Part shown: in pieces, positions 1-64,000 of the stretch
Numbering within the stretch: position 1 is the stretch's first letter
Layout: every line of letters starts with the position of its first letter
Assembly (NCBI GenBank): GCA_964023275.1
Contig: OZ029914.1
Coordinates: forward strand, 51,290,530-51,354,529
Direction of reading: 5' to 3'
DNA length: 64,000 nt
DNA from: Norana najaformis
Lineage: Eukaryota > Annelida > Clitellata > Crassiclitellata > Hormogastridae
Position numbers and translations under genes: made by a program
The notes under the pieces: generated by a model
The model's database searches: none
What the model saw: only the letters and a program-made list of their open reading frames with translations
Told to the model about the DNA's origin: nothing

Positions 1-944
1 GATATTGTGCCCTTTGGATGCACGAAACCATTACAATGTATTACAATTTAGAAAGTTGGTACGATAAACACATAGGTTTTGTCCAAGTCATTTATCTAAT
101 CTAATCCAGTCTGATCTCATGACTATTTTAGCGCTAATATAACAGTGCATAAAAAATCAATCGATGATTGCTTCAAGTGAAAGCCCGAATCACAATTTGG
201 CCAATTCATTGAAGAAACCTAGTTAAACACTTTGCTGAAATAAATATACAAAATACTTAAATTAGTAGTTTGTACGTATCTAAGTATAGAGGACCACAGT
301 CTATAGCTATATTTTATAAAAGTCTTTCAAAAAACTATAACGAGTATCAATTTTTACGAACTAAAAGCAAGCTTCACATCAAGCCAAAAAATTGTCACTT
401 TCACAGATTTTCCCCTACAAACCTTTTATTCTGTTAAATAATATTTGGAATCACAGTGTAGCACTGAAACCTGTAGGCGTAGTGAAATTCGGGCATGATG
501 ACGATAATTTCAGATAATGTAGATGTTCTTTGATAGTTTGTTTGTTAAATTTATTTGGAACATTATTATTAACATGTAAAGTCAGACTGTCATTGCTAGT
601 GGCATAACTTAGTTGCTGACATAAATGCGTCTGAGAGAGGAAGACATTTGGAATGGACAGAGGTCATAAAATGAGACGGAGGGAGGAAGACATGAAGGTC
701 GGAAGGGGATCCGATGATTGGAGAATGGATGGGCAGAGATGGCTGGTTTACAGATGGATGTGAAAGATGAGAGGGGAACGGTCAAACCTGAAAGAGGAGG
801 AACTCGTAGATGGGAATTGGCAAACGCACAGTCAAGCGAGCACATCCTATGAGCCAAAAGATTAATTTATTCGTACATTTCATAAACGTGTGGACCCCGC
901 AGTAACTGAACGAGGCGAATCCTAGACTATACGTTGTTTTCTAA
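1..944. other. Intergenic flank, paralogous to the stretch before gene D
   Basis: No gene is visible. Bases 1-230 align with about 39080-39300, and 600-930 align with about 40660-40960, so this is the 3' flank of a receptor gene lying outside the window plus the start of the upstream region of gene A. Both copies keep an antisense reading frame (609-857, and 40660-40929) with shared words such as RPSCLPPSVS. This looks like an old repeat fragment carried along by the segmental duplication rather than a gene. Confidence 0.6.
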
Positions 945-1480
945 AGGTCGCTGTAAATGGACCTACATATACATAGTTGTTAATAAATATTTGAAGACAC
1001 AAAAGCGACTCGTTATATTCGGCCTATTCACAACCTACCAGCTACAGTAGATTTATTTTTAGCATCGTTTACCGCCATGATACTGGAAGAAAATTCTCGT
1101 TGTCAGAACCTTATACGACAGACGAGAACGACAATCGTTTCTTTCAGTACAGTATAGGCCTGCTATTCTGTACAAAATACCGCATAAACTTCGTGCGCAT
1201 GTAAAGTTTCATATAGGCCTGTGTGTGATTAATGACCTGCGTGTCGTCCGTTAGCGAAATAACTACTGCATGAACGCCTATTTGTGTTACATACGTCTAA
1301 CAGGCCAAGATATTGTCAGCGACGGCACAAGTGACCAGGAAGTTACCGACATTCGATAAAATGTTATCCCTATTGCAGTTAATCGTTGCACATAATTTCT
1401 GAGCATTCGATTCAACGTTTGTACGTTGCTGAACTTTATCTTCTACAAATTTGTTGCCGGTTGTTTCATGTTTTACAACA
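945..1480 (+). promoter_or_regulatory. Conserved upstream module, copy A
   Basis: About 0.5 kb that recurs upstream of each of the five receptor genes (also 15755-16140, 21975-22318 with 22690-22900, 41010-41560 and 60575-61160). Shared landmarks in order are CGCTGTAAAT, an AATAAAT run, a CCAGCTACAGTAGGC-like block, GACAGACGAGAA, CGTCCGTTAGCGAAATAACT and AGGAAGTTACCGACATT. Its recurrence at the same place before each gene fits a promoter or 5' untranslated exon, but an old repeat duplicated together with the genes would look the same. No convincing continuous reading frame is shared by all copies. Confidence 0.45.
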
Positions 1481-2222
1481 GGTAAGACTTAGTGGAAATT
1501 TAGTCACGATCTGCTTTTTAGTGTCAACTACGCAGGCATAGCCTCTCTGTAGATCCTCAGGGCATTTTATTGAGCACCCGCAGTCGGCCGGGCTTTAGTT
1601 CTCTAGTTCTTTTTGTGGCTCTTCACATAATACTTTCAAAATTATTCTTTAAGCGGCCTAATATTAAGATGTGCTGCAATGCTAATCGCTAGACTGACCT
1701 TCCCTCGTAATACCTAATTATGCAATGAATGACCTTGTAGAATACTACCTCGTTTTAAGTAACTGAAATTCTGTAGGAAAATTAGTAGATCATTCGATCA
1801 GGCAGAGCGGGTTTAATTAAGAATACAACTCAACAGAAGACCCCTGGAACTCTAAACACAGCTGTATCCACCATTACTCTGCTTGGAAATTTTGTACCTT
1901 TTTCAAATTTCATCCATAATGAGACGTTCAGAATTACTGATATCAACCAAGTGGATTAACCGATCGATGTAAGTAAGTGGTTCTTAATATTTTCTTAGAT
2001 CATATCGTCCAGTTCTTTTTAAGTACGGATTTAATTTCTTATCTTTCTAAAACTAGCCAGACATAACACAACAATTATCAGGTAAATATCTTTACAATTT
2101 AAGTTCTATCTGAGCCCCAATAATTGACTGTCGTGGCAATGAAGTGAATTATTAAACTTCAATAATGGATCTTTTATGACACTAAGTTGTTAAACGTAGA
2201 TATAAAGTGGAAGTTATGAGAG
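1481..2222 (+). other. Upstream region of gene A
   Basis: No open gene. It aligns in patches with the same interval before genes B (16250-17000), C (23200-23880) and D (41600-42260), for example around CAGTTCTTTTTAAG and the CTTTCTAAAACTAG stretch. It is duplicated flank between the upstream module and the signal-peptide exon. Confidence 0.5.
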
Positions 2223-2240
2223 AATAAACATCTTGCCAAA
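2223..2240 (+). promoter_or_regulatory. Short conserved block before gene A start
   Basis: Contains AATAAACATCTTGCCAAA, about 40 bases before the start codon. The same block stands before genes C (25294-25310), D (42922-42937) and E (61564-61581). A TATAAAG lies slightly further upstream (about 2201). It is a candidate core promoter or 5' leader element; transcription start is not known. Confidence 0.45.
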
Positions 2241-2278
2241 AACAGACTGTGTTCATCTTTACAGTTGGCACAGACGTG

Positions 2279-2345
2279 ATGGCAAAAACTGAGTTCAAGT
2301 TCCTTCTTTTGTGTATCTACAGTTTGCTGCCATCACCAGCAAAAG
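2279..2345 (+). CDS. Gene A exon 1: signal peptide
   Basis: Codes for MAKTEFKFLLLCIYSLLPSP followed by AK and one base of a Gly codon, then GTAAG. The pattern is a basic start, a hydrophobic core and small residues at the end, as in a secretory signal peptide. The start is fixed by identity with the signal exons of C, D and E (MA.. then FL.LC.LL). It ends in phase 1, matching the phase-1 acceptor of the Ig1 exon. Confidence 0.8.
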
Positions 2346-2688
2346 GTAAGATGACATTAAGTTGTTGAATGTTGATTTAAAGTGGATGACATACACCGTA
2401 GTTGCCTATCAACACAACAATTTTAAAATCATTTAACAAAATTTTTTTAATTATAAAATGTTAAATATACTATTACTTTTAAACTTATTGAAAGAGCAAC
2501 ACAAGAACACGTTTTAAGATGGTCGTTAGATCTTAGTAAGCCGAATTACCTGCTTTCCTATCACTGCGTATCAATTCAGCATGCCACAGATCGCAGTCCG
2601 TTACAGTAATGCAGCCGACAGTTAATGGCTTAAATTAAGCAAGTTAGCGTTAAAGAGATCAGTTAAGGTAATTGCTTATTTACTAATT

Positions 2689-3497
2689 CTTCCTTCTGGC
2701 TGGAATTAATCCCTCCTAGGGATGGGTCAGCCACATAAATCCTTCTTTTCCATTTGTTTCTATCTCCAGTATCTTCTTTCTTTAGTCTGAGAAGCTTTAG
2801 GTCTTGATGAATCATGTCTTCCCATCTCTTCTTTTGTCTTCCCCGACTGCGGCGTCCGTAAACCTCTGCTGCCATAATTCTTTTGATGCAGCTTTATCCT
2901 CTCTCCTCTTCACTTGACCATACCATCTCAACCTGGCTTCTCGTACCTTGTCAGATATACATGCCACTCCCAATTTCTGTCTGATATACGCATTCCTTTT
3001 CCTGTCTTTCAGTGAGATTCCATGTATCAATCGCAGCATTCTCAATTCCATTCTCTCCAGCAGCTTCTCTTCCTCTTTCGTCTATATCCAGGCTTCTGCT
3101 CCATATATCGTCACTGGTCTTATCATTGTTTTGTACACCTTTCCTTTCAGTTGAACCGGCATTTTGACATCGCATTATACTCTCGATAGTCTTTCCATTT
3201 TTGCCACGCTGCCTTAATCCTACTCTTAACATCATGTTTGCATCTCCTTTATCATTCATTATTGACCCAAGGTATTTAACGGTTTCTACTTGTTTCAGTG
3301 CATTTCCTGCTATGTCCTTGACCACAAGTGTCTCGTCCATTTTGGAGCATACCATGGTCTCTGTTTTATTGATGTTTATTTTAAGACCCTTGCTCTCCAG
3401 TGCTTTCTGCTAATCAGTGAAACGCCCTTGTGTCTTTGTCGCTGCGTCGTCTGCCACTATCAGGTCATCAGCATACAACATATGCCATGGTACTTCT
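2689..3497 (-). mobile_element. LINE fragment, reverse transcriptase end
   Basis: Reading leftwards from about 3480 there is LYADDLIVADD, the catalytic YADD motif of a non-LTR reverse transcriptase, then a thumb-type segment (ETVKYLGSIMNDKGD, about 3270) and an RGRQKKRWEDMI-type end typical of RTE-like LINEs. Several frame breaks are present. It is a 5'-truncated copy inside intron 1 of gene A. It is flanked by near-identical 14-base duplications, 2675-2688 and 3498-3511, which differ at one base. Gene D has the uninterrupted site near 43503. Confidence 0.8.
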
Positions 3498-3511
3498 CTT
3501 ATTTATTAATT

Positions 3512-5390
3512 GCCTCTTGTCTATTCGGTTATCTCGTTGAATCTCAACCAAAATGTTGCGGATTCGCGCCGGCTTAACAAATTCCGTGTAACGAACCTAG
3601 GCAAGTTGTTTGCCCACGCATGTATCTGTATCGAGTAGGGTACCTTGGTACCAGCGTCGACTAGGATGTAAATAACTAGCCCAATGATGCTCTGGTCCCG
3701 TGTTCAGGGCTTTTGGATTCGTCTATTTGTCGGCTACAGTGCAATGGACGGGAAATGAGCATCTTTCTCATGGTCCAATAAGGACATCGGAGCTTTAGTT
3801 TTTTTACAGTGGAAGTCTTCAGTGGCTCGGTTTCCAGTGGTTTGACGATATCTGCATGATGTTTTTAACAGCCATTGAACAACTGCACAGTATTTTCACA
3901 ATGGTTACATGGCAGTGAAATGCCTAATTTTCCATGGTACACCGAAATTCGATCTAGTGACGCAAAGTTGAATGAAAAACGCTTTCACCAAGCCGAATGT
4001 GCTGTGCACAGGAAACCACTGAAGTGATAAAATCAATGTTGAAATGTGACATGGATGATTAGGTAGCGGAGACCTCAAATCAAAAATTATATCTGAAAGC
4101 GACACACCCAACATAATTATACATTACCTGTTTCAAAACTGGTCTCCTTTAATTCCTCTTTGTCAGTATTGAGTTACCTGATGTGCTTGTGACTCCGAGG
4201 CCTAGTGGGTTCGGCCTCCATTTCGAAGGTTCTACAGGCATTAACGCATTAATGAGACTGTCGCATAGAGCTAAGTCAGTTGATTATCACCGACGTGCTA
4301 GCGTCGCCTCAGATTCACTACTATCATGTCATCCACCGCAGGGATAGCAGGACGGCCAGAGCGAGCGACGACCGCCAGATTCAGACGACATCATTCGTCA
4401 CGCACTTCACGACCCCCGGAACTGACACTTAACGGGTGTTCATTAACGAAGCGAGGCCACCTAGCGAAGCCCGATCCGACAGATATTAATGGTCTTCGCC
4501 CCAACGGCCAAACGATCGTCGAACCTGAGAATAAGGCAATAAGGGTTATCTGTTGGTACCGTTAAAGTCATAAACTCGAGCGAATTACTGTAGAGAAACA
4601 TATGAAGGTTAATTCGGTTTAGCCTGGGAGATCACTCGAGAAGACTAATAGAACATAGAACGCTCGCGAACCAGAACTATTTTATAGACGAGAGTCTTCA
4701 AACTGTTCCATATAGTGTAGTTTAGAGTGATTCTCACAAATTATAAATATATCTTCGTAGTTTCTTTGATTAAAATCTAGAAACAACCTTTCGGTTAGAG
4801 TGTGATTTTCTTAACGATTCTCTTCAAGCACGTAGAGTAGGGAAAGGTCGTGATACAACCTAAAACGATTTCTAAATTACACAATCCCCCTTTCTACTTA
4901 CAAGTCGCAGATAGATGACTTTTCAAATCGAACATTTTCCCAAATTAGCTGTCGCAAATCATATTATTTCTGATTCTAAAACTCTGCTAATCAATCCTCT
5001 GCCGTTTTCACTGATTCTTTTTCAACTTTATTGAACTTGCCAATCAGCCGCCTTCTTCACGAGTGAGTGGCTACAAGACTAAACCAAGTTCATCATAATT
5101 CAAATGTAAACAATAACCTGATGTAAGCAGCTTGTTAAGGCACCGGCGCTACTGAGCTAATAGACTTTCCATTCTTCGAAAGATTTCTTAGTTATTTATT
5201 GAAATTGTTTTATGTTCATTTCAATTTAGGGGTTTGGGGAGATTTTTAAAAGGCGCTGTTAATATTCACATACACAGATAGGGACACTTAGAGATATATT
5301 ATGTCAGGTGCTTTTGAACACTAATTTTGTGCATGAACGATGATGCTGCATATGAAAATACATTAATATTGTCAGAATTATTTGCTTCAG
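3512..5390 (+). other. Intron 1 of gene A, with a copy-specific insert
   Basis: Aligns with intron 1 of D (43510-44930) and E (61970-63687), including a common 3' end with a GAATATGAAAATACAT-like stretch just before the Ig1 acceptor. About 4275-4850 is extra in A compared with D and E. It is richer in GC (around 4330-4560) and has a short open frame, but no family is recognised. No gene is seen. Confidence 0.5.
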
Positions 5391-5717
5391 GTGCATACGA
5401 ACCATGTGTATCGTCCTTAAGAAATACCGTCGTTTACGAGGGAACACCAGATACGATGTTCAGCTGTACAGCTGAACCCAAGAGCACGGCGTGGTCGGTT
5501 AGGCCAAATTCAGCTTCGGTTACATCTTATCAAATCACCGGTTTTAACGACACTGTTTCTTCTAATTTAACGGGACTCTACGCAATTAACGGATCCGGTC
5601 TAATTGTACGCAATGCTACTATAACGCCAACAGATGGTCCAATATCTACTGCTGGATTATACTTCGTGCGATTTCCAAACACCACCAACCAGACCGCGGC
5701 CAAATTAGTTGTCATCC
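5391..5717 (+). CDS. Gene A Ig1 exon
   Basis: A 327-nt exon of 109 codons, phase 1 at both ends (TTTCAG before, GTAAGT after). It encodes an Ig-like domain: CVSSLRNTVVYEG (A and A' strands), FSCTAEP (B strand Cys), TAWSVRP (C strand Trp), GLYFVRF (F strand, where the usual Cys is missing) and a final KLVVIR strand. N-glycosylation sequons include NLT, NAT and NQT. It is closest to Ig1 of D (44931-45260). An odd Cys near the N-terminus may replace the F-strand Cys as disulfide partner; that is inference. Confidence 0.8.
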
Positions 5718-6074
5718 GTAAGTAAACTAATTGTTTTTTCAAATTTTCTAATACACGACATTGCACCAAGATTTGAAAATGACATCAAGGCAATGTTAAT
5801 ACAACGCTGCTATTGTTTCAGCTTTACTTTTTCTTTTTTAAGTTGCATCTTTCAAAATCTGTTAGCCAAATTTCAGCGCCATTTTGAGGTCAGATTGGCT
5901 GAGCCGTAGATGGACATATGGCGTGTTAAGAGATGAATTACTTACTTACTTACTCACCTGCTCACTTACTGAGTAGATAGGCTGCATCGGTCGAGATGAA
6001 AGGTTACATAGAACAGACGCAAATTTTAGATTGAGTAATAATATTCAGCGTCTGGTCTGAATGGAAATGTGAGT
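5718..6074 (+). other. Gene A, sequence after Ig1
   Basis: Intron-like sequence with a short ACTT microsatellite near 5940. No Ig2 exon is seen here, unlike gene D where Ig2 follows Ig1. Confidence 0.5.
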
Positions 6075-6905
6075 GCAGGACGTGAGGTTACCATCAATCC
6101 TTAGCATTTTAACTCCTCTTCCCATCCATTCGTCTAGTTTTTGATACAAAAAATTTTGGGGTACCCAAAGTTGCCCCAAACCGTACCCCACCCCATGTTT
6201 AAAACTTTTTTCATGTTCAGGCTCCTATGGAAAATAAATTTCAGTGACAACATATGTAGTGTCAGCACAAAAATCGTGCAGAAATCAATACCAGACAAAA
6301 CCTCACAAGAATTTTGAAAATATTTTCATAAATGAAGGAGATACAGTATTTTTAGTATGTAAGATGAAGTCGAACAATTTGAAGGAAATATAAGAAAACA
6401 CCTGAAAAGTAAGAAATGTCTAACTTATCAGATCTTGGTCATTCTTTGACACACAGACTTGAGGTTAGTATCATTCTTTAGCATTTTATTTCCTCTTTCA
6501 AACCATCTTTCCAGTTTTTGAGAAAAATCTTTGGAGGTACTCATAGTTGCCCCAAACTGTACCCACCCCATTTGAAAACATTTTTCATGTTCAAACCCCT
6601 ATAGAAAACATTTTCAGCGACAACTCATGTAATGTCAGCACATGAACTGTGCAGCAATTAATATCAGACAAAACCTCCAAAAAGTTTGAAAATATTTTCA
6701 TAAATGAAGGAGATATAATATTTTTAGTATGCAGACAGTAGTCGTACCAGAGGAGTAACAAGAAATGCCTAAAAAGTAAGAAATTTTTAACTTATCAGAT
6801 CTTGGTAATTTTTGGCATACAGACTTGAGGTTAACATCATTCTTTAGCTTTTTATCTACTCTTTCAATCCTTCTGTCCAGTTTTTGATAGAAAAATTTTG
6901 GGGCA
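6075..6905. repeat. Tandem repeat, about 365-380 bp units, 2.2 copies
   Basis: The phrase GAGGTTA..ATC..T..TTAGC followed by a CCAGTTTTTGA block and TTGCCCCAAAC recurs at about 6082, 6463 and 6828. The units share TTTGAAAATATTTTCATAAATGAAGGAGATA near their ends. Nothing like it is present in gene D, so it belongs to the DNA that replaced the Ig2 and stalk exons of gene A. It could be internal repeats of the adjacent transposon-like segment. Confidence 0.75.
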
Positions 6906-7189
6906 CTCATGTTGCCTACTCACCCTATCACCTCCCAAACACATACATAGTAATACAACCATGACATCAAAAACACTGCAGCATGCACACCAACAGGACA
7001 ACAGTAACATTACAACAAGCCAGGCACACAGAGAGGCAAACACACTGAAGTTTGTTTCCTTTTCAAATATTTGGTAGCTCTCAAAAGGGCCATTTTTATG
7101 AATGCCTGAGTGCACTGGATGGTCACCTCGAAGATGGATGAAGCTCCTGAATCGACTCCTCTTTCTCAATAGACTGCACTGAACAATTC

Positions 7190-7885
7190 TAAGAAGACAA
7201 TTTAGAATGGAAATTTTAAAATTTGTATCGATGTGCTATATTGCTTACCTTCCTTACACTCCACAGAACCACTATCTGATTTTGCTCGTTGCAAATGTGG
7301 AAGCATAAAACTTTGCACAAAGCAACTTTACATGCTTCACATTCATATTGAGCCTTCTTGGGGCAGCCTTTGGGATTCTTGATCGTGTTCTCTAAAATAA
7401 GATGCTAGAGGAGAAGTAGGTTTCCATTTTATTCTGTGGGGTTTACCTGCCTTCTGTGCATTTGACCTACTCTACTCACCATGCAGGCCTGGTCTGTTCA
7501 ACTAGCACATCAAAAAAGCTTATCCAAAAGCAGTTAGAAAAATTTCAAAAATGGTGCATCAGGGGCTGGTCCGCCACAGACGCTTGTAAATGGCACAGTT
7601 AGGGGTCAAATGGGAAAATCTGCTACTTGTTCAGTCCTGTCTATCACGCCCAAGTCATCCGCCTGACCCAGTTTGACGGTCCGCTAGATTGTATACGTAG
7701 CCGTCTAATTCGGTGTCGATGTCAGAATGTTCTTTAGCCAAAACCACTTTATCTTCTTCACTGGTAGCAAAAGACAGGTTTTTATTGTCAGATGAGTCAA
7801 AACTGTCATCATCTGATGCAAATTCATCAAGAATTTGCCGAATTTCGTCGTCAGTAAGGCCACAACAACAACACGCCGCCATTTT
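7190..7885 (-). mobile_element. piggyBac-like DNA transposon remnant
   Basis: On the minus strand a start at 7882 gives an acidic leader with LTDDEIRQILDEFASDDD, as in the N-termini of piggyBac-type transposases. Near 7385-7290 the minus strand has YECEACKVALCKVLCF, like the C-terminal cysteine-rich zinc-finger end of that family (C..C..LC...CF). The catalytic middle is not present, so this is an internally deleted relic. Clear TTAA-bounded ends could not be fixed. Confidence 0.5.
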
Positions 7886-8148
7886 GGGTTATTTAAATTC
7901 GTGATTTAAATGTCCGATTTGATTGGTCGATTTTTATGTTTATAACCGAATTCTAAAAATATCTTCCACTTATTTCTGTACTTAATTATAATATCTTGGC
8001 CTAATTGATGTAAGGTTTCAAAAATATAACGTCTGCGATAGGCTGAGAGTGGTCTAGATAATAGTACATGCCCACTACCAATTACTACCTGCTCGTCGTG
8101 ATACCTACACTACCAATCACTACCTACTCGTCTGTATTGGGTTAATCC

Positions 8149-8223
8149 TCAATGGTCAGATCTCGCTGGTATCATTTCAACTGTCTACTTTGGATCAGAT
8201 CTACTGGGACAAACTATTATCAG
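8149..8223 (+). pseudogene. Gene A IPT1 first exon, 5'-truncated
   Basis: Encodes QWSDLAGIISTVYFGSDLL then GQTIIR and a donor AG|GT, matching the second half of the D exon 52041-52185. The first half, which in D carries FVEPDFGPIAGGTKVTV, is missing: similarity stops sharply at about 8149 and unrelated sequence follows upstream. No acceptor in the right phase is evident. Confidence 0.75.
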
Positions 8224-8354
8224 GTTAAAGCAAATACATTCCATATTACAAACGACAATATGAATCGAATGTTTGTTCATCGTCAACACAAACTATGTTA
8301 AAGTAATTTTTGGGAAATTGTTATCCAAAAGCTCTTAGGTAATTGAGAATATAT

Positions 8355-8615
8355 ATCCTGTCTTGTCTTAAACCGTCCTCGAGCCGAGGATTGGCTGCAC
8401 CACGGACAATTTTATGCCATCTCCTGTCCCTTGTCTCCAGTAATAACTGAACCATAATTCAGCCCACGACTTGATGATATGGGTCCATGTCATCTTGGGT
8501 TTTCCTCGAGCTCGGGATCCAGGAATTGTGGTCCTTGGATGATCTCGTTCCCTAAACAGTCTCCACTCTTTCGTAGCACATGCCCGAAGTATGAAAGTTT
8601 TTTATATAGAGCATT
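8355..8615 (-). mobile_element. LINE fragment, 3' coding end
   Basis: Minus-strand frames carry RACATKEWRLFRERDHPRTT and then RARGKPKMTWTHIIKSWAEL, the typical tail after the reverse transcriptase of RTE-like LINEs (G.R..GRP...W.D.I). It lies in the intron between the two halves of IPT1. The equivalent intron of D has no such insert. Confidence 0.6.
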
Positions 8616-8935
8616 ATATGGGTCTACATATTTGGGGTCAAAATGAAACAAACGCCAAGATCATTTGTGACGCTGAATTGTCACATAATGGCTTGTCTCA
8701 TTGTACTGCCCGTGTTAAATGACTACAAAATCCATACATTAATTGGCTTTTCCAGCTGAAAGCGTATGTTTCGGCCATTTCTTATGGAACGTTGCTAATC
8801 AAGACTAGTCTTGTGCATAAGAAAGAACAGTAAAGATCAGATATTGATCCTGGTAATTCAGACCTGCTGTAAATTAGTTTACTAATTGCCAAATATTACC
8901 AAATGAATTGTGATGTACTAATTGATCTTCTTCAG

Positions 8936-9112
8936 ATCAGGACTTAACGTTACAGTATTAACTCCACCTGTTGACGAGTCAGCTATCGGTCAGTCACTGC
9001 TCATCACTGTTGAAATAGTTCCTGGTTCATTCAATGTTAGCACAAGCAAGTCCTTTACTTATGCACCGAATCCAGTGGTACACGACGTCAATCCAAAAAT
9101 TCTCACACTAAG
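8936..9112 (+). CDS. Gene A IPT exon (end of IPT1, start of IPT2)
   Basis: A 177-nt exon, phase 2 at both ends. Translation includes FTYAPNPVVHDVNPKILTLR in the same layout as D (52655-52831). FTY.PNP closes one IPT/TIG fold and V..V.P....... opens the next, as in plexin and MET ectodomains. It has several N-x-S/T sites (NVT, NVS). Confidence 0.8.
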
Positions 9113-10320
9113 GTAAGACATCATCAGGAAGAGGACAAGAGATACTTAAGTAAAAGAATGAATCTTAATGGCGAATTCTGCGTCTCTGTAGTATGATCAG
9201 TTGAAAAATTTTTATAAAATTTGCGTTGACCTTTCGAAATTTTATGCTGGGCGTAAAAGATATAGGATTATTTAAAACATAGGCCTACCAATTGCTTTTT
9301 ATTCATCGTATCGCTTTGTTCAATACTTTCAAAAGTGCTAATTAAATAGCAATTAATTAATTTTTAAAAAAATTAATTAATTAATTAATTATGCACATGT
9401 CTACAGCGTTTTCGTGACTTGCGCAAAATTTGCACAAAAATTCTTGTTTGTTCGAACTTTACTGCGACTGCGTCTGTGGTGCGGTATGTTTTAAATGCCT
9501 GAATGGCAATGTTTATGTGCTTTGTGACGACGTTTACTTTCCACGAAATCTATACTTCGTTGGAACTGTCGACCATTAAGAGGTTCCCTGGTAAATAGTT
9601 TAGTATACACACCTGTCAAGGTCGTCAACCTCGAAAATCTTGGATTTGGCAAAGGAGTGGCGAGAAGAGTCTCTGGTATGGACTAACCATGGAGTGGTTC
9701 TGCCGCCGTTCGACGTCCTGCGCAGATCTGCCTTCTCAATGGACGTCTGAATGCTGCATCATCTGCAAACTATGACGGACTGATGAACGGCCAGATAAAT
9801 GTATGCCACTAGCTGCTACTTCCATCGACTGTCGTTTCTCATCCTCCATGCGACGTGGTCCGGAGACTCTGAACATGGTGTAGATTGGGTCAGCTCTGGA
9901 AGGACATCCTATGGTTTCGATCATTTTGGTTGACCTATGTAAAGTACTAAAAGGCTGGCAGACATTATGCTAAATCCTAGAATGCAGAGAAATTAAGCAA
10001 ACAGATTCATCTCAAGATATGGTTTTATAACCGAAATAAAAGATGTTTGAGTCTTCCTTATGCCTGCAAATAACTTTGAATTGTTCCCCAATCGAACGGC
10101 CGTCTAAAATTGTTTCGAAAGCATTTATTTCAGTATTTAACCAAAATACTTGCAAGAAAAAATAACGTATATTATAGCATAACTAGGCCTTTGCTGAAGT
10201 CTAACTGAATTTATGGCTTAAAATTGAGACTGCAATTTTTGTAGAGCCAATATTTTTATGACATGACAATGTATTGACATTCCTGGACATTTGTAAACGG
10301 AGAAGTTCTGTCTGTTTTAG
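9113..10320 (+). other. Gene A intron, paralogous to D 52832-54023
   Basis: No exon found. About 9600-9960 is matched by 53220-53640 in D, and in both copies the minus strand keeps a 62-codon frame with words such as PSRADPI and MFRV.GPRRME. It is most likely an old repeat fragment present before the duplication. A short A/T-rich TTAATTAA run sits near 9357-9390. Confidence 0.5.
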
Positions 10321-10438
10321 TGGTGGTATACGGATGCACGTCTCTGGCGGCAACCTTTCATCTGTTGCCAGACCTCTCATGCGAGCTTTAGTTGTCGTAA
10401 AGAGAAGCAGTGGTTCATTCAGTAATGAAACTTTTGCG
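10321..10438 (+). CDS. Gene A IPT2 exon
   Basis: A 118-nt exon, acceptor in phase 2, donor in phase 0. It reads SGGIRMHVSGGNLSSVARPL followed by a strand-rich segment to NETFA, the GG..L.V.G.NL signature of IPT/TIG domains. It is nearly identical to D 54024-54141, so selection or recent conversion is possible. Confidence 0.8.
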
Positions 10439-11199
10439 GTAATCAGCATTCGATTCACTTTTTTAATAACTTGAAATGCATAAAAACATCTTATTCCATT
10501 CATCTTCTCAAAACATATAATTCACAAGCTATAGTGGTTGCAGATCTATCTGATAGCTAACAAAGCAGCTGGTTCAGGTAGGATATAAAATCTTAGTTTG
10601 TCAAAAATAGTGGGACATCGGTTTATTGACAAAACATTAGCTGAATCAATAATGGGTACATTTAAGAACTTTGATTTGTGTTTGAAAATTCAAGCATGTT
10701 GTGATTTTAAACTAATAAGTAAGGAATAACGAAGTGACAGTTATTTAGATTAATGCAATAACTCGCATAATTAACATAACTCCTAAGTACACATCTTTCA
10801 TCCGGTTTGAAACTTTTCTAATTCATAGGAACATTGGAATTAGAAAGGATTTGTTGAACCTTGCCTTGTGCATTAAATAACATTGTTTATTAAACAATGC
10901 AGCTTTGCTTATTTACTTTTACGTTACGCAGAAGGTTACGACCGCGTTAGTTAAACGTCCCATATCCGCACTAACAGTAGGATAGCTAAATAATATATAA
11001 AATAATCATGTCGTACATACAATTTCCGAAAGAATATGCCAATTCTCCACTAGACTTATATTTAACAATTTAAACGGTTTAAACATGCTGCAAATTTATA
11101 TTATTACTTATATTTATAGATTGCGTGGCTGTATAATTTTTCTTATTAGTATTTCGTCCTATATGACATTTTAGCTGCATGGTTATGAACTGTTTTTAG
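10439..11199 (+). other. Gene A intron without inserts
   Basis: This intron is the empty-site counterpart of the D intron 54142-56634, which holds a LINE tail and a MULE transposon. Around 10993-11000 the sequence ATAATATA corresponds, with one mismatch, to the target duplicated by the MULE in D. No gene seen. Confidence 0.65.
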
Positions 11200-11598
11200 C
11201 CGTGTGCACTTTCAACGGAACCAGATACTAAAATGACTTGTTTATCGCCTCCAATCTATATACCGGATGATTTTCTAGCTGTCTTATTCGGCAATAAGCA
11301 ATCACCTTACACAAACGAATACAGAAGGAGAAGAGCGGCCATCGACTCCATAAAGACCAATTCAAGACTAAAGCGTCAAAGTGAGGTCAAGCTATACACC
11401 AACGAAACTTATTCAGGAAAAAGTGATCAAGATAAACTTAATATTTACATAGGAGTTGTGTTCGATGGCTACTTAAGATACTTTGGTGACATACTTCGAG
11501 ATAATCCAGCACGGTTTGGGATATTCTTTCCTCCAAACCTTACATGCCCGGCTGAAAGCGATTTTGATCCACACACGGATGAATTCATAAAAATCAAG
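11200..11598 (+). CDS. Gene A membrane-proximal plexin-like exon with basic cleavage motifs
   Basis: A 399-nt exon, phase 0 on both sides, 133 codons. It starts PCALSTEP.TKMTCLSPP (end of an IPT domain), then a linker with YRRRRAA (11323-11334) and SRLKRQS (11365-11376), then IYIGVVFDGYLRYFGDILRD and NEFIKIK, which resemble the region before the last IPT repeat in plexins. The basic motifs fit proprotein convertase sites (R-x-K/R-R). Confidence 0.8.
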
Positions 11599-11878
11599 GT
11601 GAGTGTTTTGACCCCAATTGAATAATTTCAGACAACAACAAGAAAATGCATTCGTCTATTTTAAAGTCTTAAGTCTGAATCTTAAGTATCTTTGCATGTT
11701 GGAATACAACAGATTGATCAAATTTTCATATTTCGTTAGACTACATGAAATAAAGTATATAGGTTTCACAATTGCTGCAATGTTATTTACTTATGTCTAT
11801 ATCATTTGTTGTGCAGAACCATTTCCGTTTTGGCATATCCGTTTAAATATGTTATGTATTATTTCAAACTCTAAACAG

Positions 11879-12052
11879 GGAGAAGAGATGAGTAGTTGCT
11901 GTAACGCAGGTTCGTATGTTATTCATCTCGGCAGTGATTTCTGCAATGTCACTGATCTTACCGATAACCAACTGACTTGTAAACCGCCTACGACCAAACC
12001 GGAACTGACACAATCTGACATTGACTTTTGTGGTCAAAATATCGCTATCCTT
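11879..12052 (+). CDS. Gene A last IPT exon
   Basis: A 174-nt phase-0 exon encoding SSCCNAGSYVIHLGSDFCNV and then DNQLTCKPP, matching the plexin/MET pattern of V.IG...C.V..L.D..L.C.PP. It ends just before the VEVGYRKY strand of the next exon. Counterpart in D: 57277-57450. Confidence 0.8.
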
Positions 12053-12267
12053 GTAAGTGATTTGATACTACATCAGTTATACAAAAATAATTCGCAAAAG
12101 TAAGTTCGCTATGCTTTTGACGTAACAGTCGATCGATCCGTAAACGCAGTTTATCAGAATTTATCAGAACAACCTTAACATTAAATCCTTATCGTAATCA
12201 GAGACTGAGTAACTACTCAACACTAATCGTCCACGGTCAGTCACCAACCGAAGTTTCCTGAATTTTG

Positions 12268-12411
<144 letters not shown>

Positions 12412-12605
12412 AAGCAATGCTACTTTTATGGCACGCATTTCTAACTATTATGGCATTTAGATAAATCTATGAATAGAACAATTTACAAATTTATCTGGCA
12501 CTAGTATTAACCCTCGTATTTCACCATTACACAATCCAATCATTAACTGACTTTTGTTTATTGAAACCCAAATTGACCTAAACCGCCCCAACGATTTTGT
12601 ATTTA

Positions 12606-13068
12606 GGGGCGTCCATAAATGACGTCAAGCAATTTAGGACGATTTCTGACCCCTCCTCCCTCGTCACACGTCGTCACAAAAGTCATACCCCCTCAAATAT
12701 GACATCACAAAGCTCTGCACACCCCCGAAAAAAACAGATGTCCAGAATGTTAAATGCAATTCTTCTTATAATTATCCAAAAAAGTTATTATAACTATAAA
12801 AATACTTGAAACTATATAGTAGAACGAAGAGAAATGGAGGGAGTATAATTATTACAATCATTATGCATTTCACAAAATGATAAGCTCTGGTAGAATCATT
12901 ACAATTATTAAATATGTTTAATAACAATAACTCGAAATAATCCAAACTTTTTGATGTGATGATGTTACGTCACATTTCTTAAACACCCCCATCCCCTTCG
13001 TCACAAATCGTCACAGATGTGTGACCCCTACCTCCCCTAGGTGCGTGACGTCATTTATGGACGATCCC
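12606..13068. mobile_element. MITE with terminal inverted repeats, TTA target duplication
   Basis: 463 bp. The left end starts GGGGCGTCCATAAATGACGT and the right end, read on the minus strand, starts GGGATCGTCCATAAATGACG, so CGTCCATAAATGACGTCA is shared exactly. Both ends go on with related CGTCAC-rich sequence. It is bordered by TTA on both sides (12603-12605 and 13069-13071). Gene D has the site without the element (about 57855). A 3-bp TTA duplication fits the PIF/Harbinger superfamily, but no transposase is encoded and the family is inferred. Confidence 0.75.
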
Positions 13069-13338
13069 TTAACTAACGACGCCTAAATACCCTAATCTCA
13101 AAACATAGCTCTTTTGATTCTAAAGAAATAAGACGTTTGCAACTATAATTGAATCCATTTGATTCGAACTGCATCGGATGTTTACGTAGAGGTTTTTTCA
13201 TAGTAAATAAACATATTTCATAGCTGATAATTTTTGACATTCCAATGTGCTTATGTAAAATATATACTAACGCTTATTATTTATCCATTTCTTTACAACA
13301 CATATTTACACTTTATTTTTATATAATAAAATGTTTAG

Positions 13339-13791
13339 GTGGAAGTAGGTTACCGAAAATACAAGTGTTCCTGTCTGAGATACATCGACAACAGTGTCAC
13401 ACAACTCATCACCATAATCGTGGCGACTGTGGGTTCCTCGTTGGTTTTCTTCCTCGTCATTGTTCTACTTTCCGTTATCATCAAAAGGGTAAAGAATTCG
13501 AGAAAGAAACCTCATCCAGATGCTCAAGGTGATAGAGTAAGAGGCACGAGAGAAATGATGCCGATGTCCAGGGGACCAGAAACTAATAGACGAGACTTAA
13601 CGTCGGATGGTAGCAATCATGATCTTCAAACAGGGCGCGAAGATTACCACAGCTATATTAATCCGTCAGAGGGAGACGGTGGCTCTGTAAGAGGAAGTAG
13701 AAGAGGCAACTGGAACGAAGGCAGCCATAGAGGTAGACGCACGAATGATGAACTTTCAGACGATCTTTACTACGGCCGTTCTGGTGCAGAG
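13339..13791 (+). CDS. Gene A transmembrane and cytoplasmic exon
   Basis: A 453-nt phase-0 exon of 151 codons. It begins VEVGYRKYKCSCLRY (final IPT strand), then a helix of about 26 hydrophobic residues (LITIIVATVGSSLVFFLVIV and on), a stop-transfer KRVKNSRKK, and a polar tail with GTREMMPMSRGPETNRR and YHSYINPSE. Compared with D (58137-58739) it lacks 50 codons that in D carry most tail tyrosines. It keeps SYINPS, a possible Grb2-type Y-x-N site. Confidence 0.8.
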
Positions 13792-14924
13792 GTAGGCCTC
13801 AGTCTTGAAGTGGGCATAAGTATTCTGCTTGAGATAGTGAGATTGTATTCGTGAATTGGTCCTGTTTTCTGAGATTCAATTGATTGCTCGCTTCAAAATT
13901 ACAGTACAAGAAAAATGTTGTCATTTCCTGTTTCAGGCGGATTCAGGAATCCATTGTCAGTTTGCAGACATAGTTATTTTTTAAATCTATGAACACGGAT
14001 TTTGTCTGTTCTTGCATTCATTAACACGTTATATCTGTATCTTTAAATTTGATGAACGTGAAAAATGCGCATTTCTGTCGGCCACAGTACGTTCCTCTTT
14101 GTGTACCTCACTATTTGTGATCGCTTATGAGAAAATGATAGCAAAGTCGGTAAAAGTTTGCGTTAAACTAGATCAGAGGGCGAGTAGGCATAAAAATGGT
14201 TAAAATAATTTCTTTGCATGTTTATATTTTCTGCTGCATTAGCTATAAAATTGTATTTCTTACGCAAAGTCTCGAAAATGTAATTTGTAAGCGTACACGG
14301 TTTTATATAGCGATCGTATGACCTCGACCTTGCTCATTTTTCATTGAGTCGATGTCTATGTAGTTTTATTTGTAGTTTTTTTTACTATGCCCCGCAACTA
14401 AAACTTAACTTAAAATGTTCTTTTGGTGCCCCAATTTGAGGTCGTGTGCATCGATTTTTATGTTAGTGCCCCAGTCAGGTAAATATTCGTTTGAACCAGT
14501 TTTTTCTGGAGATCTCACTGATAGTAGCCTCAGAAACGCATGAGTACGCTCCAATTTACTATTTTCATAAACATTCACGACCTCCAAGGCACAACAATTT
14601 GGGTTGAGCCAAAGTTATGGTGTCCTTTAACTCACGATTTCTCAAAAGCAGCTGCGAACACACCTATATCTCTAAAAAATTACCGTTCAACTATTTGCGT
14701 TAGAAACATTCGTTTTCATCAACTTATTCAGAATTCTAGCCCCATCCAACCAACTATCAAACTCATAGTTTTCTTGCCGACTTTGTTGCCCTTATTTCAT
14801 GCCCGGTCTTATTTGCGTAAAATCTCTTAACGACCTCTGAAAACTAAGTTTTGATTTTTTAAAGAGATTACCAGTGTCAAATTAGATTAACTATGTTTTA
14901 AATTTGTTTCTTTTATCGCTTTAG
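13792..14924 (+). other. Last intron of gene A
   Basis: Aligns along most of its length with the last intron of D (58740-59773), including CCCCGCAAC near 14391 and 59243. No exon, RNA gene or repeat family recognised. Confidence 0.55.
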
Positions 14925-14990
14925 ACGCAAAACTTACCTCGAAGATATTTTAATCAAGACGGAAGTTACGGACACCGAATAAAGTACTAA
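14925..14990 (+). CDS. Gene A terminal exon
   Basis: Joined in phase 0 it reads TQNLPRRYFNQDGSYGHRIK, Y and a stop at 14988-14990. The D counterpart (59774-59839) differs at one residue (NS for NL). The strong conservation of this short end, with two further tyrosines, supports it as the real C-terminus of A and D. Confidence 0.75.
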   Translation, partial: TQNLPRRYFNQDGSYGHRIKY

Positions 14991-15754
14991 CAAGTAGTTC
15001 GTTACTGAAGGAGTTCCTGGGCATCGTCAAAAGAAGCATTGACTCTACGATCGTGACAGCCTTTGTAATTGGTCTTACATGAATAATATAGGAAATAATC
15101 TAAATTTTATTATTAAAATATTTTCAATTATCTACACTGCCGCTTCTGGGTTGTCCTACTTAGGAAGAAAGGCGCAGAAATGCACCACTGAAAATCGTCC
15201 AAGTAAACAAGGCCAAACTTAAGCTAACCAGACAGTATATCGATGCCCTATATTTAGCCATCGATCTAATTAATTTTATCCATTTTTTTCCTTGATATGC
15301 ATTTGTCTTTCATGGTCTTTTTAGCATTACAAAATATATTATAGCATGCTAGCGCTGCTGAGATCTTGAAGATTGCTCAAGATGTTGGTTTAAGCGGATT
15401 TAAAGCGGCATAATCACAATAAACTATAAAGAATTGGCGTTTTTTTGTTTGTCGATCATGTAACTTTTCAAAAACCAAAAGTTATATTTTGCTGACATGC
15501 TGAAACTAAAGCTAAGGCTCTTATGCATCTTTATACCCTAGACATAGATTCGAGTTCTTATACAGAACTTCAGAATAAACATAGGAAACACACATACACA
15601 CTGAATTTTACTGTATATAACACAGCCCTCCATCAATTCCTATTGTTAACTCCATGTCAAATTCTTATTGTTAACTCCATGTCATCTTCATAGATTGTTA
15701 AATTTTTCTAATACTGGCTTGTTGCTGAAGCCTAGATGTGGGTTCACCTGTTTC
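14991..15754 (+). other. 3' flank of gene A
   Basis: Aligns with 59840-60574 after D. It probably holds the 3' UTR; AATAAA-type signals occur (about 15418 and 15573) but none is clearly shared with D. No other gene. Confidence 0.5.
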
Positions 15755-16140
15755 GTAAAGGCGCTGTAAATACTTTGTACATTTTTTTATTAATAAATGA
15801 AAATACAAAACGCGCTACTCATTATTTTCGGCCGACTCTCGACCCACCAGTTACAGTGGGCGTTATTCTTTCGAAGAATAATCCAGCGTGATTTTAACGC
15901 CGCTCGCCATCGAGATATTGGAAGAAGATTCTCTTCGTAAGATCCTTAAGTGGGCGACAGACGAGAACAACACTATTTTCTTCGAGCGTAGTACCCTGCT
16001 ACAATAACGCCTGATAAAATTCGGATGCATATTGCAAAACCATATTGTTGCGTGTTCTACATACATCTATTAGGCAATGATTTTCAGCGCAAAGAATAAG
16101 GGACAATGAAGTTACGGGCACCGGATAAAGGTATGCAAAA
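15755..16140 (+). promoter_or_regulatory. Conserved upstream module, copy B
   Basis: Second copy of the recurrent upstream module: AAGGCGCTGTAAATA, TTAATAAATGAAAATAC, CCACCAGTTACAGTGGGCG, GACAGACGAGAACAAC and GAAGTTACGGGCACC in the same order as the other copies. It is closest to the copy before gene E, in line with A/B and D/E being paired duplicated intervals. Confidence 0.45.
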
Positions 16141-17309
16141 CTGTACAGGCGTGACCTTTATTTAGACCTTTAGACTTTTTTACTGTGCATCCGCAGCGGC
16201 CCGGCTTTAGACGGATGCAAATATAGGCTGCATGCCTACATACAGTATGTGTGGAATGTGGATATGTAAATAACCCAATCGTATTCTTCTAAAGACAGTT
16301 GAAAATGTCTTCTTGCAAGAGGTTGTGAACTATTTACGCCACATAGGATAATTGTTCTTTGATTCTAGCAAATAGTAGAAATTATGGCAAATGAAGTTAG
16401 ATCTGAGTCCAATCAAGCCAGAAGGTATGCCACTTGCTTTTCCGAGTTTCAGCTGCTCTGCCAAAACAAGCATTTTATTACAGTACAAGACATCTAGTTC
16501 TTTTTAAGATTATTCATAAAATGTTTTTAGAATTATTCTGCAGACTTATCTTAAAGATGAAAGGCAATGCTGACCTTTCCTCGGAAGACTAAATAATGCA
16601 ATGAATGGCTTTTAGTATTCTGGCTGATTTTGAATCATTGAAGTACCTTAGCAAAATTGGTAGATCATTCGATCATGTAAAGCAGCTTTAATTCAGAATA
16701 CACCTCCATAAAAAACCTCTGGGAATCTGAGCACAATAGTATCCACCATTACTCAAATGTCTGAAAACTTTACGTCTTTGTCAATTTTCAACTGTAATAT
16801 GACGTTCAGAATTACGACTTTCTACTAAGTGGAACAGCAACGAATGCAACTGACTATTCTAAACCAACGCCATTATTCACTCAACCGATGTATATCATTT
16901 GTAAATAAGTGTCTAAATGTCTTCTTAGACCAAAACTTCTAGTCCTTCTATATATGAATTTGATATTTTCTCCTTTCTAAACTAGGATGGGTCCATCAAA
17001 ATACGTTCAACAGTTCATTATCGTTATAAATAGCAACTTAATAAAATAATTTCACTGTCACATCATCAACACATGCTCATTTTTACTATCAATCTGGGCA
17101 TATATTTAAAGGGTTGTACGGTAACCTTGGTTATGCCACAAAACATGTTTAGTACAAAATGTTTTCATTGAGATTGCCCTTAGTACATCTTTTGGTACCC
17201 TTTTCAGATCACAAACGCTGTACTAAAATAATATTGACAATTCTGCACCTATGTTTCTTAAATTTAACAAATATACCTAGATAACTCACAACTTCCTTTC
17301 TTCCGGTTA
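16141..17309 (+). other. Upstream region of gene B
   Basis: Alignable with the region before A, C and D up to about 17000 (CCTTTCTAAACTAGG), then unique. No signal-peptide exon like those of A, C, D and E was found here or up to 18027. Confidence 0.5.
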
Positions 17310-17795
17310 TTTTTCAGTTTACTTCGAATACCACACTTATAATACCAGACCGAAGAGTAAATATCATAGAAGTAATGCCCGCACAAAAACTATTATATTT
17401 TCTATTGAACTTCTTGGTGCTTCTTTATGGAACAATTTATCTTATGACATTCGTATTCTGCTCAATATAAAATTATTTTAAAAATTATATAACGCATATT
17501 TGAATGAACATAATAAGTGAATTTATATTAATTAATTCTTTTTGTTAGTTAAGCTTTTTGGATTCCTTTATAAAGATTCTGTTTGCTAAAGTCCAGTTAT
17601 ATTATACTAAATTGATTATTCGTCAATTCAAATTGTATTCGATGTGACACAGATGACCAAAATACGTAAGAGGAACATGGTTGTTTCTCGGTCTGCTTCT
17701 TGGATCCGTATATTTGATGTACTATATTTTATGCTGTTGTGTTTCGGAGCAATAAATAAAAGGGAAAAGGAAAAAGAAAAAAATTAAAAAGATTC
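17310..17795 (+). mobile_element. LINE 3' end
   Basis: Encodes FEYHTYNTRPKSKYH and then GASLWNNLSYDIRILLNIKL, the NTR and WN.LP..I.... motifs that close many CR1/Jockey-group reverse transcriptase ORFs, followed by an A-rich tail with AATAAA. It sits where the signal-peptide exon of gene B would be expected and may have removed it. Confidence 0.7.
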
Positions 17796-18026
17796 ATTTC
17801 ACCCGCATTTAGTAAAACATTTTTATTAGAAAACTTTAGCTGTGAAACTAAATAGAAGGTAATATCCATATTGATCGCACTTTTGCGGTAGGAAATGACT
17901 TTGAAACAATAGAAACAGTTACATCCTTGTTATTGAAAGTTTAATGACGAACTACAAAAGTGTCAACTAGTGTTTTTTTCAGAATTTTATGGTCATACAT
18001 TCTCACACCTCTGTTTTTTCTGTAAG

Positions 18027-18342
18027 GTATCCAATGTTTGTCGAATCTGAAGAATATTGCGGTTTACGAGGACACGACGGACATAATAATTAATCTAACA
18101 GCTGATCCTCGATACTTAAGGTGGAGAGTTAATCCAAATAGCAATGAGTTGGATAGTCAAACTATCAAGGATTTAGGCGAATTTCTGGATCCCTCGTTGA
18201 CTGGACTCTACTACACTAATCTCACCGGCCTAGTAATACTGAAGTCGACAACGACTGAAATGGAAATCCGATTTCAACTGCTGGGCTGAATGTGGAAACA
18301 GTACCAGCAACAACAGGACCGGAGCAAAGCTTCTTGTCGTCC
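18027..18342 (+). pseudogene. Gene B Ig1 exon, frame disrupted
   Basis: Begins IQCLSNLKNIAVYEDTTDII and continues INLTADPRYLRWRVNP, clearly homologous to Ig1 of C (34873-35211). As in C, the B-strand Cys is Leu (NLTA) while a Cys sits near the N-terminus. After TTTEM the frame shifts twice before the final KLLVV strand and a GTAAGT donor. Confidence 0.75.
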
Positions 18343-18784
18343 GTAAGTAATTTAGCTGAATGTGATGTGATGTCAAATGACATGAAGTGCTACCTACGGT
18401 TAGCAGATTAACAGTAACAGTACTGAAAGTATAAAAACGAGTAAATGTGCTTCTTAAAAATCATATGCAATGCAGTTCTGATTTTGTCTTTGCCTTCAAA
18501 CTAATTTTACTTTAATATAGTGATCTTCTTTAGCTCTAATTTCATTAGGTCTATTAAAATAACCATAAACGAGCCTCCTACCAAAGCTTGCATGTGTATC
18601 TCTTGCTTCCCAACAGAATGAGCTTGTTCAGCTTCATTCGTCCACGTCTTAAAACGTACGACAGAAGTACACAAAACCGCATCAATAAAAGCAGCAAAAA
18701 ACTCTTTGGTAAACAACTGACTTGTAAACCTTCACTAAACCAAACAATTCTTTTATTTCTTTTGATTTATTTTCACCTTGATAG

Positions 18785-19115
18785 GTAAAGAACCGGGATG
18801 TTCGTGTAATGCGAGTTCGCCAAATAGCGTATAACTCTCCTGCAGTGTCATTTACGCCGATAGTACCACGCATCCCATCTACGCCGTTATGACGTGGATA
18901 GTCAGTGGAGTCGTTAACAATACGGAGACGCCTCAAAGGACAAGGATTGATCCGTATGAGTACGAATCAACATCAACAATTACAGCAGATAACAGAGTTG
19001 TCAATAACTTTGAATATCTACTGCCTTTCAGTGCAACGACTGACATCCAATATACCCACGTTGCAGCGAATGCTCCGGAGTTTTACGCATCTTGCTCAAC
19101 ACCAATTGACTTAGA
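18785..19115 (+). pseudogene. Gene B Ig2 exon with stop
   Basis: Encodes GCSCNASSPNSV, stop (18832-18834), LSCSVIYADS, AVMTWIVSG, NNFEYLLPF and NAPEFYASCSTP. It aligns throughout with Ig2 of C and D. The F-strand Cys of C (YQC) is Tyr here (FEY). The 3' end is set by similarity only, since the donor is lost. Confidence 0.7.
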
Positions 19116-19642
19116 CAGTAAATCGCTAAAAAACGACCACAAACAATATTAAAACAGAATTAAACGCCTTTATAACACGGATATAAATATACTAGCCCTA
19201 ACTGCTAAAAACTTAAAATTTGCAGACGATAATTGATATCTTGTTCTAAAACATAAAGGCATTGTGATGAACTTAATGTTTACTTTATAGTTAAAATTGG
19301 GAAAAGCACCTGTGTTTCCTTTTGCCGACGCCATTGACTTTGGGCATTTTTAGAGAATGTCTTGGTCTTGCTGCATTATGCTGAGTTGCAGATTCAAGAA
19401 ACTAAAGAATTTAGAGACGGATAAATTTTCTTCGATAAAAGTATTATGAGATGTAGTTGTTTTTTGATCTACGAAAATAAAGATTATGAGGATTTAAATT
19501 TCTAACTGTAATAGCATAGCACTCAGGAAGGTTGCAAGAAATGGTTATTACAACCGTTATGCATGAATTAGCTAGCAATTTTCCTTATGCAGTTTGAAGG
19601 AGATCGTCTTAGTACTTAGAGCATTGAATGCTATTTTGACAG
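19116..19642 (+). other. Gene B intron between Ig2 and TM
   Basis: No stalk or IPT exon recognised. It is A/T-rich. Confidence 0.5.
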
Positions 19643-19789
19643 ATGGGTTATCGTATGGAGGTAAAATCGGAATTGAAGTTGGAGTTGGAGTCGGTGGACT
19701 ACTAATCGTGGGTGGAATTGTCTTATCTGTCTTGTGTACGAGACGTCAGTGCATCAAAAGACGTACGCTGGATAATTTAAAACTGAATG
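19643..19789 (+). CDS. Gene B transmembrane exon
   Basis: A 147-nt exon, phase 1 on both sides (GACAG before, G|GTTGTA after). It encodes GLSYGGKIGIEVGVGVGGLL, then IVGGIVLSVLCTRRQCIKRR: a Gly-rich transmembrane helix with a basic stop-transfer and two cysteines at the inner face (possible palmitoylation). It is unrelated in sequence to the TM exon of A and D. The donor is weak, so the exact end is less sure. Confidence 0.65.
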
Positions 19790-20084
19790 GTTGTAGCAGG
19801 GACCTTATTTTGCCTCTCACTTTGACTGGTTATTTAACATTGGCTTCAATCTTTCATTACGAACTCAATATCAACTCATTTTTAGGACTGAAGGAAAAGC
19901 GGTTTTTGTCCGAATGATTGTTTATGAATATCATGTTCGTAAATTTTGTCGAATAATTCCGCGTCAATGAAAGTATGTCAAATGAATGCGATGTATAATT
20001 GGCACAAATAAAAACTCAAATTTTTATATTTACATATGATTTTTATGCATATTTTGGTCTAACTTTAACTTATCTGTGTGGTAG

Positions 20085-20233
20085 ATAATCACAGGGGAGA
20101 CGGAATGCATGCCATGGAATCTGAAGATTCTGAAACTAGCCGAACGCCTATAAATAATGCAAATACTCCACATTACGAACCTCTCAATGTTCTCTCTGCG
20201 CAAAATGCAAACGCCGGATCAAACTATATTTAA
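20085..20233 (+). CDS. Gene B cytoplasmic tail exon
   Basis: In phase 1 it continues D-NHRGDGMHAMESEDSETS, then TPINNANTPHYEPLNVLS, and ends SNYI stop (TAA 20231-20233). YEPL is a YxxL motif. Immediately downstream another frame holds MYECISGK and, near 20397-20421, EEYDDIIYDE before TAG, so the ancestral tail may have been longer with several YxxL/I motifs. Such motifs bind SH2 proteins in ITIM/ITAM receptors; whether they act here is inference. Confidence 0.6.
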
Positions 20234-21974
20234 GTGAACATTTGACAACAACGACTGATGCTGATATAACTGGAATGTATGAATGTATTTCGGGTAAAGG
20301 AACTTAGATAGCCACAAATCCAAGTTAAGGCAAACAAATCCAGTTCAACTGAATAACAAACTCTTCAACAGTGAGAACCACAATCAACAGAGGAATATGA
20401 TGACATCATATACGACGAATAGAAAAATGCAGACAAGATATTCATTGTTGTTGTATTTTATTTCTGTGCCCAAATTTTTGTTCTTTGTGCAAAACACAGG
20501 GCGACAATATGAGTAATTCTGATGACTGTGAGGTAGGCCTACTTAAGAGAGGTGAACATGAATTTTTTTACAATGCTTGACTGCATGATGCACAAAGCCC
20601 ACTTAATAAATTTACTGCTTGATTGCATAGAGTTGTGTCTTTTGATCTTAAGCCTACTTTTATTTGGGGAACTATTCTGTAAGTAACTGAATTTAAATAT
20701 TTTTCTAATACTTACGAAATGTCATGCACATTTGGAAAAAGCTTCTCACAGTGAAACATTATTAGAATCAGTGAGAATTTGAACAATTTCATACTTCAAA
20801 CGCGATAAATATTAAAAGCCAGAGGCCGTAAGATACGTGGAAAGTAAGGAAACGCAAGAAGATAGAAAGACAAAAGGACGCAGAAACAAATGCAGTCGGC
20901 AGGATAAAGTGTCAAGCACACGTTTTAACAAAACGGTCTATTTGTTTGTAGTATGTTCAAAAGTACGTATTTGTTCAATCTATTTATTCATGGCTGTTTA
21001 AATAACAGAAAGATAGTCTTCGGCCTATAATAACAGAATATACTGTAAATATCCTCCATAATAAGAATTTATATCTGAAGCCAGATAACTGAAACTTAAT
21101 AATTGAAGCCAGATCGGGAGTCTCGGTCTAACTAGGGACAACTGTAACATGTGATGTTGATGCTATCCCCATTCACAGTTCGTTCGATGTTACATAAAGA
21201 AATGCAGCAAACTCTTAAATTATGCGGAGATTATTACCGGTGCACCTCTGAAATAAAGCTGCTAACACTTCAGCTTCCGAAAACGTCACAACCTACAGTG
21301 GGTATAGCAGAGAGATAGACCTAAGCTCGTATGTTATATATGAATGTTTCAGTGAATGAAATGTTGTAGATAAGGAGTCTGATCACCTAAAATTGCATTA
21401 TACATGCAGTTCTTGTACAGCTCGACTGTTGTTGCTGAGAAAGCTTTATTTTGAGCTTCTTGGAAGGTCGACATAAGAGCAGAGACGCTTATTGTGAGGT
21501 ACATGGTAAACTGGATGGAAAACGTTGCGTTAGTTGGTCAAGAAAAATTAGGGTCTTTCTAAAGCAAATCTTCTTTAGAGAGGTTGCATTTTTAAAGGAA
21601 AAGTGTGAGAATGCCAAAATGCAGGATTAGAACGAATAAACGAGTTAAATCATTCTAGATGTATATATTTGTGCATGCAAGTTCGCATGTTTGCAAGCAA
21701 GTATCTACATTATTGAGCAGCTTCTTGTAATGATGTATCTGAAGGACACTGAAAAAGGCACCATATCAATTGTCTTTGTATCTACATACTTACTTATCTA
21801 CAAACATGCACATGTACATATAAAACATACATATGTTCCTGTTTCTGCGTAAGTACGCGTACAGCGAACGTATGTATTTATGTGTGAATGCACGTATGCA
21901 GGTCGACCTATCTATTAATTAACACGAGCATCTTATAAATGAGTTGATCGGGCGAATAGCTGACTCTACTTTGT
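20234..21974 (+). other. 3' flank of gene B, duplicated after gene C
   Basis: Aligns with 38830-39650: a shared ATATTCATT..TATTTTATTTCTGTG..CAAAT block, the GATCTTA.GCCTACTT block, and the patch 21121-21330. It seems to contain the 3' UTR of B-type genes. No complete gene is seen. Confidence 0.5.
21121..21290 (+). pseudogene. Possible relic Ig-like exon, copy 1
   Basis: Reads LGTTVTCDVDAIPIHSS after a stop, like the A'-B strands of an I-set Ig domain, with a YYRCTSE word further on (about 21230) resembling the F-strand Y.C. The second copy is at 39311-39500. No W is visible and the frame is broken, so this is a weak assignment. Confidence 0.3.
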
Positions 21975-22318
21975 CCTGCAAAGGAGCTGTAATTACGCTG
22001 AACGCATTTTAATAATATATGAAAAAACAAAAAGCGACCTGTTGTTTTCGGACGATTCACAACCCGCCAGCTACAGTAGGCGTACGTCCCCGAAAGTTTA
22101 ACCCAACGGAACTTTACCAACGCTCGCTGCAAAGATAATGAAAGAAGACTCCTGCTGTCAAACCCTTTTGTTGACGACAAACGAAAACAACAATATTTTC
22201 TTCCAGTAAAGTAGGCCTTCAACCGTAATGCGTCATAGAATGTTTGTGTTCCTCTGTTTAAATGTGTGTATATATCGACCTGCGTTTCGTCCGTTAGTCA
22301 AATAACTATAAATGAGAT
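21975..22318 (+). promoter_or_regulatory. Conserved upstream module, copy C (first part)
   Basis: AAAGGAGCTGTAATTACGC, CGCCAGCTACAGTAGGCG and CGTCCGTTAGTCAAATAACT place this with the other upstream modules. The module is interrupted after ATGAGATATAT and resumes at about 22690 with GGCTAACGATTCCCAGCGCA. Confidence 0.45.
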
Positions 22319-22689
22319 ATATATTGATTGATCGAGAAATTTATTAACATTACAGCACCAATTTACCAGAAAGTATAACATCAAATACAAATAAGCCATA
22401 GAATATGGTTAGTTTAGGTCACCATTGCTGGTGCAGGTCAATGGATCAATCGCAAAGGGTCACTTAAAACTCGGTTTTCACATTTACAATGTTAAAATAT
22501 GGCGACTATATAAACAAGAAAACTTTGACATATAAAAATTGTGCAAAAATTAAATGGATATGACAGAAAATACAGTAAAATAACAATGTTATATTTCACA
22601 TAATAATTATCTGCGCAATCCAAAAAAGGCATTTTGAATAATTAATTGCATATGAACACGCTAATGCAGACTAATATATTAATTTTTGT
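22319..22689. mobile_element. Unassigned insert inside the upstream module of C
   Basis: About 370 bases, A/T-rich, absent from the other four module copies, which run straight through this point. It begins like the reverse of a 3' end (GAGAAATTTATTAACATTAC). No coding motif or clear terminal repeat; probably a truncated non-autonomous repeat. Confidence 0.4.
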
Positions 22690-24085
22690 AGTTAGGCTAA
22701 CGATTCCCAGCGCACAACATGAGGAAGAGGAACATTTCCGATAATGGGTAAAATTAATAGAAACATTTTGTCTGGTTTGCTGTTAATCTTTGCTTCATAT
22801 TTCGATTCGACCGACGTTCGCGCGTTGTTGGACTTTACCTAGGTGCTACTAATTATAAGCCTGTTTTCATTTTCTTAACACAGGTAAGATACAGCACAAG
22901 TTTAGCTTCGACCTACTCCTTAATGTGAACTATACAGGCTTAGCCTTCATTTACACCCTCAGGATTTTCGTATTGTGCTCCAAAAGGGGCCGACGTCACT
23001 GAACAAAATAGGCCTATCTCGACAAAACAACTTACAAGTTGCTTTGCCCGAGATACGTTGATACCTGGCGTTGCTTTATCCGATTTTTGGGCCGGGCAAT
23101 AAGCAAATGCAAAATAGGTTGCACGTCTATATAGGTGTGGAATTTTTCTAAGGCAATTACAGACGACGTTTGCAAGTTGTGACTTACGTGTTTCAAAAGG
23201 TTTGTACTATTATAATTTTTAAATAATTTTGCTATGTCGCCTAATAGTTGAATTTTGATTCTAACAAATAGTACAACTTATAGTAAATCAAATCTGAGTT
23301 CAATCAAGTCAGAAATTATGCCACTTCTTTGCCGAGTTTCAGCTGCCCTATCAAAGCTAATATTTTCAATTATAAGAAACTCTGGTTCTTTTTAAGGTCA
23401 CTATTATCACGCTCTTAACGATTACTCTTTTAAAGTAGGCTTTTCTCATGATGTGCGGCAATGGTAACTGATAGATCGATCTTCCATCTGAAAAACTAAA
23501 TTATGCATTGAATAGTCTTTCTAGAATTCGGTCAGGTTTTGAGTCACTGAAGTGTTGTAGGCTGCTTAATAGATCGTTCGATTAAGTAAAACAGCTTCAG
23601 TTCAGAATACACCTCAATATACAATCTACAGTATCTACCTTTACTCAAATGCCTGGAAACTTTACTTCTTTCTCAATATATAGATGTAATAGCATGTCGT
23701 TCAGAATTACTGATAATACAACGAGTGGATCATCAAAGAATGCGCCTGTCTATTCCAAGTAAACGCCATTAACCAATTAATGTCATCTTTACATAACTGA
23801 CTCTACATATGCTTTTAGATCACAACTTCTGTTCATTATTATGTCTGAATTTAAATATTTGGTCTTTTCAAAACTAGCGAAGGTCCTAAAACAGGTGTCC
23901 GAAAACAGCAATAGACAGGTTTGGTGTGAAAAAATATTGTTGCTTTTGTGACAAGTTGCATATCATAGACCATGAGTTCAAAAAGCTGACATTATCTCTG
24001 CCTATGGTGTATCTCCCTCATAAAATTCACAAATTCTCCGTTCCTCTACCCCTCCCGTTGTTGAATCACCATCACCTGTCTCAAA

Positions 24086-24131
<46 letters not shown>

Positions 24132-25293
24132 ACAGTACTTCTTTGGCTCTCCACTGAAAACAATATTCCTACCTCACTTCTCAAAAAACCCTGCCCTAAT
24201 CCATACCATGAATCGCCTTCCCATTTCTCTCAACCTAAGCACCACCTAATGTAAACAGCTCCCTTTTTCTCTTCCCTCACTGGTCTTCTGGAAACTCGGG
24301 TTTGTTCTTTACATGTATTTTTGGACAATCCCTCTGATTTGAGGAAACGCTCGTAAATAAGACGGTGTTATGTGCTTAGATTTTAAGTAGCGCTTTTGAA
24401 AATCTCGAGATTACGGTTACGATTACCTAGTTTTAACACCTGCAATTTTCCAAATGAGTAATCATAAGCCCATTCATTGTAAGTTACAATTATAAAAATG
24501 GCAACGTAGGAACTCGGTCTCTCGATGGCCATCAACTCTCAGTGACCAGAATGACTAACGCTCACTATCACTGTTAGCAATGTTAAAGGCTGTGGATCGG
24601 GGATGGTCACATGATGCACCCGACCGTTAATGGCGTCATTGCATTAAGCAAGTTTATGCAAAAGAGGTCAGGTGAAGTAAACGCTTTTTTATTAAGGGCC
24701 TTTTGCGTCATGAATACCAAGAGAATACCAATTCCATGCGTTTAACGCGTTAAATTTGAATCAAAATGTACGAAATTCTCCGCTGGGTTTCATTTGCCTC
24801 GAACACCTGGCAAAAGGTCTTAAGGGTGGCCGCTTGGTCTTGTTGAGGCGACACTGGCAGACATACAGTAGGGGAAAAATAAAACCCCGGTTCTTACCTC
24901 GATGGGTGACCCTCCGCAAAATGCCATGCGACCTGGAACCCACTAGGCCCTCCATCTTTTTAGGTTCAGTAAATAATCTTTACCAACTGAAGTTGAGAAA
25001 TTAAAATGTGTTATGTTGATTAATTGATGTGGTCATGTTTGCCACTCAGCCGAATGATCCTGCGGCTTTCTAGAGAGTTTTATAAGGAAGTGCAGCTGAT
25101 TGCGTATTCTAAATGATAACTCTACACTAGAAAGAAGCAACCTAGTGCTGTGTGTTTCAATTACCTTAACGGTCAACACCTAAGCTGTTGACTGCAATTG
25201 AATTAATATGAATTAATGAACTTCGTTACCGGATGTCGTTTGCTAGTAGTTTTGGTGACAGATGATATAGGCCTAGAAATGTTTGCAACGAGG
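22690..25293 (+). other. Upstream region of gene C
   Basis: 22690-22900 is the rest of the upstream module. The remainder aligns in patches with the D upstream region (for example 24900-25060 with 42540-42700). It contains a (CT)n run at 24089-24129. No exon seen. Confidence 0.5.
24089..24129. repeat. (CT)n microsatellite
   Basis: About 40 bases of CT repeats. Confidence 0.95.
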
Positions 25294-25310
25294 AACAAAC
25301 ATCTTGCAAA
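25294..25310 (+). promoter_or_regulatory. Short conserved block before gene C start
   Basis: AACAAACATCTTGCAAA, about 40 bases before the ATG at 25348, shared with A, D and E. Confidence 0.45.
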
Positions 25311-25347
25311 GCCGAATATGCTCATTTGTAGAGTCATCAAAGACGTG

Positions 25348-25414
25348 ATGGCAAATACACTGATCAAGTTCCTTCTGTTGTGTACTTACATTCTGCTTCC
25401 ATCTACAACAAACG
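25348..25414 (+). CDS. Gene C exon 1: signal peptide
   Basis: MANTLIKFLLLCTYILLPST, TN and one base of a Gly codon, then GTAAAT. It aligns with the signal exons of A, D and E and ends in phase 1. Confidence 0.8.
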
Positions 25415-28400
25415 GTAAATCATTGACGTAGGCCTATACATGATAGTTGCAAAGCAGCTTTTAAACAATATACCCAAAATGTTTTTAATCTCAAGCAAAT
25501 ATGAAATATATTAATATAGGGGCCTATTTCTAGTTATTAAAAGCTCAACACAGAAACACGTTGTCTAGATGCTAGTCAAATATTAGTGACCCGGATTACC
25601 CAGAGGTGCTATTGCCCACTGTTACGGAATGCAATCGACCATTAATGGCGGCATGAATTGAAAGACCAAGATATTTTGTTCTTCAACTGGCTTCAATTTG
25701 AACTGGAAGCGGACGAAACATCCACATCTGGAATGAATAGGTTATTCTTGACACCAACCCAGCCCGGTGAAGGGTTGTTTGAGTCATTAATTGAATTCTG
25801 CCACGAAGATTTTTTATTAATTCCAGAAGTTCTTTTAGTTATCTGTGAGATTAGGGAGTTCAAGCTTTGCCTCATCAAATTCAATAATTTTCCCTTCTTA
25901 AACTGTAATCTCGACCATATTGGCTCCTTTCTAAAAAGAAATAGCATATCAAATAGCGTAACAAAGACTAAGGGCATATTGTGTACAAACAATACAGCAG
26001 GAGGTAGCCTTATAAAAATTTAAAAAAACAGGATGACGGCACAATGCTCAATCATCGACCCATTTACCAAAGCAAATGTCAAGAATGAGAATTCAGTTGC
26101 TAACATTCATTTTTCAGTATGTGCACTCACAACCAGAAGGGCGCCAACGACAACAAGTACTACTCAGACACCAACGAAAACTACTCCTCTATCAAAAACA
26201 ACACCCGCAACCACTACCAATACGCCACCAACCACGACCACAACTCCGCCCACGACTACCACAACGCCACCAACGACGACCACAACACCGCCCACGACGA
26301 CCACTACGCCACCAACCACGACCACAACACCGCCCACGACTACCACTACGCCACCAACCACGACCACAACACCGCCCACAACTACCACTACGCCAACAAC
26401 CACGACCACAACACCGCCCACGACTACCACTACGCCACCAACCACGACCACAACACCGCCGACGACTACCACTACGCCACCAACCACGACCACAACACCG
26501 CCCACGACTACCACTACGCCACCAACCACGACCACAACACCGCCCACGACTACCACTACGCCACCAACCACGACCACAACATCACCCACGACTACCACTA
26601 CGCCACCATCCACGACCACAACACCGCCCACGACTACCACTACGCCACCAACGACGACCACAACACCGCCCACGACTACCACTACGCCACCAACGACGAC
26701 CACAACACCGCCCACGACTACCACTACGCCACCAACGACGACCACAACACCGCCCACGACTACCACTACGCCACCAACCACGACCACAACACCGCCCACG
26801 ACTACCACTACGCCACCAACCACGACCACAACACCGCCCACGACTACCACTACGCCACCAACCACGACCACAACACCGCCCACGACTACCACTACGCCAC
26901 CAACCACGACCACAACACCGCCCACGACTACCACTACGCCACCAACCACGACCACAACACCGCCCACGACTACCACTACGCCACCATCCACGACCACAAC
27001 ACCGCCCACGACTACCACTACGCCACCAACCACGACCACAACACCGCCTACGACTTCCACTACGCCACCAACCACGACCACAACACCGCCCACGACTACC
27101 ACTACGCCACCAACCACGACCACAACACCGCCCACGACTACCACTACGCCACCAACCACGACCACAACACCGCCCACGACTACCACTACGCCACCAACCA
27201 CGACCACAACACCGCCCACGACTACCACTACGCCACCAACCACGACCACAACACCGCCCACGACTACCACTACGCCACCAACCACGACCACAACACCGCC
27301 CACGACTACCACTACGCCACCAACCACGACCACAACATCACCCACGACTACCACTACGCCACCATCCACGACCACAACACCGCCCACGACTACCACTACG
27401 CCACCAACGACGACCACAACACCGCCCACGACTACCACTACGCCACCAACGACGACCACAACACCGCCCACGACTACCACTACGCCACCATCCAAACGAC
27501 CACAACACCGCCTACGACTTCCACTACGCCACCAACCACGACCACAACACCGCCCACGACTACCACTACGCCACCAACCACGACCACAACACCGCCCACG
27601 ACTACCACTACGCCACCATCCACGACCACAACACCGCCCACGACTACCACTACGAAACCATCCACGACCACAACAGTGCCCACGACTACCACTACGCCAC
27701 CAACCACGACCACAACACCGCCCACGACAACCACTACGCCACCAACCACGACCACAACACCGCCCACGACTACCACTACGCCACCAACCACGACCACAAC
27801 ACCGCCCACGACTACCACTACGCCACCAACGACGACCACAACACCTCCCACGACTACCACTACGCCACCAACGACGACCACAACACCGCCCACGACTACC
27901 ACTACGCCACCAACCACGACCACAACACCGCCCACGACTACCACTGCGCCACCAACGACGACCACAACACCGCCAACCACTACCACTACGCCACCAACCA
28001 CGACCACAACACCGCCCACGACTACCACTACTACGCCACCAACGACGGCCACAACACCGCCCACGACTACCACTACGCCACCAACCACGACCACAACACC
28101 GCCCACGACTACCACTACGCCAACAACCACGCCCACAACACCGCCCACGACTACCACCACGCCAACAACCACGGCCACAACACCGCCCACGACTACCACC
28201 ACGCCACCAACCACGACCACAACACCGCCCACGACTACCACTACGCCACCAACCACGACCACAACACCGCCCACGACTACCACTTCGCCACCAACCACGA
28301 CCACAACACCGCCCACGACTACCACTACGCCACCAACCACGACCACAACATCACCCACGACTACCACTACGCCACCATCCACGACCACAACACCGCCCAC

Positions 28401-31400
28401 GACTACCACTACGCCACCAACCACGACCACAACACCGCCTACAACTTCCACTACGCCACCAACCACGACCACAACACCGACCACGACTACCACTACGCCA
28501 CCAACCACGACCACAACACCGCCCACGACTACCACTACGCCACCAACGACGACGACAACACCGCCCACGACTACCACAACGCCACCATCCACGACCACAA
28601 CACCGCCCACGACTACCACTACGCCACCATCCACGACCACAACACCGCCCACGACTACCACTACGCCACCAACCACGACCACAACACCGCCCACGACTAC
28701 CACTACGCCACCAACCACGACCACAACACCGCCAACCACTACCACTACGCCACCAACCACGACCACAACACCGCCCACGACTACCACTACGCCACCAACG
28801 ACGACCACAACACCGCCCACGACTACCACTACGCCACCAACCACGACCACAACACCGCCCACGACTACCACTACTACGCCACCAACGACGACCACAACAC
28901 CGCCCACGACTACCACTACGCCACCAACCACGACCACAACACCGCCCACGACTACCACTACGCCAACAACCACGACCACAACACCGCCCACGACTACCAC
29001 AACGCCAACAACCACGGCCACAACACCGCCCACGACTACCACTAAGCCACCAACCACGACCACAACACCGCCCACGACTACCACTACGCCACCAACCACG
29101 ACCACAACACCGCCCACGACTACCACTACGCCACCAACTACGACCACAACACCGCCCACGACTACCACTACGCCACCATCCACGACCACAACACCGCCCA
29201 CGACTACCACTACGCCACCATCCACGACCACAACACCGCCCACGACTACCACTACGCCACCAACCACGACCACAACACCGCCCACGACTACCACTACGCC
29301 ACCAACCACGACCACAACACCGCCTACAACTTCCACTACGCCACCAACCACGACCACAACACCGACCACGACTACCACTACGCCAGCAACCACGACCACA
29401 ACACCGCCCACGACTACCACTGCGCCACCAACGACGACCACAACACCGCCAACCACTACCACTACGCCACCAACCACGACCACAACACCGCCCACGACTA
29501 CCACTACGCCACCAACCACGACCACAACACCGCCCACGACTACCACTACGCCACCAACCACGACCACAACACCGCCCACGACTACCACTACGCCACCAAC
29601 CACGACCACAACACCGCCTACAACTTCCACTACGCCACCAACCACGACCACAACACCGACCACGACTACCACTACGCCACCAACCACGACCACAACACCG
29701 CCCACGACTACCACTACGCCACCAACGACGACGACAACACCGCCCACGACTACCACAACGTCACCATCCACGACCACAACACCGCCCACGACTACCACTA
29801 CGCCACCATCCACGACCACAACACCGCCCACGACTACCACTACGCCACCAACCACGACCACAACACCGCCCACGACTACCACTACGCCACCAACGACGAC
29901 CACAACACCGCCAACCACTACCACTACGCCACCAACCACGACCACAACACCGCCCACGACTACCACTACGCCAACAAACACGACCACAACACCGCCCACG
30001 ACTACCACAACGCCAACAACCACGGCAACAACACCGCCCACGACTACCACTACGCCATCAACCACGACCACAACACCGCCCACGACTACCACTACGCCAC
30101 CAACCACGACCACAACACCGCCCACGACTACCACTACGCCACCAACTACGACCACAACACCGCCCACGACTACCACTACGCCACCATCCACGACCACAAC
30201 ACCGCCCACGACTACCACTACGCCACCAACCACGACCACAACACCGCCCACGACTACCACTACGCCACCAACCACGACCACAACACCGCCCACGACTACC
30301 ACTACGCCACCAACCACGACCACAACACCGCCCACGACTACCACTACGCCACCAACCACGACCACAACACCGCCTACAACTTCCACTACGCCACCAACCA
30401 CGACCACAACACCGACCACGACTACCACTACGCCACCAACCACGACCACAACACCGCCCACGACTACCACTACGCCACCAACGACGACGACAACACCGCC
30501 CACGACTACCACAACGCCACCATCCACGACCACAACACCGCCCACGACTACCACTACGCCACCATCCACGACCACAACACCGCCCACGACTACCACTACG
30601 CCACCAACCACGACCACAACACCGCCCACGACTACCACTACGCCACCAACCACGACCACAACACCGCCCACGACTACCACTACGCCACCAACGACAACCA
30701 CAACACCGCCCACGACTACCACTACGCCAACAACCACGGCCACAACACCGCCCACGACTACCACTACGCCATCAACCACGACCACAACACCGCCCACGAC
30801 TACCACTACGCCACCAACCACGACCACAACACCGCCCACGACTACCACTACGCCACCAACTACGACCACAACACCGCCCACGACTACCACTACGCCACCA
30901 TCCACGACCACAACACCGCCCACGACTACCACTACGCCACCAACCACGACCACAACACCGCCCACGACGACCACTACGCCACCAACCACGACCACAACAC
31001 CGCCCACGACTACCACTACGCCACCAACCACGACCACAACACCGCCCACGACTACCACTACGCCACCAACCACGACCACAACACCGCCCACCACTTCCAC
31101 TACGCCACCAACCACGACCACAACACCGCCCACGACTACCACTACGCCACCATCCACCACCACAACAGTGCCCACGACTACCACTACGCCACCAACCACG
31201 ACCACAAAACCGCCCGCGACTACCACTACGCCACCAACCACGACCACAACAGTGCCCACGACTACCACTACGCCACCAACGACGACCACAACACCGCCCA
31301 CGACTACCACTACGCCACCAACCACGACCACAACACCGCCCACGACTACCACTACTACGCCACCATCCACGACCACAACACCGCCCACGACTACCACTAC

Positions 31401-34400
31401 GCCACCATCCACGACCACAACACCGCCCACGACTACCACTACGCCACCAACCACGACCACAACACCGCCCACGACTACCACTACGCCACCAACCACGACC
31501 ACAACACCGCCCACGACTACCACTACGCCACCAACCACGACCACAACACCGCCCACGACTACCACTACTACGCCACCATCCACGACCACAACACCGCCCA
31601 CGACTACCACTACGCCACCAACCACGACCACAACACCGCCCACGACTATCACTACGCCACCAACCACGACCACAACACCGCCCACGACTACCACTACGCC
31701 ACCAACCACGACCACGAAACCGCCTACGACTTCAACTACGCCACCAACGACGACCACAACACCGCCCACGACTACCACTACGCCACCAACCACGACCACA
31801 ACACCGCCCACGACTACCACTACGCCACCAACCACGACCACAACACCGCCCACGACCACCACTACGCCACCAACCACGACCACAACACCGCCCACGACTA
31901 CCACTACGCCACCAACCACGACCACAACACCGCCCACGACTACCACTACGCCACCAACCACGACCACAACACCGCCTACAACTTCCACTACGCCACCAAC
32001 CACGACCACAACACCGACCACGACTACCACTACGCCACCAACCACGACCACAACACCGCCCACGACTACCACTACGCCACCAACGACGACGACAACACCG
32101 CCCACGACTACCACAACGCCACCATCCACGACCACAACACCGCCCACGACTACCACTACGCCACCATCCACGACCACAACACCGCCCACGACTACCACTA
32201 CGCCACCAACCACGACCACAACACCGCCCACGACTACCACTGCGCCACCAACCACGACCACAACACCGCCAACCACTACCACTACGCCACCAACCACGAC
32301 CACAACACCGCCCACGACTACCACTACGCCACCAACCACGACCACAACACCGCCTACGACTACCACTACGCCACCAACCACGACCACAACACCGCCCACG
32401 ACTACCACTACTACGCCACCAACGACGACCACAACACCGCCCACGACTACCACTACGCCACCAACCACGACCACAACACCGCCCACGACTACCACTACGC
32501 CAACAACCACGACCACAACACCGCCCACGACTACCACAACGCCAACAACCACGGCCACAACACCGCCCACGACTACCACTACGCCACCAACCACGACCAC
32601 AACACCGCCCACGACTACCACTACGCCACCAACCACGACCACAACACCGCCCACGACTACCACTACGCCACCAACTACGACCACAACACCGCCCACGACT
32701 ACCACTACGCCACCAACTACGACCACAACACCGCCCACGACTACCACTACGCCACCAACCACGACCACAACACCGCCCACGACTACCACTACGCCACCAA
32801 CCACGACCACAACACCGCCCACGACTACCACTACGCCACCAACCACGACCACAACACCGCCCACGACTACCACTACGCCACCAACCACGACCACAACACC
32901 GCCCACGACTACCACTACTACGCCACCATCCACGACCACAACACCGCCCACGACTACCACTACGCCACCAACCACGACCACAACACCGCCCACGACTATC
33001 ACTACGCCACCAACCACGACCACAACACCGCCCACGACTACCACTACGCCACCAACCACGACCACGAAACCGCCTACGACTTCCACTACGCCACCAACGA
33101 CGACCACAACACCGCCCACGACTACCACTACGCCACCAACCACGACCACAACACCGCCCACGACTACCACTACTACGCCACCATCCACGACCACAACACC
33201 GCCCACGACTACCACTACGCCACCATCCACGACCACAACACCGCCCACGACTACCACTACGCCACCAACCACGACCACAACACCGCCCACGACTACCACT
33301 ACGCCACCAACCACGACCACAACACCGCCCACGACTACCACTACTACGCCACCATCCACGACCACAACACCGCCCACGACTACCACTACGCCACCAACCA
33401 CGACCACAACACCGCCCACGACTACCACTACGCCACCAACCACGACCACAACACCGCCCACGACTACCACTACGCCACCAACCACGACCACAACACCGCC
33501 CACGACCACCACTACGCCACCAACCACGACCACAACACCGCCCACGACTACCACTACGCCACCAACCACGACCACAACACCGCCCACGACTACCACTACG
33601 CCACCAACCACGACCACAACACCGCCCACGACTACCACTACGCCACCAACCACGACCACAACACCGCCCACGACTACCACTACGCCACCAACCACGACCA
33701 CAACACCGCCCACGACTACCACTACGCCACCAACCACGACTACAACACCGCCCACGACTACCACTAGGCCACCAACCACGACCACAACACCGCCCACGAC
33801 TACCACAACGCCACCCACTACGACCACAACACCGCCCACGGCCACTACTACTCCACCAACCACGACCACAACACCGCCCACGACTATCACTACGCCACCA
33901 ACCACGACCACAACACCGCCCACGACTACCACTACGCCACCAACCACGACCACAACACCGCCCACGACTACCACTACGCCACCAACGACGACGACAACAC
34001 CGCCCATGACTACCACTACGCCACCAACCACGACCACAACACCGCCTACGACTTCCACTACGCCACCAGCACCTACTTTCGAGCAAACGACCACCGCACA
34101 AACAGGTCAGTATAAAATAACATTTCGCCTCAATCGTTTAAATTTATTATGTGATCTAAATATTCAAATTAGTGAAAATTCAAATTAATGAAGTTTTAAG
34201 CAGTTTTGATGTTGACCTGGTGAGATTAGGAAGCCGTTCAAACAGCAGTTCAATCGATTTTATGTTGTTTTACTGAATTTTTTGTGACTTTCTTCAAATC
34301 GCTGCAGTTTGTACTGCGTCAAAATGAAAATATTCATCATAACTGTTTTGGTTGTGATCATCAAACAGGAACTGAAATGTGTTCCTTCTGAAACTTGCTC

Positions 34401-36019
34401 GACCAAGGAGTGGTAGGGTTTATTACCAGTAGCCTATGCCCAAATCAACGAACTTATTGCTAATATGTTTAAAGTGTGGTTACTTTGGTGACTGTACGTG
34501 GCCGTGCTTTGGGTTTCACTTTAGATTTTCGCTCAGTGTCTAGTGACTGACAAATTGGAAGTTAAATTAAAGGCTCTTTTGAAACAGAAAATTCAACAGC
34601 ATTCGTATTTTCTGTTTGATGATTTTGAGAAGTACTCCCTGTCAAGACTGTTCGTGCATGACCTTAAGTGTTTACAAATTTCGGAAGATTCGTCTTCATA
34701 CTTTTTCAAAGCAGCTTCGGGTATTAGGCTAACCTGACTGCCATTTTATGAATCAATGTTAACACTAAGCTCAAGTAAATTCTAAAAGTACCAACAGGTT
34801 TATTAGTTTCAGTTTTCTGTGTCTTATCTGGATTAGAAATTAAAAAGAAGTAAAACAGTTTGTTTCTTTCAGTTATCAATTGTTCAGAGAATCTGCGGAA
34901 TGTCAAGAACATAGCGGTTTACGAGGGACAGCTGAATACAATAATGAATCTATCAGCTAACCCACAAGACACAATGTGGACAATTAAACCAACGAATGAC
35001 GAATTTGAAACTTACTCTATAACCAATTACGACGGTACTATAGATCCTTCGTTGGCTGGGCTCTTTGACATAAACCAGACCGGTCTAATAGTAAAGAACG
35101 CGACAACGACTGAAAATAATGATAAAGGTGATCCGATATCAACGGCTGGGTTGTACATCGGACAATGTGCTAACAATCCGAACAAGACCGGCGCCAAGTT
35201 ACTCGTCGTTCGTAAGTTCTGTGACTATTGTTATCTCTTTTTTCTTGTTTTTATCATGTGTCTGGAAATTGTAATGGAAAATTAATGATAGGTAAGCTTT
35301 CGGGAAAACTTATTTGACATCGACGGTTGGGTTATACATCGCACAATGTGCCAAAAACACGAAGAAGACTGGCGCCAAGTCACTCGTCTTTCATAAGAAA
35401 ATTTAATCGGATTTGATGTGCAAACTTTGACTGGATGCGTTGCCGAAATAATATTGGAAGTATGAAAACGAGCGACTCTGTTTGAACGAAATTTACCTGT
35501 AATGCTGTTTATCTTTGTCTAATACCAACTTTACTTTACAGAATGCTGTGCATGGACGGTAACAGATGACAACAAACTTTCAGTTTAAACTGCAAATTGA
35601 CCTTTGGCTTTCACAGAGAAGAGTAAACAAATGAGTTTTCACTGAACTTGTTCCGTAATTCTTGCATATTTGTGTTGTATAATCTTGTCTTACAGGCAGT
35701 GATCCACAATGTTCATGCAGTCCCGACAATTCCTTAAACAGCATCAACCTGTCATGCAGTGTCTCTTTTGCCGATGGCACCATCCACCCTATCCCTGCTG
35801 TTATGACCTGGATAGTCAACGGAGCATATTACACAACGGTTAAACCTGTTCGGAATAGGACGGACAGATATGTGTTCGTGGCAACGTCAACCATTACAGT
35901 TGATAGCAGCGTTGTCAGTAATTATCAATGTCTACTGACATTTGATGCACCAACGGATATTCGATATAATTATATCGCGGTGAATGCACCGAAGTTCAAC
36001 GAATCTTGCTCAACGCCTG
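25348..36019 (+). CDS. Receptor gene C: signal peptide, giant Thr/Pro mucin exon, Ig1, Ig2
   Basis: Exons 25348-25414, 26118-34105, 34873-35211 and 35696-36019, all joined in phase 1. The mucin exon alone would give about 2660 residues, so the product would be a secreted or surface mucin-like protein with an O-glycosylated rod. The order differs from D, where the Thr-rich stalk follows the Ig domains. The exon is 7988 nt, two more than a multiple of 3, because of a 2-base insert near 27494, so as given the frame is lost inside it. No TM or tail exon follows; broken stalk-like exons appear at 36250 and 38505. The gene may be a pseudogene, a secreted form, or affected by a sequence error in a hard repeat. 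Confidence 0.6.
25415..26117 (+). other. Gene C intron 1
   Basis: No exon seen. The short frames here (for example from an ATG at 26033 into the mucin repeat) are intronic: the acceptor TTTTTCAG at 26110-26117 fits the family pattern of a stalk exon starting V-C. Confidence 0.6.
26118..34105 (+). CDS. Gene C mucin-like Thr/Pro exon
   Basis: One exon of 7988 nt. After VCALTTRRAPTTTSTTQTPT it becomes a nearly pure repeat of the heptad TPPTTTT, two heptads per 42-base unit, about 185-190 units. Variants include PPS, TTS, KPP, VPT and 45-base units with one extra ACT. It ends TPPAPTFEQTTTAQTG and a GTCAGT donor in phase 1. Such Thr/Pro tracts are typical of heavily O-glycosylated, extended mucin stalks. 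The start VC.. matches the stalk exon of D (VCDVATTTRE, 48729). Two extra bases at about 27494-27496 (TCCAAACGACC where TCCACGACC is normal) move the Thr/Pro reading from one frame to another. Confidence 0.75.
26216..34070. repeat. 42-bp minisatellite array
   Basis: The coding repeat of the mucin exon seen as DNA: a 42-base unit of two related 21-base halves (ACGCCACCAACCACGACCAC and ACACCGCCCACGACTACCAC starts). The plus strand is C/A-rich with little T or G. Longer blocks recur, for example the CCTACAACTTCC variant at about 28438, 29323, 29617, 30373 and 31977, each followed by an ACACCGACCACG variant, which shows duplication of multi-unit segments. Confidence 0.9.
34106..34872 (+). other. 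Gene C intron between mucin exon and Ig1
   Basis: No feature recognised. Confidence 0.5.
34873..35211 (+). CDS. Gene C Ig1 exon
   Basis: 339 nt, 113 codons, phase 1 on both sides. INCSENLRNVKNIAVYEGQL, then IMNLSANPQDTMWTIKP, and GLYIGQCANN near the end. It has Trp in the C strand, no Cys in the B strand (Leu instead), one Cys near the N-terminus and one in the F strand, the opposite of the A/D/E pattern. It is open and intact. Potential N-glycosylation at NCS, NLS, NQT and NAT. Confidence 0.8.
35318..35395 (+). pseudogene. Partial second copy of the Ig1 3' end
   Basis: TSTVGLYIAQCAKNTKKTGA followed by KSLVFH repeats the last third of the Ig1 exon (35140-35211) about 100 bases downstream of it. 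There is no acceptor in front. It is a tandem duplication scar. Confidence 0.7.
35696..36019 (+). CDS. Gene C Ig2 exon
   Basis: 324 nt, 108 codons, phase 1 both sides (CTTACAG before, GTGAGT after). It has CSCSPDNSLNSINLSCSVSF (B-strand Cys), AVMTWIVNG (C-strand Trp) and VSNYQCLLTF (F-strand Cys), so a canonical Ig core, plus extra cysteines at both ends (CSC and ESCS) that could form a second disulfide. It is the most canonical Ig domain in the window. Confidence 0.85.
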
Positions 36020-36249
36020 GTGAGTTTGCAGTAGGAAATTTAATAAAAACCCAACAAAAAATATGATAAAATGCATTAATTAACATGTAAACATTAGCCC
36101 AATAGTTTTTTTTATGAAATTCCATTGTACAATTCCGCAAATTATTAAGGCTTATCAGGTGTTTTATTCGCTCGTTTGGTGAGAATTCAAAACAATACTA
36201 TTTTCAGAATATTGATCACTTACATAATTTTCCACATACTGATTTCAGT

Positions 36250-36480
36250 GTGCACCAGTCAGTAAACGACAACAGTGACATCAAGAAAGAAGACAACATT
36301 AAGGAAGTGGAAAATATACATTTTGGGTTATTCCGTGGAAGTGTGAATGCGACTCGACAGTTTAACATAAATTTATTATATCCGTGTAATAAAACTTATT
36401 TAAATTTTCCGTTTATAAAACATTGTGCACAATCGATATCGTTAACTCGACCATTTTTAAGCTTTACTTAAGCGCAGTGT
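36250..36480 (+). pseudogene. Possible broken stalk exon of gene C
   Basis: TTTCAG at 36244-36249 followed by TGTGCACCAGTCAG gives V-C-T-S-Q then a stop; the V-C start is that of the Thr-rich stalk exons. Sequence after it is ACN-rich for about 50 bases only. Weak. Confidence 0.3.
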
Positions 36481-36499
36481 GCAAGCATAATGACATGGG

Positions 36500-37025
36500 C
36501 TGTCAAAGGGGGTTATTTAAATCAGAGATTCCATGTGAAGAACAATATCCGGAGTGAACAGAGAATTTGCGGAATTCAGGAGGGAGATCGTTCCAGGGTC
36601 GACATGCATTGTAGTATATGGATCGGTTAGAGACTTTAAGACCATTGGAGACGGGAAGAAGTGAGGTAAGAAGATTGTCAGGTACATCGGGGTTACTGGA
36701 TGATGGAGTTTGCAAAAGCAGTTGACAGTATTGCTGAGGCTTATAGGTTAGCGAAAACAAACTTGATAATAAATGCGTTCGGGGATGTTCAGCCAGTGGA
36801 GTGATTTAAGAATAGCATTGATATGATGAAAAACTTTGCTACAAAGATGCCATGTCTTCTTTGCATGACAGCCCTCCGACGAAAGCACACTGAAGTGAAA
36901 TGTTTCATTTGATTTCTTCGAATAATACATAATACAATAATGCTGTAGCAAAACAAACCGTGCAAACAACTCGTGCATTCCAAAAGTTGTGGAGAAGGTA
37001 CATTGACCCATGCCATGAAAACTGC
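36500..37025 (-). mobile_element. LINE 3' end, minus strand
   Basis: Minus-strand frames carry LKSLHWLNIPERIYYQVCF, then YKPQQYC and NRSIYYNACRPWNDLPPEFR, the LHWLP..RI and R.WN.LP...R motifs near the end of CR1/L2-type LINE ORF2. At least one frame change is present. Confidence 0.7.
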
Positions 37026-38034
37026 TAAGAGAAGATGCTAACAATGATAATGCTAAAGACAACTAAAAATACTAAACCACAGAAAATAATAAAACAATGA
37101 GAATATTAACAGAATTAAAAACACTAAGAACCAATGAGAAACCATGAACAATATGCAGATTTTTAATTGGCTAGTCTACACATCATAAGACTAAAAATGC
37201 GAGAGTGATTCCAAAAATATATCTCGAATTAAGTGACATGCATGTCCATGAACTTCATCACTCTGTGATGATATTAGATGTCAGGTAATATTGGAATTTG
37301 GCTAAGAAATCGGGTTAGCCTAACTGAATGAAGGACTTCCTATTTTTGATCTTGCTTTGTTGACAAGAAGACTCACCAGTGATTGATCTCTACCCAATAA
37401 CTAAAATTATACCCTATAGATTTCAAAACAGCATACATAATGCTTTAGTATTTTAGAAGAGTTTTTGAAAGATTCTGGCAATTATTACTGTTTCCAACCG
37501 AGTTTTTCTTCTTTTCTGCATGGATCGAGTTTTTTAGCCTAATTGTAAACATGGAGTTTTTTGTGTTTTAGTTAGGCTTCTTTACCGTCCAAATAGTTAC
37601 ATAGGACTAGAGAAGAAATATTTACGAGCATCAATTCATAGTTATCAATACAGAGTACGCAACATGGAATTCTTAAAGATTCCCTTAGGGTTAGCTTATC
37701 TCGAATTAAGTGTTTTATGTGTGCTGTTGCTGTAAAGTACAATGCTACTTTTCTTAATTAGAACAACTTGGATTATCGCCGATTTATTGTCGCTGAACAA
37801 CCTTATGACGTGAACAACCTTATGACTTAAGATGTGACTGGATATCGCTAAACTTCAAATGAAGAGAAAAATATACAATATCTTCAAAAGATTTATAGCT
37901 CTATCAAATGCCTCAGTAACAAGACAAATATCGTACAAATTAAAATATTATTATGGCTACTGAATGCAAGTAATGATTTGTAACATAATGACATGAAGCC
38001 AAGCGTCCTAATGCTTTGTCCTTGACGGAAAATC
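37026..38034. other. Gene C 3' region without recognised features
   Basis: About 1 kb of A/T-rich sequence. No coding exon, RNA or repeat family recognised. Confidence 0.5.
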
Positions 38035-38297
38035 TTATGATGATGATGAGGATGATGAGGATGATAATGATGATGATGATGATGATGATGATGAGGTCTT
38101 TGCCCGAAGGCAGGTCCAATGGCTTTATGCCACCCGGGGATAAGATGAGTGAGGTGGTTTCCCGTTGCCTTCTTCACAAACAATTGTGGGTGAGCAACTT
38201 GTCCAATGTCTCTACGCAGTGTCTTGAGACAGATTCGAACCCGGGACCCTCCGGTTGCAAGACACAGACCATACCACTACACCACCGCGTCCCATTA
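38035..38297 (-). mobile_element. tRNA-derived SINE with (ATC)n tail
   Basis: On the minus strand it starts near 38297 with GGGACGCGGTGGTGTAGTGG (A-box region), has a B-box GGTTCGAATC (about 38230), a body with GAAGGCAACGGGAAACCACC, and ends in an ATC trinucleotide run (plus-strand TGATGATGA, 38035-38094). Pol III boxes plus a simple-repeat tail indicate a SINE, not a working tRNA. Confidence 0.8.
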
Positions 38298-38504
38298 TAA
38301 GCAATTTTGTAATCAAGTGAAAAGTAAGCCTTCATCTTATGGCTTCCGGAGTCACAAAATAAGGGTAGTTTCTCGTCCTTATGCCAAAGTAAACGGGTGA
38401 TTGTGTGAATTCGCTATGCTACTATGATTTTAAAGTATCTGCATGTTCCTATTTCATTACTCAGCATTTGATCAATTGTTTTTTTCTTTCTCAATCTGTT
38501 TAGT

Positions 38505-38610
38505 GTGTTGATTGGCCTCTCAATTCCTGGAATTTCCTATTGTTCCGGCACCTCCAGACCCATCAACGCCAGCGACCCTCCAATCACAACCGGAATAGGA
38601 GTACCAACAC
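38505..38610 (+). pseudogene. Possible broken Pro/Thr stalk exon
   Basis: CTGTTTAG then TGTGTTGA (V-C-stop), followed in frame by PIVPAPPDPSTPATLQSQPE and another stop. The V-C start and Pro/Thr content fit a decayed stalk exon of gene C. Confidence 0.35.
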
Positions 38611-39789
38611 TAGGCAGAACAAACGTCCTTCTTCTGGGGTGTTGCACATTAGTTTAGAGTGTCTTTAACGCTGGTCTGCATGCGTAGAGTTTAAGCTTAA
38701 CAACTAAGCTTCCACTGAGAACAGATTCACTTGAAAACACTTTAAGCTTACTAATACAAGTTCTTATGTTGGGGATATTTTTAAAGTTAATCTGCTAAAC
38801 CTAAATGGATGTTCATTCGAAAACTGACGAATATTCATTTTTCTCGTATTTTATTTCTGTGACCAAATGTTGGTTTTTAAAAACCTTTCTGCAACTCTAT
38901 AGTGTATTACATAATTATGATGACTGTTTTGAGGTTTTTAAAGAGCGATTACCCTAGATTTATGTACAATGCCTGAATGCGTGATACTTGAACTGACAGA
39001 AACAATTTAATGCTTGAATGCCTATTTTTGTCTTTGGATCTTACGCCTACTTATGTTTTGGGTACTATTGGTTCAGACTCTATGCTCTTTGCATGCCAGG
39101 AACCATTACAATATTTTTCAATTTAGAAATTCGATACGCAAAAACATATTTGTTTTGTCCAGAGTGTCTATCATTTCTAATTCAATCTACTCTTATGACT
39201 TTTATGGCGCTGGTATCAAAATGCATACAGTATTAGTCGTTGCTTGCTTCAAGTGAGAGTATAGTCCGAATCACGATTTGGCCTTTCGTTGGAGAAACCT
39301 AGTTAGAATTTCGGTGTACCTAGGGACGACTCTCACATGTAATGTTGATGCCAAACCGGCATCAATTTACAGTTTGTTAGATGTTACATATAGAAATTAA
39401 ACAAACTCTTTGAGTATTTGCCACCACTGAGATTACCAGTGAACGGCCTTAAACAAAGCTGCCAGTATTTCGGTTTTCATAGACGTTGCTACCTACAGTT
39501 TTTGCTGTATAATGCAGTGATTAGTTCCTCTGTAATGTATGAATGTTTTAATGAATGGAAACGTTGGAAGTAAGGAGTCTGATAACTTAAAATTGCATTT
39601 CATTTAGAGTTCTGATACGTTCAACTGTTTTGTAAGTAAATGACTCTTAAAATCTTCTAAGTTTTCAACTCTATGTGCATGAACGGATACAGTTCTTTAT
39701 GGAATCTTTTTAAAAAATCGTGTTTTTAATTAGCTGATGTAAATGTAAATGTTCAAAAAGCCTTTTATTCAGTCTATTGTCTAGGAGGA
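38611..39789 (+). other. 3' flank of gene C
   Basis: From 38830 it aligns with the flank of B (20440 on), and 39080-39300 aligns with the window start. It contains the second copy of the possible Ig relic (39311-39500, SVYLGTTLTCNVDAKPASIY). No intact gene. Confidence 0.5.
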
Positions 39790-40160
39790 CATCAACAGAT
39801 TGGAGGCCTTCGAAATGTGGATTTGGCGGAGGATGGAAAAAGTTAGTTGGATGGAGCACATAACAAAAGAGGAGGTGCTGAAAAGAGTTGGAGAAGAAAG
39901 ATCTATGATACCTGCAATAAGGTGGCGATTGAGAAAATGGATTGGTCATATATTGAGAAGGAACTCACTCTTGAGAACTGTTACTGAGGGCAGAATGGAG
40001 GGGCGAAAGACAAGAGGAAGACCCAGACAGATGTTGCTGGATTGGATGATGACGGATGAATACAGCAGGCTGTAAAAAGAAGCTCAGCACCGAGAGGAGT
40101 GGCATTATCGGAAGTTTGAACCTGCCTGAGGGCAGAGAATCAGAAGAAACTGCCCCAGAA
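39790..40160 (+). mobile_element. LINE 3' coding fragment
   Basis: RLEAFEMWIWRRMEKVSWME and later WIGHILRRNSLL, GRKTRGRPRQMLLDWMM: the standard end of RTE/CR1-like reverse transcriptase ORFs (L..fEM..WRR, G..LRR, GRP). It lies between genes C and D. Confidence 0.75.
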
Positions 40161-40189
40161 ACGGATTTCTAAACTCAATCATTTCTTTT

Positions 40190-40400
40190 AGGACAATATA
40201 GACCTGCTACAAAATGCCTCATACAATTTATGCTCATGTGGTATTTCATGTATGTGTGATTAATGACCAGCGTGTCGTCCATTAGCAAAATTACTTTGAA
40301 CAGAATATGTATTGCCTATTGTATCACACACGTCTATTAGGCCAAGAATTCTCAGAGCATAGCACTAGGGAGAATGAAGTTACCGACATGTATATGTATG
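40190..40400 (+). promoter_or_regulatory. Extra partial copy of the upstream module before gene D
   Basis: ATAGACCTGCTACAAAATGCCTC, CGTGTCGTCCATTAGC and GCCAAGAATTCTCAG match the second half of the module at 41010-41560 less than 1 kb away, so D has one and a half modules. Confidence 0.45.
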
Positions 40401-41009
40401 TATGTACTTGCTCATGCACGTCCATATGCAAGAATGTATTTATGTATAGAGCCTTATGTATGAATCCATGTAAGCATGCAAAAGTGACGGTCAAAGATCG
40501 TCCTATAACGAATTGAATAGATGTAGATGTAGTAAAATTCAGACACGACAACGATATATTAGATAAGAGTAGAGTTTGTCATTTAGTTTATTTGAACTGT
40601 ATGTATGCGTTTAACCTTTTCTGTCTATATTATTAACATGCAAGACCGGAATGTCATTACTATTGGCATGACTTACTTGCTGACGCCAGCCATGAATGCG
40701 ACTGAGAGGAAGACGTTTGGAATGGACAGAGGTCATAAAGTGAGACGGAGGGAGGAAGACACGAAGGTCGGAAGCGGATCCGATGATTGGAGATTGGATG
40801 GGGCAGATATGGCTGGTTTACAGGGAATGTGAAAGATGAGAGGGCAACGGTAAAACCTAAAAGTGGATGAAGCTGGACAGATGTGAATTGGCTAAACGCA
40901 AGATCAAGCGAGCACATCCTAAGAGCCAAGAGATTAATTAATTCATAGATTTCATAAACGGGTGGACTATATACTGACCGAGGTGAATCCTAGACTATAC
41001 CTTGCTTTG

Positions 41010-41560
41010 TAACGATCGCTGTATATAGACCTACGTTGTACATATTTGTTAATAAATATTTGAAAGCACAAAAGCGCGGCTCGTTATTTTAGGCCGACTA
41101 ACGAACCACCAGCTACAGTAGGCTTTATCTTTAGCATCGCTTGCAACCATGATACTAGAAGAAAATTCTCTTCGTCAGAACCTTGTGGACGACAGACGAG
41201 AATCGCAATCGTTTCTTTCAGCACAGTATAAGCCTGCTACACTGTACAAAAATGCCTCATAAAATTCATGTGCATGTGGCGTTTCATGTATACGTGTGAT
41301 GAACGACCTGCGAGTCCACCGTTAGCGAAATAACTATGAATGGGAAATATTGTCTATTGTATTACATACCTCTTTTAGGCCAAGAATTCTCAGCGCACGG
41401 CTCAATGGACAAGGAAGTTAGCGACATTCGAGAAAGATTTGTCCGTATTGCAGTTAATCGCTGCACATATCTTCTGAATATTCGATTTCACGTCAGATTT
41501 CATCGAGCTGATATTAATTTTATGCCTGTGGTTTCGCGTGTTACAACAGGTAAGACTTAG
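41010..41560 (+). promoter_or_regulatory. Conserved upstream module, copy D
   Basis: CGATCGCTGTATATAGACC, TAATAAATATTTGAAAGCAC, CACCAGCTACAGTAGGC, GACAGACGAGAATCG, CCGTTAGCGAAATAACT and AAGGAAGTTAGCGACATTCG. It is closest to copy A. An open frame of 74 codons (41336-41560) overlaps it, but only parts are shared with the A and E copies and there is no splice logic linking it to the signal exon, so it is not called as a gene. Confidence 0.45.
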
Positions 41561-42921
41561 CGGTAAGACTTAGGTTTAGACTCGACATATTTTTAACGTC
41601 AACTACGCAGGCATAGCCTTTACTTAGATCCTCAGGATTTTTTCTATTGTGCCACGGCAGTCGGCTGGGCTTTAGCAAAAGGCAGCATGCCTACATATTT
41701 GAGGAATGTGGACATGTAAATAGCCCAATGGTATTCTTCTAAAGGGAGTTGAAAATGTCTTTTGCAAGTTAATATGATTTTTAAGAGCCTTGTACAGTTG
41801 TGGTTTTGAACCAATTACGGTACATCGGGCATTTGTAATTCACTTCTTTTCTGAGCATCAGCTGTCCGGTCAAAGGAAGCATTTCTAATTATGAGAAACT
41901 GTAGTTCTTTTTAAGGCTATTCATGTATTGCTTTTCGAATTATTTTTTACGCAGGCTTATCTTAAAATGTGTGGCATTGCTAATTGCTAGACTGAGAGAT
42001 AAATAATTAAAACGCAAGTCAATATAAAACATCTGGAACTCTGAACACAGCTGTATCCACCATCACCCAAATGCTTGGCAACTTTATGCCTTTCCCAGTT
42101 TTCATCTGTAATGTGACAATTAGAATTACTGGTATTCCAAGCCAGCGATATTACTCATATACCTGATCAATGTCCTTTTTAAGTAAGTGACTCTTAATAT
42201 CTTCTTAGATGGCAACTTCTTTTTCTTTCTAAAGTATGTATTTGATTTTTTCTCCTTTTAAAAGTAGCATAGGTTTAAAAAGGATGCAAGAAATAACACA
42301 CCAATGAACAGGTTCTGATGTAAACAAATGTTGGTGTATTTTATAACAAGTTGACAAAGCTGACAATATCTATCTCTGCCTTTAGAGTTTCTACCTCCTA
42401 GATTTCGCAAATTCTCCGTGTCTCAGCACAATGGACAGGGAAAGACAGCAAAGGCCTATAAGACCTGCCTAGGTTTGTAAGGTTGGTTTCTTGGTCTTGC
42501 ACATGGAAATTAAGCACTTTCGATCCCGATTCTTGCTTTGAAGGGTGACTATCCGTAAAATTTTATGTCATCTAGCACCGACCCAGCCCTTCATTTCTTC
42601 TGAATCAATAAATAATCTATGCCGACTGAAGTTGAGAGGTTAAAAGTTGCCCGGTTGATTAATTACTATGGTCGTGTTTGCGCCTAAGCCGAATGATCTT
42701 TAGGCCTATTTGAACCATGTTGCAATGGACGTTCTAGAGAGGTTTGTAAAGAAATGATGCAGAATTGGCATTTAAATAATAACTTAGCCCAGAAAAATGA
42801 CACATTGCTGTGTGTTTCTATGAACTTAGCGATCAACTCCCCAATGCTTGACATGAATTAAGAAACTTCGTCACTGCGTGTAGTATGACAATAAATTGTC
42901 GACAGCTGATGTAAAATGAAG
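41561..42921 (+). other. Upstream region of gene D
   Basis: Patchwise alignable with the regions before A and C. No exon or mobile element recognised. Confidence 0.5.
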
Positions 42922-42937
42922 AATAAACATCTTGCAA
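42922..42937 (+). promoter_or_regulatory. Short conserved block before gene D start
   Basis: AATAAACATCTTGCAA, about 40 bases before the ATG at 42976, shared with A, C and E. Confidence 0.45.
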
Positions 42938-42975
42938 TATAGACTATGTTCATCTTTACAGTTGACACAGGTGCG

Positions 42976-43042
42976 ATGGCAAAATCTAAGCTGAAGTTCC
43001 TTACGTTGTGTATTTGCATTCTGCTTCTACCATCAGTAAAAG
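42976..43042 (+). CDS. Gene D exon 1: signal peptide
   Basis: MAKSKLKFLTLCICILLLPS, VK and one base of Gly, then GTAATT; phase 1. Basic start, hydrophobic core and small residues at the end. The start is the only ATG in frame and aligns with A, C and E. Confidence 0.85.
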
Positions 43043-45584
43043 GTAATTCATTGAATAATACTTCATAGTTTTCTATTAGCACAGCAATTTTAAAATCATT
43101 TACCAGAATGATTATAATTTTTATAAATATGAAATATATTATTACCTTTACATTTATTGAAGAAACACCAGAACACATGGTCGTCAAATGTGAGTAAGCC
43201 GTATTGCCTACTGTGACTATCGATGTCCTATCCTGACACCCCTTCTTCCTCTTATCTCTCTCTTTCTCTCCTCCAATCTCAAACACCATGCATCGTACCT
43301 GGCTTTTTGGAGCTTGACCCGGAACCGCGCCGTTTGCCTATCGATTTGTTTTGGCTGAGCGCCTGTGAATAAGCTGGAGAAATCTCGGAATAACGATTAC
43401 AATGTCTATCAATTCCTAAGGCTGTGGATCGCAGACTGTTCCGCTAATGGTGACATTGTCTTAAATTAAGCTAGTTTATGTTAAAGAGATCAGGTAAGGT
43501 AATCGCTTATTTATTAACTGCCTCTTATCTATTATGTTAACCCGTTGGGTCTCAACCGAAATGTTGCCTATTCGCTGAGCGGATTCCAGGTAACAAACCT
43601 AGGCAAGATGTTTGCGCACGCACGCGTCTGCACCAAACGGTGTAGCTTAATGCCAGCGTCAGATGGGAAGTAAACATCAAGCCCTGCGATGCACTGGCCC
43701 CGTGTACAGAACCTTAAGATTCGTCTATATGGTGGCACTAGAGCCGAAGAACTAGAAAATAAATGCTTTCCTTGCGATGGAGCGTTATTTTCTTGCAGTA
43801 TGAGTCTTTTGAGGGTGGTTTCCAGTGGTTTAACGACATTTGATTGAACCCCGAACACAACTTCAGCAAATCAACAACTGCAGTGTTTCCACAAGAGGTG
43901 GCTAGCTTGATAACGAAATTTTAACTTCCCAATGAATCACTGGAATTCGACCTAGTGACGCAAAGTTGAATGAAAAATGCCTTCAGGGCTGTGCCAGGCC
44001 AAGTGATACGTGTGGACCAACTGTAAACATGAAACAACTCAACCAATCAACTGAAATTTGACACAGATGATTAGATAACGGAGACCTCAACTAAAAATAT
44101 TCCAAAATGAACTTATCCAACATAATTGTACATAATGAATTGGTTTTCCATATTGCCAGCCTGGTTGTATCTAAACTGTTCGTTTTACCTGTTCCCAGAT
44201 TGGTCCTAAATTCCTCTATGTCGGTGTTTGGTTACATGAAGAGCTTGTGACCACGAAACCTATAGGGTTCGGCCTCCGCTCCGTCTATTCTACTGGCATA
44301 AACGAATAAATGACATAGCACCGTCGAGTGGAAATAAAACAGTTGTTTATTCCGACCTAGAGTGATTTCCATATTACACAACGTCCCCACATTACTCGCA
44401 AGTCGCATATAGCTCACTTCTCAATACGAACATTATCACAAAGTAGCTGTTGCAAATCATCTTACTTCTATATCCAAAACTTTCCAGTCCTCTACCGTTT
44501 TCACACTTTCTACTGTCGCCTTTATTGAATTTGTCAATTAGCCGCCTTCATCACGAGTGAGTGGTTTCAAGACTAACCCAAGTTCATCATAATGCAAATG
44601 TAAACAATAACCTGATGTAAACAATAAGCCTGTTAAGGCACCGGCGTAAAAAATACAGAGCTAATACAACGCAAATTTCCTAAAATATTTTCTAGTTACT
44701 TCTCTAAATCTATATTTTCATCTCAGTGTAGGGCTTTTGTAAGAATCTTGAGACGCGGCTTAAATATTCAATGAATGCATGGGGCAATTTAATTTAGCCT
44801 TTTTACCAGATATAGTACAGTATGTGTGTTCGGGTGCTTTTGAGCACTAATTTATGTATGGATGAAATTCAATTGTCAGTGAACACTGAATATGAAAATA
44901 CATCAATGCAACAAGAATATTATGTTTCAGGTGCATACGAGGAATGCGTAACGACCCTAAGAAATACTGTGGTTTACGAGGGAACACTGGATACGATGTT
45001 CAGCTGTGCAGCTGAACCTAAGAGCACGGCGTGGTCGGTTAGGCCAACTTCACAGACGTCGAGATCTTCTCAAATCACCAACTTTGACGACACTGTTTCT
45101 CCTAACTTTACGGCACTCTACGCATATAACCAAACCCGTCTAATTGTACGCAACGCTACTATAACGCCAACAAGTGGTTCAATATCTACTGCTGGATTAT
45201 ACAGAGTGCAATTTGCAAACAACACCAACCAGGCGCCTGCTGTCAAATTAATTGTTATCCGTAAGTAAACTAAGTTCATAATATATTATTTCGGTTATAA
45301 GAGAACTAAGAATGCGGTTAGATTGGAACATAATATCAAGGTTGAGGCCAGACACAATTCTTATGGTATCTCAATTTGAAAGGAACTTTACTGTTTGCCG
45401 GAGAATCTGCTAAAATTGATTTCTTTCCATTGAAATAGCAAACGCATTTGCGTGATATGTGAGATTCTATAGAAAAATGTTGGCCGTTTTTGTGATTAGA
45501 AAAGTCGCAAGATAAAGTCACTCCTTGTATTTAATACATATGCATGGCATGGAAAGCCAGAGAGAGAGACAGAGAGGGAGGGAA

Positions 45585-45617
<33 letters not shown>

Positions 45618-48600
45618 GTTGATGGGTCGATAACTTTAAAGACTTCCAGCGGCATAGGCGACATGATTAGTCGGGGGTACAATATCTGAATAGTAAAGGC
45701 AAAGTGAGTCCTGGCAGGGCTAAATAACATCTGGAAAAGCAGGAAAATCAGTAACAAGACCAAACTAAACGTCTTGAAAACATGTGTGTTTAGCACAGCT
45801 CTGTATGCAAGTGAGGCACGGACAATCAAAAAGACTGATCAAGATAAGATATTAGCATTTGAAATGTACTGCTATAGACGAATATCACATCTGAATTGGA
45901 CAATGAAGGTAAAAAATACGGAGGTCCGAAGAAGACTGAGCATAAAAGAAGATCTAATACAAGTAATAATGAGAAGGAAATTACGCTTGTTTGGACATAT
46001 ATGCAGGATGGATGACAGCAGAAAAATAAAAAGCGTGATGATGGGAATCATGGACGGAAATGGGAGACGAGGAAGACCTAATAGGGAGTGGGCAGATGAT
46101 ATAAGGGATTGGTGTAAGCAAGACTTGCACGCCTTGATAAAACAGCGCAAGATCGGGGTCTGTGGAGACAAGTGAGAATGCATGCAGTGGACACCTACGG
46201 GCTTTGGCCCATGGATCATGATAATAACTGGAGGAAAATTGAGGTGGTGTGGTATGTCAAGCGCTAAGACGCGAAGCCTCTGACGAGTAGAGAATCTACT
46301 ATGGGAAGCGTCATCAGCTCCCACCGGGGTTCAGGGCGCATCCATGGTAACCAACGCATTTTAAACCCATTAGTATGAAATTTAGCACATATGTGTGATA
46401 TTGGCTACTCAGCATTGTGTTATAGTCATATAACCGTCTGCAGAGCAAAGTCAAGAGTCACATTCTGAGGGCTAAACCTAACACATTGAATCGTATATTC
46501 ACAAATTCCAAGAGTACGGAACTTGGCCTTAGGGTTTCTAGATCCAAGAACTTCCAACCAGCTATTCCACTGGAGACTTCCTGAGCGCAGCAAGTTAGAT
46601 ATACTAACGATCTATTTTTGAGCAAGTGCGGCTATCACAAACCTTCTATTAAGCAACCAACGACTGTCGACCTGATGTTAAAAACGTCGTCACGGGCTGA
46701 GACTGAGCTCGTAACACTTCCTATATTAGAGACGTCTTGTTATAACCAACAGGAACCTGTTGCTACTTAAAAGGAGGAAATGCTGTTCTTGTTCTGTCTT
46801 GTCAAATCGGTATCTTATCTCTTATTTGCTTCAGATAACTTCTATTCACATACTCATTTTTGGTAAGCTGGCATAGAGATGATCGGCATCAAGCAAGCGA
46901 ATTTCAGTAGAACTTGTGATTAGAAAGAACCAAATGAGAGTCTTTGCGGCATTAAAAAAATGCAATTTTGGAACATACCTTTGGTTTAAAAGCCCAAATG
47001 CTACAAACTCATTACAAATGTAATCAGCAAATTAATTATTTTAAGTTACTATCAACAACTATGATCTGGAATATAATATTATTATTTTAAGTCATTGGAT
47101 TTCTTGCAGGTTCTGGTCCGATCTGTACCTGCAATCAGTCGGCTTCCGACGCCGTCACATTAACATGCACCATAACTTATGCAGATCATCCAGTCGCTCC
47201 GATAAATCCAATCATGAACTGTTCAGCCAATGATCAGTTCTATGCCAATGTAACAGCCAATAAGACCTCTGTTGACATCAACGTCTACAATTATACATTG
47301 ACCATCACCGTAAACGACAGCGTTCCTGCGGCCTATGATTGTCTTCTGACGTTGTCAGGCATACACCCAGTTGACGTCATTAAATATCCATATCTTGCAA
47401 AGAATGCGCCTGACTTCAGTGAAAGCTTTACAGGTGAGCGTATTTAAATTTTAAATTGAGTGATAATTGTCGGCAAATCATTTAATGAAATCTGACCGGA
47501 TAATTTGTCCTGCAACATCTGGTCCCTCGGCGACTGCATGGTCTCTACGTAACTGGTCCCGCAACAACTTATCTCACAACTGGTCACACTGTTGTCCCTG
47601 CGAATTGCTCTGAAAAAATTTTATTTATCACCTTTTACGAGCTCATAAAATTGGCAAATTTCAATTAAAGGCGAATTTAGACAGAGTTGGCATAAATTCA
47701 GAGTGAGACCTTAAATTAAAGTCTTTTAAATTGCACAGTAATTTACTCACGATTATTAAGCTGAAAAAAGAAAATGTTATGCAGCCGGCAGATAAACTAT
47801 ACTCCGAGGAAAGTCAAGTGTTCTAGTACAGTTCTGCCAGGACTTTCATTTTAATTTAATTTAATTTTTTCTATTTCCATGTGAACATTGAATGCACAAA
47901 TTTTATCGCATTTATGGCGCTACTAGCTACAGTATTAGACAGCTTTACCCATTTTAAGAATTATATATAGACTCAATCATGAACGGGATGAACGATAATA
48001 TTATTCATTCCATGACTTCACGTTGCCAATCCATCCTTTTTAGATCTTCACCGAATCGAAATCCAGGAGTTGGTCCTTGGTTGATCTCCTTCCCTAGGCA
48101 TTCTCCACTCTTTTTAGCACATACCTAACGTAAAAAAGCTGCTTCTGCTCGATTAACCCGAACAGGCTCCTCTCTACTCCCATAGTCTCCAGCACCCACT
48201 TTTTTGTCTTCTTGGCAGCCCATAGCACTTTAAGAGTCTGTCGCAGACACACCATTTTAAATACGTTGATTCTTGCATGTTAATTTTATCTGTCCAGCTC
48301 TCTCAGCCATACACTGGCGCTGGCCACACAAGAGCTTTCTTTGTTGCAAGCACTATGCTGTGACTTTTCCATACCTTCTTCAGTGCTTCTCAACACCTTG
48401 TTCTTTTGCCGATCTTGACCGAATCTCTTTCCTGCATTCAGAGATCTCCTTTTGTATTGAACCATGATATAAAAATGTCAACTTGCTCGAGTTGGTTGTC
48501 TTGTATTTCAGCAGGTTGTACAACGCGTAACCACGTTCTTGGTTTTATCCAAATTCCCTGCCATCGGTACATCGCAGATTTGTAGCTTTTCTCTTATTTG

Positions 48601-51600
48601 AATTCCACAGTCATAACCGTCCAGCACTGCCCTTATGAACATCTCTGCCAGGATGTTGAATATTTATGGTGTGATTAGACAGGCCTGTTTTCCTACTCGT
48701 ATTTGGCTTTTGCGAATTCTATTTGCAGTCTGCGATGTAGCAACAACTACCAGGGAAGTGTCTACGACTGAATCACCTACAGCTGCTCTGATATCAACTA
48801 CTGCTAAAACGTCTTCGACCACAGGTACACAATCAACAATAGCAGTAGACTTACGACCAACTGAAGCAAGTTGTGTCAACTTCTTTAAAACTGAGTTCAA
48901 AGTAGATCAAATTAGTTTTAAATATCGTTGCTTTTATAGTTATATTTGGCGAACAGGGTCCGCACCAGACAGTTGCTGTTTCAAGAAAAAACATGATATG
49001 CTAGGCAGATTGTAAAGAAACCGTATTTAATGTCAGGCTTCGTAAATTGTCTCACGACTACCAACGATTTCGGGTTCGAACCTCCTTAGCTTATTCGGTG
49101 TAAGAACACCAGACAAATTGTCTGCGTGCATATGTCTTCGTCATGAACCGGTGTAAAGTCGTTTCTTAGGTGCGATTTTTAACTTAGTTTGATGGTTGCT
49201 TGACTAAACATATCAAGTCATTCTCTAAAATTACGTTATACGTACATTCGAAAATAATTAACATGAAATTGTCAAGATGACGCATTTGAAAGACAGTGTA
49301 TGAGCTCACTTTTGTGTTGACATTTCTTTTAGATGCTTCATATTCTTAAACTTGAATAATAACACTAGAAGCAAGCTTATCATGTGACAATGATCTTGAA
49401 TTAGTTTACGATTGCATCAGACCTTCGTAAAGCACGAAAGAATGCTATTTTGACAACGGTAACTGTGACTGTTTTTGTTCTGTGTGTCTATTTAAGTGCA
49501 TCTGTCTTTGATTGCCATTGCATGCATTTGTTTCTCTCAGTTAGGACCAATACATCCACAATTACAACTACAAAGACTCCCATCACCACCAACACCACCA
49601 CCACAGTCACCTTGTCGTCTACCCGTGGATCCAGCCCGAGCGGACCACATACAGGAAGTAGCATGCAAATATCTACGACTAAACCACCCACATCTACCCT
49701 GCTACCAACTACAGCTACAACGCCTTCGACAACAGGTACACAGTGAACAATAACAGTAGACCTACCACCTTTTGTACAGGTACAGAGGGACAGGAATACA
49801 GTGTAGATGTTGATCTTGTATGAAATTGAATCAATACTTAGTTTTCTACTGATCGATTTTTTCGTAATTAGCTCTTGATTCTTTAATACGCTGTTGGCTG
49901 AGGTTTTTCGTCCTTGTCAGTAGTTCTTGCTTCGTTATGGATTCGATACTTCATTGTTAAGTGCTAGCCACATGAGGATATTAATATAAGCATGCTGACT
50001 TTGCATTTGACACAACTATTAAAGTTAAGTGTGCAACAGAGGAAAGAGCATGACCTGATTTTTGAACACAGTATATATTTTCTATTTGGGTTGCATTAGT
50101 TAAGCCTTTTATGGAATGTTTAGCAAATTTGAGTTGTTACTCATCTGATCAATGCTACGAATGCAAATGTTCCTATGATAGCCTACGGTCCATTAACTAT
50201 TTAGCGCAGGTTCATTTTGAATGAGTTTATTTATGGTATTAGTATCTTTAAGGCTACATAGTGAATTTTTGCTATTGGTCTTGAACAACTAAATTTGCAA
50301 GTCTTAGATCTGTCTTGGAGCAATTGAGGAAATGGAGCTCAATCGTCAGTTTCATTTGTAATTATCATAATTATTCGTACGGTGTAGAGTAGGTTTTATT
50401 TATAGACATGTAGATGAAAATTCATGGTTCATAAATGGGTGACTCTGGCGGCGAACTCAGCTTAGCATAGCCGTCACCAATGCTGTATGAAGTTCAGCTC
50501 TGCGAGATCCTCCTCCACTCTCAAATCCAGGTTGTCCTAGGTCGACCATATGATCTTCTCCAATCGCTCAAGGTCGTGCTCACTGCGGCCCACACAGATT
50601 TCCAGTTGTGCTTGTCTTTCGGAGGGCGAACGAAAGGCCTAAAGAAGAGCAGTAGACATTTTCAGCACAGACCGGTAACAGCGCCTTACTGCTTCTAATC
50701 TTGATGTTGCTGTCATTGTCTGAGTAGCAAAACCTTCTGAGGCACTGCATGGCAAAGGTGTCAAGTGGCAAGGTGGCAGAGCTTACCGTAACCCGCAAGT
50801 CCACAGGTGGCTGATGGTGGAATGTTCTCCAGTGAGGAGTTAAGCTGCAAAATAAGCTGAGATTTCCCAGTGAATAAGCAGTCGCAGACCAACAACACAG
50901 CTGTCATCAGGTAGCGGGGGCGATCGGCGGCATTATCTGCCTGACAAATACAGCAGACACCCCAAGACGAGAGTATGTTATTGAGAGTACAGACAGATAT
51001 TGAATAATCTTGGCTTCCATTGCCGAGTGGGTGATTCCAAGAGGAGATCCTAGCTATGAGAGATAACCCAGAGAGGGTGGACTGGATGTCTGCATTTAAT
51101 CGGTCAGCAGTCTACCCCATTCCTGCCTGGAAATCGGTGGAGAAAACAAAGTTTTGTTCTGGCAATTTACCGAGGTTAAAAGTGTCACAAAGAAAAGGCA
51201 GTACACTGTTTGAAAAGTTTTATAAGAAAACTGTTGATAAATTTGCCGTAAAACTTTAAACTCTGAAGAGTCAAGTGTGAAGTTAATCAGTTCAACGCGT
51301 TTGCATTCACATAAGTCCTAATTTTAAAAAGAAATATCAAAAAAGACATGTTTTCTAGGAAATTTAAATTTAAAATTGCGTTGACAGTGGTTCAAAACTT
51401 GTTTCGTGAATAGTTGTATTTTGAGTTTTATTTAGTTGTGCATGCCCGTTAATTATATTTTCTCGTGTCGTAATCGATTTTTACCACTTTCGTGTTGTTC
51501 AATGCCAAGCAGTGCATGGGAGCTTATGAGATGCAGATAGTGGCTTCTTATTTACTTGATTGCGTCAGCTTTCCACTCAAACTGTTGGAACAAACTCCAA

Positions 51601-54600
51601 TCCTTCTGTACCAACAACAGTGAAGGTTGACTTGTTAAATTTAAAATGAACGAAGCTCATGCCTTAATCATACACAGGGGCACGGTAGCCGAATTGATAG
51701 AGCTCTTGGCTTGTAACCTGGAGAGTACGGGTTCGAGCCTCCCCTTAGACGGTTACTGTATAGGGACCTTGAGCAAGTACTTCACTCACAATTGCTTCGC
51801 ACCTCAGATTCATATTTACTTACTTGCGCGCGTAATAAGTGTAACATAATAATAATAATACTTGTTTTGTCTTATATAGACTTCTTCGATGCTTGGCTAG
51901 AAGTGTTTTTGAGTGGTACTATTTTAAGTTAGAGGCATACATAGATTTCTTTCTGGATAACAATCACCAACTGTTCTTTTCTTATTTTCCTTGACCATTG
52001 AATGCAGAAAATAAACATAGTTCTATTTATTCTTTAGCAGCCACCTTTAACTTCTTCGTGGAGCCAGACTTTGGTCCGATAGCCGGAGGAACGAAGGTTA
52101 CAGTCATCTGTCAATGGTCAGATCTGACTGGTACCGTCTCATCAGTCTACTTTGGATCACATCTACTGGGACAAATTATTACCAGGTTTAAGCAAGTATT
52201 TTCCATATTACAAACCACAATATGAATCGGTTGTTTGTTTATTGTCGACACAAATTCTATGTGTTAAACTAATTTTTGGAAAAGGGTTATAAAACACCAT
52301 TTGCTAACTGAGAACATATATAGGCTTTTGTATTTGGAATCAACAAGAAACAACAAAATCCAAAGTCTTTTGTGACACCTGGAGTGTTGCAAATTGGCTT
52401 TCACCAATTTATTGTTCCAGATCCATTGGATATAAAATCCATACAATAATTGGTTTTTCCAGCTGTATGCGTATGTTTCGCCTTTTTCTAATGGTACGTT
52501 GTTAGATAAGACTAGTTTTATGCATAAGGCAGAACAGCTAAGACCAAGTATTTACCCTTGTAATTAAAAACGTTCATAGATTAGTTACCAAATATCAAAT
52601 ATTAATAAAGGAATTGCGATGTACTTATTGTTTGTTTAAATTGCTCTTCTTTAGATCAGGACTTAACTTTACAGTATTAACTCCACCTGTTGACGAGTCA
52701 GCAATCGGTCAATCGCTGCCCATCAGTGTTGAAATAATTCCTGGCTCATTCAATGTTAGCACAAACACTTCCTTTACCTATAAACCGAATCCAGAGGTAC
52801 ACGACGTCAGTCCAAAACGTCTCACTTTAAGGTGAGACATTATCTGGGAGAGGGCGAAAATAATGAAGTTAAATCACGCATCTTAAAGACGAATGTTGAG
52901 TTCCTGAATCTTGTTCAACTGAACGTTTTACGGTGTAATTGTCATAGAATTTACGTAGACTTCCCGGAATTTTATGTTGAGATACAACATTTGCTTTTTC
53001 TTTTGTCTTATCGCTGTGTTCAGTACTTTATAAAAGTGTTATGTAAATAACAATTAATTAATTATACACATGTCTGCAGCCATATTGATCGTGCTTGACA
53101 GTTTCTAAGGCCTGCGCAAAATTTGCTAAAATATTTTCGTTTGTTCGGACTTTTGTGACTGAGTCTGCATTGCGGTATATTTTATACTCGATCCCGCCAT
53201 TGCTTAAGTGCGCTCTTGACGATTTTCGTCCCAAGGGATCTATACCACGCTGGCACTGTTAACCCGTCGACTACTGGTGGAAAGTTTAGCATTCAGAAAT
53301 GTCAAGGTCGAAAATCTGGAGAATCTTTTGTCGAAGGAAGGGCGAGAAGAGTCTGTGGTATGGTATCAACCATGGAAAGGTTCTGTCACCAATCGATGCC
53401 CTGCTTAAATGTGCTTGATTAATAGGCGTCTGAATGCTGCTCCATCTGCCAACTCTGAGGGACTGCTGGACGGTGAGGCAAACGTACGCCGCTGGCTATG
53501 ACCTCCATCGCCTGTCGTTTCTCATTCTCCATACGACGAGGTCCAGGAACTCTGAACATGATGTCGATTGGGTCAGCTCTGGAAGGAAATCCCTTGGTTT
53601 GGCTCATTTGGGTGGACCAGTGTAAATAGTAAAAGACTGGCAGACATTATGCTAAATCCTAGAATGCAGAGAAATTAAGCAAACTGAATCATCTCAAGAT
53701 CTGATTTTATAATCGAAACAAAAGAACTTGAACGAAAAAAGAACGTCTCCGCCTGCAAATAACTTTAAATTGACCCCCAATCGAACAGCGGTCTAAAACT
53801 GTTTCGTAGGCATTTTATTCCGATATTTAACCAAATACATGCAAGGATATCCAAAGTGGAATAATAAGATACATCAGAACATAACTAGGCCCATGTTGAA
53901 GCCTAAATGCATTTTACGGTTTAAAATTGAGACTGCAATTTCTATAGACTCCATATTTGTATGTCATGACAATGTATTGACATTCCTGGACATTTGTAAA
54001 CGGAGAAGTTCTGTCTGTTTTAGTGGTGGTATACGGTTGCACGTCTCTGGCGGCAACCTTTCATCTGTTGCCAGACCTCTCATGAGGGCTTTAGTTGTCG
54101 TAAAGAGAAACAATGGCTCATTCAGTAATGAAACTTTTGCGGTAATCAGCAATCGATTTACTTTTTTAATAACTTGATATGCCTAAAAACATCTTATTCC
54201 ATTCATCTTCTCATAACTTATAATTCACAAGCTATAGTGATTGCAGATCTATCTGAGAGCTAACAAAGCAGCTGGTTCAGGTTGGATATAAAATCTTAGT
54301 TTGCAAAAATAGTGGGACATTGGTTTATTTGACAAAACATTTGCTGATTCAATAATGGGTACATTTTAACTTTTATGTGGTTTGAAAATTGTTGTGCCTT
54401 GAACCAAGTTTTAATTTTAAACTGATTAGGAAGGAATAACGAAGTGACAGTTATTTCAATAGCCCACATAATTAAAATAACTCGCAAGTACAGTATCTTT
54501 CACGTGGTCGAATCTTTTCCAATCAATAGAAACATTGGATTTAAAGAGGATTTGTTGAACTCTATGACTGCGCACTGCCGAAGACATTGAGCAAAATGCT

Positions 54601-57600
54601 AATACACAGCCTTATTCTTACAAGACTCGACTATTGCAACTCTATAGTCTATGGCCTTCCTGAGTGCACACTTCTTCCCCTAACTAAAATACTACACCAG
54701 GCTGCAAGACTGTGTCTTGGACTTTCATACCGAGATAACATCACTCCTGCTCTTTGTTCTCTACACTGACTTCCAGTATGTGAGCGTATCCGCTTCAAGT
54801 TGGCTCTCTTCGTGTTCAAAGCATGTTCAAATCATCTGCCATCCTATTTATCATCCATAGTTACACCCTGTAACTCTGTTAAAGGCCGATCCTTTCTTTG
54901 GTCAGCATCTGCTGGAAAATATGTTGTTCCTCGCATACGTCTCGTCTTTGGCCGGCGTTTATTCTCAGTTTCTGGTCCCTCCATCTGGAACTCTCTACCT
55001 CCTTATGTTCGTGACTCTCCTGCTGAGGCTGTCTTTTGCTCTGACCTTAAAACTTACCTCTTCCAGTCTGCTTATGGTTCTTAATACTTTGCATAACCTG
55101 GCTTCAAGTGCACTTCTGAACTTGGTATGGAGGGCATTAACAAATTTTAGTTATATTGTATTGTGTATTGTATTGTTAGTTAAACTGTGCAGCTTTACTT
55201 ATTTACTTTTATGTAACGCAAAAGGTACTATTGCGCTAGTCAAACGTTCCATATTTGTGCTGAATATTATATAGGTATCCGGACGATCGCACATAGGACT
55301 TTCACACATAGGACTATCCCACATAGATTTTCGCTCATAGGTCTGTTGCTCATAGGATCACCGCACATAAACCCTTCGCACATAGGATGTTTGCTCGTAA
55401 GACTATCGCTCATAAGACGTTAGCTAATAAATGAACGCTGGAGATACGTTCGCTTTGAAGTGAACTCAACAGATTTAAACACGGTACAGTATATAAAGGC
55501 ATCGTAAGAAAGCTTAATAGAAAAGTTATTTTCATCTGTCGCAAAGCATAATTCGCAAAGTTAACGAAGTTGGCATGAAACTAGATTATGAACGAAATGA
55601 TGAGGTGCGTGGATCAGTACGTTGTCTCGCGGCGCTAGCGTTTGTACCTGTCAATGACATCGTTGAGTCATTCGAGATCCTTGCTGAGTCAATGCCACAA
55701 ATTGAACATATGGATGAACTACTTAGTTACTTCGAGCATACGTACATACGTGGTCGTCGTCTGAGGGGTCGAATTGCAAATTACGGACCCCCCTTATTCT
55801 CCATCGAAACATGGAATCAGCGTGACGCTGCCGCTGATGGTTTAGCAAGAACGACGAACATTGTGGAAGGTTGGCACCACGGCTACAGGTTTTATTGCAG
55901 TGCAGTCACCCGACATTGTGGAAATTCCTATCAGAACTCAAGAACGACTGTTCGAAGCAGAAGGCATCATTTCTACAGGGATCAACAGGTACAGAACAAC
56001 CAGCCGTCAAACGCTACCGAATCCTTCGAGATCGCGTAATGAGGGCAGTAGCCACTTATGGGCAAACAGATATTCTAACCTACCTCCGTTCCATGGCGTA
56101 CTTATCGTATAACTAGATATTTTCTAAACTTGTAACGGTGAACATTTATATAATTAAATACTACGTGCAGTTAATAAAAATATGAATATGAATAACAATA
56201 ACAATAGCCAATATTAATTTTTTTCATAATCGGTGTTCTATGTTTTTTATGTTGGAAGCTTAATAAATTGGTTCAAATAGTACAAATATGAGTGATCGTC
56301 CTATTAGCAAAAGCCCTATGAGTGAAAGCCCTATGAGCGAATGTCTTATGTGCGATCGTCCTATGAGTCCCAGTCCTATGTGCGATCGTCCTATGAGTCA
56401 CAGTCCTATGTGCGGAAAGCCTATGTGCTATAGTCCTAGAATCATTATATAAACCATGTCGTACATACTATTTTCGAAAGAATATGCCAATTCTGCAACT
56501 AGACTTATATTTAACAATTCATATTAGCGGTTTATATTATTAGTAATATTCATAGGTTGCGTGGCTGTGTGATTTTGTTATTAGTATCTCGTCCTATATG
56601 ACATTTTAGCTGCATGGTTATGAACTGTTTTTAGCCCTGTGAACCTTCAACGGAACCAGGTACTAAAATGACTTGTTTATCGCCTCCAATCTACATACCG
56701 GACGATTTTCTAGCTGTCTTATTCGGGAATAAGCATTCACCTTACACAAACGAATATAGAAGGAGAAGAGCGGCCACCGACACCGTAAAGACCAATTCAA
56801 GACGAAAGCGTCAAAGTGACGTCAAGCTATACACCAACCAAACTTACTCAGGAAAAAGTGATCAAGATAAACTTAGTATTTACATAGAAGTTGTGTTCGA
56901 TGGCTACTTAAGATACTTTGATGATATACTTCGAGATAATCCAGCACCGTTCAGGATTTTCTTTCCTCCAAGCCTTACATGCCCGGCTGAAAGCGATTTT
57001 GATCCAAATACGAATGAATTCATAAAAATCAAGGTGAGCGTTTTGACCCCAATTGATGCACTGGTCCATTTTAAAGTCTTAATCTTACGTATCTTTGTAT
57101 GTTAGAATACATTGATCAAATTATCATATTTCGTTAGACTACATGTTGTAAAGCATATAGGGTTTATAATTGCTGAAATGTTTAATCGCGTCTATAGCAA
57201 TTGCTGTGGAAAACCATTTCCGTTTTAGCACATCTCTTTATATACGTTTATGTATTATTTTTCAAACTCTGAACAGGGAAAAGAGATGAGTAGTTGTTGT
57301 AACGCAGATTCGTATGTTATTCATCTCGGCAATGATTTCTGCAACGTTACTGATCTTACCGATAACCAACTGACTTGCAAACCGCCTAAGACCAAACCAG
57401 AACAGACACAGTCTGACATTGACTTTTGTGGTCAAAATATCGCTATACTTGTACGTAATTTGATACTATTTTAGTGATACACTAATAATGCGCAAAAGTA
57501 AGTTAGCTATGCTTTTGACGCAACAGTCGGCCGATCAGTAAACGCAGTTTATCAGAACAACCTAAACGTTCAACCTTTATCAAATAGACCTATGAAATAA

Positions 57601-59839
57601 CTACTATTCACAAATATCCCATGATCAGTCAAGCACTTGTAGTTTTAAGAATGTTTAATATATATCTGCAATGCTACATTTATGACAAGCATTTGTAACT
57701 ATTGTGGCAATTAGGTAAATCTATGGATAGGACAATTAATAAATGTATATTGCACTAGTATAAAAAAACATATTTCACCATTACACAATCCAATCAGTAA
57801 CTTACTATTGTTTATCGAAACACAACTTCACCTAAACTGCCACAACGATTTTGGTTTTAACTAATGACGCCTAAATACCCTAATCTCAGAACTTAGCTCT
57901 TTTGGTTCTAAAGAATTAAGAAGTTTGCAATTATAATTGACTCCATTTGATTCGAACTGCATCGGATGTTTATGTAGAGGATTTTTCATAGTAAATAAGC
58001 ATATTTCGTAACTGATAACGAAAAATAATTTATGACATTCCAATGTGCTTATGTAAAATATATACTAACGTTTATTATTTATCCATTTCTTTACAACATA
58101 TATTTACACTTTATTTTTATATAATAAAATGTTTAGGTCGAAGTAGGTTACCGAAAATACAAATGTTCCTGTCTGAAATACACCGAAAGCAGTGTCACAG
58201 AACTCATCATCATAATCGTGGCGACTGTGGGTTCCTCGTTGGTTTTCTTCATCGTCATTATTCTAACTTCCGTTATCATCAAAAGGGTAAAGAGTTCGAA
58301 AAAGAAACCTGACCAAACTGCTCAAGGTGATAGAGTAAGAGGCACGAGAGAAATGATGCCGATGTCCAGGGGACCAGAAACTAATAGACGAGACTTAACG
58401 TCGGATGGTAGCAATCATGATCTTCAAACAGGGCGCGAAGATTACCACAGCTATATTAATCCATCAGAGGAAGACAATTACAGAGGCCAATCGTATAATG
58501 GACACTATGCAAGAACTATTGAAGGGAGCGACCACACGGGAGGGAAATATAAAGATTCCGATGACCACGACGACTACCTTGAAAGAAGTGATCGAGGCTA
58601 TAATCGTAGTTCACCAGAAAATGGCAATGGCTCTGTAAGAGGAAATAGAAGAGGCAACTGGAACGAGGGCAGCTACAGAGGAAGACGCACGAATGATGAA
58701 CTTCCAGATGATTTTTACTACGGCCGTTTTGGTGTAGAGGTAGGCTTCACTTTTGAAATGAGCATAACTATTTTCCTTGAATGAGTTTGCATTAATGAAA
58801 TGGTCCTGTTTTCGGAGAATCAATTGATTGCTTGCTTCAAAATTACAAGAAAAATGTTGTCATTAACTGTTTGAGGAGGATTCTGGCATCCATTGTCAGT
58901 TTGCCGACTTAGCAATTTTTATATCTATGAACAAGGATTTTGTCCTTTCTAGTATTCATTAAAATATTATGGCTTGAAATTTTATGAAAGTGATAAGTGC
59001 GCCGCTCTATCAGCCACAATATGTGCCTCTTTATCCATCTGACCATTAGTGACCGCTCATGAGAAAATGGCATCAAAGTGCTGTAAATTTTCGCGAAATA
59101 CGCTCTGAAAGCCAGTGGTCATAAATTTGATAAAACTCAGTTCTTTGCATATTTGTATTCCCTGTTGTGTTAGCTATCATTCTTTGAGTTCTTATGCAAA
59201 GTGTCGATCGATAAGTATTTTTATTTTACATTTTGTTACCATGCCCCGCAACAAATGCTAAAGTTTACATGTCCTTTTGGTACCCTAATTTAAGGTCGTG
59301 TGCATCAATTATTATACTTGTGACTCAGTCATCTAGGTTTCCCTCTGAATCAGCTTTTCATGAAGATTTTACTAGTGGCAGTCTCAGGGGCTTATTAGAA
59401 CACTACAATTTACTACTTTTATAAACATTCACAACCTCCAAGGCACAACAATTTAGGTTGAGTCAAAGTTATGACATGCTTTAACTCAAAAGCAGCAACA
59501 AATACACCTATATATTTAAAACAATTATCGTCTTACTATTTGTGATAGAAACAAGCGGTTTTCATCAAATTATTCAGCAATTTAAGCCCCATCTGGAGCG
59601 ATATCAAACTCATATTTTATTTTTGCCGACTTTGGTACCCTTTTCACATATCCGATCTTATTTGCGTAAACTTGCTTAAGGACCTATGAAAGCAAAATAT
59701 TGATTATACTTAGGGATAACAAGTGACAAATTAGATTACGTATGTTTACAGTTTGTTTCCTTTATCGCTTTAGACGCAAAACTCACCTCGAAGATATTTT
59801 AATCAAGACGGAAGTTACGGACACCGAATAAAGTACTAA
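42976..59839 (+). CDS. Receptor gene D: complete Ig-Ig-stalk-IPT-TM receptor, 12 exons
   Basis: Exons 42976-43042, 44931-45260, 47110-47433, 48729-48824, 49541-49735, 52041-52185, 52655-52831, 54024-54141, 56635-57033, 57277-57450, 58137-58739, 59774-59839. They sum to 2694 nt with all phases matching and no internal stop: 897 residues. Layout by residue: signal peptide 1-22, Ig1 23-132, Ig2 133-240, Thr-rich stalk 241-337, IPT/TIG repeats and plexin-like region 338-697 with basic motifs at 526-529 and 540-543, TM 698-723, Tyr-containing tail 724-897. The IPT-to-membrane part is plexin/MET-like, but there is no Sema domain, no RasGAP and no kinase. It is probably a cell-surface recognition receptor; ligand and signalling are unknown. 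It is the reference copy for judging damage in A, B, C and E. Confidence 0.85.
43043..44930 (+). other. Gene D intron 1
   Basis: Aligns with intron 1 of A and E and lacks the LINE at 2689-3497 and the insert at 4275-4850 that A has. No other feature. Confidence 0.55.
44931..45260 (+). CDS. Gene D Ig1 exon
   Basis: 330 nt, phase 1 both sides. AYEECVTTLRNTVVYEGTLD, FSCAAEPKSTAWSVRP, then GLYRVQFANNTNQ and KLIVIR. An Ig-like fold with B-strand Cys and C-strand Trp; the F-strand position that normally holds Cys is Val (YRV). Cys near the N-terminus is conserved in A and E. Several N-glycosylation sequons (NFT, NQT, NAT, NNT). Confidence 0.85.
45559..45618. repeat. (GA)n microsatellite
   Basis: Interrupted AG/GAGG repeat, next to the LINE end that follows. 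Confidence 0.9.
45620..46340 (+). mobile_element. LINE 3' coding fragment in gene D intron 2
   Basis: LNVLKTCVFSTALYASEART, then FEMYCYRRISHLNWT and LRLFGHICRMD, GRRGRPNREWADDIRDW: the end of an RTE-like reverse transcriptase (LYG.E.W, FEM..YRR, FGH..RM, GRP...W.DDI). The open frame covers about 45774-46175. Confidence 0.8.
46341..47109 (+). other. Gene D intron 2, remainder
   Basis: No feature recognised before the Ig2 acceptor TTCTTGCAG. Confidence 0.5.
47110..47433 (+). CDS. Gene D Ig2 exon
   Basis: 324 nt, phase 1 both sides. GPICTCNQSASDAVTLTCTI (B-strand Cys), IMNCSANDQF, AAYDCLLTL (F-strand Cys) and NAPDFSES. Where C and B have Trp in the C strand (VMTW) this copy has Asn-Cys (IMNC), a rare loss of the core Trp in an otherwise open domain. 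Confidence 0.8.
47434..47999 (+). other. Gene D intron 3, first part
   Basis: A/T-rich, no feature recognised up to the LINE. Confidence 0.5.
48000..48705 (-). mobile_element. LINE reverse-transcriptase fragment abutting stalk exon 1
   Basis: Minus strand from about 48705: IRVGKQACLITP, IFNILAEMFIRAVLDG, then later EKLQICDVP and further on KRVENA, similar to the QGC.LSP.LFN..AE and following motifs of RTE-like reverse transcriptases, with many breaks. Its edge lies only about 23 bases before the stalk exon at 48729. Confidence 0.65.
48729..48824 (+). CDS. Gene D stalk exon 1
   Basis: 96 nt, phase 1 both sides. VCDVATTTREVSTTESPTAA and LISTTAKTSSTTG: a Ser/Thr-rich segment for O-glycosylation. 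It ends STTG|GTACAC exactly like stalk exon 2, so the two are duplicates. It starts with V-C like the giant exon of gene C. Confidence 0.75.
48825..49540 (+). other. Gene D intron 4
   Basis: Around 49030-49090 there is CGGGTTCGAACCTCC, a Pol III B-box-like piece of a tRNA-derived SINE related to the one at 51676. Nothing else recognised. Confidence 0.4.
49541..49735 (+). CDS. Gene D stalk exon 2
   Basis: 195 nt, phase 1 both sides. VRTNTSTITTTKTPITTNTT and on to SISTTKPPTS-like and TTATTPSTTG endings (the second segment reads MQISTTKPPTSTLLPTTATT). A Thr/Pro-rich mucin-type stalk of 65 residues, against about 2660 in gene C. Confidence 0.8.
49736..52040 (+). other. Gene D intron 5
   Basis: No exon. 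50440-51050 has a denser, repeat-like composition, with a minus-strand frame at 50580-50804, and may be an old mobile-element fragment of unknown family. A SINE follows at 51676-51860. Confidence 0.45.
51676..51860 (+). mobile_element. tRNA-derived SINE with (TAA)n tail
   Basis: Head GGGGCACGGTAGCCGAATTG (A-box region) and GGGTTCGAGCC (B-box), then a body with TTGAGCAAGTACTTCACTCA and a TAATAATAATAA tail. The anticodon-arm region is not tRNA-like enough for a functional tRNA. Confidence 0.7.
52041..52185 (+). CDS. Gene D IPT1 exon, first half
   Basis: 145 nt, acceptor phase 1, donor phase 2. FFVEPDFGPIAGGTKVTVIC and later VYFGSHLLGQ: the P..GP..GGT.VT... start of an IPT/TIG domain as in plexin and MET. 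An acceptor three bases earlier (CTTTAG, giving one more Ala) is also possible. Confidence 0.85.
52655..52831 (+). CDS. Gene D IPT exon (end of IPT1, start of IPT2)
   Basis: 177 nt, phase 2 both sides. LNFTVLTPPVDESAIGQSLP, then FTYKPNPEVHDVSPKRLTLR. It closes IPT1 and opens IPT2. Confidence 0.85.
52832..54023 (+). other. Gene D intron 7
   Basis: Paralogous to 9113-10320 of gene A, with the same antisense frame of about 62 codons at 53419-53607. No exon. Confidence 0.55.
54024..54141 (+). CDS. Gene D IPT2 exon
   Basis: 118 nt, phase 2 to phase 0. SGGIRLHVSGGNLSSVARPL then VVVKRNNGSFSNETFA. GG..L.V.G.NL is the IPT signature. Confidence 0.85.
54563..55180 (+). mobile_element. LINE 3' end with (ATTGT)n tail in gene D intron 8
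   Basis: LTRLDYCNSIVYGLPE, then LPVCERIRFKLALFVFKACS, RLFSVSGPSIWNSLPPYVRD and FCSDLKTYLFQ: LDYCN..Y, LP...RI.FK, WN.LP..R and LK..LF are the canonical end of CR1/L2/Jockey-group ORF2. A TGA interrupts the long frame once (about 54768). It ends in an ATTGT microsatellite. Gene A lacks it at the same point (after GGATTTGTTGAAC, about 10857). Confidence 0.85.
55274..56443 (+). mobile_element. MULE (Mutator-like) DNA transposon with repeat-array ends
   Basis: 1170 bp. It is flanked by ATTATATA on both sides (55266-55273 and 56444-56451), an 8-bp target duplication; gene A has the single site ATAATATA. The ends are inverted arrays of a unit of about 17 bases around CGCACATAGGACTAT (left 55274-55440, right about 56285-56443). 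Inside, 55575-56112 encodes the C-terminal part of a MULE transposase (NYGPPLFSIETWNQRD, TNIVEGWHHG, then in another frame HPTLWKFLSELK), with the catalytic N-terminal part missing and one frame change. It is a deleted, non-autonomous copy. Confidence 0.85.
55575..56112 (+). pseudogene. MULE transposase C-terminal fragment
   Basis: Two overlapping frames cover the fragment: one from 55575 to about 55890, then another to the stop at 56110-56112 ending in ATYGQTDILTYLRSMAYL. P-F...WN..D....G..R..N..EGWH is the hallmark C-terminal block of MULE transposases. The DDE residues would lie upstream and are not present. Confidence 0.75.
56635..57033 (+). CDS. Gene D membrane-proximal plexin-like exon with basic cleavage motifs
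   Basis: 399 nt, phase 0 both sides, residues 485-617. MTCLSPPIYIPDDF ends an IPT domain; then YRRRRAAT (56758-56769) and SRRKRQSD (56800-56811); then IYIEVVFDGYLRYFDDILRD, PSLTCPAE and NEFIKIK. RRRR and RRKR fit proprotein convertase sites, and plexins and MET are known to be cut in this way in their ectodomains. Confidence 0.85.
57277..57450 (+). CDS. Gene D last IPT exon
   Basis: 174 nt, phase 0 both sides. SSCCNADSYVIHLGNDFCNV then TDNQLTCKPPKTKP and FCGQNIAIL. This matches the plexin/MET C.V..L.D..L.C.PP pattern. Confidence 0.85.
57451..58136 (+). other. Gene D intron before the TM exon
   Basis: Empty-site counterpart of the gene A intron 12053-13338: it lacks the MITE and has only a very short TA run. 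No other feature. Confidence 0.65.
58137..58739 (+). CDS. Gene D transmembrane and cytoplasmic exon
   Basis: 603 nt, 201 codons, phase 0 both sides. VEVGYRKYKCSCLKY is the final IPT strand; LIIIIVATVGSSLVFFIVII and on is the membrane helix; KRVKSSKKK is stop-transfer. The tail has GTREMMPMSRGPETNRR, YHSYINPSE, DNYRGQSYNGHYAR, DDYLERSDRGYNRS and ends DELPDDFYYGRFGVE. It is rich in Tyr, Asp, Arg and Gly, with no known catalytic domain. SYIN fits Y-x-N (Grb2 SH2 type) by consensus only. Confidence 0.85.
58740..59773 (+). other. Gene D last intron
   Basis: Paralogous to 13792-14924 in A. No feature recognised. Confidence 0.55.
59774..59839 (+). CDS. Gene D terminal exon
   Basis: TQNSPRRYFNQDGSYGHRIK, Y, stop TAA (59837-59839). 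It joins in phase 0 after FGVE. Acceptor ATCGCTTTAG is identical in A. Confidence 0.8.
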   Translation, partial: TQNSPRRYFNQDGSYGHRIKY

Positions 59840-60574
59840 CAAGTAGTTCATTACTGAAGGAGTTCCTGGGCATCGTCAAAAGAAGCATTGACTCTACGAT
59901 CGTGACAGCCTATGTAATTGGTGTTACATGATTAATATAGGAAATTCTGTGTTTCATTTCTTAAAGTATTTTGAATTATCTAAACTGCCGCTTCTTGTTA
60001 GTCCTACTTGAGAAGAGAGGCGCAGAAATGCACCAGTAAAATTGTCCAAGTGAGGAAGACCGAACTTAAATTAACCTAACAATGTATCGATGCCCTATAT
60101 TTGGCCATCAGCCTTACTGATCGATTTATTGCCCTTATATGCATTTTTCTTTCATGCTTGTTGTAACAATAGAAAACATATTTTAGCAGGGTAGCACTGC
60201 TGAGATTTTTAAGATCGTTTAATATGTTGGTTTAAGTACGTTTAAAGCGACACAATCACTATAAACTAAGAAGAATTGACTTTTCTGCTTGTCTGTCATG
60301 CAAGTCGACAAAATACATAAAACCTAAATTTGATGAAATTATGAGAGTAGAGCTAAGGCTCTTGTGCATCCTTATGTCCTAGACAAAATTTCAAGTTTCT
60401 ACATAGAACTTCAGAACTTACATGGGAAACACATGTATAAAATAAATTTTAATTTTAACACTGTCCTCTATAAAATCATCATTTTTACTTCCATATCACC
60501 CTTCTAGACTGTTAAATTTTTTGATAAAGGCTTGTTGCTGAAGCCTAGATTAGGGCTATATGTGGAATTATATG
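59840..60574 (+). other. 3' flank of gene D
   Basis: Probable 3' UTR and intergenic DNA, paralogous to 14991-15754. An AATAAA occurs at 60441-60446. No gene. Confidence 0.5.
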
Positions 60575-61160
60575 TTTTGTAAAGGCGCTATATATACGTT
60601 GTACATAATTTTATTATTTTATTATTAAATGAAAATATAAAAAGGCGCTATTCATTGTTTTCTGCCGACTCTAGACCCACCACTTACAGTGGGCATTAGT
60701 CTCGCGAAGACCAATCTAGCGTAATTTTAACACCACTCCTCGCCGAGCTGTTGGAAGAAGATCTTTTCGTCAGATCCTTTTGTAGGCAACAGACGAGAAC
60801 AACATTATTTTCTTCCAGTGGACCTGCACAAGGAATGCACCATAAAACTCGTGTGTATATTGCTGTGCATACATGTGTTTACAACGAGTCACGCGTCTTC
60901 TGTTAGCGAAAAGACTACGAACGAGATATATTGCCTAAGGTATTATATGCGTCGGATAGGCCAACAATTGTCATTGCACAGCAGGATGAAGAAGGAGAGT
61001 ACCGACATTGTGTAAAACATTTTATATGTCCTGATGTTCATATCTGCACTGACTTCATAAATTCTTCGATTTGTCTTTAGTACGTTGATAAATTTTACGG
61101 AGCTGTTACTAATTGTACGTCTGTGTTTTCAATTTTTTGCGACAGGTAAAATTTAGGATT
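60575..61160 (+). promoter_or_regulatory. Conserved upstream module, copy E
   Basis: GTAAAGGCGCTATATATACG, CCACCACTTACAGTGGGC, CAACAGACGAGAACAAC, CTGTTAGCGAAAAGACTACG and GAGAGTACCGACATT, in the order of the other copies. It is closest to copy B. Confidence 0.45.
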
Positions 61161-61563
61161 TTTCTACTGTGCACCCATAGCCGGCCAAATTTTAGGCAGT
61201 GCAAAATACGGTGCATAGCTCTATTGTTGAGGAATGTGGACACTAAACTAACTCAAAGGTATTATTCTAAGGCAACTAAAAATGCCCTTTGGTAGTTAAC
61301 CTATGGTTTTCAAGAAGTAGTGGCATTAACGAATAGTGACACGTCACCGAAGTATAGAACCATTCTAGAGAGGTTTGCAGAACGGGCACTTAAGATAATA
61401 CCTTTACTCTAAAGAAAGAACCCATTTCTGTATGTTTCAATCACCTAACGACCGACATCCCAATGGTTGACTGCTATAGTTCTAACAAGAATTAATAAAC
61501 CGTTACCGGGTGTAGTGTGCTAATAGTTTTGGTGACAGCTGAAATAAAAGTTGAAGCAACGAG
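61161..61563 (+). other. Upstream region of gene E
   Basis: Short interval, partly alignable with the C and D upstream regions. No feature apart from the conserved block that follows. Confidence 0.5.
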
Positions 61564-61581
61564 GAACAAACATCTTGCAAA
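61564..61581 (+). promoter_or_regulatory. Short conserved block before gene E start
   Basis: GAACAAACATCTTGCAAA, about 40 bases before the ATG at 61619, shared with A, C and D. Confidence 0.45.
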
Positions 61582-61618
61582 GCAGAATATGGTCATCTAT
61601 CGAGACAACACATACGTG

Positions 61619-61673
61619 ATGGCAAAGTTCCTTCTCTTGCTTATTTGCATTCTGCTTCTAACAACAACAAACG
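61619..61673 (+). CDS. Gene E exon 1: signal peptide
   Basis: MAKFLLLLICILLLTTTN and one base of Gly, then GTAAGC; phase 1. Four codons shorter than the other copies between MAK and FLL. Confidence 0.8.
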
Positions 61674-64000
61674 GTAAGCCATTGACATAATGCACCATAG
61701 TTGCTTATCAGCACAATTTTTAGATCATTTGCCCAAATTGTTTATAATCGAAAGATGATGGGAAATATATTATCATCTTTATAATTATTAAATGAACAAT
61801 ACAGGAACATGGTTTCTAGATGGTCGTCAACTCTTAGTGAGCCGCATAACCTACAGTGGATATTGTTGTCTATCGATTCTACAACATGCTGTGGATTGCA
61901 GACTGTCGCGTTAAAGAAGCCGACCGTTGCGATTCTATGAAATGGGTCAAGTGAAGTAATCGCTCATTTACTAAATGCCTCATGCAAAATAAATCCCTGG
62001 AGGCTTGGTCCAATGATTCGACAAAATTTCGGATTCAATAAAAACACAACTACAATAGTTCAGCAAATGGAAAGTACATCCCCGAAGGGTTACATGGTTT
62101 GCCAACGCAATGTACGTTTTGTCATGATGCACCGGAATTCGCACAGCTGACGTAGAGGTCAAAGGCAAACGAACGCCTTCTCTAATGTATCAAGCTAAAG
62201 TAGTGTTGTGCAACAGCTGTAAATGAGAAACCACTCAACCGATCAACGTTCTAAAGATCTCAACCGAAGTCTATTCTAAAGCGACACCCAATATAAATGT
62301 ATGTGACGTGTTGGCTTTAACTGTGTGCAGGCTGGTCGCAAATGTATTCCTTATTGTCGGTGTTGTGTTGCATAGAGAACTTGTGACCATGAAGCCTATC
62401 GGGTTCGGTCTCCGCTCAGCCTATTCTAGTGACATTAACGAAGAATGGCACGTCACCGACGTATAGACCTAAAACAGTTATGTTTTATAAGCAAAACCGA
62501 TTTTCGTATTACAGAACGTCAATTAATTTACGTTCAAGTGGAATGTAACTTTTAAAATCTACAATTATCACAAATTAGCTGTTGTAAATCATATGACTTC
62601 TAATTTCAAAACTCTCCTAGTCTTTTTCGTTGCACTCTTTCTCTTTCCTCCTTTATCGAAATGGTCAATGAGACGCCTATTTCAAGGTGTAAGTGGGTTC
62701 AAGCCTAACCCTAAATGCACGATAATACAAATGTGGACAACTATCAATTGCAAACAACCAACCTTTTACGGTACTGGCACCGAATATGTTAAAGAGTAAC
62801 ATGACTGTAAATTTTACGAAATATTCACCAGTGAATTCCTGAACGCATGAGTTCAAATTCAGAGTAGGGTTTGTGAGTCATTCTTAACAAGCGCTTCGCA
62901 AATATTCAAATGCATGCAAAGGGAAATATAATGATGAATCAACACTTTGGCCATATAATTGTGAAACCGGTGTGGTGACATTTAATCACGCAACACTTCA
63001 TCACTCCTGCACTTAATTACGCAGACAGTAATTCACATCTATATTAAAATTTAAAACGGCTAAGAAAATACAAGATGGGCAAGAATTTAAAAATGGAATG
63101 CTTTTTATTTTGTTAAACATGTTAAGGTGACCAATAACTATAATAAGTACATAAACTATTATTTCGCTGGAAGAATGACATTCAGCTATTTTCTTTAGCC
63201 TTTCTTCCAACATCGATGTCTCTTTGAAACAGCGGGTTCCACATCATGCAGTAATACCTTGAAATAAGAGCTTTTGCATGTGCGAATAGTATATATATTC
63301 TGCGTGAACGTCCACAGCAGTCGATGGTGGCAGTGGAAGACAGCTTGTTAAGGGCAACCTATGCAGCGCATGGCCCAGCGTAATTCGTGGTTTGTTTCAC
63401 AATCACTTTTTGTGATAGCTCCTAAATCGAGCGCACTATGCTGAAATATTTCATTAATGCAGCGTTACGGTAGAAATGCCTTCTCGAAATCAGCAAGTAT
63501 ACTTTCAGGAGCCTCAAGAGGAATTACATTTTATTTTTAACCTTGCCCAATCAGTAAAATTTATATATCACTTTGCTTATTTTCTGCGGCGTAGCAAATT
63601 CCAACAGCCGTTATAATATTCAGTAGCATAGATTACCAGTGGACACTGAATACGAAATTACATCACTATTGCCAGAAATTGTTTCAGGTGCATATGAACA
63701 ATTTGCGTCGTCCCTAAGAAATATCGTTGTTTGCGAGGGAACAATGAATACGACGTTAAACTGTACAGTGAATCCTGGTCGATTAGGCCAACTCATAGTA
63801 GGCCTACATCTTCTTCATATAATTGTTTTCATGTTTTCACGCAGTTGCATACCAGGATTGCGTGACGACCCTAAGAAATACCGTCGTTTATGAAGGAACC
63901 CTGGATACGATCTTGGGCTGTTCAACTGGACCCAACGGCTCGGCGTGGACGGTTAGGCCAACTTCAAAGGCGCTTACAGCTAATCAAATCACCAACTTTA
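61619..64000 (+). CDS. Receptor gene E, partial (runs off the window)
   Basis: Signal exon 61619-61673, a shortened Ig1 exon 63688-63790 and a second Ig1 exon from 63845 that is open to the window end. All junctions are phase 1. It is of the A/D Ig1 type (VVYEGTLDT). What follows (Ig2, stalk, IPT, TM) lies outside. Its intron 1 aligns with those of A and D. As far as visible the gene could be intact if the shortened Ig1 exon is skipped. Confidence 0.7.
61674..63687 (+). other. Gene E intron 1
   Basis: Paralogous to intron 1 of A and D up to the GACACTGAATACGAAATTAC stretch before the acceptor. 63000-63640 is extra relative to D. No exon or mobile element recognised. Confidence 0.5.
63688..63790 (+). 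pseudogene. Gene E first Ig1 exon, shortened
   Basis: AYEQFASSLRNIVVCEGTMN, then LNCTVNPGRLGQL: the first third of Ig1, after TTTCAG. A piece around the C strand (PKSTAW) is lost and the sequence diverges after CCAACTC. The N-terminal Cys of the family is Phe here. The open frame runs on into intron-like sequence. Confidence 0.65.
63845..64000 (+). CDS. Gene E second Ig1 exon, cut by the window end
   Basis: After TTTTCACGCAG: VAYQDCVTTLRNTVVYEGTL, then LGCSTGPNGSAWTVRPTS. It keeps the N-terminal Cys, B-strand Cys and C-strand Trp of the A/D type. It is open to the last base. Confidence 0.75.

Follow-up and report, generated by a model that had tools for sequence, protein, structure and literature searches.

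The stretch of DNA analysed here (the window; 64,000 nucleotides, C2:51290530-51354529) is probably a slice of a large complex of modular Ig-like receptors, carried on the cell surface or in some cases perhaps secreted, whose most likely job is the recognition of self and non-self or of pathogens. The exon anatomy, copy number, clustering, differing ends of neighbouring genes and separation from plexins can all be read from the DNA itself, and the recognition role is the best reading of that anatomy. A typical gene starts with a signal peptide, Ig1 and Ig2 on phase-1 exons. What follows this start differs: a Thr/Pro mucin stalk whose length varies greatly; a plexin-type IPT stalk that bears a furin-type site and leads to a membrane helix and a YxN tail rich in Tyr and Arg; or a Gly-rich helix whose tail is ITAM/ITIM-like. 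The first-pass annotation had described Ig/mucin/IPT receptors, modular and in tandem, with tails of two types, a description which the exon anatomy and the clustering support.

Organisation of the window

Some 446 kb separate the window from the end of contig C2, which is 51.8 Mb long, and open-frame and DNA comparison divides it into five plus-strand units, A to E (Table 1). The cluster runs past the window on both sides. Most of the gene structure expected from the first-pass annotation is found: the five same-strand genes are related, all five units contain Ig1 sequence, and the non-coding modules and aligned introns are common to units, with the blocks that align A to D running through exons and introns alike. 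The signal exons said to be shared are present in A, C, D and E, and none was noticed in B.

Table 1. Positions of units and exons in the window.
Unit	Feature	Positions	Strand	Basis
A	Whole unit	~560-15590	+	
A	Signal-peptide exon, open	2279..2345	+	End set by alignment to D
A	Ig1 exon, open, splice sites kept	5391..5717	+	
A	Remnant of first IPT exon, 5' half absent	8149..8223	+	
A	IPT1b exon	8936..9112	+	
A	IPT2a exon	10321..10438	+	
A	IPT2b exon with furin-type site	11200..11598	+	
A	IPT3 exon	11879..12052	+	
A	Membrane helix and tail exon; ~150 nt of D absent, in frame	13339..13791	+	
A	Last tail exon	14925..14990	+	Inferred
B	Whole unit	15660-21430	+	
B	Ig1, frameshifted	18028..18342	+	
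B	Ig2, in-frame TAA, donor lost	18785..19101	+	
B	Gly-rich membrane helix exon, phase 1-1	19643..19789	+	
B	Tail remnant akin to upstream ITAM/ITIM-like tail, stop-broken	20078..20416	+	
C	Whole unit	22000-39670	+	
C	Signal-peptide exon	25348..25414	+	End approximate
C	Mucin exon, ~187 copies of a 42-nt Thr/Pro unit	26118..34105	+	
C	Ig1 exon	34873..35211	+	
C	Ig2 exon	35696..36019	+	
D	Whole unit	40170-60430	+	
D	Signal-peptide exon	42976..43042	+	Gene model
D	Ig1 exon	44931..45260	+	Gene model
D	Ig2 exon	47110..47433	+	Gene model
D	Mucin exon 1	48729..48824	+	Gene model
D	Mucin exon 2	49541..49735	+	Gene model
D	IPT1a exon	52041..52185	+	Model and TIG/structure matches
D	IPT1b exon	52655..52831	+	Model and TIG/structure matches
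D	IPT2a exon	54024..54141	+	Model and TIG/structure matches
D	IPT2b exon with RRKR furin-type site	56635..57033	+	Model and copy comparison
D	IPT3 exon	57277..57450	+	Gene model
D	Membrane helix and Tyr/Arg-rich tail exon	58137..58739	+	Gene model
D	Last tail exon, ends ...RRYFNQDGSYGHRIKY, stop	59774..59839	+	Inferred
E	Whole unit	60600 onward, continuing outside window	+	
E	Signal-peptide exon	61619..61673	+	End approximate
E	Extra Ig1 copy, truncated	63690..63779	+	
E	Ig1 exon, continuing beyond window edge	63845..64000	+	

Gene D

The model for D, built from splice sites and frames, has 12 exons and encodes 897 residues with one terminal stop, its 11 introns all being GT-AG with consistent phases. 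In order, there is a signal peptide, Ig1, Ig2, two Thr/Ser-rich mucin exons, five IPT exons, an exon coding for the membrane helix and the greater part of the tail, and a final exon that completes the tail. This last exon is predicted from a conserved donor, an acceptor and the near-identity of A and D, and it has a counterpart in E and F too.

The IPT open frames taken singly fail the cut-off against the Pfam TIG model (best 0.0071); the joined D exons match it at 2.2e-8 in three stretches. An exon-by-exon TIG search of the genome gave 32 matches, none inside the complex. Among solved structures, the D IPT part matches plexin-A2 (1.8e-5), plexin-A1 (3.4e-5 and 6.3e-4) and the HGF receptor (0.0018); the plexin-A2 alignment has one significant stretch and a second, further on in the same order, of 3.8 bits. 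No Pfam Ig model matched the Ig part of D in a profile scan of D. Across family members, the best values with Pfam Ig models were 0.0038 for Ig1 (one of 15 members) and 0.00026 for Ig2 (one of 12).

The furin-type site, R-x-[K/R]-R, is found in the IPT2b exon of ten of the 12 copies compared, including A and D, down to about 31-38% identity, the copies without it being L018 and L019. The main tail exons carry YINP in A and D and YINS in E and F, with no YxxI/L/V motif in any of these four, and the last exon of D carries YFNQ. YxN is a Grb2 SH2 motif.

The other units and the relation of A to D

Unit A is truncated: Ig2 and the mucin exons are missing, and its first IPT exon has lost the 5' half. 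Ig1, IPT1b to IPT3, the membrane-tail exon and the last exon of A are open and keep the splice sites that were inspected. Unit B is a pseudogene, with a frameshift in Ig1, an in-frame TAA in Ig2, a lost donor and stops in the tail. In C, a signal exon is followed by an 8-kb mucin exon and then by Ig1 and Ig2. The mucin repeat contains one frame change, near 27490; it falls within an A run and may be genuine or an artefact of assembly. Hydrophobic open frames come after Ig2 in C, none of them recognised as a membrane exon. Beyond the window, E continues with Ig1, Ig2, all IPT exons, the membrane-tail exon and the last exon, all open and with splice edges like those of D.

The alignment blocks between A and D extend from ~560/40630 to 15590/60430 and cover most of A; for D 45273-52111 this DNA alignment gives no long match in A. 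Over seven aligned blocks, non-coding identity is 79.8% (4337 of 5433 columns), and exon identity is lowest in the signal exon (76%) and highest in the last exon (98%). Assembly duplication of A and D was rejected because this divergence is too great, and the two are paralogues, not two haplotypes of one gene. In the tail exon, A and D share 144 nt without a mismatch, and around the last exon they share exact runs of 65 and 61 nt; this would reflect either gene conversion or strong constraint.

Size and spread of the complex

Searches were made of one individual genome, of 608,420,607 bases in 17 contigs. Querying with D Ig1 gave at least 85 matches, and with C Ig2 at least 89, these being counts that include partial matches, differ from gene counts and, for large families, are lower bounds. 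Among the matches listed, 83 of the 85 for Ig1 and 87 of the 89 for Ig2 lie on C2, with two of each on C6; the idea that D is an ordinary single-copy orthologue was therefore rejected. The main cluster contains at least 65 Ig1 matches across 683 kb and at least 68 Ig2 matches, and for 62 of the 65 Ig1 matches listed there an Ig2 lies no more than 5 kb away on the plus side. There are smaller groups at 36.2, 36.7-36.9, 40.2-40.4, 41.4 and 42.26 Mb. At 41.43 Mb, a distant relative combines related IPT exons with several Ig-like open frames, one of them V-like and retaining both cysteines, and suggests an old family of Ig-IPT receptors.

The genome is probably that of an annelid. The Eryth_link_C model, the annelid haemoglobin linker, gave 29 genome matches (best 8.1e-32), control genomes being silent. 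A decayed nuclear copy of COX1 reads INMRWSGLRLERIPLF with AGA as Ser, an annelid pattern; the preceding stretch was read as ND2. A tunicate host, considered from AGG/AGA at two conserved glycines in the COX1 copy, was rejected because that copy is decayed, and a lancelet host was set aside as well. Genome searches with GFP, tunicate GH6 and molluscan haemocyanin each found nothing, a result of little weight since the control genomes gave no matches either.

Membrane ends and tails

Both of the membrane ends expected from the first-pass annotation are present, the IPT type in A and D within the window and in E and F outside it, and the Gly-rich helix type in B and at three upstream places (window positions -9780, -23784 and -48019). 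The YxxL/I motifs assigned to the B-type end are a more mixed case: B has the helix, and an open YxxL/I-rich tail exists at one upstream place, but the tail of B itself is stop-broken. The open tail lies beside the -48019 helix and has the motifs HYETL, STYEKL, KPYDSI, EYQSV and EYEII. By the consensus patterns, YEKL-x10-YDSI in this upstream tail fits ITAM spacing, and STYEKL fits ITIM. An ITIM/hemITAM/YxxI/L/V tail is thus open in one of the four Gly-rich-helix tails seen; the other two upstream tails align with it in pieces only, and that of B is broken. The Gly-rich helix comes after Ig1 and Ig2 in B, and one upstream copy of it has Ig2 and a signal exon in front of it, at -14476 and -15923. 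No Ig exons of the open-tail gene were found in the upstream DNA examined.

The 17 IPT2b matches are distributed between the main cluster (four), 36.7-36.8 Mb (three), 41.4-41.6 Mb (seven) and contig C12 (three), and the membrane-tail exon gave 13 matches, a total in which some exons are counted as two parts and the lowest-ranking matches are weak. Because there are just four IPT2b matches in the main cluster and 13 membrane-tail matches overall, most Ig1/Ig2 pairs there appear to be without an IPT/membrane-tail end. Within 10 kb of one A/D-type gene, at 51.66 Mb, there is a Thr/Ser-rich open frame of 783 residues, with no IPT or known membrane exon found nearby.

Selection on the exons

For Ig1, 15 A/D-type exons were compared, the best 15 of at least 85 matches, and all 105 pairs were used. 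Summed over these pairs, dN/dS comes to 0.86, and it exceeds 1 in 18 of them; a simple parsimony count on a tree gives 0.84. Because the ratio is about 0.86 while all 15 exons are open, Ig1 is weakly constrained among close paralogues and yet kept open. In the site test by parsimony count on the tree, no positive selection is significant: the smallest P at the 47 testable sites is 0.081, above the threshold of 0.05. Ig2 gives 0.49 (nine sequences, 36 pairs). Among the IPT exons, the ratios are 0.47 for IPT1b (five of six pairs usable), 0.42 for IPT2b (six pairs) and 0.16 for IPT3 (five of six); the membrane-tail exon gives 1.23, with four of six pairs above 1. Between C and D, the values are 0.28 for Ig1 and 0.30 for Ig2.

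Possible function

In the arrangement that we propose, Ig1 would form the binding tip and Ig2 its base, with mucin or IPT holding both away from the membrane, and the furin-type site would allow the ectodomain to be cleaved or shed. YxN tails would recruit Grb2-like SH2 adaptors and YxxL/I tails Syk/SHP-like SH2 proteins, and because the two tails would recruit different SH2 proteins, related heads could feed different outputs. A more specific version, which we consider unlikely as a whole, makes this an immune or allorecognition complex of a protostome. A V-like Ig1 and a C1-set-like Ig2 would together form an antigen-receptor-like ectodomain, exon-shuffled onto plexin-IPT/YxN, ITAM/ITIM or mucin ends, so that opposed outputs come from a shared kind of head.

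The genes might instead be a lineage-specific adhesion or guidance family for tissue or neural wiring, whose paralogues serve as a cell-identity code and have nothing to do with immunity or allorecognition. The plexin-like IPT stalk, the purifying constraint on the IPT exons and the absence of stops from the majority of Ig matches would all fit such a family, which we regard as possible though somewhat improbable, since mucin stalks, ITAM/ITIM-like tails, dense tandem clusters and decayed copies, all found here, are seen more typically at recognition loci. The mucin repeats and the weak constraint on Ig1 between paralogues would suit reproductive proteins equally, and a family for gamete or sperm-egg recognition, diversifying through mating rather than immunity, can be imagined; there is no specific evidence for it, and we think it very unlikely.

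It is also improbable, to a high degree, that the locus is mostly a decaying tandem array with few working genes. B is dead, A is truncated, C is frame-broken, and two of the three upstream Gly-rich-helix tails match only piecemeal; however, D is intact by its model and the exons of E are open. The many pseudogenes of the first-pass annotation are borne out in part: B is one, but among the matches listed just four of 85 for Ig1 and six of 89 for Ig2 contain stops, which were what was scored, rather than frameshifts or splice sites. Least credible of all is the suggestion that the A/D genes are plexins stripped of parts and acting as semaphorin decoys. What it has in its favour is the plexin-A2 alignment, where the second stretch in the same order contributes so little. 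Against it, the signal exon of D joins Ig1 in phase, at the place where a plexin has its N-terminal Sema domain, and no Sema match was found in the parts of D scanned (all but the mucin exons and most of the tail). The plexin cytoplasmic (GAP) domain PF08337 gave 39 exon matches in the genome, at about eight places on C1, C2 (33.69 Mb only), C4, C6 and C10, and none in C2:36.2-42.3 or 51.0-51.8 Mb, that is, none inside the complex. We retain a recognition complex as the preferred reading. It would provide a locus to genotype and to test for self/non-self or pathogen recognition. Being large, probably annelid, and equipped with plexin-type stalks and tails of two types, it would also offer a new case in which to test how animals build recognition receptors out of common modules.

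Comparison with known systems

To our knowledge, clustered Ig recognition complexes have been described in few invertebrates. The resemblance to plexins is in the IPT repeats next to the membrane; D differs from them in the Ig-like domains and mucin at its N-terminus and in its Tyr/Arg-rich tail. In Hydractinia, the main text of PMC11067881 describes the Alr genes as a cluster of IgSF genes in which many pseudogenes are suspected; Alr1 and Alr2 are single-pass transmembrane proteins, and the word IPT is absent from that text. ITAM/ITIM motifs are reported on Hydractinia candidates in the relevant passages of PMC12065747. The likeness is that of clustered IgSF type I receptors with pseudogenes, Ig1 here being Ig-like by prediction; polymorphism is known in Hydractinia, whereas here one genome was read.

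The same passages of PMC12065747 describe Botryllus FcoR as multigene haplotypes with a variable-type Ig and further Ig domains, and with ITIM, hemITAM or YxxI/L/V tails. Clustered Ig genes with an ITIM/ITAM-like or YxxI/L/V tail (here the upstream tail) are common to both; FcoR has a sushi domain and pairs with FF genes, neither of which was seen in the parts of D scanned. In Dictyostelium, the transmembrane proteins TgrB1 and TgrC1 are polymorphic and serve recognition, and it is through their IPT/TIG domains that they bind and recognise (PMC12324515). This is an amoeba with another architecture, and here the IPT part is conserved and Ig1 more diverged. A search of open-licence papers, a weak sample of the literature, found no receptor family of Ig and IPT domains with a plexin-type stalk. 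By its predicted domains, the locus is a clustered IgSF receptor complex, with a plexin-type stalk that none of the papers searched describes.

Near-identical stretches in the A and D receptor units

Two stretches are identical or nearly so between the paralogous units A and D (A 13521-13664 with D 58319-58462, and A 14936-15062 with D 59785-59911, window positions), whereas their flanks are only ~80% alike; one of the two extends partly into non-coding sequence. Either gene conversion or strong constraint would account for them. An intron of A also contains a long AT dinucleotide repeat (window 12270-12412).

Four open frames between exons are presumably transposon pieces, one MULE-like together with LINE-like fragments. 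A Pfam scan of these four frames gave nothing above the cut-off.

Open frames between exons, putative transposon pieces
Window positions	Strand
2951-3409	minus
45708-46172	
54770-55084	
55521-56036	

Related and other loci in the genome

Genome searches with the Ig-like domain exons Ig1 and Ig2 showed head-to-tail repeats of Ig1/Ig2 pairs on the window's contig (C2:51201918-51223182), with a spacing of mostly 2,239 bases and equal scores, this array being either a very recent expansion or an assembly effect. On contig C15, a decayed nuclear copy of mitochondrial DNA (L012, 410569-413760) includes COX1 and a stretch read as ND2. Some weaker Eryth_link_C matches are clustered at C5:36.72-36.88 Mb, possibly another tandem expansion.
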